From Cymbidium sinense (lineage: Eukaryota; Streptophyta; Magnoliopsida; Asparagales; Orchidaceae), in NCBI GenBank assembly GCA_021442155.1, contig JAKCPB010000333.1:124001-188000 (forward strand): DNA of 64,000 nt. Reading direction: 5' to 3'. The notes beneath the pieces are model-generated. The model made no database searches, had not been told where the DNA came from, and saw nothing but the letters and a program-made list of their open reading frames with translations. The translations under genes were made by a program, and so were the position numbers. Of this stretch, positions 1 to 64,000 are shown piece after piece. How positions within the stretch are numbered: position 1 is the first letter of the stretch; each line of letters begins with the position of its first letter.

Positions 1-2796
1 TTTATTTTGTTTATTTTAAGTTTATGTTTTTTTTAGTTTAAGGCTTAGGTTTTATTTTTTTTATATTTTGTTTATGTTTGATTTTATTTTGGTTTATTAC
101 TTTTAGGTTTCTTTTATTTTCTAGTTTAGTTTAGGTTTTATTTATTTTATTTTAGTTAATTTTTGTTTTATGTTTAGGTTTTATTTTAGGATTTTAGTTT
201 AGGTTTATTTTATATTTTAGTTTAGGTTTTATTTAGTTTATGTTTAGGTTTAAGTTTTTTTAGTTTAGTTTAGTTTAGGGTTTATTTTAGTTTAGGGTTT
301 GAGTTTTTTAGGTTTAGGGATTTTGTTGTAGGTTTAGGGTTTAGGGTTTAGGGTCTTAAGGTTTAGGGTTTAGGGTTAGGGTTTATGGTTTTTTGGTTTA
401 AGGTTAAGTGTTTAGGATTGTAGGTTTAGGGATTAGGGTTTAGGTTTTAAGGTTAGGTTTAGGGTTAGGGTTTTTTTTATTTTTTTATTTTTAAATTTTT
501 TGATATTTTTAAAATTAAGTTAACTCATAGGTTTATGTTTATTTAGTTTATTTTGATTTAATTTTATTTATTTATTTATTTTTATTCAAGTTTGTTCTTA
601 TTTTTATTTAGTTTAGTTTATTTATTTTAGGATTATTTTTTTTAGCTTAAGTTTTTTATTTTAATTTATATTTTTAGTTTAGGTTTATTTTTTAGTTTAA
701 TTTTATTTTTCTTTTATTTTTTTGGTTTATGTATTTAATTAGTTTTTATTTTATTTTATTTTATGCCTATTTTATTTTTATTTTACTTTCAGTTTTTATT
801 TTATTTAGATTTTTTATTTTTAGTTTTATTATTTTTTAGCCTAGTTTAGGTTTTATTCTTTATTTTATTTTATTTTTAAGTTTAGGTTTAGGTTTAGGTT
901 TTAGTTTAGGATTTTATTTATTTTATTGTATTTAGGTTTACATTTATTTATTTATTTTATTTTTAGGTTTTATTTAGTTTAGGTTTAGGTTTTTTGGTTT
1001 TTAGGGTTTCAGGTTAGGGTTTAGGGTTTAAGGTTTGGGGTTTAGGGTTTATGGTTTAGGGTTTTAGGTTTTGGGGATTAGGGTTTAGGGTTTAAGGTTT
1101 AGGTTTTGTGGTTTAGGATTTAGGGTTTAGGGTTATAGGTTTTAGGGTTTAGGGTTTAGTGTTTAGGGTTTAGGGTTTAACGTTTTAGGGTTTAAGGTTT
1201 AGGGTTGTAGGTTAAGAGTTAGTTTTAGGGTTTTGAGTTTAGGGTCATTATTTTTCTTTTATTTAGCATTTAGGATTTATGGTTAGTTTAGGGTTTAGGG
1301 TTCAGGTTTGAGGGTTTTTAATGGTTAAGGGTTTTGGTTTGTAGGTTTAGTGTTTAGAGGTAGTTTTAGGGTTTAGGGTTTAGGGTTTTTTTATATTTAA
1401 ATTAAGTAAACTGGTAGGTTTAGGTTTATTTAGATGATTTAGTTAATTTTTTATTTATTTTAATTTATTTTAATTTAAGTTTATTTTTTATTTTTATTTT
1501 ATTTAGTTTATTTATTTTTGGTTTATTTATTCTAGTTTAGATTTTTTATTTTAGTTTATTTTTTAGGTTTAAGTTTAGGTTTTTATTTATTTTGTCTTAA
1601 TTTAGTTTTTATTTTTTATTTTATTTTATTTTTAAGTTTATGTTTAGGTTTAGGTTTAAGTTCAGGTTTAGTTTAAGTTTTTATTTTATTTTTCTATTTT
1701 ATTTTATTTAGGTTTAAATTTTTTATATTTATTTTATTTTAATGTTTTATTTAGTTTAGATTTAGGTTTTTAGGGTTTAGGGTTTACGATTTATGGTTTA
1801 GGGTTTAGTGTTTATGGTTTAGGGTTTAGTTTTGAGGTTTAGGGTTTAGGGTTTAAGGTTTTGTGTTTGGGTTTAGGTTTAGGTTTAGGTTGTAGGTTTT
1901 AGGGCTTAGGTTTAGTTTTAAGGTTTAGGGTTTTATTTAAGGTTTAGGGTTTTTTAGGTTTTTAGTTTAGGTTTAGGGTTTAGGTTTAGGTTTTAGGTTT
2001 AGGGTTTATTTGGTTAGGGTTTAGGGTATAGGTTGTGAGTTTAGAGTTATTTTATTTTTATTTTTTAAAATTTAGTTTAGTTTATTTTAGTTTATTTTTT
2101 ATTTATTTTATTTTTTATTTTTATTTAGTTTATTTTTATTTTAGTTTAGTTTAGTTTATTTTATTTTTTAGGTTTAGGTTTTATTTTAGTTATTTTTATT
2201 TTTATTTTTAGTTTAGGTTTATGTTTATTTTATTATTTTAGGTTTAGTTATTTTAGTTTAGGTTTAGGTTTATTTTATTTTATTTCTTTAGGTTTAGGTT
2301 TATGTTTAGATTTATTTATTATTTATTTAGTTTAGGTTTATTTTAGGTTTATTTTAGGTTTAGGTTTTTATTTTAGTTTATTTTAGGTTTATTTTATTTT
2401 ATTTAGGTTTTTTTTTAGGTTTAGGTTTTATTTATTTTATTTTAGTTTATTTTAGGTTTATTTTATTTATTTTAGGTTTAGTTTATTTTATTTTAGGTTT
2501 AGAGTTTTATTTAGGTTTTATTTTATTTTATTTATTTTTTATTTTAGTTTAGATTTGTTTATTTATTTTATTTTTAGGTTTTATTTATTTAGGTTTAGTT
2601 TTTTAATTTTAGGGTTTAGGGTTTAGGGTTTCGGGTTTGGGGTTTAAGATTTAGGGTTTAGGGTTTAAGGTTTATGTTTTAGGTTAGGGTTAGGGTTTAG
2701 GGTTTTAGGGTTTAGTGGTTTAGGATTTTTAGGGTTGAGGGTTTAGGTTTTAGGTCTAAGGTTTAGGTTTTAGTTCAGGGTTTGGGTTTTGGGTTC
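1..2796 (+). repeat. Degenerate telomere-derived satellite array, block 1
   Basis: This stretch is almost free of C on the + strand. It alternates T/A-rich blocks (TTTATTTTAGGTTTAGG variants, about 1-290, 525-990, 1420-1760, 2045-2600) with blocks dominated by TTTAGGG and one-base variants (about 290-475, 1000-1390, 1765-2045, 2605-2796). The boundary motif that recurs across the window (consensus AAATTAAGTAAACTAGTAGG) is seen near 511 and 1398, with a decayed form near 2064, each just after a T-rich run. No open frame with non-repetitive composition is present. The window starts inside the array, so its left edge is unknown. Confidence 0.9.
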
Positions 2797-3239
2797 TTTT
2801 AAACAAAGAACAAATTTATATTCAACATTTCTTTATTTTAATTTCATCAACCAAGTAACATACCAAGTTCTCTAAGACACAAGCGACGACATAGATAAAA
2901 AAATGAGCATGCAAGCAAATCAAAACCAGATAATTAGAATCATCTCAAACTTATTGGTCCATATGGTCAGATCATTCTTTAGTTTCTCAGTTCCCATCAA
3001 AATAACCTCTTGATTAGCGGGATCCACCATCATATCCCCGATCTCTCCCTTCTCCACCACCACGGCTATAACCTCCATCGGTCCTCCTGCCTCCATAACC
3101 ACCAATGCCACGACCACCACCTCCATATCTACCAGCACCTCCAAATCCCCCATGATCACTCTGATAACCACTGCCTTTGCCTTTGCCTCCCCTGGGTAGG
3201 TTGACGTGATGTTCCACCATCAAGGTTATGCCCATTCTT
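2797..3239 (-). pseudogene. GRP fragment copy 1 (RRM end, Gly-rich tail, 3' UTR)
   Basis: Read on the minus strand from 3239, the sequence opens with NGHNLDGG, matching the end of the RRM (NGQNLDGRNIT-type) of plant class IV glycine-rich RNA-binding proteins, which are GRP7-like RNA chaperones. A frameshift follows. The Gly/Arg/Tyr tail is then readable in another frame, with GYSRGGGEGRDRGYDGGSR before a stop and a remnant of the usual DGNWRN end. The 3' UTR runs to about 2797, where a short T-run on + corresponds to AAAA on the sense strand. The RNP2 and RNP1 motifs and the start codon are absent, so this is a 5'-truncated, frameshifted pseudogene. It is flanked on both sides by TTTAGGG repeats. 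The plus-strand frames over it are shadows. Confidence 0.85.
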
Positions 3240-5484
3240 AGGGTTTAGGTTTAGGTTTAGGTTTATTAGGTTTTAGGGTTTAGGTTTATTTTTTAATTTA
3301 TTTAGTTAATTTTAGTTTAGGTTTAGGGTTTGGGGTTTAGGCTTTAGGGTTTAGGGTTTCAGGTGTAGGGTTTAGGGTTTTAGGGTTTATGCTTTTTGGG
3401 TATAGGATTAGGGTTTAGGGTTTAGGGTTTAAGGTTTAGGGTTTAGGATTTAGGGTTATAGGGTTAGGGTTCAATGTTAGTTTTAGAGTTTAGGGTTTAG
3501 GTTTTAGGATTTAGGGTTTAAGGTTTTTTTTTTAAAATTAAGTAAACTAGTATGTTTAAGAGTATTTAGTTTGTATTTTATTTATTTCAGTTTATTTTAT
3601 TTTTTTATTTTTATTTAGGTTTATTTTTTATTTTTCTTTAGTTTAGTTTATTTATTTTAGGTTAATTTATTTTAGTTTAGGTATTTTATTTTAGTTTATT
3701 TTTTAGGTTTAGGTTTAGGTTTATGTTTATTTTTTAGTTTAGTTTTATTTTAATTTTATTATTTAGGTTTAGGATTTATTTTTTTTTTTTATGTTTAGGA
3801 TTAGGTTTTATTTTATTTTTTTAGGTTTAGGTTTTAGATTTTTATTTAAGGTATTTTTAGGTTTTATTTTTTATTTTAGGTTTAGGTTTATTTTTAGTTT
3901 ATTTTATTTTATTTAGTTTAGGGTTTTGGTTTAGGTTATATTTATTTTAGTTTAGGTTTAGGTTTGTTTTATTTTGTTTATTTTAATTTTATTTTAGGTT
4001 TAGTTTTATTTTTAGTTTAGGGTTTGGGCTTTATTTTTTATTTATTTTTAGGTTTTACTTAAAGGTTTATTTTTTAGGTTTAGGTTTTTATTTAGTTTTT
4101 ATTTTATTTTTATTTTACATTTAGTTTTTTCTTTATTGAGGTTTTGTATTCTTAGCTTTTTTTTTTTTTTTTAGTTTAGTCTAGGTTTTTATTTAATTTA
4201 TTTTAGTTTATTTTTATTTTTTAAATTTAATTTAATTTTTATTTTTTGGTTTAGGTTTTAGTTTATGTTTTTATTTTATTTTATTATTTCATTTTATTTA
4301 GGTTTAGGTTCTTTTGTTTATTTTATTTTTAGGGATTATTTAATTTAGATTTAGGTTTGTAGGTTTTTTAGAGTTTAGGATTTATGGTTTAGGGTTTAGG
4401 TTTTAAGGTTTTAGGATTTAGGGTTGAGGGTTACGATTTAGGGTTTAGGGTTTATTATTTAGGCTTTAGGGTTTTGGGTTTTTAGGGTTTAGGGTTTAAG
4501 CTTTAGGGTTTATGGTTAGCTTAGGGATTAGGGTTAGTTTCGTGTTTAGGGATTAGGGTTTAGGTTTACTATTTATGGTTTTTTTATATAAATTAAGTAA
4601 ACTAGTAGGTTTAAGGTTGTTTAGTTTAATTTTTATTTTTTTTAGTTTATTTTATTTTTTTATTTAGGTTTATTTTTTATTTTATTTAGTATTGTTCATT
4701 TATTTTAGGTTTATTTATTTTAATTTATTTTTTTAGGTTTAAGTTTAAGTTTAAGTTTATTATTTAGTTTACTTTTATTTTTATTTTATTTCGTAGGTTT
4801 AGGTTTTATTTTTATTTTTAGGTTTAGGTTTTTATTTTATTTTTTTTAGGTTTAGATTTTAGGTTTTAATTTTTGGTTTATTTTTAGGTTTTTAATTTTA
4901 GTTTAGGTTTAGGTTTATTTTATTTTATTTAGTTTAGGGTTTAGGATTAGTTTATTTTAGGTTTAGTTTTAGGTTTTATTTATTTTGGTTTAGTTTTTTT
5001 AGTTTAGGTGTATGTTTATGTTTATTTTGTTTATTTTAGGTTTTGGTTTTTTTTAGTTAAGGGTTTAGGTTTTTTTATTTATTTTTAGGTTTTCTTTTTA
5101 GGTTTATTATTTATGCTTAGGTTTTTATTTATTTTTTATTTTAATTTATTTCAGGTTTACTTTATTTTTATTTTACATTTAGCTTTTATTTTATTTAGTT
5201 TTTTTTTATTTTTAGGTTTATTTTATTTTTTTTAGTTTAGTTTAGGTTTTATTTATTTTATTTTATTTTAGTTTTATTCTTTATTTTATTTTATTTTAGG
5301 TTTAGGTTTTAACTTAGGTTTTAGTTTTGGTTTTATTTTATTTTATTATTTTATTTTATTTAGGTTTAGGTTTATTTATTTTATATTATTTTTAGGTTTT
5401 ATTTAGTTTAGGTTTAGGTTTTAGATTTTTAGGGTTTAATTTTAGGTTTAGGGTTGAGGTTTAGTTTAGGATTTAGTGTTTTGG
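3240..5484 (+). repeat. Telomere-derived satellite array, block 2
   Basis: This block sits between GRP copies 1 and 2 and holds two complete subunits. It runs: TTTAGGG-rich 3310-3530, boundary motif at 3535, T/A-rich block to about 4350, TTTAGGG-rich 4370-4570, boundary motif at 4590, T/A-rich block to about 5410, and a short TTTAGGG stretch before the next GRP fragment. C is nearly absent on the + strand. Subunit spacing from boundary motif to boundary motif is about 1.05 kb. Confidence 0.9.
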
Positions 5485-5555
5485 TTTTTTTTAATAGAGA
5501 ACAAATTGATTCAACATTTCTTTTTTTTTTGATTTCATCAACCAAGTAACAAACT
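5485..5555 (-). pseudogene. GRP fragment copy 2, 3' UTR remnant only
   Basis: Only the distal 3' UTR survives: a T-run, then the conserved stretch that includes GATTTCATCAACCAAGTAAC on +. Homology stops abruptly at about 5555, where non-array sequence begins (AGGGAAGTGAGGTAATC). The coding part that the other copies carry to the right is missing. The simplest reading is that the retroelement arm starting at 5556 truncated a once longer copy. Confidence 0.8.
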
Positions 5556-6877
5556 AGGGAAGTGAGGTAATCAAATGACCTCCTTGTAGCTAAAACCTGT
5601 TCTGGATGTCAGGATATACCCATTATCATTCAATCTTATATAAATCAACACATGAATAGGAAAGAAAATCAATATTCATACACTTAAGCTATAAGCACAT
5701 GCATTTCTTATGTAATTATAACTAGCATCATAACACATAGTATTATTCATTTATAAGCTTTTAAAAAATACATTTGGATTTAATACTAATAATATCCACG
5801 CATATATTAAATTAAATCAACACATGCAAGCTTACAAAAAGGAAATCCATTTTACTTGATTTTGAAAAGATGGATACATGAATTCAAATGACATACCAAA
5901 TTTAACATGATTGGAAGAGGACAATAAAATATAAGCATGTGATTCATTGAACCAAACTAGTTACTTAAGGATAATCAAATCAAATAAGATTATTTAAAAA
6001 AAGCTTCTTTATTAATTAAGTTTTGGATTTGATTTGATTTAAAGAGGAGAAGAGAAATCATCACTTGCTATTTTAAACCCATTTCCATATTAGTGATTTG
6101 ATTTAATTTAAAGAAATGTAATTAAGTTTATTTTATGGGTTAATTAAGTTGAACCTTTAATTAGATGAATTAAATACCCTTGCCTTTATCACCTTAAAGT
6201 AATTAACTAAATAATTATGAGCCAACATGATATGCATGGAAAATGAACTTACAATGATCTTAGGAAATAAAGGGGGCCTAAGTCAATTCGCTCATGATTA
6301 ATAGTTAATTAGATTAAGGGACTTAATTAATTACTCTTATGGTTTTCCCACACATGTGGACTAACCATAATTTCATCAGGAAATGAACTTGTGAAAGGGT
6401 CCCAACCCCATTCTTAGTTCACTTAATGCTGAACAATGATTAATAAACTTAATTAATCAATTTATTACTGTTCATGGGATTAATTAATCATTAATTAATT
6501 TAAAAGAGTAGTTAAGGTTTAATTAGTCAATTTTCCTAATTAAGTGAGCAATAAATCCAAAAGAAATTCATGGAAGGAGGTCATCCCATTAAATTAACCC
6601 AAAAATTTGGGATTAATTACTTAAGTAATTAAAAGTAGTTCTAATTAATTTGTAATTAAACCTTAATTAAACCTTAATTACTATTCAAAATTAGTTAAGA
6701 TCATTTTTAATTAATTCACCTTTGAAATACCTTTAAAATGAGTATTTATTTGATATTTTTTGATTTCTCTATGATGTTTTATGATTTTTAAAAGTTTTAT
6801 CATTAAAAATGATTAATTATGCCTAATTAAAGCCTACCCCTATTGGCACCACGTCGTGCGTTGATGTGGTGCACTTT

Positions 6878-6885
6878 CCACGTGG
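6878..6885. promoter_or_regulatory. G-box-like palindrome in LTR-like arm
   Basis: The octamer CCACGTGG is a perfect palindrome containing the plant G-box core CACGTG. It lies in the GC-richer central part of the left arm, where an LTR promoter could be expected. A second CACGTG occurs at 13954-13959 near the start of the right arm. A role in transcription is only inference. Confidence 0.25.
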
Positions 6886-8595
6886 TACCACAGGATTGGT
6901 TACTTAAAACTTATCCGACTCAGCGCCTACCTGGCGATCGCAGATTTGATTAATCCCACAGCTTAATAGGATTAAATCATATCGATCTAGCAAATCTAAT
7001 CATGACCATCCATTCCGATCACATGGAATGGATGGCGCGTGATCTAACGTCACTTGAGTGAGGGAGAATGGAGTCCGTCCATCATTGCTCACTTGATCCG
7101 AGCTGAATTGAGCTCAAATCTATGCCAAAAGGATCCCACACCTTCACGACATCGATCAGAGGGGATCCAACGGTCAAGATCACGCGAGATGCAAGTTTTC
7201 TTCAAAAAGCTCCAACCCAATTTTGCCTAAGGATCGGTTTTGGAAGCATACCTCGCCGGAGATCAAGATCGGTGGCTCAAACATTTGAGGAAGCTTCATC
7301 TAGTGGAGACAAAGCCTTGTTGTGTAATAATTGGATCAATTCCTCGATGTTCCCTCGAAAGGCCACGAACTGATGATTTGAAGTTCAGCTTTGATCGCAG
7401 TCCCATCTTCGATGCTCAGAAAGCTTGGAGATGATTTGTTCTTGCTCGACGAGGCCTAGAGAAGGTGCGTGCAATGTTAATTTGAGTTTGATGAAGAAAT
7501 TGGGAAGTTAGGTCAAAAATGGGAGTGTCCTTTTTCGGGATAGATGAGAATGGCATTTTCTGATCGAGGAACAAGCTTGGGAGCATAGGGAATGGTTCTA
7601 GCAGCTTATCTTGGATAGGTAGGGATCCAGGGAATGATTTTTGTTTATGTTTGAATGGAGAGGTGTGTATACCTCCTTCATCTTAATCGATGATGGACAG
7701 TTTGGCTTCTAGTGGGTTGTCGCCATTCAGGGAGTCTTGGGTGGCAAGGAGGAGGTGAGTTGGCTTAGCTTGGTTGGTTGAAGGTGTGGAGGTGTCTTAC
7801 AAGGAGGAATCATGGGTGTCCTATGGGTTTCAAATGCTCCAATGGGGAGGGTGAGGTGATTTCACCTGCTATGGATCAGGAGACCAACCGATTGGGTTGT
7901 CTGATCCTATGCCTAGGTGGACCATTGGGAGAGTCAAGTGGAAGGAATGCAAATGACCACTTAAGAATGATCATTTGATATTAGAATTGATTTGGGTATA
8001 TTTGAAATGAGCTGTGGGGTTAGCCCAAATTTGAAGTCAATTGGAGTTGATTTGAGTTTTGGCTCAATTTAACTCATTTAGATCAAATCGGTTAGTTGGT
8101 CAAGTTGACCAATTGGTCAAATTGGGTCAAACCAAGGGTTGGAGGTTGATATGATCATTTGGGATGTTTTGGATTAATTGTTTTGGATTAGTTTGGCTTA
8201 GATTTTATTTTGGCTCATTTGAATTCATTTGGGTCAAATGGGTAAAGTATTTGACCAAATTGGACCAAATTGGCTTGGTTGGTGTTTGGTTTTGGGTTTA
8301 GCTTTACCAATTAACATGGTTGTAGGTTTTGGTTTTAAATTTAGATATGTTTTTAGGCCAACTTGAACCTTTAGGAATTTGGGCTAAGTGTTAATTGGGT
8401 TCAATTGGGTCCAATCATACTTGGTCAAGTTCAACAATCAATTTAGAATGAACTTGAGCCATTGGTTGCAATTAATTTGTTTTATATTTTGATTTGACCC
8501 ATTTGATCTTTTAGGTCAATTTGGGTCAACTTGGTTTAGGAGGGCCAATTGGGTTTGGTTTGACTCAATTGGGATAGATGAGAATGGCATTTTCT

Positions 8596-9100
8596 TGAAA
8601 AAATCAATTGAATTTGGGTTTTGGATTGAAGGAATTTGACTAAGTCTATGGAGTTGGGTCATGTGGCTTTGGTTTAGATTTAGATTTGGTTTTAATTATT
8701 TTTGATGATTTAAATGTATATTTCATTTAAACTTGTTAAGCTGATTGAAAATATGATTGATTTGTGAGAAAATCAATTGAGTTTGACTTTATTTGGATTA
8801 AAATTTGGCTAAGTCCATGGGATAGGTCATATGGCTTAAGAAAGGTTTTGATTTAATTTGATTTAGTTTGATTTAGTTTTGATCATTTGAATGTAGATTT
8901 GAATTATATTTAGGAAGATGATTGAAGAAATATTGATTATGAGAAAATCAATTGATTTTGGATTGATTTGGATTAAGATTTGGCTAAGTCCATGGGATAG
9001 GTCATATGAGTTAGGAAGGGTTTTCAAGTTTTGATTTGATCATGGACTTCAATATTTTGGATTTAGAATTTGGGTTTGGAATTAGATTTAAATTTGATGT
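8596..9100 (+). repeat. Three ~172-bp tandem units in left arm
   Basis: The phrase GAAAATCAATTGA, followed by a TTTGGATT stretch, then GGCTAAGTCCATGGGATAGG or a variant, recurs from about 8596, 8766 and 8940. This gives three imperfect tandem units of about 170-175 bp. The right arm carries three homologous units in the opposite orientation (14441-14930), so the tandem triplication predates the separation of the two arms. Confidence 0.7.
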
Positions 9101-9365
9101 TCAAATTGAACTTGAGGTTTGGTTTGAGAAGGTGAACATTGATTGGATTTGGGTTGTAGGGTAGGTGGATTATCGTAATCCCTAAGGCATAACCTAATCC
9201 TATTGTTAACCCTTCTAAGTCTTTAGGCATAGGTTAAGTGTTTACCTACTTGCTGGAAGTGTCTTATGACTAGAGATATCTTAGTGTCTAGAAGACTCCT
9301 AAGTTTAAGATGGGAAGATTGAATCCGCACTCCAAAAGAGAGGTCAACATGCCTTAGGCTCCATA

Positions 9366-9704
9366 GTGTCGCCCTTGTGGATAGATGATTGGAAGACCAA
9401 AGCTAAGTTTTACATTATAGACCTGGATACATCTTTCAATGCTTTGCTTGGGAGACCGTGGATACATGAGAACAACATATTCCATCTCTATGTCGATGAA
9501 GTTTGTGAGAGGTGGGATCATTGTGTCAAAGGAGATCTCAAGCTATTTATAGTTCACGAGGTCGACATAAATGATGATATGGCTTACTACCTCCCTCAAA
9601 ATCAACAAGTCTATTCTCATGAACTTAGCCAAAGTTTAAAAATAAAAGAAAAAGAAAAAGAAGAAGAAAGAGAAAAAGAAAAGAAAATAGAATATGAAAT
9701 ATAA
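9366..9704 (+). pseudogene. Gypsy aspartic protease remnant and charged linker
   Basis: The frame reads SPLWIDDWKTKAKFYIIDLD and continues TSFNALLGRPWIHEN, which is the strongly conserved end of the retropepsin-like domain in plant gypsy elements (the NALLGRPWIH signature). The catalytic DTG part upstream is not found, because the sequence to the left is the non-coding arm. After about residue 85 the frame becomes a Lys/Glu run and ends at a TAA. The minus-strand Ser/Phe-rich frames at 9617-9852 are shadows of this Lys/Glu run. Confidence 0.75.
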
Positions 9705-9997
9705 AATAAAAGGGAGTGGAAATAGATTTGGCGGAGGAAGTGGAGCCTGATATTAATTTCCACCCACAGGTCGTTACTCCATTTGAACATATGGGTAAAA
9801 TGACTTGACCTCCACCAGGTAGAGGAAGAGGCCAATTCAGAGGCAGTCCCAAGGGTGGAAAACCTCCTTATTGGCCACCCAATAGAAGATATGTCCCATA
9901 CTAGAGACAGCTATCCATATAGACTTAGAATCTAGTTCATGGATGAGTCTTATATGGTTAGCACACCACCGCCTCTTTTAGTAGTAGATTCCTTGAG

Positions 9998-10680
9998 GTG
10001 ACACTTGAGCCAGATAGCGATGTAGACCGGGCTCCAAAGCTAAGCATAAGTGTATCAAAGTCTATATATGAAATAGTTAGGAATCATTTGGGAACCTTAG
10101 TTCTAATCTCACTTTTCTCTCAAAAAGCTGAGGGTTTGGTAGTTAAGGAAGCCCCTAAGTCATCCATAGGTGTCAAGACTCAGAGGTTCTTTCTAGGAAC
10201 ATCATGCTCAAGTAAAGAAGTTAATGTAGAACTTGAGGATGATTCATATAAAGATTTAATTGAATCACCATTTGATTGGTACTTTCCTTGTGTTCATAAT
10301 TTAGCAAAGAAAGGGTTAATCCCACATACTTAGTCGAAGCACAGGTCAGACTGCTTCAAAAGAATATGGAAGAATAAATGAAAAAGCTCAATCAATACCA
10401 AGACTAGGATTCAGTATAGTTGGTCCAATAGATGATGACAATTACTACTTAGTCATCAACAATCATTTGAAATCTGATAGGTTCTTTTCAAATCACATTA
10501 AATCATATGAGGAGTTGAGCTTAGAAACTTCAGATGATGCAAATGACTTTGAAGTCAAAGATGCGCCGAGTTTGAAGAGAGATCAAGTCAACCATCGATG
10601 AGCTCAAGGAAATCAACTAAGAAATTGAAGAAGATCCATGCCCGACATACATCAATTCATCATTGAATGAAATTGAAACT
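9998..10680 (+). pseudogene. Gypsy PR-RT linker remnant
   Basis: The first frame (9998-10333) begins MTLEPDSDVDRAPKLSIS and holds acidic and serine-rich sequence that ends at a TAG. A second frame follows with PRLGFS-type sequence (about 10401), DDDNYYLVINNHLKS, and then TIDELKEIN and PCPTYINSSLNEIETNDL (about 10593-10690). This long, weakly conserved linker between protease and reverse transcriptase is typical of Tat-like elements. The match to the linker rests on position and general character, not on a catalytic motif. Confidence 0.55.
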
Positions 10681-11340
10681 AATGACTTAGTTAAGCTATT
10701 GACTGAGTTTAAGGACTGCTTTACTTGAAGATAGGAAGAGATGGCAAGATTGGCTCCTGACATAGTGGTCCATAAACTAGCAATAGAGCCTATTGCTAAC
10801 CCTATCAAGCAAGCTCCTAGACGCATGCAATTAGACAAAGAACAATAGGTCAGTTATAAAGTCAAGAAACTTATCAATGCTAGCTTCATCCGGGAAGAAA
10901 AATACCCTACCTAGTTAGCTAGCATCGTCCGAGTTAAGAAAAAGAGTGGTCAAATTCAAATATGTGCCGATTTTATGAATTTAAATAAGGCATGTCCAAA
11001 TAATGAATTCCACTACCAATATCGGAGATAAAAGGTGGACATTGTCTCATCTCATGTAGTCTTCTCTTTCATTGATGGCTCATCTTGATATAACCAAATA
11101 AAGATGGCCCATGAAGCTGAAAGAAATGCTACTTTTCGAACCTCAATCAAAATCTATTGCTATAAGGTCATGCCTTTCAGCCTTAAAAATGTCAGTGCTA
11201 CATACCAATGGGCTATGACTCGAATCTTCAATAAACTCATTCATCATCAAGTCAAGTGCTATGTCAATGATGTCGTGGTCAAAAGTAGAGAGAAGGAAGA
11301 CCATCTATTTGAGTTTAGAGTAATTTTTGAATAATTAAGA
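10680..11340 (+). pseudogene. Gypsy reverse transcriptase remnant, active site YVND
   Basis: Recognisable segments are LVKLLTEFKDCF, then after a frameshift LAPDIVVHKLAIEPIANPI, KQAPRRMQLDKEQ-stop-VSYK, IREEKYPT-stop-LASIVRVKKKSGQ, CADFMNLNKACP, and YNQIKMAHEAERNATFRTS with VMPFSLKNVSATYQWAMTRI. The catalytic box, YVDD in functional relatives, reads CYVNDVVVKS near 11264-11290, so one of the two paired aspartates is lost. The TAG at YPT-stop-LAS stands where relatives have Trp (TGG). The enzyme is certainly dead. Confidence 0.85.
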
Positions 11341-11389
11341 TAATTTAACGTCAAAGTGAACCCACTGAAGTGTGCATTCGGAGTAGCTT

Positions 11390-11919
11390 TAGGGAATTCT
11401 TTGGGTTTGATGTCCGACACCAGGGAATCAAAATCCATTTAGAGAAGATCAAGGCGATATTAGAAATGCCACCCTCTAAAATTTTAACTCAACTCAGATC
11501 ATTCCAAGGGTGGTTAGATATCTAAGATGCTTTATATCCAACCTATCGGAAGATGTCACCATTCTCGACTTGAAAAGGACACTAAGTTTAAGTGGGATGA
11601 TAAGTGTGAGCATTAATTCAAAGACATCAAGCATTACCTAATGACTCCGCTAGTTCTAGCAACCCCTATCCTAGGAAAGCCACTCATACTTTACATTGCT
11701 GCATTAGATGACTCCCTTAGTGCTTTGTTTGCCCAAGCCAACAATGAAGGGAAGAAAAATGCACTCTACTACCTTAGCCATCGTCTAATCCCTACTGAGT
11801 CTAATTATCCACCCATTGAGAAGCATTGCCTAGCTTTAATATTTGGATCCCAAAGGCTACAGAACTACATGCTTTCTCATAAGGTGAACTTAATCTCTAG
11901 GATCAATCCACTACAGTAA
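11390..11919 (+). pseudogene. Gypsy RNase H domain remnant
   Basis: The open part begins at 11641 with TPLVLATPILGKPLILYIAA and continues with LDDSLSALFAQ, KNALYYLSHRLIPTESNYPP and IEKHCLALIFGSQRLQNYML. This is the RNase H module that follows the reverse transcriptase in plant gypsy polyproteins. It ends at a TAA after about 92 residues. Upstream, 11390-11640 holds the RT connection with frameshifts (FRSFQGW-type residues near 11500). Confidence 0.75.
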
Positions 11920-12109
11920 CTCATGACATGGCCGATGCTATCCAGACAGTTGGCTTAACCGTCCATGATCCTCTTGCAATTTGACATTACTGCATTCTCC
12001 TGTGAAAGGACAAGCTCTAGATTTCTTAGTAGCACACCCACTTCTTGCGACTCTTAGTGATGATCTCCACGATGAACAAATCATGAACTTAGGGGATACT
12101 AGCATTCAC

Positions 12110-12520
12110 TCGGGAGATGTACTTTGATGGTGCTTCCTCTCAAAAGAGAAGAACCACAATCTACTATTCCATGCGGGGTAGGAATAGTTCTTTAACTTCA
12201 ACCATGATGTGATGAGATTCTCATATCATCTGTCCAGCACCAACAACAAAGCTGAATATGAGGCTATGATTGCCGTTTGAGAGTTAGTTTACTCAAGGAT
12301 CCAAACATCAACATCTTTGGGGATTCTCGCCTAGTTATCAACCAAAAGGGTCCTATAAGGTTATAAAGCCCAAGCTCCACCACTACCACAACTACATCAT
12401 GAAGTTGTTGGCCCAAATCCTAGAGGTTACCATTTATAAGATTCTTCAAGGATAGAATGCCATAGTGTATGCTCTAGCCAAGCTTGCCAAGGAGTAGGCA
12501 TGTTTGAAAGATGAGTCCAT
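12110..12520 (+). pseudogene. Second (archaeal-type) RNase H remnant
   Basis: Three separated pieces can be read in different frames: MYFDGASSQK near 12118, NNKAEYEAMIA near 12246, and INIFGDSRLVINQ near 12308. These correspond to the D-E-D type active-site segments of the extra RNase H domain found only in the Tat lineage of plant gypsy elements. Several indels separate the pieces. The acidic residues in the three motifs are still present, but no continuous frame links them. Confidence 0.65.
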
Positions 12521-12779
12521 ATAAATAAATGTCAAAATAGATAAGTCTTATATCTTATTGATATTAAACTCATCAAAAAGTACTTTCTTGAAGGGAAGGT
12601 TTCCATTGCCAAGAAGGACGAGGAGTTAGATTAGAGGCAATCATTTATGGATTACCTAAATAAAGGTAAACTACCTCAAGAGAAGTCCCATGCCCATTAG
12701 ATGAAGCAAAGAGCACTGTCCTATGCTCTTGTGGATGGTGTCTTGTATTAGTAGTCTTTCGATCATATTTGGTTATGTT

Positions 12780-13830
12780 GTTTAGACAAGCACGAAGCCC
12801 GTAAGATCGTGACCAAGGTACACTTTATATGTGGAGCCAACCATTCTAGTCAAGATGAAAGCCAAGATCAGGATACTACGGTCATTGATGATCAAGATTT
12901 CATTGATATGGCTAAGCAATGCCACCAATGTCAAATACGGTGTGGTCTACACCAACCACCCAACATTTTACATCATACATTGGCCTCATGGCCATTCGAG
13001 TGTTGGGGTACCGACATAGTGGGTCCGATTGATCCTCCTTCTTCCAAGGGTCATCGGTTCATCTTAGTTGCTATTGATTACTTTTCCAAATGGGCAAAGG
13101 TGATTCTGCTCAGAGAGGTCACAGCTTAGTATGTGCTCCAATTTTATAGGAACATTATCATATATAAGTTTAGAGTTTCTGAATGAATTAATTCTAATAA
13201 TTATACTACATTCAAGAGCACCGAGATCAACAACCTTTCCTGGAGACAACATAGATTAGAGATATTCTACCATCAACTACCTGAGGGCAAACAGTTTAGT
13301 AGAAGCCTTCAATAAAACTCTCATCCAAATACTAAAGAAGACACTCGATAATAATAAGCAATAGTGACATAAATAGTTAGTTGAAGCCTTGTGATCCTAC
13401 CACACCACATATAAAACTCCAACTCAGTCTACTCCTTTCTCCTTAGTGTATAGGTTCGAAGCTAATCTACCCACTAAGGATAGTTGTGGGTAGCAAGATC
13501 ACAATAGAGCAGAATGCTAAGTTATGGTTAGAAGAGCTCGGTTTGGAGGGGAGATGATCGTGGGTATGCCAAAAGCTCTAGTTGTACAAAGCTAAAATGA
13601 TTCAAGCTCACAACAAGTTGGTATGTCCTAGAGCCTTTTAAGTAGGAGAGCTTATTTTAGTTTTAAGGAGACTGATTTTTTCCCATCGTAAGATGGGGGC
13701 AAAGTTTGAACTCACTTGGGAAGGCTCTTTTGCCATAGAGAAGGCCTACCAACGAGGATCTTATCAGCTTATTAATCATAGAGGAGAGTGCCCAATGCTT
13801 CCATTCAATGAGCTCTACTAAAATAAATAT
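12780..13830 (+). pseudogene. Gypsy integrase remnant to C-terminal end
   Basis: Part of the zinc-finger side reads DMAKQCHQCQIRCGLHQPPN, and the CxxC is present. The core starts with ASWPFECWGTDIVGPIDPPS and HRFILVAIDYFSKWAK, carrying the first catalytic Asp. After a TAG at 13128 the frame decays. The C-terminal segment is readable again from about 13640 (GELILVLRRLIFSHRKMGAK, then FELTWEGSFAIEKAYQRGSY) and ends near 13830 with FNELY-stop-NKYY. Length and order fit a full integrase that has lost its frame in several places. Confidence 0.8.
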
Positions 13831-13929
13831 TATAAATCATGTTTGAAAATAATTATCATCAATGAAAATTCCATTTCGAATTCAATCTCTTCCATGTTGA
13901 AAGTATTATAGTTTGTGAATCCTCCATGA
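13831..13929. other. Short spacer after integrase
   Basis: About 100 bases of AT-rich non-coding sequence lie between the integrase end and the right inverted arm. No polypurine tract could be assigned with confidence. Confidence 0.4.
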
Positions 13930-16900
13930 TGTGTTTAGGGTAGGTGTAAGGAACACGTGGCGTCCTTCATCGGCACAAAAAAAAACACAAACATATAAAA
14001 TAAACACATTTTTTTTTATCGGGATACTCGAGTTGAGATAACACCCGCACTCTCACTAGCTACTCTAGGTCGTGACGTCTTACCTAGTGTGTGTCCTTTC
14101 TTGACCTCATTTTTAGAATGAGCTCCCAACCCCTCCATCTTAGACATAGGACTCATCTTATACTTTAAGAGTTTCTTTGTCTTAAGACACATCTAGTGAT
14201 TAGGTGGACAATCAATCGAGCCCTAGAGGCTTAGAAGAGTTAGCCATAAGAATAGGTCATTCCTTAGGGTGTTAGGAAAAATTGCCTACCCTTAGTTTGA
14301 ACCATGCCTCACCTTCCTTCCTTCAAGTCAAACTCCAAATCAATCTTATTTGATTTTCTCCAAATTCAAATCAATGACATATGATTGAAATCCATGATTG
14401 AAATCCAAGATTGAAACCCATGATTGAAACTCATATTTCTTAAGTCCTTAATTTTCCTCTTTGGGACTTAGCCAAAATTATCTTCAAATTCAAATTCATG
14501 GAATTTTCTCATAACTCATTTATATTCTCATTTATATTCACATAAATAAATGAAATATAAATTCAAATTAAATCAAAATTCAAATCCATAATTCAAAATC
14601 AATCTTAAGTCCTTAATTTCCCTCTTAAGGACTTACTCTAAATCAAATTCAAACCATTTCAAATTCATAAAATTTTCTCATAACTCATTTATATTCTCAT
14701 TTATATTCACATATATAAATGAAATGTAAATTCAAATCAATCAAACTAAACTTAAAATTCAAATCCAAAACTCTAAGATTTCCTAAGTCCTTTTAATTTC
14801 CTCTTAAGGACTTAGCCTATTGCATGATCAAATCACTTCAAATCCTTGAAATTTTCTCATAACCCATTTATATTCTTATTTATATTCACATATATAAATA
14901 AAATATAAATTCAAACAATCAAAACCACTTCCAAAAATTAAACTAAAATCCATTCAAAATCCAACCTAAGCCTTCCAAGTCAAAATCTTCCTGATTTAAT
15001 CAATCCTTCAATCATGAATCCAAATATAAATACAAACTTCAATCACTAAATCAAAACTCAATTCAAAAATCAAGCTAGAATCTAATTCGTGTTTACCCTT
15101 TGAACTTGAAATTGTTAAATGAATCAAAACCCACTTGACTTCAAACCACTTGCAATTGGATTTATATTTCAATCATAAGTCCATATACAAGTTCTATCAA
15201 ACTCAAATCAAGCTTTGACCAAGCCATTTGAACCCTTAGGCTCACTTGACCCAAAGTGGCCTAAAGTATACCCATGAGCCATATTCCCAAACCAAATTAG
15301 ATTAAATCAAACTCACCTATGCTCATCATGATCAACAATCATCATGAGATGATCAATCAATCAAATTGGGTCAAACCAAGTCAAACTAAGGGTTGACCAA
15401 GTCAACACTTAAAAAAAAACCCAACATAGCCAAAATCTATATAGGCCAAATTAATTGAAACCAATGATCTAAGTTCATTCATGACCAATGTTTGAACTTG
15501 ACCAAGTCAACATTTGAGCCTAACTAGCCAATTGGCCACTTGACCCAAGTTGACTTCTTGACCTAAAAGTCAAAATGTGTCAAAACTTGATCTAAGCCAA
15601 ATTGATTGAAACCAATGGGTCAAGTTCATAACTAAAGGGTCATGTTGAGCCAAATTCAAACTTAACCAAAATTGATTGGAAATAAGGATACCAATCCACT
15701 TCATATGACTAACCAAACCTAAATCTACCCATGACCTAGCTCAAATAGGTCAAATGGGTCAAATTGGTCAACTTGACCCATTTGACCTAAATGAAGTCAT
15801 ATGAACCAAATTCAAACCTAAACCAAATTGAATCAAACCAAAGCCACCAAAACATTTCAAATGGTCATATGAACTTGACCCAACCCTTGGTTTGACCTTA
15901 ACCAATTTGTCAACTTGACCCAGTTGACCCATTTGACTAAATGGGTCAACATGAGCCAATCCATACCAAATGAACTCCAAATCCAATGAAACTTGGCTAA
16001 AACTATTTTCTCAACATACCCAACATATCTTAATTAAAAAATCCACTAAGATAATTTTACCCCTAGGACATAGAATAAATTTTGGCCAATTCCACTTGGA
16101 ATTTGGTCAAACCCTCTTCATACCTACTTGATACTCTCTTAATGGATCAAGTGAACACTAGGGAGGGTGGTGTACCCAACCCAATGGGTTTGGGTCAGCC
16201 CCACTTGACCCAAGGGCCAAACTGACCATGTGCATGGAAATGGGCACATGGGAATCATGTCTCCACTCAAATGGAGCACATGGGGACTCCACTAATCCAC
16301 TCCCTAGCCTAAAATGAACTAAGGACACCCTAAATGGCCTAAAAAACTCACTGCCTAATTGAATTGGATCAAAATGGCTTCTCCCTTCTCAGTCATCCGA
16401 TTGCCAAAGGGGGAGATATACTCCCCCTAATTCATTTTTATCTTCAATTCACCATTATTGATTGAGTGTGAGGAAGCTAGAGGAGTCTTTTCCAAGTGAT
16501 CCCAAGCTCCCTCAAGCACTTGCCAACTTCATCTTCTCAATTTTGACAAGGTAAAAATAGGGGAGCTCCATAGGATTTTGAACTTAGCCAATACTCAATA
16601 TCAACCAAATTCCCTTAGCAAGCTCCATCAGAGGATCAAGTCGAGCTTGCCCAAGCTCTTTCCCAAGCTCCAAAGGCAAGGGAGGATCCAATTCAATCAA
16701 AGTCAAGCTCACTTGGAGGAGTTGGTCCATAGAGCCATCCACTCAACCTCAAGAGCTAAAACTTTCACCAAAGCTTCATCTTAAATAGACAAAGCTTCTA
16801 CAAGGGAATTGAGAGCGGGTGATCACCTCCGGCAAGGTATGCCATTTTCTGACCATTAAACTCAATTTGGTGTGAAGCTTTGTGAAAGAAATTTTTATGC

Positions 16901-18960
16901 CATAGAATTTTGACCATTAGATGTGCTTTCCATTAGGTTTAGATGGTGTGGGTTGATTTTCAATCCAATCTGAGCTTGATCGAGCTTGGATCTTCTCCTT
17001 CAAAGTGGACAGTCCCCATTTTTCACAGGGAAGAACAGGGAGGATCTCTTGCTGTCCATCGACACATTTTGGATGGACGGCCGAGATTTAAAACATGCTT
17101 TAGAATTAATTTTATCCCCTCTAAATGGCGACTTTAATCTCAGCCATTCGATCCTTGATTAGATGGGTGAGAAAAAGCATACGCACCATTATGATGGGAT
17201 GTTTAAGTGGCCAATCAGAGCATGTTGTGTGTAAAGGAATGTCGCGTCAGTTCATGCGTGGCACACCATAGGGATTAAGGAATTAATTAGGGTTTAAATA
17301 ATTCTAATTAATTACCTAAACTTCTAAAATTCATATCTAAACCTAGAAAAGTTAAAAAAATATTACATAAATTGCACTAGAAAGGTAATTGAACATAGAA
17401 TATTCTAAAATTGATTTTGATTAATTTTGAATAATTAATTTCTCTAAAATTGGGTTTTATTGGGAATATTAATTTTCTAATTACCCTTTAATTAATCCAC
17501 TAATTATTCATAAACTTGTTGAGTGTAATCTAGGGGATGAATTCTGCCTCCCCTAATTTTCTTGGGATTTATTGGTGGCTTAATCAGGGAAATTGCTAAT
17601 TCATTTTCTAATTATTCCCTTAATGTAATTAAGGATAATTAAGGGTTTGATTAGTGGTTTAATCCTTTGTTGAAGTTGATTAAGGTATGTTTCAGTGAAT
17701 AGGAGGTTTAGGGAATAATTTTGGGGCATTTCCCCTAAGCTATTCCTTAAACCCCTTTTCTTTCTTAATCCTCTCTTAATTAAGGGTTAATTCACTAATT
17801 ACCCTCTTAATTAATTTCTTTAAATTCTCATACTTTTGAGAACTCAGTTAACCTACTTGGGATAGATGCTTAGGTGTTCAAGAGCCTAAGTTCAATTAAG
17901 GAAATCAAAATTCAACTCATATGTGTGAGGGGTGTTTTGAAATTACTTAAGTTAAACCCTTTTAGAATTAATCATTAATCATAAACCAAATTGCATTAGG
18001 CCCCTTTCTTCCTAGATGCATTGCCAATTTAAATTCATTGTGAGGTTTTATGTCATCTGATTGACACATAATTATTTGATTAACTATGCTAAGATGGTGT
18101 AGGTAAGGGGTAATTAACATGCTTAATTCATACCTTAACCTAAACAAAACATAAAATGAATTTAATCATCTAAAAATTAAACCAAAATATCAAACACATG
18201 TGGGAATGGGTTAGGAATAGCAAACTCAATTCACATTTTCTAAATTAAATCAAATTCCAAATCAAATAAAAATCACATTAAACAAACTTTGATTTACTTT
18301 AAGCTTTCTTATTTCATGAGATTTTCTTTTGGAATTAGTTAAGGTGAATGCGTTTACATACTTTAATTGCTTTAGTTCTTTCCTAACATGCTAAATATGT
18401 GTGCCATGTGATTTCATGCATCCATGCTTTTCAAAATCAAATTTAAAAATGAAAATGTTTCTTTTATGTCAAATTGCATATTTTGGCTAAAGTAAGAATA
18501 TGAGTGACTACTATCACTATTAAATCCAAATTATTTTCACAATATATGAATCAATTATCAAAACTGAAAGTGTGTTACTTATATCTTACTTATAAGTTTG
18601 CATGTGAGTAAAATATAAGGATGTGCTTAATGTAGGTTTTCCTTCTCCTCTCTTTTAGCATAACTTTGAATCAGATTTGGTAAAGTGTATAGTTCATTTG
18701 AAAAGAACTTAACACTTGCCTAATTCCATATCCTATTCATTCCTATGCTATTACTTAAGAAGGATACCTATACTTGTACATATAAATTGCATAAACAAAA
18801 TAAATCAACCAACACAAACTTTTACATTCTTTCTTTTCCATTCATTTCTTTTGTACACATGCTTGTATTTAAGGAAAGTGGTATATTAGTCTAGACAACC
18901 CAGGGTTGTGAGGCTTTAAGTAGCCCTAAGTAGGTCTTGTACCTTACACCCTTGGTTAAC
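13930..18960 (-). mobile_element. Right non-coding arm, inverted relative of 5556-9365
   Basis: Read on the minus strand, this region follows the left arm landmark by landmark. It has the CTAAGGAATGACCTATTC stretch (14249-14266), three ~170-bp tandem units (14441-14930), a zone of TTGACC/GGTCAA words (15200-16000), a segment ending in ATACCTTGCCGGAGG-type sequence (about 16830) that matches ATACCTCGCCGGAG at 7249, a GC-richer part (16930-17280), a TTAATTAA-rich part (17280-17850), and a TTAGGCCCC word (18000) matching 6275. Similarity fades near 18960. It is therefore an LTR-like arm of a related element in opposite orientation. It has no credible coding frame. Confidence 0.6.
14441..14930 (-). 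repeat. Three ~170-bp tandem units in right arm
   Basis: TAAGTCCTTAATTT-type starts occur at 14441, 14606 and 14784. Each is followed by AATTTTCTCATAACTCATTT and then TATATTCTCATTTATATTCA or a close variant. On the minus strand they match the three tandem units of the left arm at 8596-9100. Confidence 0.75.
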
Positions 18961-20299
18961 AATGGCGTCATACTCACTTATGCCTTTCATACATTCATAT
19001 GTGCATGTGAAAATTGGAGAAGAAACCCCTTTGCTACTTAATGAAATTCATGTATCATAAACATTCAAATTTTCTTAAATGAATTACTTAGCATGCATCA
19101 TAAACTGTGCTAGACATTCCCATTTATATGTATAGATATGTTTAGTACATATTCATATGCATGTTATACATGTTAGAAAAGAAATGAAGTGATGTATGTT
19201 TTGTGAATTTTGTTCATTTTACTTAATATTAAAATGCCCTTTCTTTTTGAATAAGTTTATTTAGAGTTAATCTAAACTTAGGATTAATTAGAACATATAA
19301 TAAAACATTCACTAAACAAAACCAAAGCATGAATCTACTTTAGAAATTACTTAGGTTAGAGAAGGAAGAGAAGTTCTCTTCTCTTTTCCTCTCTTTATAA
19401 CTTAGTAATTAATTGTAGGATTCATTTGAACCTAATAAAAACATAAAATAAAATCAACCTAAAATAATTAAATAACTTAAATGAAACCCTCTTCTAAGTT
19501 GAACATTTTTCACACTTAGAAAATCCTAACTTAAAGCCATAGCTAATCATACTACATAAACCTCTAAAGCACACAAATTAGGCTAAGTCACCACTTCTAG
19601 CTTTAGGTTAGGGTGGTGCATGTTGTGATATATGTTTTACACTGGATGTTAGGGTGAATGTGCATAGAATTAATGGTAGGCCAATCTTAGTTTAACCATT
19701 ATCTGTTGTAGGGGATTGTGCTTAAGGGGCGCTGTAATAAATAAAAATATAAATGCTTTTGTTGTGCAGGTACTTATACCCCAAAGCATAATCCAATAAG
19801 CCAAGTGGACTTAGTCACCCATGTGTGGGGTGATAAGTTCAATATACATGCTTGAAATTTGTGTGGTTTATTTAGCTAATCTCTATTTTCCAGGTGTTAT
19901 CTAGATTTACTTTTTCTTTTCATGTAAGTTTTGCAATTATGATTTTGGAATGATTTTAATGGGGATTAGGATGAGCATTGGTCATAAGATCTCATCTTAT
20001 GTACCATGTGAAACCATTAGACAATCACCTTCCAACCATCAAAAGAAGGAACCAAAGAAGAAGAAGAAAAGAAAGAATGAAGAAATGAAACTTGAAGACC
20101 CCATAACAATGAGTTCCTTGCTTAATTGTATGTAATTCATTTATAATCTGGGTTGTATAAGGGTAGAGCTACCCAATTTGTTTTCGGGTTTGTGCGGTGG
20201 TACACAACCATAATGGCCTCTTATTCTTTTACTATTAGCTTTATAAATTGATTGATGATTTATTTTGCTTATGCATTAAGTGGCATCCTTTTCCTAGTT
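18961..20299. other. Non-coding region, probably retroelement-derived
   Basis: This is AT-rich single-copy-looking sequence without a credible gene. The only frame of note (19950-20135) contains a Lys-rich run from an AAGAAG repeat and resembles nothing known to me. It probably continues the right arm element (an AAGCATAATCCAATAAGCC stretch near 19782 is LTR-like in character), but this cannot be shown from the sequence alone. Confidence 0.4.
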
Positions 20300-23200
20300 T
20301 CTTCCTTGCTTTATGTATGGCCTGGATGTGGATTAGGCTCTTAGGGAAAAATAAATCTTTTACCAAATTTAATAATTCAAAACTAAAAATAAAGAACTCA
20401 TAACCTCACATAAAGCTTAGGCTAAAATCAAGATAAAAGAATTAGCAATCCCTTAGCTGGATGAGTACTTCTTTTATAACATCATGCACAAATGCATATT
20501 GTTTTCACTCTTGATTGGAAGGCTTCCACCTTTGCCAGAGAAACTTGCTTGACCTTTGAGAGCCATGGTGGAAACACACCTCCTTCCTTCTCGCTGATTT
20601 TGGCCAATAATCTCATTTCTCATGCATTAGGCATATGAATCCTATTAGCCTAAGTCAAAATAATTGTCCAAAAATGAAAAATAAAATGAAATCTAAATTG
20701 CATTAGATTTAGGTCATTTGAAGCATACCCTTATATGATCTAGTCTCTTTAAGAGTTTGACTTTTTCTCTAAATAAATAATACTATATCTTGTATAAAGC
20801 ATATGACTTGCCTACATGAATTTAAAATCATATGAGTTAGTTGGTAGCCACCCTAGGTTGTAAGTCCAAATAGTTGGGTGGTTTTTCTCTTGTGGAGGCA
20901 AACCAAATACCCATTTTTGCTTTAGATTTAGGTTATGCTTTCGACCCTCATTAAAGCTCCCTAGATTTAGGTTCTAAGGTTGCTTCTCCCCTTTATGAGC
21001 CATAAGCATAAATCCTCACCTCTTAGGAATTTTCTTAATCTTGTGTTATGGAGTCATAAGCCCTAAATTTCTAATGAAAAATTCAACTCAAACAAATTAA
21101 ACCAATTTCAAAAATATAAAGCCCAACCATAGGATAATTTGAGATGCTCGATAGGTTTCCTAGCATCATGGGCATCTCCTACTTATCTTCCTTTAGCTTC
21201 AATAATATCTCCCTCTCTTTGATCAAACCCATTTGATCTTCCAAATTAAATTAATTGATTAATAGTCCTACTTATTGAAATCTTTGAAGACAACAATTAT
21301 TTACCTTAATTGAGTATTCTAAGGATCTCATTCCTTAGATGTAATTAACTATGGGGCTTGCCCTTGGGAACAACAAACTCGATTTAAAATAAACCTTACA
21401 TTACTTTTCCATATAAAGTAGGGGAAGAATCTTCGGTACATATACAGACCCATTATCCTTAAGAGTCCTTATTGAGGTGATTAGGTCCATTGTAGGGTGG
21501 TGACTTCCATCATTTGAGATAGTACACATTTCCCCAATATTGTAGTTGATCACCCTCAATACGAACATCTGTAGATCGACGTGGTGTCAAATTGCATAAA
21601 AAATAGAAGAAGAAATGTATATTTCTATCCTCATTTTATCTCGCATAGATTGAAGATGGAAGTATATATCTTATTCTTTAGAAATCTCATATGAAAATTT
21701 TCACCACAGCCACCCTAGTGGTTTTCCAGCTTTGGAGGACTGCTACACTTTCCTTCCTTACTTGGCCACTGTACACCGATGAGCATCTTGTTAGTTTGGT
21801 AGGCTTTACTGTGTGGTCGGAAAGCTACTTCATGTTGGCTTCATTTAAAAGGATGTGAGTCTGCTATGCTTTCTTCTTAGATTAGCCTTATGCACTAATG
21901 GGTTGAGTATATTTAAGGTTTAGGATAAGTCCCTAGCGCCTCCCCTTAACTACTTCAAGTCAGGGTCTAGTCCTTCCTCGCTGCTCTTAGTAGTAGCTCT
22001 AGGATAACATCGTCCCACGATAGACTATTTGATGATCAATTCTACTTGGAAAGTTGTAAGCCTACATGCTTTCTTTTCAGATTGATTGTTGCATCTCGCA
22101 TCTTAGGTTTTTTTCTCACTATCTTGGGAATCACTCATCTTGATGGATACACTTTAGGTTGGTTGGTTTGACCTTAGGATACACCACTCATGGAAGATGT
22201 AAGTACTATGCTTTCTCCTTGAGTTGGCCATCGTACAAATATAGGCTTTCTTTTCCAAGGCTCAGGATAATGCTCCTTGTAGCACCTCCCCTGTGGGCAC
22301 TATATTTGGATCACATTTTTTATGACCCTGTTTAGACACTACCCAGGTTATTATTGGATTGGACAGTTCCCATTTCCTAGTAACCACCCCTGTGGTTGGA
22401 GAATCAATCCTATGGATGTGAAAATTCTCCCTTAGTCTAGTACATCTGAGATAGGTCATGGTTGACATAGCCCCTTCATAATGTGTTTTCTCATACACCA
22501 AAATGATCCATGCAAACATATAAAAATATATATATTCACTTGTGGATTAGGAGGACACCTTAGCCATACCTTTTCCCAAGCAGGCATCCTATCTTTAGGG
22601 TAGTGTCAGCAAAAATCCCTATAGAAATTACCTAACTACTCTTGAGTTGATATAAGTTCCCAATGACATTCACTCAGTAGTCACCCCAAAGTCAAGTTTG
22701 ATTTATTGTGCTACCAACAGGTCACCCTAGTGGTTCTTCTCTACTTTAGAAGATGTAAGCCTCATATGACTTCTTCCTAGCATATTTGTTGCACACCGAA
22801 AGGAAACCCCTTAGGTTGGTTAGCCTTACCCCATAGCTAGTCGATTATCCCTTTGGATTTATAAATCTGAGGTAGGACAAGTTTGATATAGCCCCTTCTT
22901 ATTGGGTCCATCACACATTGACATGGTTCATAAATTAAATCTATGAATTTGATCGAGCTCACATCCCCAATGAATATGCCCTCAATTCAAAATCAAACAA
23001 AACCAGACAAATAATATCAAATCACATGAAATTAAGTTAAAATTAGTCCTGACTACTTTTGAGTTTACATAAGTCCCAGACATTCACTCGGTGATTTCCT
23101 AGGTTAGGTTTGATTTGTTATGCATCCAATAGGTCACCCAGTTGTTCGCTTTGGAAGAATGCTATGCCTTCTTCCTAGCACACCATTGCACTGCAAAGGC

Positions 23201-23490
23201 AAACCCTTAGGTTGGTAGCTCTACACCTGGACTATGCCTTTGGATTTATAAACCTGAGGTAGGTCAAGCCTGATATAGCCCCTTCTCAGTGGGGCCATCA
23301 CACACCGATAGGGTCCATATATTAACTCAGATAAGTTAAACCCAATCTGATTTTCCCCAATGGTTGTTAAATCACACCCTTCTCCCCAATGGAGCACAAA
23401 ATCATATATAAACAAATAAAGCAAACAAATCAAATTCAAAACCAACCTCCCCAGTGGAGCCAAATTAAACCAACTCCCCCAGTAGAGTCT
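20300..23490. mobile_element. Retroelement-like non-coding region with degenerate repeats
   Basis: No coding frame is credible. From about 21700 the sequence repeats itself at roughly 400-bp intervals (see the separate repeat entry). From 23350 the word CCCCARTGGA recurs five times within about 180 bp, including CTCCCCAATGGAGCAC and CTCCCCAGTGGAGCC. Words of this kind (CCCAGTGGAGT) are common near LTR ends and untranslated regions of plant gypsy elements, which is the basis for the call. No LTR ends were identified. Confidence 0.4.
21700..23345 (+). repeat. Degenerate ~400-bp tandem repeat
   Basis: The order of phrases is conserved: AAGTCCCAGACATTCACTC or a variant, GGTCACCCTAGTGGTT, CTTCTTCCTAGCA, CCTTAGGTTGGT, TTTGGATTTATAAA, TGATATAGCCCCTTCT, and a CATCACACA stretch. 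Best-preserved units start near 22643 and 23062 (about 418 bp apart). Weaker ones are recognisable at 22137-22515, and partly at 21714 and 22050. The TAGCCCCTTC phrase stands near 22466, 22888 and 23276. Confidence 0.65.
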
Positions 23491-24399
23491 AAATCAAAGA
23501 AGTCCAACCAAACTCTTATCCCCAATGGATACATCCCCAAACAAATCTATGAAATCAAACTCAAATCCCAATCCTAGGGATAGCAAGCACCTTCCCTAGT
23601 GGAAGGTTCATATACGATCCAGACTCATATATCTGTAGATATGCCTCCACATCAATTAAAACAAAACAAATTAAAGTTAGTTCAATCTTAATCCCCGATG
23701 GTTTATTGATTCTTATTCATAGTGGATCTTCTTTCCATAAATCATATAATCAAATCAATTTCAAACTTTATGCCCAATAGATTTTCTTCTTTTATGCCCT
23801 CGACATAGTACCCTCACATGTCATGTCCAATGCATGTGTGATCCGTTAGAAAATCGTCCTCCATGTCCTTGACATGGAATTCTCATCAAATCTTATTTCT
23901 TCTCTTATCCACACCTTTAATACTTCAACCAAATGCCTAATAATTTATTCATTAAAATTATATCATCTTAATATTGTAATCAATATTTTATGATTTGTGA
24001 TGGTGCAAGCTCAAACTAACTATACAATATCATGCTAAACATATTATAGTGTGAATTAACACTATATTATATTATAATATATGATGTTATATTATAATTT
24101 GCTATAAGATAATATATTGTATAACATTACACCTCATTAGAATCACTTAAATGGAACAAATAACAAATTTTTTCAAAATAAGAATAATGTTCATTTTGGA
24201 TGTAAAGTTGTTATTTTTCTATTAGAAATGGTACAAAATAGCATAATTTTGGTGTTGCTTCTTAGTGTGTGCCATGAATTTGGCCAAATTCTTCTTTATC
24301 AACATTCAAATTAACATTTTTGCAAATTTTGACCCAATGTATTATAACAAAATTAAAACATACTAAAATGTACAATAACATTTTGTAACACATAACATA

Positions 24400-24483
<84 letters not shown>

Positions 24484-25610
24484 ATTGTGTATTGAAGTTA
24501 TATTATTATGTACATTATATTTTAATATGCTTTTATATAATATATTATCTTACATTACACCTTAAAATGAATCACTTTAAGAAAAAAATTTATAAAATAT
24601 GGTTGAAAATTGAACATTTATTTTGGATGCAAAATTCCATTATTTTTACTAAATGACATACCATAGCACACCCCCAATGATGTTCCCTAAAGCTTACCTT
24701 AAATTGGGCCAAATCCCATCATCTCAACCTATAAATCAATATTTTTATGAGTTATACCAGTAAGAACTCTACTACATCATACTATAATAGACTAAAATCT
24801 GCTAAAAAAATAAGTAGTAATACGCAATAGAATGCAATAATGCATGATGCTACACTATATTATGGCATCTATATTATAATGCACTATAACATATTATATT
24901 ATATTATATTGCATATAACATCACAAGGGATTGCTTAAAATAAAAAAACCATAAAATTAGTCTAAATAAAAAAACTATATATTATAGTCGTATCACTTAC
25001 ATATTTTAAATTGAAATAATATATTATGATGCGTTGCTCTGCCTATTATGAATTTGGCCAAATTCCACCATTTTAAAGTCTAAATCAACAATTTCATAAA
25101 TAATTCTAGTGTAGGCTTGATTGCATGATTGTAAAATACTAAAATATGATATATGATGTTGTACTATGCTACAACATATAATATTTATTTTGAACATAAA
25201 ATCTTACTTTTTTATACTACAAGTGAATAGCACACCTTTGGTACTACAACCTAATTCCCACTTCAAATTTAACAAATTTCATCATCGATTTATTAAATCA
25301 ATACTTTTATGGTTTATATTAATATACTATAGCAATACCATAATATACTAAAACATTTCAAAACATCTTATAACATCCAAAAACACATCACTACATGCTC
25401 AAATATATGATGCTACATTATACTATAATTTATGGTATTATAATATGATTTAGGGTTAAGGTTTAAGGTATTCAAATCACTAATAGTCAAGGGAAAGTCT
25501 CTTGAAGACATTTTCTTTAGCTACCATAACTATGTCAGGATTAGATCATTCTTTAGATCTACTCCTAATGACATCTTTATTCAAGGTTTAAGGTTTTAGG
25601 GTTAGCTTAG
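23490..25610 (+). repeat. AT-rich segment, duplicate A (partner 48531-50570)
   Basis: This segment aligns collinearly with 48531-50570, from CATCCCCAAACAAATC-type sequence through CCTTCCCTAGTGGAAGG, a TATATTATATTATAATATAT palindromic stretch, an (AT)n microsatellite and a TATGGTATTATAATATGATT word, to TTTAGCTACCATAACTATGT and a CTTTATTCAA end. The copies differ by many substitutions and small indels, so the duplication is not recent. It is followed by TTTAGGG repeats and GRP copy 3, just as the partner is followed by copy 8. No coding frame is supported. Confidence 0.85.
24413..24476. repeat. (AT)n microsatellite, 32 units
   Basis: An uninterrupted AT run of 64 bases lies inside duplicate A. 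The corresponding run in duplicate B (49405-49440) is 36 bases, so this microsatellite changed length after the duplication. Confidence 0.95.
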
Positions 25611-25853
25611 GGTTTAGGGTTAGTTTAGGGTTTAAGGTTTAAGGTTAATTTAAGGTTTAGGGTTTAGGGTTGTAGGTTGTAAGTTTTAGGGTTTAGGGAT
25701 TAAGATTTTAGGATTTAGGGTTTAGGGTTTTAGAGTATAGGGTTTAGGGTTAGGATTTAGAGTTTAGGGTTTAGGTTTTAGGGTTTAAGATTTAGATTTT
25801 AGGTTTAGGGTTTATGTTTTAGTTTAGGGTTTAGGGTTTAAGGTTTAAGATAT
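25430..25853 (+). repeat. TTTAGGG-rich array, block 3
   Basis: The end of duplicate A contains a first short TTTAGGGTTAAGG piece at 25450. The array proper starts at about 25586 with TTTAGGG and variants and leads directly into GRP copy 3. Confidence 0.85.
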
Positions 25854-26309
25854 TTCTTTTAACATAGAAAAATTCATATTCAACATTTTTTCTTTTCAAT
25901 TTCATCAACCAAGTAGCACCCCAAGTTTTCTAGACACTGTGATGACATAGATAAAAGATGAGCACCCAGAGCAAATCAAAACTTAAGATAAGTAGAACCA
26001 TCTCTCAGTAAGACATAGTTCCATAAGCGTGGGTGGATCAGTCATTCTTTAGTTTCTCTAGTTCCCATCAGAACCACCCCTTCCTCTCGAGTAGCAGGAC
26101 CCACCATCCTATCCCTGATCTCTCCCATCACCACCACCATGGCTATAACCTCCGTCGCTCATCCTATCACCATAACCACCACTACTCTGACCACCACCTT
26201 CATATTCACCAGCACTTCCAGATGCCCCACCACCCTACTAATAGCCACCTCCTTGTCTCCTTTGCCCTAATCTAATAATGCATTCTCATCAAGGTTATGC
26301 TCATTCTTA
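25854..26309 (-). pseudogene. GRP fragment copy 3
   Basis: Minus-strand reading starts at 26309 with NGHNLDENA-type sequence. The tail is readable as RDGGYSHGGGDGRDQG-stop-DGG followed by SCYSRGRGGSDGN-stop-RN, so the frame of the C-terminal tail is retained with TAG stops, one of them replacing the Trp of DGNWRN. The 3' UTR ends at about 25854 with a CTTTTAAC run on +. The RRM core and start are absent. It lies right of duplicate A and is the positional counterpart of copy 8. Confidence 0.85.
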
Positions 26310-29300
26310 GGGTTTAGGATTTAGGCTTTAGGGTTAGTTTAGGGTTTAGGGTTTGGGGTTTAGTGTTTAGGGTTATAGGTTTTAGGGCTTAAGGTTTAGG
26401 GTTTAGGGTTTAGAGTTTAGGGTTTTAGGGTTTACGATTTAGGGCTTAGGGTTTAGGGTTTAGGGTTTAGGGTTTATGGTTAGGATTTAGGGTATAGAGT
26501 TTAGGGTTTTACGATTTAGGATTTAAGGTTGCATGTTTAAGGTTGTAGATTTAGGGTTTAGGGTTTAGGATTCAGGTTAGTTTTAGGGTTTAGGGTTTAG
26601 GATTTAGGGTTTAGGGTGTGTTTTAAATTAAATTGGTAGTTTAGGTTTATATATATATATTTGAGTTTATTTTATTTTATTTATTTAGGTATTTTATTTT
26701 TTTTTTTTAGTTTATTTATTTTATTAATTTATTTGGGTTTATGTTTTATTTTTGTTTATTTATTGGTTTAGGTTTATTTTTAGTTATTTTTATTTTATTT
26801 TATTTTGGGTTTTAATTATTATTTTTTATTTTAGGTTTCATTTTAGTTTAGGTTTAGGTTAGGTTTATTTTAGTTTTTGGTTTGGTTTATTTTATTTTTT
26901 ATTTTTGGTTTATGTTTTTTTATTTTAGGGTTTAGGTTTTATTTTTTATTTATTTTTAGTTTTATTTTTTAGGTTAGGTTTTTATTTACTTTTATTTAAG
27001 GTTTATTTTATTTTTAGTTTTTATTTTTTTAGTTTAGTTTAGGTTTTCATTTTATTTTATTTTATTATATTTTTAGGTTTATGGTTAGGTTTTAGTTTAA
27101 TTTTTTATTTTATTTTATTTAGGTTTAGGTTTTTTTTATTTCTTTTACTTTTAAGATTTTAATTAGCTTAGGTTTAGGTTTTTAGGTTTTTACGGTGTAG
27201 GGTTTAGGGTTTATGGTTAAGGGTTTAGGGTTTAGGGTTTAGGGTTTTAGGGTTTAGGGTGTTAGGGTTTAGGGTTTAGGGTTAGGGTTTAGAGTTTAGG
27301 GTTTAGGGTTTAGTGTTTAGGCTTTAGGGTTTAGGGTTTAGGGTTTTGAGGGTTTAAGGCTTAGGGTTTAGGGATTTAGGTTTGTTTAGGGCTTAGGGTT
27401 TAGGCTTTAGGGTTTATGGTTTTAGGGTTTATGGTTAGTGGTTTAGGGTTTACAATTTATGGTGTAGAGTTTTTAGGGTTTAGGATTTAGGGCTTAAGAT
27501 TTTGCATTTAGGGTTTAGGGTTTAAAGTTTAGGGTTTTTTTTATTAAAATTAAGTAATTCGATAGGTTTAGGTTCATTTAGTTTAATTAGTTTAATTAAT
27601 TTATTTTATTTTATATTTTTATTTAGGTTTATTTTTTATTTTTTATTTTTTTTAGTTTATTTCTTTTAGTTTTATTTATTTTAGTTGAGGTTTTTTTAGG
27701 TTTAGGTTTAGGTTTATGTTAATTTTTTAGTTTAGTTTTTATTTTATTTTATTTTTTAGGTTTAGGTTTTATTTTTTATTTTTAGGTTTAGGTTTAGGTT
27801 TTATTTTATTATTTTTAGGTTTAGGTTTTAGGTTTTTTATTTTTTTTGTTTATTTTAGGTTTTATTTTTTAGTTTAGGTTTAGGTTTAGGTTAGGTTTAT
27901 TTTATTTTTTGGTTTGGTTTATTTTAGTTTTGTTTTGGTTTTATTTTGTTTATTTTATTTTATTTTTTGGTTTAGGTTTTTTTTTTAGTTTAGGGTTTAG
28001 GTTTTATTTTTTCTTTATTTTTAGGTTTATTTTTAGGTTAGGTTTTTATTTATTTTTTATTTTATTTTATTTTAGGTTTATTTTATTTTTAGTTTTTACT
28101 TTATTTAGGTTTTTTATTTTTTCGTTTAATTTAGGTATTTATTTATTTTATTATATTTTTAGGTTTATGGTTAGGTTTTAGCTCAGGTTATTATTTTATT
28201 TTATTTAGGTTTAGGTCTTTTTTATTTATTTTACTTATAATTTTTATTTAGTTTAGGTTTAGGTTTTTAGATTTTTACAATGTAGGGTTTAGGGTTTAGG
28301 GTTAAGGGTTTAGGGTTTATGGTTTTAGGGTTTAGGGTTTAGGGTTAGGGTTTAGGGTTTAGGTTTTAGTGTTTAGGCTTTGAGGTTTATGGATTTGAGG
28401 GTTCAAGGCTTAGGGTTTACAGATTTGGGTTAGTTTAGGGCTTAGGGTTTAAGCTTTAGGGTTTAGGATTTTTAGGGTCTAGGGTTTATGATTTATGGTT
28501 TAGAGTTTTTAGGGTTTAAGGTTTAGGGCTTACGATTTAGGGTTTAGGGTTTAGGGTTTAGGATTTTTTTATTAAAATTAAGTAAATCGGGAGGTTTAGA
28601 TTTATTTAGTTTATTTTTATTTATTTTATTTTATTTAATTTTTTATTTTTATTTAGGTTTATTTTTATTTTTATTTTTTTAGTTTATTTTTTTGTAGTTT
28701 TATTTATTTTAGTTGATATTTTCTTTAGGTTTAGGTTTAAGTTTATGTTAATGTTTTAGTTTACCTTTTTTTTTACATTTAAGTTTTATTTTTTATTTTT
28801 AGGTTTATGTTTAGGTTATTATTTTATTCTTTTAGGTTTAGGTTTTTGGTTTATTTATAGGTTTTATTTTTAAGATTAGGTTTAGGTTTACTTTTAGTTT
28901 ATTTTATTTTATTTAGTTTAAGATTTAGGTAGAGTTTCTTTTAGGCTTAAGTTTAGGTATTATTTATTTTAGTTTAGTTTATATTAGTTTAGGTTTAGGT
29001 TTATTTTATTTTGTTTAATTTAGGTTAAGGTTTTTTGTTTAGTTTAGAATTTAGATTTTATTTTATTTTTTAGGTTTTACTTTTAGGTTTATTTTTTTAT
29101 GTTTGGCTTTTTTTAGTTTTATTTTAGGTTTCTTTTATTTTTAATTTACATTTAGCTTTTATTTTATTTAGGTTTTTTATTTTTGGGTTTATTTTATTTT
29201 CTAGTTAAGTTTACATTTTTATTTATTTTATTTTAGTTTAGTTTTTATTTTTTATTTTATTTTAATTTTAGGTTTAGGTTAAGGTTTAAGTTTGGTTTTA

Positions 29301-30638
29301 GTTTAGGTTTTTATATTATTTTATTTTATTTAGGTTTAGGTTTTTTTATTTATTTTATTTTTAGGTTTTATTTAGTTTGGGTTTAGGTTTTTAGGATTTC
29401 AGTTATTAGGGTTTAGTGTTTAGGGTTTGGAGTTTAGGGTTTAGGGTTTAAAAGTTTTAATTTTAGAGTTTTAAGGTTTAGGGTTTTAAGGTTTTAGGGT
29501 TTAGGATTTAAGGATTTGGGTTTACGGTTTAGGGTTTAGGGTTTTCAGGTTTAGGGTTTAGGGTTTAGGCTTGTAGGTTTAGGGTTCAAGGTTTTGGGTT
29601 AGTTTTAGTGTTTAGGGTTTAAGGTTAGATTTTTTAATTTTGAATTTTTTATTTTTTAAATTAAGTAAACTTGTTGGTTTAGGTTTACTTAGTTTATTTT
29701 TATTTATTTTAGTTTATTTTATTTTTAAATTTTTTTAGTTTATTTTTATTTATGTTTATGTTTATTTTTATTTTTATTTAGTTTAGTTTATTTATTTTAG
29801 TTTAGGTTTTTAATTTTAGTTTATTTTTTATGTTTAGGTTTAGGTTTGGGTTTATTTTTTAGGTTTAGGTTTTATTTTTTATTTTTTCATTTAGGTTTAG
29901 GTTTTTATTTTATTTTTTTAAGGTTTAGGTTTTAGGTTTTTATTTTATGTTTTATTTTTTTAGTTTAGGTTTAGGTTTATTTTTAGTTTATTTAATTTTA
30001 TTTAGGGTTTAGGTTTAGATTTAAAGTTTAGTTTTTTTACGTTTAGGTTTAGGTATTTTTTAATTTATGATTTAGGATTTATTTCTTATTTTTTTAGGTT
30101 TAAGTTTTTATTTAGTTTTTATTTTATTTTATTTTAGTTTTATTTTATTTTTATTTTGGGTTTAGTTTTTATTTTATTTTATTATTTTTTATTTTTAATT
30201 TAGTTTAAGTTTTTATATAATTTTTTTATGTTTATTTTTATTTTATTTTATTTTCATTTTATGTTTAGGTTTTAGTTTAAGTTTTTATTTTATTTTATTT
30301 TATTATTTTATTTTAGTTTATCTTTTTTTTATTTATTTTACTTTTAGGTTTAATTTTGTTTAGTTTTAGGTTTATAGCTTTTTAGGGTTTAAAGTTTAGG
30401 GTTTAGGGTTTAAAGTTTAGGGTTTGGGGATTGGGGTTTTGGGTTTTGGGATTTTGGTTTTGGGTATAGGGTATAGTGTTTAGGGCTTAGGGGTTAGGTT
30501 TTAGGGTTTAGGGCTTAGGGTTTAAGGTTTTAAGGTTTAGGGTTTAGGGTTTTTGGTTTTTAGGGCTTAGGGTTTAGGGTTTAGGTTTTAGGTTTTAGGT
30601 CTATGGTTCTAGTTTTAGTTTAGTGTTTAGGGTTTATG
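26310..30638 (+). repeat. Telomere-derived satellite array, block 4 (four subunits)
   Basis: This is the cleanest stretch of the higher-order pattern. Boundary motifs stand at about 26624, 27546, 28571 and 29656, giving spacings of about 920, 1025 and 1085 bp, and GRP copy 4 follows about 980 bp after the last one. Each subunit runs from the boundary motif through a T/A-rich block into a TTTAGGG-rich block. The frame at 27909-28181 (Phe/Leu/Tyr-rich) is translated low-complexity repeat, not a gene. Confidence 0.9.
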
Positions 30639-31092
30639 GTTTTTTTAATGGAGAATAAATTTAGATTCAACATTTCTTCTTTTCGATTTCATCAACCAAG
30701 TAACACACCAAGTTTCCAAAGACACAAGCTGTGACATAAATCTAAAATGTGCACATAGTGCAAATTAAAAACACTAGATAATTAGAATCGTGTCTACTGT
30801 AAAGATCATTGCATAAGAAGCAGATCAGATCAATCGTTCTTCAGTTTCACCAGTTCCCATCGTAACCACCCCGACCTATCAAGTAATGGGATCCACCATC
30901 ATATCCACGATCTCTCAATCCACCACCACCATGTGTAACCTTAGCTCCTCCGCCTCCATAACTGCCCCTTTACCATCACCTCCATATCAACCAAAATCTA
31001 GACCCCCACCATCCGTGATAGCGCCACCTCTTACTCCAGCCAAATCTAGAGCGTTGATGGTGATGTTCTTTTATCAAGGTTTGCCATTCTTG
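30639..31092 (-). pseudogene. GRP fragment copy 4
   Basis: Minus-strand reading starts at the same breakpoint as the other copies, with one base missing in the AATGGGC start. After a frameshift the C-terminal tail reads GGGLRDRGYDGGSHYLIGRG and then GYDGNW-stop-N, so this copy keeps the terminal Trp but has a stop in place of the following Arg. The 3' UTR is well preserved and ends in a T-run on + at 30639. No RRM core is present. Confidence 0.85.
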
Positions 31093-33837
31093 GGTTTATG
31101 GTTTAGGTTTATTTTTTAATTTATTTAGTTACTTTAGGTTTAGATTTAGGGTTTCCAATTTAGGGTTTAGGGTTAGGGTTTATGGTTCAGGGTTTAAGTT
31201 TTAGGTTTTAGGGTTTAAGGTTTAGGGTTTAGAGTTTAGGGTTTATGCTTTTAAGGTTTAGGGTTTAGGGTTAGGGTTTAGGGTATATGGTTTAGGGTTT
31301 AGGGTATATGGTTTAGGGTTTAGGGTTTAGGGCTTAGGATTTTTTAGGGTTTAGGGTTTATGGTTCAGGGTTAATTTTAGGGTTTATGGTTTAGGCTTTA
31401 GGGTGTAGGGTTTAGGGTTTTTTTTAAATTAAGTAAACTAGTAGGTTTAGGTTTATTTAGTTTATTTTTTACTTATTTTAGTTTATTTTATTTTTTTATT
31501 TTTATATAGTTTTATTTTTTTATTTACTTTAGTTTATTTATTTTAGGTTTATTTATTTTAGTTTAGGTTTTTTATTTAAGTTTATTTTTTAGGTTATGTT
31601 TGGTTTAGGTTTATTTTTTAGTTGAGTTTTTTTTTTATTTTATTTTTTGGTTTAGGTTTTATTTTATTTTATTTTAGGTTTAGGTTAAGGTTTTCATTTT
31701 ATTTTTTCAGGTTTAGGTTTTTCATTTTTATTTTAAGTTTATTTTTTAATTTAGGTTTAGGTTTATTTTTAGTTGATTTTATTTAATTTAGTTTAGGTTT
31801 AGGTTGAGGTTTAGTTTATTTTAGGTTTAGGCTTTAGTTCTATTTATTTTAGTTTTGTTTATTTTAGTTTAAGTTTATTTTATTTTGTTTACTTTATTTT
31901 TTTTAGGGTTATGTTTGTTCTTTAGTTTAGGGTTTAGGTTTTATTTTTTATTTATATTTAGGTTTATTTTTTAGGTTTAGGTTTTTATTTAGTTTTTATT
32001 TTATTTTATTTTAAATTTATTTTATTTTTCTTTTACGTTTAGTTTTTATTTTATTAAGATTTCTTATTCTTAGGATTATTTTATTTTATTTAGTTTAGTT
32101 TAGCTTTTTCTTTATTTTATTTTAGTTTATTTTTATTTTAAATTTTATTTTATTTTTAGGATTAGGTTTAGGTTTTAATTTATGCTTTTATTTTATTTAG
32201 GTTTAGGTTTTTATTTATTTTATTTTTATGGTTTATATAGTTTGGGTTTAGGTTTTTAAGTTTTTACAATTTATGGTTTAGGGTTTAGGGTTTAAGGTTT
32301 AGGGTTTTAGGGTTTAAAGATTTAGGGTTTGGGTTTGGCCTAGGGTTTAGGGTTTAGTGTTTAGTCTTTAAGCTTTAGGGTTTAGGGTTAGACTAGGGTT
32401 TAGGGTTAGTTTAGAGTTTAGGGTTTAGGGTTTAGGGTTTAGGATTTTAGGGTTTAGGGTTTAGGAGTTTTAGGGTTTAGGGTTTAGGGTTAGTGTTTAG
32501 GGTTTAGGGTTTTAGTTTAGGTTTTAGGGTTTAGGTTTAAGGTTTAGGTTGTTTAGGGTTTTGGGTTTAGGGTTTTTTAGGGTTTAGGGTTTAGGGTTTA
32601 GTGTTGTAGGTTTAGGGTTAGTTTTAGTGTTTAGGGTTGAAAAAAATAATTTAAATAAACTAGTAAGTTTAGGTTTATTTAGTTTATTTAGTTTATTTTT
32701 TTATTTTAATTTAATTTATTTTTTATTTTTATTTAGTTTAGTTTATTTATTTTAAGTTTATTTATTTTGTTAGGTTTTATTTTAGTTTATTTTTAGGTTT
32801 AGGTTTAGGTTTATGTTTATTTTTTAGTTTAGTTTTATTTTATTTTATTTTTAGGTTAGGTTTTATTTTTTATTTTTATGTTTAGGTTTAGGTTTTTAAT
32901 TTTTTTTTTTAGGTTTAAGTGTTAGGTTTTTATTTTAGGTTTATTTTTAGGTTCTATTTTTTAATTTAGTTTAGTTTTATTTTTAGTTTATTTTATTTTA
33001 TTTAGTTTAGGGTATATGTTTAGTTTATTTTAGGTCTAGGTTTAGGTTTTATTTATTTTTGTTTAGATTTAGGTTTATTTTATTTTGTTTATTTTAAGTT
33101 TAGGGTTTAGATTATATTATTTACTTATTTTTAGGTTTATTTTTTATGTTTAGGTTTTTATTTAGTTTTAATTTTATTTTATTTTAGGTTTATTTTATTT
33201 TTATTTTATGTTTAGTTTTTATTTTGTTTTGGTTTTTTTTTACTTTTAGGTTTATTTTATTTTTTTAGTTAGTTTAGATTTTATTTATTTTATTTAGTTA
33301 ATTTTATTTTATTTTATTTTATTTTTTGGTTTTGTTTAGTTTAGGTTTTAGTTTAGGTTTTAATTACTTTTATTATTTATTTCATTTAGGTTTAGGTTTT
33401 AAGGTTTTTTTTAGTTTAGGTTTAGGGTTTAGGTTTTAGGGTTTTTGGGTTTAGGTGTTAGGTTTAGGTTTTAGGTTTAGGTTTAGGGTTTAGTTTTTTT
33501 AGGTTTTAGTTTTAGGGTTTTTAGGTTTAGGGTTAGGGTTTAGGTTAGTTTAGTTTAGTTTAGGTTTAGGTTTAGGGTTTTAGGTTTAGGGTTTTAGGGT
33601 TTAGGGTTTAAGTTTAGGTTTAGGGTTTAGTGTTTAGGGTTAGGGTTAGGTTTGAGGTTTAGGTTTAGGGTTTAGTGTTTAGCTTTAGGGTTTAGGATTT
33701 AGGGTTTCAAGTTTGGGGTTTAGTGTTTTAGGGTTGTAGGTTTAGGGTTTAGTTAGAGTTTTATTTTTTATTTTATTTTATGGTTTAGGGTTTAGGGTTT
33801 AGTTTTAAGATTTAGGGTTAGTTTCATTTAGGGTTTG
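31093..33837 (+). repeat. Telomere-derived satellite array, block 5 (two subunits)
   Basis: The order is: TTTAGGG-rich 31140-31420, boundary motif at 31426, T/A-rich to about 32250, TTTAGGG-rich 32265-32640, a weaker boundary motif at 32648, T/A-rich to about 33400, and TTTAGGG-rich 33410-33835. GRP copies 4 and 5 thus bracket two subunits, as copies 1 and 2 do. Confidence 0.9.
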
Positions 33838-34239
33838 TTTTTTTAAATAGAACAAATTCTAATTCAACATTTCTTCATTTCGATTTCATCAACCAAGTAA
33901 CACACCAAGTTCCTTAAGATACAAGTGAATGAGCATGCATGAAATCAAAACCCTAATAACTAGAACTCTATTATAAGTTCCATAAGCGACAAATCAAATT
34001 TGTGTACTTCAATTTATTGGTTCCCATCATAACCACTGACCTCTAGTAGGATCACCATCATGTCCCGATCTCTCTCTCTTCCACCACCACGGTTGTAACC
34101 TCCATCCCTCCTGCCTCCATAACCAACTACTCGACCACCACCAGATCCCACCACTTCTTGTGATAACCATTGGCCTTCTCCTCCATGCTAGATCTAGGCA
34201 GGTTGTGATGGTGTTCCTTCAAGGTTTTGTCCATTCATA
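33838..34239 (-). pseudogene. GRP fragment copy 5
   Basis: Minus-strand reading starts at the shared breakpoint (CCATTCATAG on +). The glycine-rich tail contains GGRRDGGYNRGGGRE, with internal deletions and frame changes on both sides. The 3' UTR is present but has lost a short part after AAGATACAAGTGAATGAGC. The copy is shorter (about 400 bp) than copies 6 or 7 (about 465 bp). No start codon or RNP motifs. Confidence 0.8.
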
Positions 34240-37200
34240 GAGTTTAGGTTTAGGTTTAGGTTTATTAAGTTTTAGGGATTAGGTTTATTTTTTTAATTTA
34301 TTTAGTTTATTTAGGTTTAGCTTTAGGGTTGGGGTTTAGGGTTTAGGGTTTAGGGTTTAGGGTTTAGGGTTTAAGGTTTAGGGTTTTAGGGTTTATGCAT
34401 TTAGAGTTTATGCTTTTAGCGTTTAGGGTTTAGGGTTTATGGTTTAGGGTTTAGGGTTTAGGGTTTAGGGTTGTAGGGTTTGGTTTGTAGGTTTAGGGTT
34501 TAAGGTTTTTTTTCCTTTTCTTAAATTAAATAAAGCATAAGGTTTAGGTTTGTTTAGTATATTTAGTTTATTTTTTATTTATCTTAGTTTACTTTATTTT
34601 TTTTATTTAAGTTTATTTTTCTTTTTTATTTAGTTTAGTTTATTTATTTTAGGTTAATTTATTTTAGTTCAAGTTTTTTATTTTAGATTATTTTTTAGGT
34701 TTAGGTTTAACTTTTGGTTTAGGTTTAGGTTTAGGTGTATTTTTAGTTGAGTTTTATTTTTATTTTCTTTTTTAGGTTAAGGTTTTATTTTTTATTTTTA
34801 GGTTTTGGTTTAAGTTTAGGTATTTAATTTTTTTTAGGTTTAGGTTTTAGATTTTTATTTTAGGTTTATTTTAGGTTTTATTTTTTAGTTTAGGTTTAGG
34901 TTTAATTTAAGTTTATATTATTTTATCTAGATTAGGTTTAAGTTTGGGTTTAGGTTTAATATATTTTTTGGTTTAGGTTTAGGTTTTATTTATTTTAGTT
35001 TAGTTTATTTTAGTTTAGGTTTAGCTTTATTTTATTTTGCTTATTTTATTTTTTATTTTAGGTTTAGGCTTTTTTAGTTTAGGGTTTAGGTTTTTTTAGG
35101 TTTTAATTTTAGGTTTATTTTTTTAGGTTTTTTATTTAGTTTTATTTTATTTTATTTTAGGTTTATTTTATTTTTTTATTTGTTAGGTTTATTTTTATTT
35201 TTTATTTTAGTTTATTTTATTTTTAGTTTAGTGTACATTTTATTTATTTTGTCTTAGTTTATTTTATTTTATTTTTAGGTTTAGGTTTTAATTTAGATTT
35301 TTATTTTATTTTGTTTATTTATTTTATTGAGTTTTTGGTTTTTTTATATATTTTATTTTTAGGTTTTATTTAATTTAAGTTTAGGTTTTTAAGTATTTGG
35401 CATTTAGGTTTTAGGGTTTTAGGGTTTAGGGTTAATGGTTTATGGTTTAGGGTTAGCTTAGGGTTTAGGGTTTAGGGTTTAGGGATAATTTAGAGTTTTG
35501 GGTTTAGGGATTTATGGTTTAGGCTTTAAGGTTTAATGTTTTTAGGGTTTAGGGTTTAGGGATTTGGGTTAGTTTAGAGTTTACGGTTTAGGGTTTTAGG
35601 GTTTAGGGTTTAGGGATTAGGGTAAGGGTTAGGGTTTAAGGTTTAGGGTTTAGGGTTTAGGGTTTAATGCATAGGGTTTATGGTTAGTTTATGGTTTAGG
35701 GTTTAGGGTTTAGGGTTGTTAATTTAGGGTTGTAGGTTCAATTTAGGGTTTAGGGTTAGTTTTAGGGTTTAGGGTTTTCAATTTAGGATTTAGGATTTAG
35801 GGCTTAGGGTTTAGGGATTAGGGTTTAGGGTTTAGGGTTTTTTTTAATTAAGTAAATTGGTAGGTTTAGATCTATTTAGTTTATTTTATTTTTTATTTTA
35901 GGTTGGTTTATTTTTAATTTTCATTAGTTTAGTTTATATATTTTAGGTTAGGTTTTTTATTTTAGTTAATTTTTTTGGTTTATTTTTAAGTTTAGTTTTA
36001 TTTTTATTTATTTTCTAGGTTTAGCTTTCATTTATTTAATTTTAGGTTTAGGTTTAAGTTTTTATTTTATTTTTTAGGTTTAAATTTGGGTTTTATTTTT
36101 TATTTTAGGTTTTAGTTTATTTTATTTTATTTAGTTGAGGGTTTAGGTTTAGTTTATTTTAGGTTTAGGTTTAGGTTTATTATATTTTGTTTATTTTAGG
36201 TTTAATATTTTATTTATTTATTTTTAGATTTATTTTTTAGGTTTAGGTATTTATTTAGTTTTCATTTTATTTTATTTTAGGTTTATTTTATTTTTTATTT
36301 TACATGGTGTTTTATTTTATTTATGTTTTTTATTTTTTTGTTTATTTTATTTTATAGTTTAGCTTAGGTTTTTATTTGTTTTATTTTAGTTTAGTTTTTA
36401 TTTTTTATTTTGTTTTATTTTTAGGTTTAGGTTTAGGTTTATGTTTAAGATTTAGTTTAGATTTTTATTTAATTTTAATTTATTTTATTTTATTTAGGTT
36501 TACCTTTTATTTCTTTATTTTATTTATATTTTTTTTGATTTAGTTTAGGTGTAGGTTTTTAGGTTTTTAGGGTTTAGTGTTTATGGTTTAGGGTTTAGGG
36601 TTTAGGGTTTTGAATGTAGGGCTGTAGGTTTTTGGGTTTAGGGTTTAGGGTTTAGGGTTTAAGGTTTAAAGACTTAGGTTTAGGTTTGGCTTAGTTTAGG
36701 TTTAGTTTATTTTATTTTATTTTATTTTTATTTTAGGTTTAATTTAGTTTAGGTTTAAGTTTATAGGTTTTGGGATAATGGTTTAAGTGTTTAGGTTTAA
36801 TTTTAGGGTTTTAGGGTTTAGGGTTTAGGTTTAGGGTTTAGGTTTAGGGTTTGGATTTAGGTTTTAGGGTTTAGGGTTTAGGGTTTAGGTTTTAAGTAAA
36901 ATGGTTGGTTTAGGTTTATTTAGTTTTTATTTATTTATTTTAGTTTATTTTATTTTTCTATTTTTATTTAGTCTAGTTTATTTATTTTATGTATATTTAT
37001 TTTAGTTTTGGCTTTTTATTTTTGTTTATTTTTTCCTGGTAGGTTTATTTTTTAATTTAGTTATTTTTTTAGGTTTAAGTTTTATATTTTATTTTTAGGC
37101 TTAAGTTTAGGTTTTTATTTTATTTTCTTATGTTTAGGTTTTAGGTTTTTATTTTAGATTTATTTTTAGGTTTTATTTTTTAGTTTAGGTTTAGGTTTAT

Positions 37201-39230
37201 TTTTAATTTATTTTATTTTATTTAGTTTAGGTTTAGGATTAGTTTTAGTTTATTTAGGTTTATGTTTAGGTTTTATTTATTTTAGTTTGGTTTAATTTAG
37301 TTTAAGTTTAGGTTTATTTTATTTTTATTTTAGGTTTAGTTTTTTTTGTAGTTTACGGTTTAGGTTTTATTTTTTATTTATTTTTAGGTTCAATTTTTTG
37401 GTTTATTTTTTAGGTTTATGTTTTTATATATTTTATTTTTTTTAGGTTAATTTTATTTTTATTTTATGATTATTTTTTATTTTCTTTAGGTTTTTTATTC
37501 TTAGGTTTATTTTATTTTTTTGTTTAGTTTAGGTTTTTATTTATTTATCTACTTGTATTTTATTTTTAGTTTTAAGTTTAGGTTTTGGTTTAGGATTATT
37601 TTTATTTTATTTTATTTCTTTATTTAGGTTTAGGTTTTTTTATTTATTTTATTTTTAGGTTTATTTAGTTTAGGTTTTAGGTTTTTTTTTTTTAGGGTTT
37701 AGGGTTTAGGGTTTAGATTTAGGGTAGTTTATAGTTTAAAGGTTTAAGAATTAGGGTTTAGAATTAGTTTAAAGGTTTAGTGTTTTTAGGTTTAGGGTTT
37801 AGGTTTAGGGTTTGGGTTTAGGTTTTGTTTGAGTTTAGGGTTTAGGTTTAGGTTTAGGGTTTAGGTTTAGTTTGGGTTTAAGTTTTAGTTTAGGTTTAGG
37901 TTTAGGTTTAGTTTAGGATTTAGTTGAGGTTTATTTATTTTATTTAGGTTTAGGTTATCATTTATTTTATTTTAGGTTTATTTTGTTAGTTTAGGTTTAG
38001 GTTTAGAGTTTATTTAGGTTTTAAGGTTTAGGTTTAGTGTTTAGAGTTTTTTAAGTTTTAGGTTTAGGTTTAGGAGTTTAGTTTTAGGGTTTTAGGATTT
38101 AGGGTTTAGGTTTAGGGTTTAGGGTTTGAGTTTATGGTTTAGTGTTTTAGAGTTTAAGTTTAAGCAGGATGTATGTTTAGGATTTAGATTTAGGTGGTAG
38201 GGTTAGTTTTAGGGTTTAGGTCTAAGTGTTAGTTTTTTAATTATTTTATTTTTATTTTATTTTTAATTTTAATTAAATAAAAGTAGGTTAGTTTATTTAG
38301 TTTATTTTTTTATTTATTTTAGTTTATGTTATTTTTTATTTTTATTTAAGTTTATTTTAATTTTTATTTAGTTTAGATTATTTAGTTTACTTTAGGCCTT
38401 TTATTTTAATTTACTTTTTAAGTTTAGTTTAGGTTTAAGTTTATTTTTTAGTTTAGTTTTATTATTATTTTTTCTGTTTAGGTTTATGGTTTTATTTTTT
38501 ATTTTTAGGTTTAGGTTTATTTTTTATTTTGTTTTTTTAGGTTTAGGTTTTAGGTTATTATTTTCGGTTTATTTTTTGTTCCATTTTTTTAGTTTAGGCT
38601 TAGGTTTATTTTTAGTTTATTTTATTTTATTTTATTTAGTTTAGGTTTAGGTTTAGTTTATTTTAGGTTTAAGATTATGTTTTATTTACTTTTGTTTAAT
38701 TTGTTTTAGTTTAGGTTTAGGTTTATTTTATTTTTAATTTAGGTTTAGGTTCTTTTTATAGTTTAAGGTTTTGGTTTTGTTTTTTATTTATTTTTAGGTT
38801 CTATTTTTGTTTATTTCTTATTTAGTTTATTTTATTTATTTTTTATTTTATTTTAGGTTTATTTTATTCTTGTTTTAGGTTTAGTTTTTGTTTTATTTAG
38901 GTTTTTTATTTTTTTTAGTTTAGTTTAGCTTTTTATTTATTTTATTTTAGTTTAGTTTCTATTTTTTATTTTATTTTCTTTTTAGGTTTAGGTTTTAGTT
39001 TATGCTTTTATTTTATTTTATTTGGGTTTAGGTTTTATTTATTTATTTTATTTTTTGGTTTTATTTAGTTTAGGTTTAAGATTTTAGCTTTTTAAGGTTT
39101 AAAGTTTTGGTTTTAGGGTTTAGGGTTTGGGGTTTAGGGTTTATGGTTTAGGATTTAGTGTTTTTAAGGTGTAGGGTTTAGGTTTTAAGTTTAGTGTTCA
39201 GGCTTTAGTTTAGGGTTTATGGTTTTTGGC
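34240..39230 (+). repeat. Telomere-derived satellite array, block 6 (four subunits)
   Basis: Boundary motifs lie at about 34513, 35845, 36892 and 38262 (the last two decayed), with spacings of about 1330, 1045 and 1370 bp. Between them T/A-rich and TTTAGGG-rich blocks alternate. The part 36700-36900 has an extra T/A insert within the TTTAGGG block. Confidence 0.9.
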
Positions 39231-39703
39231 TTTTTTTTTAACAAAGAACAAATTTAGATTCAACATTTCTTCTTTTTGATTTCATCAACCAAGTAACACA
39301 CCAAGTTCTCTAAGACACAAGTGATGACATAGATGAAAAATGAGCACAAATAGAGCAAATAAAAAACCCTAGATATTGATAACCGTCTTTACTTTAAAGA
39401 CAGTTCCATAAGTAGCAAATCAAATCGGTCATTCTTTAGTTTCTCTAGTTACCATCAGAACCACCTCAGCCTCTCAAGTACCGGGATCCACCATCATATC
39501 ACGATCTCTGCCTCCACCACCACCACCAGGGTATAACCTCAGTGCCTCACGCCTCCATAAACACCATGCTCACAACCACCACCTCCATATCCACCAAAAC
39601 CTCTAGATCCCCCACCACCATTGCAGCTACCTCGCCTTTGCCTCAACTACAGATCTAGGCGAGCTGGTTGGGGTGATGTTCCATCTAGGTTCTGCCCATT
39701 CTT
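39231..39703 (-). pseudogene. GRP fragment copy 6
   Basis: The copy starts at the shared breakpoint (GCCCATTCTTAGGG on +). A glycine run, GGGGGGRDR, can be read in the tail, then a one-base shift, then remnants of GSRYLRG and SDGN-stop-RN. A TAG replaces the terminal Trp. The 3' UTR is intact in outline and ends in a nine-base T-run on + (sense-strand A-run). The RRM core is absent. Confidence 0.85.
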
Positions 39704-41498
39704 AGGGTTTAGGTTTACATTTAGGTTTATTAGGTTTTAGGGTTTAGATTTATTTTTTAGTTTATTTAGTTACTTTAGGTTTATGTTTAAAGTTTGGAGC
39801 TTAGGGTTTGGGGTTTAGAGTTTAGGGTTATGGTTTAGGTGCAGGGTTTTGTTAGGGTTTAGGGTTGTAGGTTTAGGGTTTAGGGTAGTAGTTTTTAGGG
39901 TTTAGGGTTTAGGGTTTAGGGTTTAGGGTTTAGGGATTTAAGGTTTAGGTTTAGGTTTTGGATTTAGTTTATTTTTTTATTTATTTTTTAGTTTATTTTA
40001 TTTACTTTATTTTTTATTTATGATTATTTTTTATTTCTATTTAATTTAGTTTATTTATTTTAGGTTTATTTATTTTAGTATAGGTTATTTATTTTAGTTT
40101 ATTTTTTAAGTTTACGTTTAGGTTTAGGTTTAATTTTTAGTTAAGTTTTATTTTAAATTTATTTTTTAGGTTTAGGTTTTATTTTTTATTTTTTTGTTTT
40201 AGGTTTAGGTTTTTATTTTTGTTTTTTATGTTTAGGTTTTCGGTTTTAATTTTAGGTTTATTTTTAGGTTTTATTTTTTAGTTTAGGCTTAGTTTATTTT
40301 AGGATTAGGATTAGGTTTTATTTATTTTAGTTTAGGTCTAGGTTAATTTTTTTTATTTTTTATTTTAGGTTTACATTTTTTTTAGTTTAAGGTTTAGGTT
40401 ATATTTTTAATTTATTTTTAGGTTTTATTTTTAAGTTTATTTTTTAGGTTTAGGTTTCCATTTATTTTTTTTATTTTATTTTAATTTTATGTTTAGTTAT
40501 TATTTTATTTATGTTTTTCATTCTTAAGTTTATTTTATTTTTTGATTAGTTTATGTTTTTATTTGTTTTATTTTTGTTTTTTATTTATTTTATTTTATTT
40601 TATTTTTAAGTTTAGGTTTTAGTTTAGGTTTTATTTTCATTATTTATTATTATTATTTTAGGTTTAGGTTTTAGTTTATTTTATTTATAAGTTTTATTTA
40701 GTTTAGGTTTTGGTTTTTAGGTTTTTTTTATATTTAGGGTTTAGGGTTTAGTGTTTAGGATTTTAGGGCTTAGGGTTTTAGGGTTTAGTTTTTAGGGTTT
40801 AGGGTTTTTTGGGTTTTTTTAGGGTTTAGGGTTTAGGGTTTAGGGTTTAGGGTTTTATTTTATTTAGGTTTAGGGTTTTTATTTAGGGTTTTTATAGGTT
40901 TAGGTTTTAGGTTTAGGGTTTAGGGTTTAGGGTTTAAGGGTTTAGGATTTAGGGTTTAGGATTTAGGGTTTAGGGTTTTTAGTTTTAGGGTTTAGGGTTT
41001 ATTAGTTTATTTAGTTTATTTTATTTTATTTTATTTTATTTTATTTATTTAGGTTTATTTTTTTTATTTTTATTTAGGTTTAGGTTATATTATTTTTTTT
41101 GGTTTAGTTTAGGTTTTTTATTTAATTTATTTTTTAGGTTTAGGATTAGTTTTTTTATTTATTTTTTAGTTTAGTTTATTTTTATTTTATTTTTTAGTTT
41201 AGGTTTTTTTTATTTTTTAGGTTTAGGTTTAGATTTTATTTTATTTTTTTTGGTTTACATTTATTTTTTTTTTTATTTTAGGTTTATTTTTAGTTTTATT
41301 TTATAGTTTAGGTTTAGGTTTATTTTCAGTTTATTTTATTTTATTTAGTTTAGGTTTAGTTTATTTTAGGTTTAGGTTTTGGTTTTATTTATATTAGTTT
41401 AGTTTATTTTAGTGTAAGCTTAGGTTTATTTTATTTTTATTTTAGGTTTAGGTTTTATTTTTAGTTTAGGTTTTAGTTATGTGTTTGGGGGTTTTGGC
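39704..41498 (+). repeat. Telomere-derived satellite array, block 7
   Basis: The order is: TTTAGGG-rich 39785-39960, T/A-rich 39965-40735 with the boundary motif lost, TTTAGGG-rich 40735-41000, T/A-rich 41000-41460. This short interval separates GRP copies 6 and 7, whose starts are about 2.27 kb apart. Confidence 0.9.
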
Positions 41499-41959
41499 TT
41501 TTTTTAACAGAGAACAAATTTAGATTCAACATTTCTTCTTTTGATTTCATCAACCAAGTAACACACCAAGTTTTTAAGACACAAGTGACATAGATAAAAA
41601 ATGAGCTGAGCTGAGCAAATCAAAAACCAGATAACTAACTATCTCTCTTATAAAAGTTCCATAAGCATCATATCGGATCGACCGTTCTTCTATTTCTCTA
41701 GTTCCCATCAAAACCACCTATGCCTCTCAGTGGGGATCCCAACATATCCCGATCTCTCCCTCCACACCCTTGTAACCTCCTTGATGGTACCACCTCCATA
41801 ACCACCACTGCTCTGACCTCCACCTCCATATCAACTAGCACCTCTAGATCCCCCACCACCACTACGATAATCACCGCCACCACCTTCACCTCCACCACTA
41901 GATCTAGACTGAGCATGGTTAATAGTGATGTTCCTGCCATCAAGGTTCTGCCCATTCTT
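41499..41959 (-). pseudogene. GRP fragment copy 7
   Basis: This copy has the best-preserved RRM end. From 41959 the minus strand reads NGQNLDGRNITINHAQSRSS, then glycine-rich GGGEGGGGDYRSGGGGSRGAS, a TGA/TAG-type stop, YGGGGQSSGGYGGG, and then a frameshift. The end of the tail is visible as GGFDGN-stop in another frame. NGQNLDGRNIT is the last RRM beta-strand region of GRP7-type proteins, which identifies the family. The plus-strand Thr/Ser-rich frame at 41720-41968 is a shadow. The 3' UTR ends in a T-run at 41499. Confidence 0.9.
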
Positions 41960-44900
41960 AGGATTTAGATTTAGGTTTAGGGTTATTAGGTTTTAGGGTT
42001 TAGTTTTTTTTAATTAATTTAGTTACTTTAGGTTTTGGGTTATGGTTTGGGGTTTAGGGTTTAAGATTTAGGGTTTAGGGTTTAGGGTTTCAGGGTTTAT
42101 GCTTTTAGGGTTTAGGGTTTGGGGTTAGGGTTTGATTTAGGGTTTAGGTTTAGGTTATAGGTTTAGGGTTAGTTTAGGTTTAGGGTTTAGGGTTTATGGT
42201 TTTTTATTTTATTTTATTTAGGTTTAATTAAGTTTAGGTTTAGGTTTTATTTATTTTAGTTTAGTTTAATTTTAGTTTAAGTTTAGGTTTATTTTATTTT
42301 TATTTTAAGTTAAGTTTTTTTTTAGTTTAGGGTTTAGGTTCTAATTTTTATTTATTTTTAAGTTTTATTTTTAGGTGTATTTTTTAGGTTTATGTTTTTA
42401 TTTATTTTATTAGGTTTATTTTATTTTTTATTTTCGTTTAGAATTTTATTTTATTGAGGTTTTTTATTTTTTAGTTTAGTTTAGGTTTTTATATATTTTA
42501 TTTAAAATTTTTTTATTTTTTTATTTTATTTAATTTATAGAATTAGGTTTATGTTTTAATTTAGGTTTTTATTTTAATTTATTTTATTATTTTATTTAGG
42601 TTTAGGTTTTTTTATTTATTTTCTTTTAAGGTTTTATTTAGTTTAGGTTTAGGTTTTTAGGTTTTTATGGTTTAGGGTTTAGAGTTTATGGTTAGCTTAG
42701 GGTTTAGGGTTAGTTTATGGTTTAGGGCTTACTGTATCGTCTTTAAGGTTTTAGGTTTTGAGGGTATAAAGTTTAGGGTTTAGAGTTAGGTTAGTTTAAA
42801 GGTTTAGGGTTTAGGTTTTAGGTTTAGGGTTTAGGTTTAGAGTTTAGGTTAAAGTTTAAAGGTTTTTAAATTTAGTTTAGGTTAGATTTAAGGTTTAGAT
42901 TTAAGGTTTAGATTTAGGAGTTTAGGAGTTTAGGTTTAGAGTTTAGGTTAAAGTTTAGAGTTTTAGGAGTTTAAGTTTAGGGTTTAGGGTTTAGGATTTA
43001 AGTTTAGGTTTAGGAGTTTAGTTTAGTTTAGGAGGTTTAGGGTTTAGTTTAGGGAAGTTTAGAGTTTAGGTTTAGGTTTTGAGTTTAGGTTTTTAATTAG
43101 AAACTAGTAGGTTTAGGTTTATTTAGTTTATTTTTATTTAATTTTAGTTTATTTTTATTTTTTTTTTTTTAATTTAGGTTTATTTTTTAATTTTTTATTT
43201 ATTTTAATTTTATTTTTATTTTTTTTGTTTAGGTTTTATTATGGTTTAGTTTTAGGTTTAGGTTTTATTTATGTTTATTTTTAGGTAGTTTTGATTTTAT
43301 TTTATTTTAGGTTTATTTATTTATTTTTAGGTTTAGCTTTCATTTTTATTTTATTTTCTTAGGTTGAGGTTTAGGTTTTATTTTAGGTTTATTTTTAAGT
43401 TTTTTTAGATTTATTTTAGCTTATTTTATTTTATTTAGTTTTGGGTTAAGGTTTAGTTTATTTTAGGTTTAGGTTTAGGTTTTATTTATTTTAGTTTAGT
43501 TTATGTTAGTTTTGGTTTATGTTTATTTTATTTTGTTTATTTTAGGTTTAGGAATGTTTTTTTTTTTTAGCTTGGGTTTAGGTTTTATTTTCTATTTATT
43601 TTTTTAGGTTTAGGTTTTATTTAGTTTTATTTTTATTTATTTTATTTTTATTTTATGTTTGGGTTTTATTTAATTTAAGTTTTTTTTTTTAGGTTTATTT
43701 TATTTTTTAGTTTAGTTTAGGTTATTATTAATTTTATTTTAATTTAATTTTTAATTTTTATTTTATTTTATTTTAGGTTTAGGTTTAGGTTTTAGTTTAT
43801 GTTTTTATTTTATTTAGGTTTAGGTGTTTTTATTTATTTTATTTTTAGGTTTTATTTAGTTTAGGTTTAGGTTTTTAGGTTTTTAAGGTTTAGGGTTTTG
43901 GGTTTTGGGTTTGGGGTTTGGGTTTGGTTTAGGTTTTAGGGTGGTAGGTTTTAGGGTTTAAGGTTTATGATTTTTGTGTTTAGTGTTTAGGGTATAGGGT
44001 ATAGGGTTTAGGGTTTAAGGGTTTAGGTTTAGGAGGTTTAGGATTAGTTAGGTTTAGGTTTAGGTTTAGGTTTAAGGTTTAGGGTTTTAGGTTTAGTTTA
44101 TTTGATTTAGGGTTTAGGGTTTAGGGTTTATTTAGTGTTTGGAGTTTAGGGTTTAGGGTTTAGGATTTAGGATTTAAGGTTTTTTAAATTAAGTAAGAAA
44201 TGTTTAGTTTAGAGTTTATTTAGGGTTTAGTTTTTTTTATTTTAGTAGATTTTATTTATTTATTTTTATTTAGTTTATTTTTATTTTATTTTGTTATTTT
44301 ATTTATTTAGGTTTATTTATTTTTAATTTAGGTTTATTTATTTATTTTTAGGTTTAGGTTTATTTTTTTAATTGTGTTTTGTTATTTTATTTTAGTTTAG
44401 CTTTTATTTTTTTATTTATTTTTTATGTTTAGGCTTATTTTATTTTATTTTTTTTTAGGTTTAGGTTTATGTTTTTTAGGTTTAGTTTTAGGTATTATTT
44501 TTTCATTTAGGTTTAGGTTTATTCTTAGTTTATTTCATTTTATTTAGTTTAGGTTTAGGTTTAGGTTATTTTAAGTTTAGGTTTAGGCTTTATTTATTTT
44601 AGTTTAGTTTGTTTTAGTTTAAGTTTAGGTTTATTTTATTTTTTATTTTATTTTTATTTTAAGTTAATGTTTTTTTTTTATTTTATGGTTTTAGGTTTTA
44701 TTTTTTATTTCTTTTTAGGATTAAACTTTTATTTGTATTTTATGTTTAGTTTTTATTTTATTTAGGTTTTTTATTCTTAGGTTTAGGTTTTAGTTTAGGT
44801 TTTTATTTTATTTTATTATTTTATTATATTTAGGTTTAGGTTTTCTTCTTTATTTTATTTTTAGGTTTTATTTACTTTAGGTTTAAGTTTTTTGGTTTTT

Positions 44901-44994
44901 AGGGTTTAAGGTTTAGGGTTTAAGGATTAAGGTTTAGGGTTTAGGGTTAGAGTTTAGGGTTTAGGGTATTATTTTAGGTTTAGGTTTAGGATTT
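41960..44994 (+). repeat. Telomere-derived satellite array, block 8
   Basis: TTTAGGG-rich parts lie at about 42030-42200, 42665-43090, 43885-44160 and 44900-44994, with T/A-rich blocks between. Boundary motifs are at about 43092 (ACTAGTAGGTTTAGG retained) and 44175. The part 42830-43090 is dominated by the variant GTTTAGGA rather than TTTAGGG, a local homogenised variant. Confidence 0.85.
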
Positions 44995-45326
44995 AGGGTT
45001 AGTTAGTTTAGTTAGTTTAGTATATTTGATTTAGTAATTATTATTAGGTTTTTGTTTTATTATGTTTGTTAATTAGTTATTAGTTTATTTAGTTTTGGGT
45101 GTTAATAGTTTTATTTTATTAATTTTTAGTTTATTAGTTATTCTTAGTTTATTTAGTTTTTATTAGGTTTTTGGGGTTTGGTTTTAGTTTAGTATATTAG
45201 TTTAAGAGTTTTGGGTTTTTAATTTTATTTAATTTTTATTTTTAGTTTAGTTATTATTGGGGTTTATTGGTTTGGTTTTATTAGTTTAGGGTTTAGTTTT
45301 ATTATTTATTAGTTTGTTATTATTTC

Positions 45327-45387
<61 letters not shown>

Positions 45388-45965
45388 TTATTAGGTGTGG
45401 GGTTTATTAGTTTTAGTTAGGTTTTAGTTTAGTTATTATTTTTTTTGTTGTTAGTTTAGGGTTTATTTTTTTTAGTTTTGGGTTTTATTAGTTTTATTTT
45501 ATTAGTTTTATTAGTTATTCTTAGTTTAATTTAGTTTTTATTTATTATGTTTTGGGGTTGTTTTAGTTTAGTTAATTAGTTTAGGGTTTCATGTTTTTTT
45601 GAATTTTTTGTTTAATTTTAATTTTAGTTTAGTTATTATTGGGTTTTATTCGGTTTGGTTTTATTAGTTTATTTAGTTTTATTATTTATTAGTATATTAT
45701 TATTATTATTATTACTATTACTTTTTTAGTTAGTTTAGTTTATTTATTAGGGTTTTATGGTTTTAGTTAGTTTATTAGGTTTTAGTTATTATTATTAATT
45801 TTAGTTATTTTTATTAGTTTTTGTTTTTAGGTTTATTATTAGTTTTATTATTATTTATTTATTTAGTTTTTATAGTTTTAGTTAGGTTTTATTATTAGTT
45901 ATTAGTTTATTATTAGTTTTAATATTATTATTAGTTTAATTATATTTTATTAGGTTTTGGTTTAG
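44995..45965 (+). repeat. C-free block unlike the telomere repeat, ~390-bp duplication
   Basis: The sequence is made of T, A and G with only a handful of C, but its words (TTAGTTATTATTGGG, TTTGGTTTTATTAGTTTA, GTTGTTAGTTTAGGG) are not TTTAGGG derivatives. It contains an imperfect tandem duplication: the passage starting near 45130 (TATTAGTTATTCTTAGTTTA) returns near 45511, and the one near 45228 (TTTTAGTTTAGTTATTATTG) near 45617, a period of about 380-390 bp. No open frame. Its edges against the array are gradual. Confidence 0.75.
45328..45386 (+). repeat. (ATT)n microsatellite, about 20 units
   Basis: An essentially perfect ATT run lies inside the first unit of the C-free block. A shorter ATT run stands at the corresponding place in the second unit (about 45695-45720). 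Confidence 0.95.
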
Positions 45966-48530
45966 TGTTTAGGGTTAGCTTAGGGTTTAGGGTTTGATTA
46001 CGGTTTAGGGTTTTAAGGTTTAGGGTTTAGGGTTTAGGGTTTAGGGTTAGTTTAGGGTTTAAGGTTTAGGGTTTAGGGTTTAGGGTTTAGGGTCAGGGTT
46101 TAAGATTTAGTGTTTAGGGTTTAGGGTTCTTTTTTAAATTAAGTAAACTGGTAGGTTTAGGTTTATTTAGTTTATTTATTTTATTTAGTTTATTTTATAT
46201 TTTTATTTAGGATTATTTTTTTTATTTGGTATAGTTTTTTATTTTATGTTTATTTATTTTAGTTTATCTTTTTTATTTTAAATAATTTTTTAGGTTTAGT
46301 TTTATGTTATGTTTATTTTTTAGTTTAGTTTTATTTTTATTTTATTTTTAAGTTTTATTATTATTAGGTTTAGAGTTTAGGTTTTATTTAAGTTTAGGTT
46401 CAGGTTTTTTAGTTTATTTTTTTAGGTTTATGTTTTAGGTTTTATTTTAGGTTTATTTTTAGCTTTTATTTTTTTAGTTTAGGTTTAGGTTTATTTTTAG
46501 TTTATTTTATTTTATTTAGTTTAGGGTTTAGGTTTAGTTTATTTTAGGTTTATGTTTAGGTTTTATTTATTTTAGTTTAGTTCATTTTAGTTTAGGTTTA
46601 GGTTTATTTTAGGTTTAGGTTTATTTTTTTTAGTTTAGGGTTTAGGTTTTTATTATTTATTTATTTATAAGTACAACATTTTAGGATTAGGTTTTATTTA
46701 GTTTTTATTTTATTTTATTTTATTTTTATTTTACGTCTAGTTTTGATTTTATTTAGCTTTTTTATTTTTAGGTATATTTTATTTTTTAGTTTAGGTTAGG
46801 TTTTTATTCATTTTATTTTAGTTTAGTTTTTATTTTTTATTTTAATTTATTTTTAGGTTTAGGTTTAGGTTTAGGTTAGGTTTTAGTTAAGGTTATTATT
46901 TTATTTTATTTTATTTATTTTATTTTGATTTATGTTTTTTTATTTATTTTATTTTTAGGTTTTATTTAGTTTAGGTTTACCTTTTTAGGCTTTTAGAGTT
47001 TTGGGTTTTGGGTTTAGGTTTAGGGTTTTGGGTTTAGTGTTTGGGGTTCAGGGTTTAGGGTTTTGGGTTTTGGGTATTGGGTCTTAGGGTTTAGGGTTTA
47101 TTGTTTAGGGGTTAGGGTTAGTTTTAGGTTTTAGTGTTTAGGGTTAGGGTTTTTCTATTTATTTATTTTAAATTAACTAAATAAGTAGATTTATGTGTAT
47201 ATTTTTTATTTTTTATTTATTTTATTTTATTTTATTTTTATTTTTCTTTTTATTTAGGTTTATTTTAATTTTTATTTAGTTTAGTTTATTTTTTTAAGTT
47301 TATTTATTTTAGTTTAAGTATTTTATTTTTGTTTATTTTTTAGGTTTAGGTTTAAGTTTAGGTTTTTTTAGTTTAGTTTTATTTTTATTTAATTTTTTAT
47401 GCTTCCATATTATTTTTTATTTTTAGGTTTTGGCATAGATTTTTATTTTATTTTTTTAATCTTTAGTTCTAGGTTTTTATTTTAGGTTTATTTTTAGGTT
47501 TTATTTTCTAATTTAGGTTTTGGTTAATTTTTAGGTTATCTTATTTTATTTAGTTAAGTTTAGGTTTAGGTTTTGCTTATTTTAGGTTTAAGTTTAGGTT
47601 TTATTTATTTTAGTTTAGTTTATTTTTGTTTAGGTTTAGGTTTATTTTATTTTGCTTATTTTATTTTTATTTTTGGTTTAGGTTTTTTTTAGTTTAAGGT
47701 TTATGTTCTATTTATTATGTATTTTTAGGTTTATTTTTTAAGTTTAGGTCTTTATTTAGTTTTTATTTTAGGTTTATTTTTGGTTTATTTTATTTTTATT
47801 TTTCGTTTAGTTTTTATTTGGTTTAGGTATTTTATTGTTAGGTTTATTTAATTTTTTTTATTTTAGTTTAGGTTATTTTATTTTAGTTTATGTTATTTTA
47901 TTTTTAGGTTTAGGCTTAGGTTTTAGTTTAGTTTTTTATTTTCTTTTATTTTTTTTTAATTTATTAGTTTAGGTTTATTTATTTAGTTTAGGTTTAGGTT
48001 TAGGGTTTTAGGGTTTAGGGTTTAGGGTTTAGGTTTAGGTTTTAGGGTTTAGGGTTTTTTTAGGGTTTAGGGTTTAGGGTTTAGGGTTTAGGGTTTTTTT
48101 AGGTTTTTTAGTTTAGGTTTAGGTTTATTTAATTTATTTTTATTTACTTTGGTTTATTTTATTTTATTTATTTAGGTTTTATTTAGTTTAGTTTTATTTT
48201 AGGTTTATTTATTTTTTAGTTTAGGTTTTTTTATTTTAGTTTAGTTTTAAGTTTATGTTTAGGTTTATGTTTATTTTTTAGTTTAGTTTATTTTATTTTA
48301 TTATTTAGGTTTAAGTTTTATTTTTTATTTTTTTTGGTTTAGGTTTAGGTTTTTATTTTATTTTTTTAGGTTTCGATTTTAGGTTTTTATTTTAGGTATA
48401 TTTTAAGGTTTTACTTTTTCATTTAGGTTTAGGTTTAATTTTAATTTAATTTATTTTATTTAGTTTCGGGTTTAGGTTTAGTTTATTTTAGGTTTAGGTT
48501 TAGGTTTTATATATTTTAGTTTAGTTTGTT
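45966..48530 (+). repeat. Telomere-derived satellite array, block 9
   Basis: TTTAGGG-rich parts lie at 45966-46130, 46985-47160 and 48000-48100, with T/A-rich blocks between. The boundary motif is clear at 46136 and decayed at 47169 (spacing about 1035 bp). The block ends abruptly at about 48530, where duplicate B starts. Confidence 0.9.
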
Positions 48531-49401
48531 TCCCTAGTTGATACATCCCCAATGGGTACATCCCAAATAAATCTTGAAATCAAACTCAAATCCAAATCTC
48601 TAGATAGCCTAAACATGCTTCCCTAGTGGAAGGTTCATATACCCGATCCCCAGGGGACTCAAGCCCATATTTGTAGTAGATATGCCTCCACACCAATTAA
48701 AACAAAATAAATTAAAGTCAATTTGATCTTAATCCTCGGTGGAATATTGATCCTTATTCCTAGTGGATCTTCTTTCTATTAATCATATAATCAAATAAAA
48801 ATCAAACCTTATCCCCAACAGATTTTTTTCTTTTATGCCCTCGACATAGACCCCTCACATGTCATGTCAAATGCATGTGTGATCCCCTAGCGGATCTTCC
48901 TCCAAGTCCTTGACATGGAAATCTCATCAAATCTTATTTCTTCTCTTATGCACACCTTTAATACTTCAACCAAAGCCTAACAACGTATTCATTAAAATTA
49001 CATCAACTTAACATTGTAATCAACATTTTAAGATTCGTGATGGTGCAAGCTTAAACTAATTATACAATATCATGGTAAACATATTACATTGTGAATTAAC
49101 ACACTATATTATATTATAATATATGTTGTTATATTATAATTTGCTATAATATAATATATTGTCTAACATTACACCTCATTAGAATCACTTAAAAGGAACA
49201 AATAATAAAATTTTCATAAAATATGAATAATGTTCATTTTGGATGTAAAATTGTTATTTTTCTATTAGAAATGGTACAAAATAGCATAATTTTGGTGTTG
49301 CTTGTGTGTGCCATGAATTTGGCTAAATTCTTCCATCGATGTATTATATGTAATTAAAACATACTAAAATGTACAATATCATTTAGTAACATACCACCAC
49401 A

Positions 49402-49443
<42 letters not shown>

Positions 49444-50570
49444 TTATATTGTTATGTACATTATATTTATATGCTTTCATATATATTATCTTACATTACA
49501 CCTTAAAATGAATCACTTTAAGCAAAAATTTATAAAATTTGGTTGAAAAATGAACATTTATTTTGGATGCAAAATTCCATTCTTTTGATTAAATGACACA
49601 CCATAGCACACCCCCAATGATGTTCCCTAAAGCTTACCTTAAATCTCACCAAATCTCATCATCTCATCCTATAAATTAGTATTTTTATGAATTATACCAG
49701 TACAAACTCTACTACATCATACTATAACAAACTAAAATATGCTAAAAATAAGTAGTAATACACAATAGTATGCTATAATGCATGATGCTACACTATGTTA
49801 TGGCATCTATATTATAATACACTATAACATATTATATTATATTATATTGCATATCACATCACAAGGGATTGCTTAAGATAAAAAATCATAAAATTAGTCT
49901 AAATAATAAAAAAAACTATATATTTTAGTAGTATCACTTACATATTTTAATTTGAAATAATATATTATGATGTCATGCTCTACCTATTATGAAGTTTGCC
50001 AAATTCTACCATTTTAAAGTCTAAATCAACATTTTTATAAATAATGCTTGTGTAGGCTCGACTTCATGATTGTAAAATACTAAAATAATTTAAAATGCAT
50101 GGAATGATATATTATGATATATGACGTTATACTATGCTACAACATATAATATTTATTTTGAACATAAAATCTTACATTTCAGACTATAAGTGGCATAGCA
50201 TACCTTTGGTACTACAACCTAATTCCCACTTCAAATTAAAAAAATTTCATCATCTGGTTTATTAAATCAATATTTTTATGATTTATATTAATATAGACTA
50301 TAGGGCATAATACTATAATATACTAAAACATTTCAAAATATTTTATAACATCCTAAAAAATATCACTACATGCTAAAATATATTATGCTACATTATACTA
50401 TAATATATGGTATTATAATATGATTTAGGGTTAGGGTTTAGGGTATTCAAATCTCTAATAGTTAAGCGAAAGTCACTTGAAGATATTTTCTTTAGCTACC
50501 ATAACTATGTTCGGATTAGGTCATTCTTTAGATCTACTCTTAATGGCATCTTTATTCAATATTTAGGGTT
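48531..50570 (+). repeat. AT-rich segment, duplicate B (partner 23490-25610)
   Basis: Collinear homologue of 23490-25610. It starts inside the retroelement-like words (ATCCCCAATGGGTACATCCC) directly against T/A-rich array sequence, so the left breakpoint is sharp, while duplicate A continues leftwards into 3 kb of related sequence. It ends with CATCTTTATTCAA and runs into TTTAGGG repeats. No gene is supported. Confidence 0.85.
49405..49440. repeat. (AT)n microsatellite, 18 units
   Basis: Counterpart of the 64-base AT run in duplicate A, here 36 bases. Confidence 0.95.
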
Positions 50571-50712
50571 TAGGTTTAGGGTTAGTTTAGGGTTTTGAGT
50601 TTGTAGTTTAGGGTTTAGGTTTTAGGGTTTAGGATTTTATAGTTTAGGGTTTAGGGTTTAGGGTTTAAGGTTTAGTATTTTAAGATTAGGGTTTATGGTT
50701 TAGGGTTTAGGT
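50571..50712 (+). repeat. TTTAGGG-rich array, block 10
   Basis: Short TTTAGGG-rich link between duplicate B and GRP copy 8, matching the link between duplicate A and copy 3 but shorter. Confidence 0.85.
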
Positions 50713-51181
50713 TCAAATTTAACATTTTTTCTTTTCAATTTTATCAAGCAAGTAGAACCCCAAGTTTTCTAAGACACAAGCAATGACATAGATAAAAAAT
50801 GAGCACCCATAGAGCAAATCACAAACCCAAGATAAGTAGAACTATCTCTACTGTAAAGACAGAGTTTCATAAGAAGAAAATTGGATCGGCCATTCTTCAA
50901 TTTTTCCAGTTCCCATCAGAACCACCCCCGCCTCTCGAGTAGCAAGATCTGTCATCATACCCCTGATCTCTCCCTCCGCCACCACCACAAGTGTAACCTG
51001 TGTCGCTCATCCTACTTCCATAACACCCAATGCTCTGACCACCACCCCCATATCCACTAGTACCTCTAGATCCCCCACCACCCTTGCGATAATTGCCACC
51101 TCCGCCTTCCTCTCTGCCACCAGATCTAGACTGAGCCTAGTTGACAATGATGTTCCTACCGTTAAGGTTCTACGCCTTCTT
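50713..51181 (-). pseudogene. GRP fragment copy 8, tail frame still open
   Basis: This is the best-preserved coding tail. On the minus strand the frame has a TAG at NGQ (K-A-stop-NLNGRNIIVN) and another at 51137-51139, where relatives have a Gln codon. It is then open from 51136 to the TGA at 50897-50899, which is 79 codons. The open part contains AQSRSGGREEGGGGNYR, GGGGSRGTSGYGGGGQS, GGGGGRDQGYDD and ends SYSRG-like then GGGGSDGNWKN, the normal end of the protein with Trp kept. There is no Met in the frame and no RRM, so it is still a fragment. The distal 3' UTR end is eroded at 50713 and lacks the T-run. Confidence 0.88.
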
Positions 51182-52992
51182 AGGGTTTAGGGTTTTATAG
51201 TTTATGGTTTAGGCATTAAGGTTTAAGTTTTATGGTTAGGGTTTAGGGTTTTGGGTTTAGGGTTTTAGATTTAGTTTAGGGTTTAGGGTTTAGAGTTTAG
51301 GGTTTAGGTTTAGGGTTTAGGTTTAGGGTTTAGGGTTTAGGTTTAGGTTTTAGGTAGGTTTATGTTTATTTAGTTTATTTAGTTTATTTTATTTATTTTA
51401 TTTAGTTTATTTATTTATTTTTTATATATTTTTTTATTTTTTATTTTATTTATTTTATTTATTTTAGGTTTATTTAGTTTTGGTTTTATTTTATTTATTT
51501 TATTTTTTAGTTTAGGTTTAGGTTTATGTTTATTTTTTTTTAGGTTTAGGTTTTATTTTTTATTTTTAGGTTTAGGTTTAGGATTTTATTTTATTTTTTG
51601 AGCTTTATATTTTAGGTTTTTATTTTAGGTTTATTTTTAGCTTTTATTTGTTAGTTTAGGTTTCAATATTTTTTAGTTTATTTTATTTTATTTAGTTTAG
51701 GGTTTAGGTTTAGTTTATTTTAGGTTTAGGTTTACGTATTATTTATTTTAGTTTAGGTTTAGGTTTATTTTATATGGTTTATTTTTGGTTTAGGTTTTTT
51801 TTAGTTAAGGGTGTAGGTTTTTTTTTAATTTATTTTTAGGTTTTACTTTTAGGTTTATTTTTTAGGTTTAGGTATTTATTTAGTTTTATTTTAGGTTTAT
51901 TTTATTTTAGTTAAATTTTATTTTAGTATTTTATTTTTAGTTTAATTTTATTTTATTTTTATTATTTAATTTAAGTTTAGGTTTTATTTATTTATATTTA
52001 ATTTATTTATTTATTTTATTTTAGGTTTTTTTAATTTAGGTTTATTTTTAGGTTTAGGGTTTAGGGTTTTAAGGTTTAGTTTTTTTTATTAGGTTTATTT
52101 AGGTTTAGGTTTATTTATTTTATTTTTTTTTTAGGTTTAGGTTTTTTAATTTAGTTTTAGGTTTTTATTTTAGGTTTAGGGTTTATTTTAGGGTTTAGGG
52201 TTTTTAGGTTAGTTATTTTAAGTTTAGGGTTTAGGTTTTAGTTTTTTATTTAGTTTAATTTTTTATTTTTATTTTTTTAGGTTTTATTTTTTTATTTTTA
52301 GTTTAGGTTTTTTATTTTTATTTTTTTTAGTTTAGGTTTTAGGTTTTTTTTTTAGTTTAGGTTTTTATTTTTAGGTTTATTTTTAGTTTAGGTTTAATTT
52401 ATTTTTTACTTTATTTTTTTTTATTTTTAGGTTTAGGTTTAATTTTTTAGGTTTAGGTTTATTTATTTTATAGGTTTAGGTTTTATTTATTTTTATTTTA
52501 GTTTTAGGTTTTATATTTTTATATTTATGTTTTTATTTATTTATTTTTTATTTTTTAGTTTAGGTTTTATTTATTTATTTTATTTATTTTAGGTTTATTT
52601 ATTTTTTTTGGGTTTATTTTTTTATTTATTTTTATTTTTTTTATTTAGTTTAGGTTTTTATTTATTTTTTTAGATTAGTTTTATTTTTATTTTATTTTAT
52701 TTTAGGTTTAGATTTAAATTTAGGTTTTAGTATAGGTTTTATTTAATTTATTTTATTTTATTTAGGTTTAGATGTTTTATATTTATTTTATTTTAGGTTT
52801 TATTTGTTTAAGTTTAGTTTTACATTTTAGGGTTTAGGTTTAGGGTTAGTTGGGGTTTATGGGTTTAGGGTTTAGGGTTTAGGGTTTAGGGTTTAGGTTT
52901 TAAGGTTTAGGGTTTAGGGTTTAGGGTTTAAGGTTTTGGGATTTAGGGTTTAGGGTTTTTAGTGCTTAGGGTTTAGGGTTTAGGGTTTAGGG
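51182..52992 (+). repeat. Telomere-derived satellite array, block 11
   Basis: TTTAGGG-rich at 51182-51350 and 52830-52992, with a long T/A-rich stretch between them containing short TTTAGGG islands near 52050 and 52160-52220. No clear boundary motif survives. GRP copies 8 and 9 start about 2.28 kb apart. Confidence 0.88.
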
Positions 52993-53352
52993 TTTTTTTT
53001 TTGAAAGAGATAAATTCAGATTCAACATTTTTTCTTTTCGATTTCATCAACCAAGTAACACACCAAGTTTTCTAAGACACAAGTGAGGACATAGATAAAA
53101 AAAGAGTACACGTAATGCAAATCAATAACTTTAGATAATTAGAACCCTCTATATTATAAAGACAATTCCATAGCGGTCCATTCTCTTGGTTCTCCGGTTC
53201 CCATCGGGCCTCTTGAGGGTAGATCAACCATCATATCTCGATCTCTACCTCTGCAGTTGTAACCTCTGTTGCTCCTCCTACCTCCATAATCACCACTGCT
53301 TCGACAATCACCTCCATAACCACCAACACTTCCAGGTCCCCCACCACCACTA
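52993..53352 (-). pseudogene. GRP fragment copy 9, truncated at RRM side
   Basis: Starting from a long T-run at 52993, the 3' UTR and most of the glycine-rich tail are present (segments such as GGYGGDC and GGRRSNRGYNC can be read), but homology stops near 53352 after the GGG-rich part. The NGQNLDG end of the RRM is missing, and T/A-rich array sequence (AACTTATTTAGTTACCTTA) follows. That sequence normally lies 50-80 bp beyond the breakpoint in other copies, so this is an internal deletion across the breakpoint. Confidence 0.82.
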
Positions 53353-56300
53353 TGTTTTAACTTATTTAGTTACCTTATGTTTAGGTTTAGGATTTGGGGT
53401 TTATGGTTTAGGATTTAGTGTTTAGGTTTTAAGGTTTAGGGTTTAGGGTTTATGGTTTTAAGGTTTATGCTTTTAGGGTTTAGGGTTTATGGTTAGGGTT
53501 TAGGGTTTACGGTTTAGGGTCTAGGGTTTAAGGTTTAAAATTTAGGGTTTATTTTTTTTTTTTTAGGGTTTAGATTTTAGGTTTATTTTTTTTAAAATTT
53601 AGTTTGGTTTAGGTTTTAGGTTTATTTTAGTATTTTATTTTTTTAGGTTTATTTATTTAGTTTAGGTTTATTTTAGTTTAGGTTTAGGTTTAGGTTTTTT
53701 TATTTTAAGTTTATATTTTTTTAATTGGTTTAGGTTTATTTTTTTTAGTTTAGGTTTTATTTTATTTAGGTTTAGGTTTAGTTTAGGTTTAGGTTTATTT
53801 TTAGTAGTTTTTTATTTTTATTTATTTTTTTGGGTTTAGGTTTATTTTTAATTTAATTTATTTTTTTTATTTTAGGTTTAGGTTTTAGTTTATTTAGGTT
53901 TATTTTATTTTTATTATTTTTTATTTATTTTAGGTTTAGTTTTTTTTTAATTTTATTTATTTTTATTTTACATTTAGGTTTTTTATTTTTAATTTATTAT
54001 TTTTTTTAGTTTAGGTTTTTTTTATTTTTTATTTTTTAGGTTTATTATTATTTAATTTAATTTTATTTTAGTTAACTTTAGTTTTAGGTTTTATTTTATT
54101 TTAGGTTTATTTTTTATTTTTTATTTAAATTTTGGTTTAGGTTTTTATTATTTATTTTATAGTTTATAGTTTAGGGTTTAGGGTTTAGGTTTTATGGTTT
54201 AGGGTTTAGGGTTTAGGGTTTTATTAGGGTTTAGGTTTAGGAGTTAGTTTTAGGTTTAAGGTTTAGGTTTAGGGTTATCTTAGGGTTTATAGTTAGTTTA
54301 GGGTTTAGGGTTTAGTTGGAGTTTAGGAGTTTAGGTTTAGGTTTAGGGATTTTAGGTTTAGGTTAGTTTAGGGTTTAATTAGGGTTTAGTGTTTAGAGTT
54401 TAGTTTAGGGTTTAGAGTTTAGGTTTAGGGGTTTAGGTTTAGGGTTTTTTAAAATTAGGTTTTAGGTTTATTTAGTTTAGGTTTATTTTTTATTTATTTT
54501 TTTATTTTTTATTTAGTTTAGGTTTATTTATTTTAGTTTATTTATTTTATTTTAGGTTTTATTTTTTGTTTTATTTATTTATTTAGGTTTATTTTTTTAG
54601 TTTATTTTTTTTTTAGGTTTTAGGTTTATTTTATTTTAGTTTAGTTTAGGTTTTTTATTTTTTTTTTTTTTTTTAGGTTTAGGTTTTATTTTAGGTTTAT
54701 TTTTTATTTTTAGGTTTATTTTATTTTATTTAGTTTAGGTTTAGGTTTTATTTTGGTTTAGATTTTTTTTAGTTTAGGTTTATTTTTTTTAGTTATTTTA
54801 TGTTTATTTATAGGTTTATTTTTTTAGGTTTTTTTATTTAGTTTTTTAGTTTATTTTAGTTTACATTTATTTAGGTTTATTTTATTTTATTTTATGTTTA
54901 GTTTTATTTTTGTTTAGGTTTTATTTTAGGTTTATTTTACTTTTAGTTTAGGTTTATTTATTTTAGTTTAGTTTATTTTAGTTTATGTTTAGGTTTATTT
55001 CATTTTATTTATTTTAGGTTTAAGTGTTTAATTTAAGTTAAGAGTTTAGGTTTTATTTTTTTCTTTATTTCTATGTTAATTTTTTAGGTTCAAGTTTTTA
55101 TTTAGTTTTTATTATATTTTATATTAGGATTATTTTATTTTTATTTTATGTTTAGTTTTTATTTTTAGGTTTATTTTATTTTTTAGTTAAGTTCAGGTTT
55201 TTATTTATTTTATTTTAGTTTAGTTTTTATTTTTATTTTATTTTATTTTTAAGTTTAGGTTTTTATTTTATTTAAGTTTTTTTATTATTTTTATTTTTAG
55301 GTTTTATTTAGTTTAGGTTTAGGATTTTAGGTTTTTAGGGTTTAGCTTTTATGGTTTAGCTTTAGGGTTCAGTGTTTAGGCTTTAGGGTTTAAGTTTTTT
55401 AGGGTTTAGGGTCTAGGGTTTACGGTTAGCTTAGGGTTTCAGGTTAGTTTAGGGTTTTGGGTTTTGGGTTTAGGTTTAACTGAGGGTTTAGGGTTAGTTT
55501 AGGGTTTAGGGTTTAGATTAGTTAGGATTTTTAGAAGGTTTAAGGTTTAGGGAGTTTAGTTTAAGTTTAGTTTAGGGTTTAGTGTTTAGTTTAAGAGTTA
55601 GTTTAGGTTTAGGTTTAGGGTTAGTAGTTTAGGTTAGGGTTTAGGTTAGGTTTATTTAAGATGGATTTAATATTTATTTATTTTATTTTATTTTATTTTT
55701 TATTTTTATTTAAGTTTATTTTTTTATTTAGTTTGGTTTATTTATTTTAGTTTAGGTTTTTTATTTTAGTTTATTTTTTAGGTTTAGGTTTAAGTTTATA
55801 TTTATTTTTTAGTTTAGTTTTATTTTAATTTTTTTTAGGTTTAGGTTTTATTTTATATTTTTAGCTTTAGCTTTAGGGTTTTATTTTACTTTTTTAGGTT
55901 TAGGTTTTAGGTTTTTATTTTAGATTTATTTTTAATTTATTATATTATATTTAGTTTATGGTTTAGGTTTGGTTTATTTTAGGTTAAGGTTTAAGTTTAT
56001 TTATTTTAGTTTAGTTTATTTTTGTTTAGGTTTAGGTTTATTTTATTTTCTTTATTTTAGGTTTTATTTTTTATTTAGTTTTAGGTTTACTTTTTAGGAT
56101 TAGGTCTTTATTTAGATTTTATTTTATTTTTATTTTATTTTATTTAGGTTTATTTTATTTTTTAGTTAAGTTTAGATTTTTCTTTATTTAATTATAGCTT
56201 AGTTTTTATTTTTCACTTTTTAATTTTTAGGTTTAGGTTAAGGTTTATGTTTTCATTTTATTTTATTTATATATTTATTTTGGTATAGGTTTTATTTATT

Positions 56301-58244
56301 TTATTTTTAAGTTTTATTTAGTTTAGGTTTATGTTTTAGGTTTTTAGGTTTTTAATGTTTAGGGTTTTGGGTTATTTTAGGTTTTGGGTTTAAGGTTTAG
56401 GGTTTAGGGTATTTTAGGGTTTAGGGTTTAGAGTTTTAGGATTAGGGTTTAGGGTTTAGGGTTTAGGATTTAGGGTTTAAGGCCTTTTTTTATTAATTAT
56501 GTAAACTAGTATGTTTAGGTTTATTTAGTATATTTAGTTTATTTTTTTATTTATTTTAGTTTGCTATATTTTTTATTTTTATTTAAGTTTATCTTTTATT
56601 TTTATTTAGCTTATTTATTTACTTTTGGTTTATTTATTTTAATTTAGGTTTTTTATTTTAGTTTATATTTTAAGTTTAAGTTTAAGTTTAAGTTTAGGTT
56701 TATTTTTTAGTTGAGTTTTATTTTTATTATATTTTTAAGGTTCATGTTTTATTTTTTATTTTTAGGTTTATATTTATGTTTTTATTTTTACTTTTTAAGT
56801 TTAGGGTTTAGATTTTTAATTTAGGTTTATTTTAGGTTTTATTTTTTAGTTTAGGTTTAGGTTTATTTTTAGTTTAGTTTATTTTATTTAGTTTATTTTA
56901 GGATTAGGTTTAGGTTTTATTTAATTTAGTTTAGGTTTAGTTTTATTTTATTTTTATTTTAGGTTTATGGTTTTCTTTTTTTTAGATTAGGGTTTAGGTT
57001 TTATTTTTTATTTATTTTAAGGTTTATTTTTTAGGTTTAGGTTTTTATTTAATTTTAATTTTATTTTATTTTAAGTTTATTTATATTTTTATTTTACGTT
57101 TAGTTATTATTTTATTTGGATTTTTTATTATTAGGTTTATTTTATTTTTTTAGTTTAGTTTAGGTTTTTATTTATTTTATTTTAATTTATTTTAATTTAT
57201 TTTATTTTTAAGTTTAGGTTTAGGTTTTAGGTTATGTTTTTATTTTATTTTATTTTATTTTGGTTTTCAGTTTTTATTTATTTTATCTTTAGGTTTTATT
57301 TAGTTTAGGTTTAGGTTTTTAGGGTTTAGGGTTTAGGGTTTATCCATCAGAGTTTAGGGTATAGGGTTTTAGGGTTTAGGGTTTAGGGTTAAGGTTTATG
57401 GATTAGTTTTTAGGTTTTGGGTTTAGGTTTTAGTTTTTAGTTTAGGTTGCTTTAGGTTTATGGTTTAGGTTTAGTTTTTTTAATTTTAGTTTTAGGTTTA
57501 GGTTTATTTTGTTTAGTTTTTATTTAGGTTTATTTTATTTTATTTTAGTTTAGGTTATTTAATTTTTTTAATTTAGTTTATATTTTTAGGTTTATTTATT
57601 TTAGTTTAGGTTTTATTTTAGTTTATTTTTATTCATTAGGTTTATGTTTATTTTTAATTTAGGTGTTTTATTTTTATTTATTTTTTAGTTTAGGTTTTTG
57701 GTTTAGCTTTAGGTTTAGGTTTAGGTTTTATTTTATTTTTTAGGTTTTATTTTTATTTTATTTAGTTTAGGTTTTTTATTTTTAGTTTATTTTATTTTAT
57801 TGGTTTAGGTTTAGTTTAGTTTATTTTTGGTTTAGTTTATTTTATTTATTTTAGTTTTTTTTTAGTGTGGTTTAGGTTTATTTTATTTTATTTATTTTTT
57901 TTGGTTTAGGTTTTTTTTTAGTTAGGGTTTAGGTTTATTTTATTTATTTATTTTTATTTTTAGGTTTATTTTTCAAGTTTAGGTTTCTATTTAGTTTTTA
58001 TTTTATTTTATTTTAGGTTTATTTTATTTTTTATTTAGTTTAGTTTTTTATTTTATTTATGTTTTTATTTTAGGTTTTTTTATTTTTTAGTTTAGTTTTG
58101 TTTTATTTATTTTATTTTATTTTAATTTTATTTTTTTTTTTATTTTATTTATTTTAGGTTTGGGTTTAGGTTTAGGTTTAAGTTTAGGTTTTTAGTTTAT
58201 TTAGGTTTAGGTATATTTATTTATTTTATTTTTAAGTTTTACTA
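53353..58244 (+). repeat. Telomere-derived satellite array, block 12
   Basis: TTTAGGG-rich parts lie at about 53390-53570, 54165-54450, 55335-55670, 56345-56485 and 57320-57480. Boundary motifs are decayed near 54450 and clear at 56493 (TAATTATGTAAACTAGTATG). GTTTAGGA variants are frequent at 54230-54440 and 55495-55680. The array is interrupted at 58245 by a LINE fragment. Confidence 0.88.
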
Positions 58245-59110
58245 GTTGTGTCCAAACACAAGGAGGATTGACAAAATATTTTCCTATTTAGTTGGATTAC
58301 ATCAGGATCATCTTTAAGCCCTTATCTTTTTTTGCTTTAGTTATGGATGTTCTTATTAGGCATTTACAAGAAGATATGCGTTGGTGTATGCTTTTCTTGA
58401 TGACATTCTTCTTGTTGATAAGACTAGAGAGAGTATAAACTTGAATTATGGAGGTCAACTCTAGAGTCTAAAGGTTTTCATTTAAGTAGATCTAAAATTG
58501 AATATATGGAGTGTAATTTTAGTTGTAGAAGTTCTAGTGGTAGTGTTGTGACATTAGGTGGACAAGTCATTAATAAGAGTGAGTGTTTCAAATATTTAGG
58601 CTCTATTGTCCAAAATGATGGTGAAATAGATGGAGATGTTATTAGTAGAATTCAAGTTGGATGGTTGAAGTGGAGGAATGCATATGGCTTTATTATGTGA
58701 TAAATGTTCCACTTAAACTTAAGGAAAGTTTTATAAGATGGTGGTAAGACCTAATGACTTATAGTGCAGAATGTTGGCCAATAAAAGAGAAGCATAAGGC
58801 TAAGTTAAGTGTTAAGATGAGGATGGGTGGATGAGCTTTACTCTTAGATAGAATGCAAAATGAGTATATTTGGGAAAAAGTTGGGTAGCTCTGGTAGATA
58901 AGATTAGGAGAGTTTAGATGGTTTGGCCACATAAAGCGTCAGTCATCGATGACCATTAGGAGTAGATGCATTGCCTTATGTTAAGAAAGGTAAGAGACCT
59001 AAAAGACTTGGTTAAGATGTATAAAATGATCTTAGTATACTTGATTTAAATGAGAATTTGACACATAATAGGACCAATGGAGATGAAGGATTCATGTAGT
59101 AGGATTGTTC
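58245..59110 (+). mobile_element. LINE reverse transcriptase C-terminal fragment, decayed
   Basis: On + the sequence starts with SVRTQGGLTK-like residues. It passes through FALVMDVLIRHLQEDMRWCM and LFLDDILLVDKTRES, where the paired Asp of the non-LTR F-x-DD box is kept. It continues ESKGFHLSRSKIEYMECNF, ECFKYLGSIVQNDGEIDGDV, GWLKWRNA, then after frameshifts AECWPIKEKHKA, RWFGHIKRQ and RPKRLG near 59000. This order is that of the end of the reverse transcriptase plus C-terminal region of plant LINEs. The 5' part and endonuclease are absent. Several TAG stops and frameshifts show it is dead. No poly(A) tail or target-site duplication is evident at 59110. Confidence 0.85.
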
Positions 59111-59349
59111 TTGTTGTTTTATTTAGTTTAGGTTTAGGTTTTAGGTTTAGGTTTAGGTTTTTTAGGTTTAGGAGTTTAGGGTTTAGGTTTTTTTAGGTTT
59201 AGGATTTAAGGTTTTTTATTTTTAGGTTAGGGTTTAGGGTTTAGGTTTAGGGTTTAGGTTTTAGGTTTAAGGTTTAGGTTTAGTTTATATGATTTAGGGT
59301 TTAGTTTAGGGTTTTTGTTTAGGTTTAAGTTTAGAGGTTTATGGTTTCT
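59111..59349 (+). repeat. TTTAGGG-rich array, block 13
   Basis: Short array piece between the LINE fragment and GRP copy 10, made of TTTAGGTTTAGG and TTTAGGG variants. Confidence 0.85.
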
Positions 59350-59786
59350 CTTTTGTTTAGTAAATAATAAATTTAGATTAAACTTTTATTTTTTTTTTAT
59401 TTCATCAACCAAGTAACACACCAAGTTTTTTAAGACACAAATGATGACATAAATAAAAAATAAGGACGCATAAAGCAAATCAAAAATCCTGGATAACTAG
59501 AACCATCTATACTGTAAAGACGTAATTTCATAAGCAACAGAACAAATCGATCATTCTTCATTTTCTCCAGTTCCCATAAGAACCACCCCAGTCTCTGTAG
59601 TGGGATCAACCATCATATCCTCGATCTCCCTCCATCACCACCCTTCTGTAACCTCCATGGCTCCTCATATTTATGCCACCACCTCCATATCCACCACCAC
59701 CTCTAGATCCCCACCACCACTTGCCTTAGCCTTAAATCTAGGCATGGTTTGGTGATGTTCCCGTCGTTAATGTTTTGCCCAATCTT
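59350..59786 (-). pseudogene. GRP fragment copy 10
   Basis: The copy starts at the shared breakpoint (GCCCAATCTTAGGG on +). The RRM end and tail contain many substitutions and deletions, and only short pieces such as GGGDLEVVV-frame or GYGGGG equivalents are readable. The 3' UTR (CATCAACCAAGTAACACACC on +) is clearly conserved. The UTR end at 59350 has a broken T-run. It is the most diverged long copy. Confidence 0.8.
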
Positions 59787-61858
59787 AGGGTTTAGGTTTA
59801 GGTTTGGGTTTACTATGTTTTAGGGTTTAGTTTATAGTTTAATTTATTTATTTAGGGTTTGGGATTTAGGGTTTATGGTTATAGTTAGGGTTTAGGGTTT
59901 AGGGTTTAGGGTATAGGATTTAGGTTTTAGAGTTTAGGGTTTAGGGTTTTAAGGTTTAGGGTTTAGGGTTTACGGTTAGGGTTTAAGCTTTATGGTTTAG
60001 GGTTTAAGGTCTAGGGTTTAAGTTTTTTTAGGGTTCAGGGTATGTGGTTGTAGGTTTCAAGTTTAGGGTTTAGGGTTTAGGGTTTTTTTAATTAAGTAAA
60101 CTAGTAAATTTAGGTTATTTTAATTTAATTTATTTAGGTTTATTTATTTTAGTTTAGGTTTTTTATTTTTGTTTATTTTTTTATTTATGTTTAGGTTTAG
60201 GTTTAATTTCTAGTTGAGTTTTATTTTTATTTTATTTTTTAGGTTTAGGTTTTTAGGGTTTAGGGCATAGGGTTTAGGGTTTATAGTTTAGGGTTTAGGG
60301 TTTAGGATTTTAGGGTTTAAGTTTTTAGGATTTAGGGTTAGGGTTTAGGGTTTAGGGTTTAGTGTTTAGTGCTGGGCTTTAGGGTTTAAGGTTTTTAGGG
60401 TTTAGTATTTAGGGTTTAGGGTTTAGCATTTAATGTTTTGGGTTTGCGGTTTAAGCTTTTAGGGATTAGGGTTTAGGTTTATTTTATTTTTATTTTTATT
60501 TTATGTTTAGTTTTTATTTTATTTTTTATTTTATGTTTAGTTTTTATTTTATTTAGATTTTTTATTCTTAGGTTTATTTTACTTTTTAATTTAGGTTTTA
60601 TTTATTTTAGTTTAGTTTATTTTAGTTTAGGTATAGGTTTATTTTAGGTTTAAGTGTTTAATTTTAGTTAAGGGTTTAGGTTTTATTTTTCTTTATTCTA
60701 GGTTTACTTTTAGGTTGATTTTTATTTAGTTTTATTGTATTTTATATTAGGATTATTTTATTTTATTTTATGTTTAGTTTTTTTATTTGTAGGTTTATTT
60801 TATTTTTTAGTTAAGTTCAAGTTTTTATTTATTTTATTTTAGTTTAGTTTTTATTTTTATTTTGTTTTATTTTTAGGTTTAGGTATTTATTTTATTTAGG
60901 TTTTTATTTTTTATTAATTTTATTTTTAGGGTTATAGGTTTAGGGTTGTAGGTTTAGGGTTTAGGGTTGAGGATTTAGGGTTTATGGTTTTTTTAATTAT
61001 GTAAACCGATAGGTTTAAGTTTATTTAGTAAATTTAATTTATTTCTTATTTATTTTAGTTTACTATATTTTTTTATTTTTATTTAGGTTTATTTTTATTT
61101 TTATTTAGTTTAGTTTATTTATTTTAGGTTTATTTATTTTACTTTTGGTTTTCTATTTTAGTTTATATTTTTAAGTTTAGGTTTAAGTTTAGGTTTATGT
61201 TTTAGTTGAGTTTTATTTTATTTTATTTTTTCAATTTTGGTTTTATATTTTGTTTTTAGGCTTGGGTTTACATTTTTATTTTATCTTTTTAGGTTTAGGT
61301 TTTAGGTTTTTATTTTAGGTTTATTTTTAGGTTATATTTTTTTAGTTTAGGTATAGGTTTATTTTTAGTTAATTTTATTTTATTTAGTTTATTTTAGGAT
61401 TTGGTTCACATTTTATTTATTTTAGTTTAGTTTATTTCAATTTAGGTTTAGGTATATTTTATTTTGTTTATTATATTTTTATTTTAGGTTTAGGATTTTT
61501 TTTTTAGTTTAGGGTATAAGTTTTATTTTTTGTTTATTTTTCGGTTTTAATTTAGTTTTTATTTTATTTTATTTTAGGTTTATTTCATTTTTATTTTATG
61601 TTTAGTTCTTGTTTTATTTAGGTTTTTTATTCGTACGTTTATTTTATTTTTTTAGTTTAGTTTAGGTTTTTATTTATTTTATTTTATTTTATTTTTATTA
61701 TTTTATTTTATTTTATTTTTAGGTTTACGTTAAGGTTTTAATTTATGTTTTTATTTTTTTATTTTTTTATTTTATTTAAATTTAGGTTTTTTTTATTTAA
61801 TTTATTTTTAGGTTTTATTTAGTTTAGATTTAAGATTTTAGGTTTTTAGGGTTTAGGG
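59787..61858 (+). repeat. Telomere-derived satellite array, block 14
   Basis: TTTAGGG-rich parts lie at 59787-60085, 60250-60480 and 60930-60990. Boundary motifs are at about 60088 and 60993 (spacing about 905 bp). A T/A-rich block leads to a short TTTAGGG end at 61840-61858, into which the following retroposon is inserted. Confidence 0.88.
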
Positions 61859-61888
61859 TTTTTTTTTGGGAACCACATATAGGGGAAT

Positions 61889-61894
61889 TTTATT
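61889..61894 (-). terminator. Polyadenylation signal AATAAA
   Basis: TTTATT on + reads AATAAA on the minus strand, about 21 bases upstream of the nine-base A-run at 61859-61867. This spacing is usual for plant and retroposon 3' ends. Confidence 0.6.
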
Positions 61895-62849
61895 GCCACA
61901 AAAAAAGTGTTACAAGGTCTTAAGAGGGATAAACTCAAGAACTATTACTCAAAGAGATACAAACAGCCTAGAGAGTAAATCCCCTGTCAGTACAATCAAA
62001 ACAAAGCAAAAAAGGATAGGGAAGCAACAGATATAAATTGATAAAAAATAAAAGCCATTGGACCATCTTCATCAAAAGTTCTTGAGGATGAGAAGCTATG
62101 CCTCCACTTAGAAACCAACAAGAAAACAACACAAAATCTAGAACATCTAGAATTTTAGCACAATTAAAGTGATACAAATCAAATTAAAGTAAAAGCATAA
62201 AATGAGGGAATTATAGATGAGTGTGTGAGAGCAGCTCGGGCTGATCACACAAAATTGGGCACATGAGCATCAAACTTCTAATGAAGGGTTACATCACAAG
62301 TGCTACTACAAAGATGAGTGAAATCATCCCAAACCTTCATAGCCTACAAACAGATGGGGCCATTGGAGGAAATCATATGATCTTTAGTACGCATACCAAA
62401 AAGCCACATACATACTATAAAAGAAGGCAACATAGATCTGACTGGTAAAGGGATGACACCAATCCCTTATAAGTATCACCAACTAATGCCAACATGGTAT
62501 GAGAATGCACAGCCAACAACATCCCTACCTAGATGAAACATCTTGGCCACATCCACCTTGTTAATAGCATGACCACAATAATAAATATGCATGTCTAGTA
62601 GAGGCAAGAGTAAACACAACTAGCAGATAAATCCATACAACAATGCCAGAGATATTGAGGTGAAATATACGGCAATCATTAGAATAAAAGGCTAGGAAGG
62701 AAACCAAAAAAAATATTCAGCCTGTTGGACATAGTAATCCAAAAAACCATTCAGCATATAAGCAAAAGCATCCCAACCTAGATGAGACCTCTTGTCCAGG
62801 AAAACAACCCGTAAAGAGGAAAGCCATTCAGATCACAATACATAATGTT

Positions 62850-64000
62850 ACAAATCACCTTGATAATAGATGATCATCAATACACATAATAAGTCCAAAA
62901 GATCCAAGAGAGAAATGAAACAACAGATAGACCCATACCACAAAGGCATAGATAATATGGCTAACCACATAACAAACAATAAAACAAAAAACTAGTCACA
63001 AAGCCAACCGCAATAGCTATCTCACGAACATAAAAAATGAAAGACCATGCAGTAATAAAAATAACAAACCAAATACTGAACCCAACCTAGGGTAATGTAA
63101 GCAGTACCGTTATTGCAATGAACCAAAATGAGAACAAAAAAAATAATAACAATAAAATCCTTCAAATCAAGGGAAAATAGACTAGAAGCTAACCAAACAA
63201 CATAAGAAAAGATAGCAGGAAAGGGAGTCAAGAAACAATCCCAATCATGCAAGGAAACAATAGTGATGGCAAGCAAATTAAACATTCTATCTCTACAGGT
63301 TGGGAAAAGGGTTAGCACAAACCAGCAGGTTAGTAAATCAAAAAGCACAAACCCAAAAAGCAAATTAAAAAGAACCCAACATGTAGCAGAATAACAAACA
63401 GCTAGCCAACAGCTGGGAGAACAGAGGCAAGAGCCTCTATTATAGGATAACTAGAAAATGATACGTGGAAATGCATCAAACTAATTGTTCCAAAAACAAT
63501 ATTCACAGTGGACATAATAATCCAAAACCATTCAAGATATAAGCAAAACCTACCAAAAAACAGATGTTAACAATCACCTTGATAATAGCATGATCATAAT
63601 AGTAATTGCACAAGTCTAAAAGATCCAAGAGAGAAATTAAAAAGTAAATAGACCCATACCTCAAAGGCACAGATAATATGGCTAACCACATAGCAAACAA
63701 CCGAACATAAGACCAATCAGAAAACCAACCATAATAGTCACCAAGATAAAAACTTGAAAGACCACCAATAAATAAAAACAATAACAAATACGAACCCGAG
63801 AGGGTAATATAAAAGATAATTACTGCATTGAAATAAAAGGAGAATCGAAGAAAATAGTAGCATTAAATCCTTCAAATCAAGGAGAAATAGACCAGTGGCT
63901 AAGCAAATAGTATTAGTAAAGATAGCAGGAAAGGGAGGCAAAAAATAGTCCCAATCATGCAATGAAATAAACTGAAAACAGTCCCAATCGTGTAGTGAGA
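62850..64000. repeat. ~715-bp tandem repeat in retroposon region
   Basis: AATCACCTTGATAATAG occurs at 62853 and 63572 (719 bp apart), and AATCCTTCAAATCAAGG at 63156 and 63866 (710 bp apart). CATAGATAATATGGCTAACC and GATAGCAGGAAAGGGAG stretches repeat in the same order. One complete unit and most of a second are in the window. A more diverged earlier unit is suggested at 62520-62640 (CCTTGTTAATAGCATGACC). Confidence 0.85.

Follow-up and report, generated by a model that had tools for sequence, protein, structure and literature searches.

An apparent retrocopy of the 3' end of a plant GRP gene, multiplied in telomere-like arrays and dispersed with a composite repeat in Cymbidium sinense

Processed pseudogenes made by LINEs carry a 5' truncation, a poly(A) tail and a T-run on the primed strand, while Pack-type elements are transposons which capture fragments of host genes. 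The locus described here, found in a 64-kb stretch of Cymbidium sinense DNA (the window), recalls both. Like LINE retrocopies, its insert, the 3' part of a gene for a glycine-rich RNA-binding protein (GRP), is 5'-truncated and poly(A)-tailed, and its T-run lies on the primed strand; unlike the usual ones it lies within a tandem array and was multiplied along with it, a single insert having probably thousands of descendants (40 verified). As in Pack-type elements, a carrier multiplies a piece of a host gene, but here the piece looks RNA-derived, ends in an A-tail and is repeated inside a tandem array. Similarly to plant interstitial telomere-like repeats, the TTTAGGG-type arrays lie off chromosome ends and on many contigs; unlike those, they are degenerate, alternate with T-rich blocks and are part of a repeated composite that includes a piece of a gene. 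The 3' region of Tat/Ogre LTR retrotransposons contains tandem repeats from which satellites derive (PMC7004042); there the arrays lie downstream of the Ty3/gypsy pol, are dispersed with the element and are able to grow into long satellite blocks. The composite shares the downstream array and the dispersal, and differs from the elements as portrayed there in that its array is telomere-like and T-rich, measures tens of kb, stands on both sides of the body and carries a host-gene retrocopy, with no LTRs found.

The course of events which we consider probable is one LINE-type retroposition into an array, limited multiplication there and then dispersal en bloc. The mRNA of a single GRP gene (L029) would have been reverse-transcribed once; the cDNA, cut short on its 5' side within exon 2, would have landed, poly(A) tail included, in a TTTAGGG-type block of a tandem array rich in T. 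A LINE probably supplied the machinery, with the TTTAGGG strand serving as primer in target-primed reverse transcription. This array would have adjoined a body of ~20 kb with Ty3/gypsy pol remnants. Array units bearing the GRP piece may then have multiplied to several copies within the array, after which the composite (array, then GRP stub, body and a second array, at least about 40 kb in all) would have been dispersed genome-wide as one block, which is why copies at matching positions would correspond between loci. We infer the LINE as agent, this order and the way in which the composite moves.

Nine substantial copies of the GRP gene 3' part and one stub of ~70 bp are present in the window, embedded in degenerate TTTAGGG/T-rich arrays. 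A BLAST search with the copy at 2797 recovered all nine other places which the earlier note had listed, eight of them with 71-77% identity in alignments of 343-419 columns (E 2.3e-40 or better), while at 5483-5554 a 72-bp 3' end was all that aligned (83.8%, E 6e-16). Coordinates were then taken from searches with L029 and three of the window copies. The first copy occupies 2794..3190. Array positions 1, 2, 4 and 5 are at 25854..26270, 30640..31014, 39233..39701 and 41499..41957; third in order is a copy of 305 bp at 33838..34142. The others are at 50712..51179, 52996..53352 (without its 5' part) and 59352..59721. All are on the minus strand, as had been claimed, but what had been taken for ten equal copies is nine copies and a stub at about 5486..5551 (-), made up of the last part of the 3' UTR with the A-tail and fused to non-array DNA; similarity to the queries there extends over 5486-5554.

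The arrays run on the plus strand. In the left one (1..5485) TTTAGGG-rich blocks alternate with T-rich blocks, the right one (25583..48530) has a counterpart on C3, and a third stretch covers 50560..61858. Exact TTTAGGG occurs 573 times on the plus and 4 times on the minus strand of the window and makes up only 8-11% of array length. About 5552-25582 and 48545-50560 are non-array, and from 61859 on a LINE-like element takes over. After a recount without duplicates (earlier counts include them because part of the C14 region is present again in L006) there were 76 distinct copies, 63 of them longer than 340 bp and 47 in the full-length alignment. TTTAGGG-type sequence on both sides, which the earlier note had stated for its ten copies, was present in 54 of the 63, seven had it on one side and in two the flank was too short.

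By majority, the copies read as the C-terminal portion of a plant GRP, and a protein search with the fragment matched plant GRPs with PF00076. The fragment begins 3' of the RNP1 region and lacks a start codon, in accordance with the earlier observation that RNP motifs and start are missing. Neither the fragment peptide nor four window ORFs had a Pfam match and, judging from the broken frames in the copies read, no coding function is evident. The nearest proteins came from Dendrobium and Phalaenopsis, with a cactus in third place. The parent gene could be identified as L029, which is intact, with an open reading over two exons and RRM_1 present. Captured were 491 bp (L029 1596-2086), wholly within exon 2 and the 3' UTR and with no intron position inside. 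The uncaptured upstream 321 bp gave a single candidate genome-wide, L029 itself, and on this ground duplication of the whole gene was rejected. The captured part, searched with one copy, matched at 40 of 40 scored places out of 8,294 first-look candidates, in TTTAGGG-type repeats off chromosome ends, on many contigs and at many positions, so the genome probably holds thousands of copies of this one gene's 3' end (40 verified). No second GRP gene with a matching 3' UTR was found among 150 scored of 64,197 protein candidates, six other matches being confined to residues 11-81, and capture from several GRP genes was rejected on this ground. The two refuting outcomes which the earlier note had named, array copies falling with separate functional GRP genes and equally many copies with intact RRMs, were not encountered among the 150 protein candidates (of 64,197) and 40 DNA candidates (of 8,294) that were scored.

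Between the left and right arrays lies a non-array body of ~20 kb (5552..25582, +), with homologous bodies on C3, on C1 (two regions) and, with gaps, on C14. Its end adjoining the right array, flank B (23518..25582, +), recurs at 48545..50560 (+), 83-84% identical to the first copy. The bodies of the window and C3 are 91.8% identical over 17.5 kb, and their right arrays are collinear with 82.8% identity over 14.2 kb. The junction of GRP stub and body was intact at 40 of 40 scored places out of 3,117 genome candidates, and is exact on C3; flank B likewise matched at 40 of 40 scored places. Both joints are found on many contigs, along whole chromosomes. The idea that a transposon had split a GRP copy at 5551 was rejected, as the remainder was not found in the window and the joint recurs elsewhere; an apparent boundary at 5785 proved to be a mismatch near the query end.

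It is quite possible, even if we stop short of calling it likely, that the composite is a tandem macrosatellite with body plus array as its unit, which reached other chromosomes through recombination or segmental duplication and not by transposition. The order body-array-body-array on C248 and C14, the locally repeated unit of ~16 kb on C1 and the failure to find LTRs or element ends of the composite speak for it. There are array-body joints at other points too and, together with the tandem repetition on C1, this means that recombination fits as well as transposition. The recurrence of the joints at every scored place, on many contigs and along whole chromosomes, speaks against this explanation.

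The body contains Ty3/gypsy-type pol remnants (9309..13129, +), whose lineage is assigned presumptively by motif. They comprise an RT remnant (11089-11334, RVT_1), an RNase H remnant (11617-11919, RT_RNaseH_2) and an integrase-like remnant (12755-13129; rve 0.023, below cut-off), whose counterpart on C3 passes Integrase_H2C2; 9309-9704 had no Pfam match and is presumably protease-like by its motif. All these domains are degenerate. Tentatively, we entertain the idea that the composite might be a Tat/Ogre-type LTR retrotransposon of very large size which still retrotransposes. The pol at 9.3-13.1 kb on the plus strand is followed by an array from 25.6 kb, and the places are dispersed over many contigs. 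However, another array lies upstream, so that the body is flanked on both sides, inverted arms surround the pol in self-comparison of the body, the same comparison gave no long direct terminal pair (outer unit ends would be beyond the compared stretch), the size is unusual, and the lineage call is the presumptive one given above. An array downstream of pol is a layout described for Ogre elements (PMC7004042).

As to the capture itself, the 5' breakpoint in exon 2 is common to the harvested copies. With placement tolerating up to 6 errors and at least one 5' placement (C1a_35646) plainly wrong, the 5' joint was placed in 57 of 63 copies, with TAA before it in 45, CTAA in 40 and gene-upstream sequence in none. 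The 3' joint was placed in 60 of 63; a run of at least six A's lies within 24 bases of it in 50 and is missing in 10, and in 45 the run begins within 8 bases. The copies end in about eight A's, where L029 reads TGATCATTCTG; an apparent match to gene-downstream sequence is this A-tail itself. Differences from L029 which may have arisen in the copies or in the gene alike are common to all 47 distinct full-length copies. The common breakpoint, the common unencoded tail and these differences together support a single capture, as the earlier note had proposed. The RNA-mediated look of the capture did not figure in that note.

Truncation relative to the parent mRNA, in exon 2, and a poly(A) absent from the gene, in 50 of 60 placed copies, together look like what a single mRNA retrocopy cut off at its 5' end leaves behind. 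RNA is indicated mainly by the A-tail, since there is no recognisable target-site duplication, which would be indistinguishable from the array because the insertion target is a tandem repeat, and no intron position in the span. If the retrocopy reading is true, transcripts of the parent gene would be polyadenylated at TTTGTTCTTTGTT. The same two absences, and an array that is A-rich on the GRP-sense strand, would suit capture as DNA, for example in break repair or a transposon event, with the A-run there by chance; we regard this as improbable, given that in most placed copies (50 of 60) the run stands where 3' UTR similarity stops and the gene reads TGATCATTCTG. For the retroposition which we prefer, a LINE would be the agent: a LINE-like element with RVT_1 domains (61859..64000, -, its 3' end first, T9 joint after GGGTTTAGGG, running on to about L011:5870) shares array and polarity with the GRP copies.

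Aligning the copies and building a tree, as the earlier note had suggested, gave five clades, each with 100/99 support, in which copies from C248, C3 and C1 stand together by array position. The tree took 37 of 64 copies longer than 340 bp, the remaining 27 being from short loci, and the 305-bp copy at 33838 was left out because it is shorter than this; two of the arrays on C1 arose from one another by local duplication. Copies at the same position in different loci differ on average by 0.124 (27 pairs), those at different positions in one locus by 0.218 (34 pairs), with labels partly guided by the tree. Shuffling the position labels reached this in 0 of 10,000 trials, a test which is partly circular because the labels were given with spacing, joint signatures and tree in view; the tree is the independent evidence for grouping by array position. 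In C248b, C3 and C1 copies are not closest to their neighbours, as those of a simple satellite would be. Copies of C14, which is without the stub joint, and of the first and third C248 arrays fall outside the five groups and are less resolved. That one capture was followed by unequal exchange in an ordinary satellite, each array being built locally, is already disfavoured and very improbable, for although the array copies share one orientation, body and array are tandemly repeated on C1 and some copies lie off the five groups, the clades span contigs, differences follow position rather than locus and the stub/body joint is fixed wherever scored.

Matching-position arrays on several contigs, with fixed joints to the ~20-kb body, therefore indicate dispersal en bloc, and the array appears, from these comparisons, to travel together with the body in a composite at least some 40 kb long. 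The earlier picture of spread as part of the satellite is in need of amendment, local amplification being only a part of the process. Arrays which resemble a local satellite can thus be inherited block by block. In a repeat poor in landmarks, the GRP tail with its defined breakpoint and A-tail marks one event, so that one can read from sequence in what order things happened, which unit spread and how telomere-like arrays decay. A bolder version, rather unlikely in our opinion, is a giant mobile unit (array, ~20-kb retroelement-derived body, array; roughly 40 kb or more) which copied itself genome-wide with its internal array order intact, carrying a piece of host mRNA whose first entry was through reverse transcription primed on the TTTAGGG strand, possibly at a chromosome end before telomeric DNA joined the element. 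The GRP copies are antisense to the carrier's pol and might, speculatively, give rise to small RNAs directed at the parent gene.

Array DNA makes up about 40 kb of the window (1-5485, 25583-48530 and 50560-61858) and consists of alternating TTTAGGG-rich and T-rich blocks, spaced at medians of 0.70-0.98 kb. The exact heptamer TTTAGGG accounts for only 8-11% of array bases, and in the window it occurs 573 times on the plus strand vs. 4 times on the minus strand. The earlier note had counted ten minus-strand pieces of a glycine-rich RNA-binding protein (GRP) gene in these arrays; the strand is correct for all, but nine are substantial 3'-end copies and the tenth is a stub (5486-5551). No window copy shows clean single-frame read-through, and in a protein search their majority reading matches plant GRPs with PF00076 in their records. 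Across the 3.53-Gb assembly (2,174 contigs, the window being G000:C248:124001-188000) a protein search yields L029 on contig C13 as the best match, the parent GRP gene that had been sought. It has two exons encoding 166 aa with an RRM_1 domain (Pfam, E 3.4e-22), and its best database matches are two orchid proteins (Dendrobium chrysotoxum, Phalaenopsis equestris), followed in third place by one from a cactus. The captured span corresponds to 1596-2086 of L029 (491 bp) and includes the RRM end, the glycine-rich tail, the stop and the 3' UTR. A genome-wide probe with L029 1290-1610 (exon 1, intron and exon 2 start, nearly all 5' of the breakpoint) gave one candidate and one match. With the window copy at 25854 as query, all 40 scored places among 8,294 first-look candidates matched at 81-100%, therefore the captured fragment probably exists in thousands of genomic copies, 40 of which are verified by this query.

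From the fetched loci 78 copies were harvested (76 without duplicates, 63 of these longer than 340 bp). With joints located at a tolerance of up to six errors, and at least one 5' placement wrong (C1a_35646), TAA immediately precedes the 5' joint in 45 of the 57 located copies (CTAA in 40), and gene sequence beyond this joint was found in none of the 57. At the 3' joint at least six consecutive A's lie within 24 bases in 50 of 60 located copies, the run beginning no more than 8 bases away in 45; at the matching position L029 reads TGATCATTCTG. All 47 distinct full-length copies have in common one 6-bp gap, two more short gaps and two substitutions relative to the gene, the changes being assigned to neither side, and their consensus is 92.3% identical to L029 (442/479). 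About half of the copy-gene differences are G>A and C>T, which suggests deamination. A single mRNA, reverse-transcribed and 5'-truncated, would account for both the shared breakpoint and the A-tail, which is in agreement with the single capture proposed earlier. The plus-strand order of TTTAGGG repeats, T-run and antisense GRP is the polarity that priming of reverse transcription by the T-rich strand would give. A LINE-like element lies antisense in the same array (window 61859 to about 5870 of the fetched locus L011, which holds RVT_1 pieces), with a T9 joint after GGGTTTAGGG and a polarity shared with the GRP retrocopy; we infer that the GRP copy is a product of LINE machinery.

A body of non-array DNA of up to about 20 kb (window 5552-25582) adjoins arrays on contigs C248, C3, C1 (two regions) and C14. 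Its end bordering the right array (flank B, 23518-25582) lies next to the array edge in seven loci of the eight examined first, one of them being that of the window, and a flank-B probe matched at 84-100% in 40 of 40 scored places among 6,678 candidates. The fusion of stub and body at 5551 has an identical joint on C3, and a 301-bp probe over it matched all 40 scored places among 3,117 candidates, each match spanning the joint. The stub joint and flank B are about 20-21 kb apart on C248, at C1:218.1 Mb and C1:234.8 Mb, and likewise in the sequence fetched from C3; the joint is absent from the C14 locus, where the body extends further left. Between the window and C3 the body is 91.8% identical over 17.5 kb and the right arrays are collinear with 82.8% identity over 14.2 kb, array divergence (window 1-5485, 25583-48530) thus exceeding that of the body.

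A tree of 37 copies and the gene leaves 15 of its 35 inner branches open, with a bootstrap short of full convergence; in it, matching-position copies of C248, C3 and C1 form five clades, each with 100/99 support. The C14 copies and those from the first and third arrays of C248 belong to none of these clades, therefore at least one further family exists. Mean difference is 0.124 for the same position in different loci vs. 0.218 for different positions in one locus, with partly circular position labels, and multiplication within the array therefore seems to be older than dispersal. From the positional clades and the fixed stub/body and flank-B marks we conclude that the unit of spread is the composite of array, stub, body and array. 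The spread as part of the satellite that had been suggested thus has to be amended, as the GRP unit alone is not what dispersed. The parts are of known kinds, and what appears to be new is their combination and en-bloc inheritance; among the papers listed in our literature search none describes this combination, which is weak evidence as most subscription papers were outside it.

In the body, remnants of reverse transcriptase and RNase H exceed the Pfam cut-offs. Integrase exceeds them in the C3 counterpart (Integrase_H2C2), whereas that of the window (rve 0.023) does not reach its cut-off. By its motifs the body is putatively of Tat/Ogre type. Two modes of dispersal of the carrier are about equally likely. 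One is retrotransposition as an LTR element of the Ogre kind: the pol remnants are on the plus strand with the array downstream, a layout similar to that of Ogre elements, whose 3' regions, according to PMC7004042, contain tandem repeats that seed satellites. However, a simple element is at odds with an array on each side of the body, inverted arms flanking pol, array-body joints of several kinds, local tandem repetition on C1 and the fact that no LTR pair was seen within the body. The other is spread in a macrosatellite manner.

The inverted arms (window 5765-9347 and 14101-18537) are diverged, with 65-77% identity, and the C14 body is without the segment 14101-21710 of the window. On the P-strand of C1:30760000-30809999 (fetched loci L017-L021) body-plus-array repeats recur locally with a period of about 16 kb, and body position 19675 is joined to array twice in this region. 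The body also carries short tandem duplications at window 8668-9024, 14437-14923 and 22625-23328 (periods of 175 and 179 bp and a pair of about 300 bp), and repeated CCCCAGTGGAG-like motifs adjoin the last of these.
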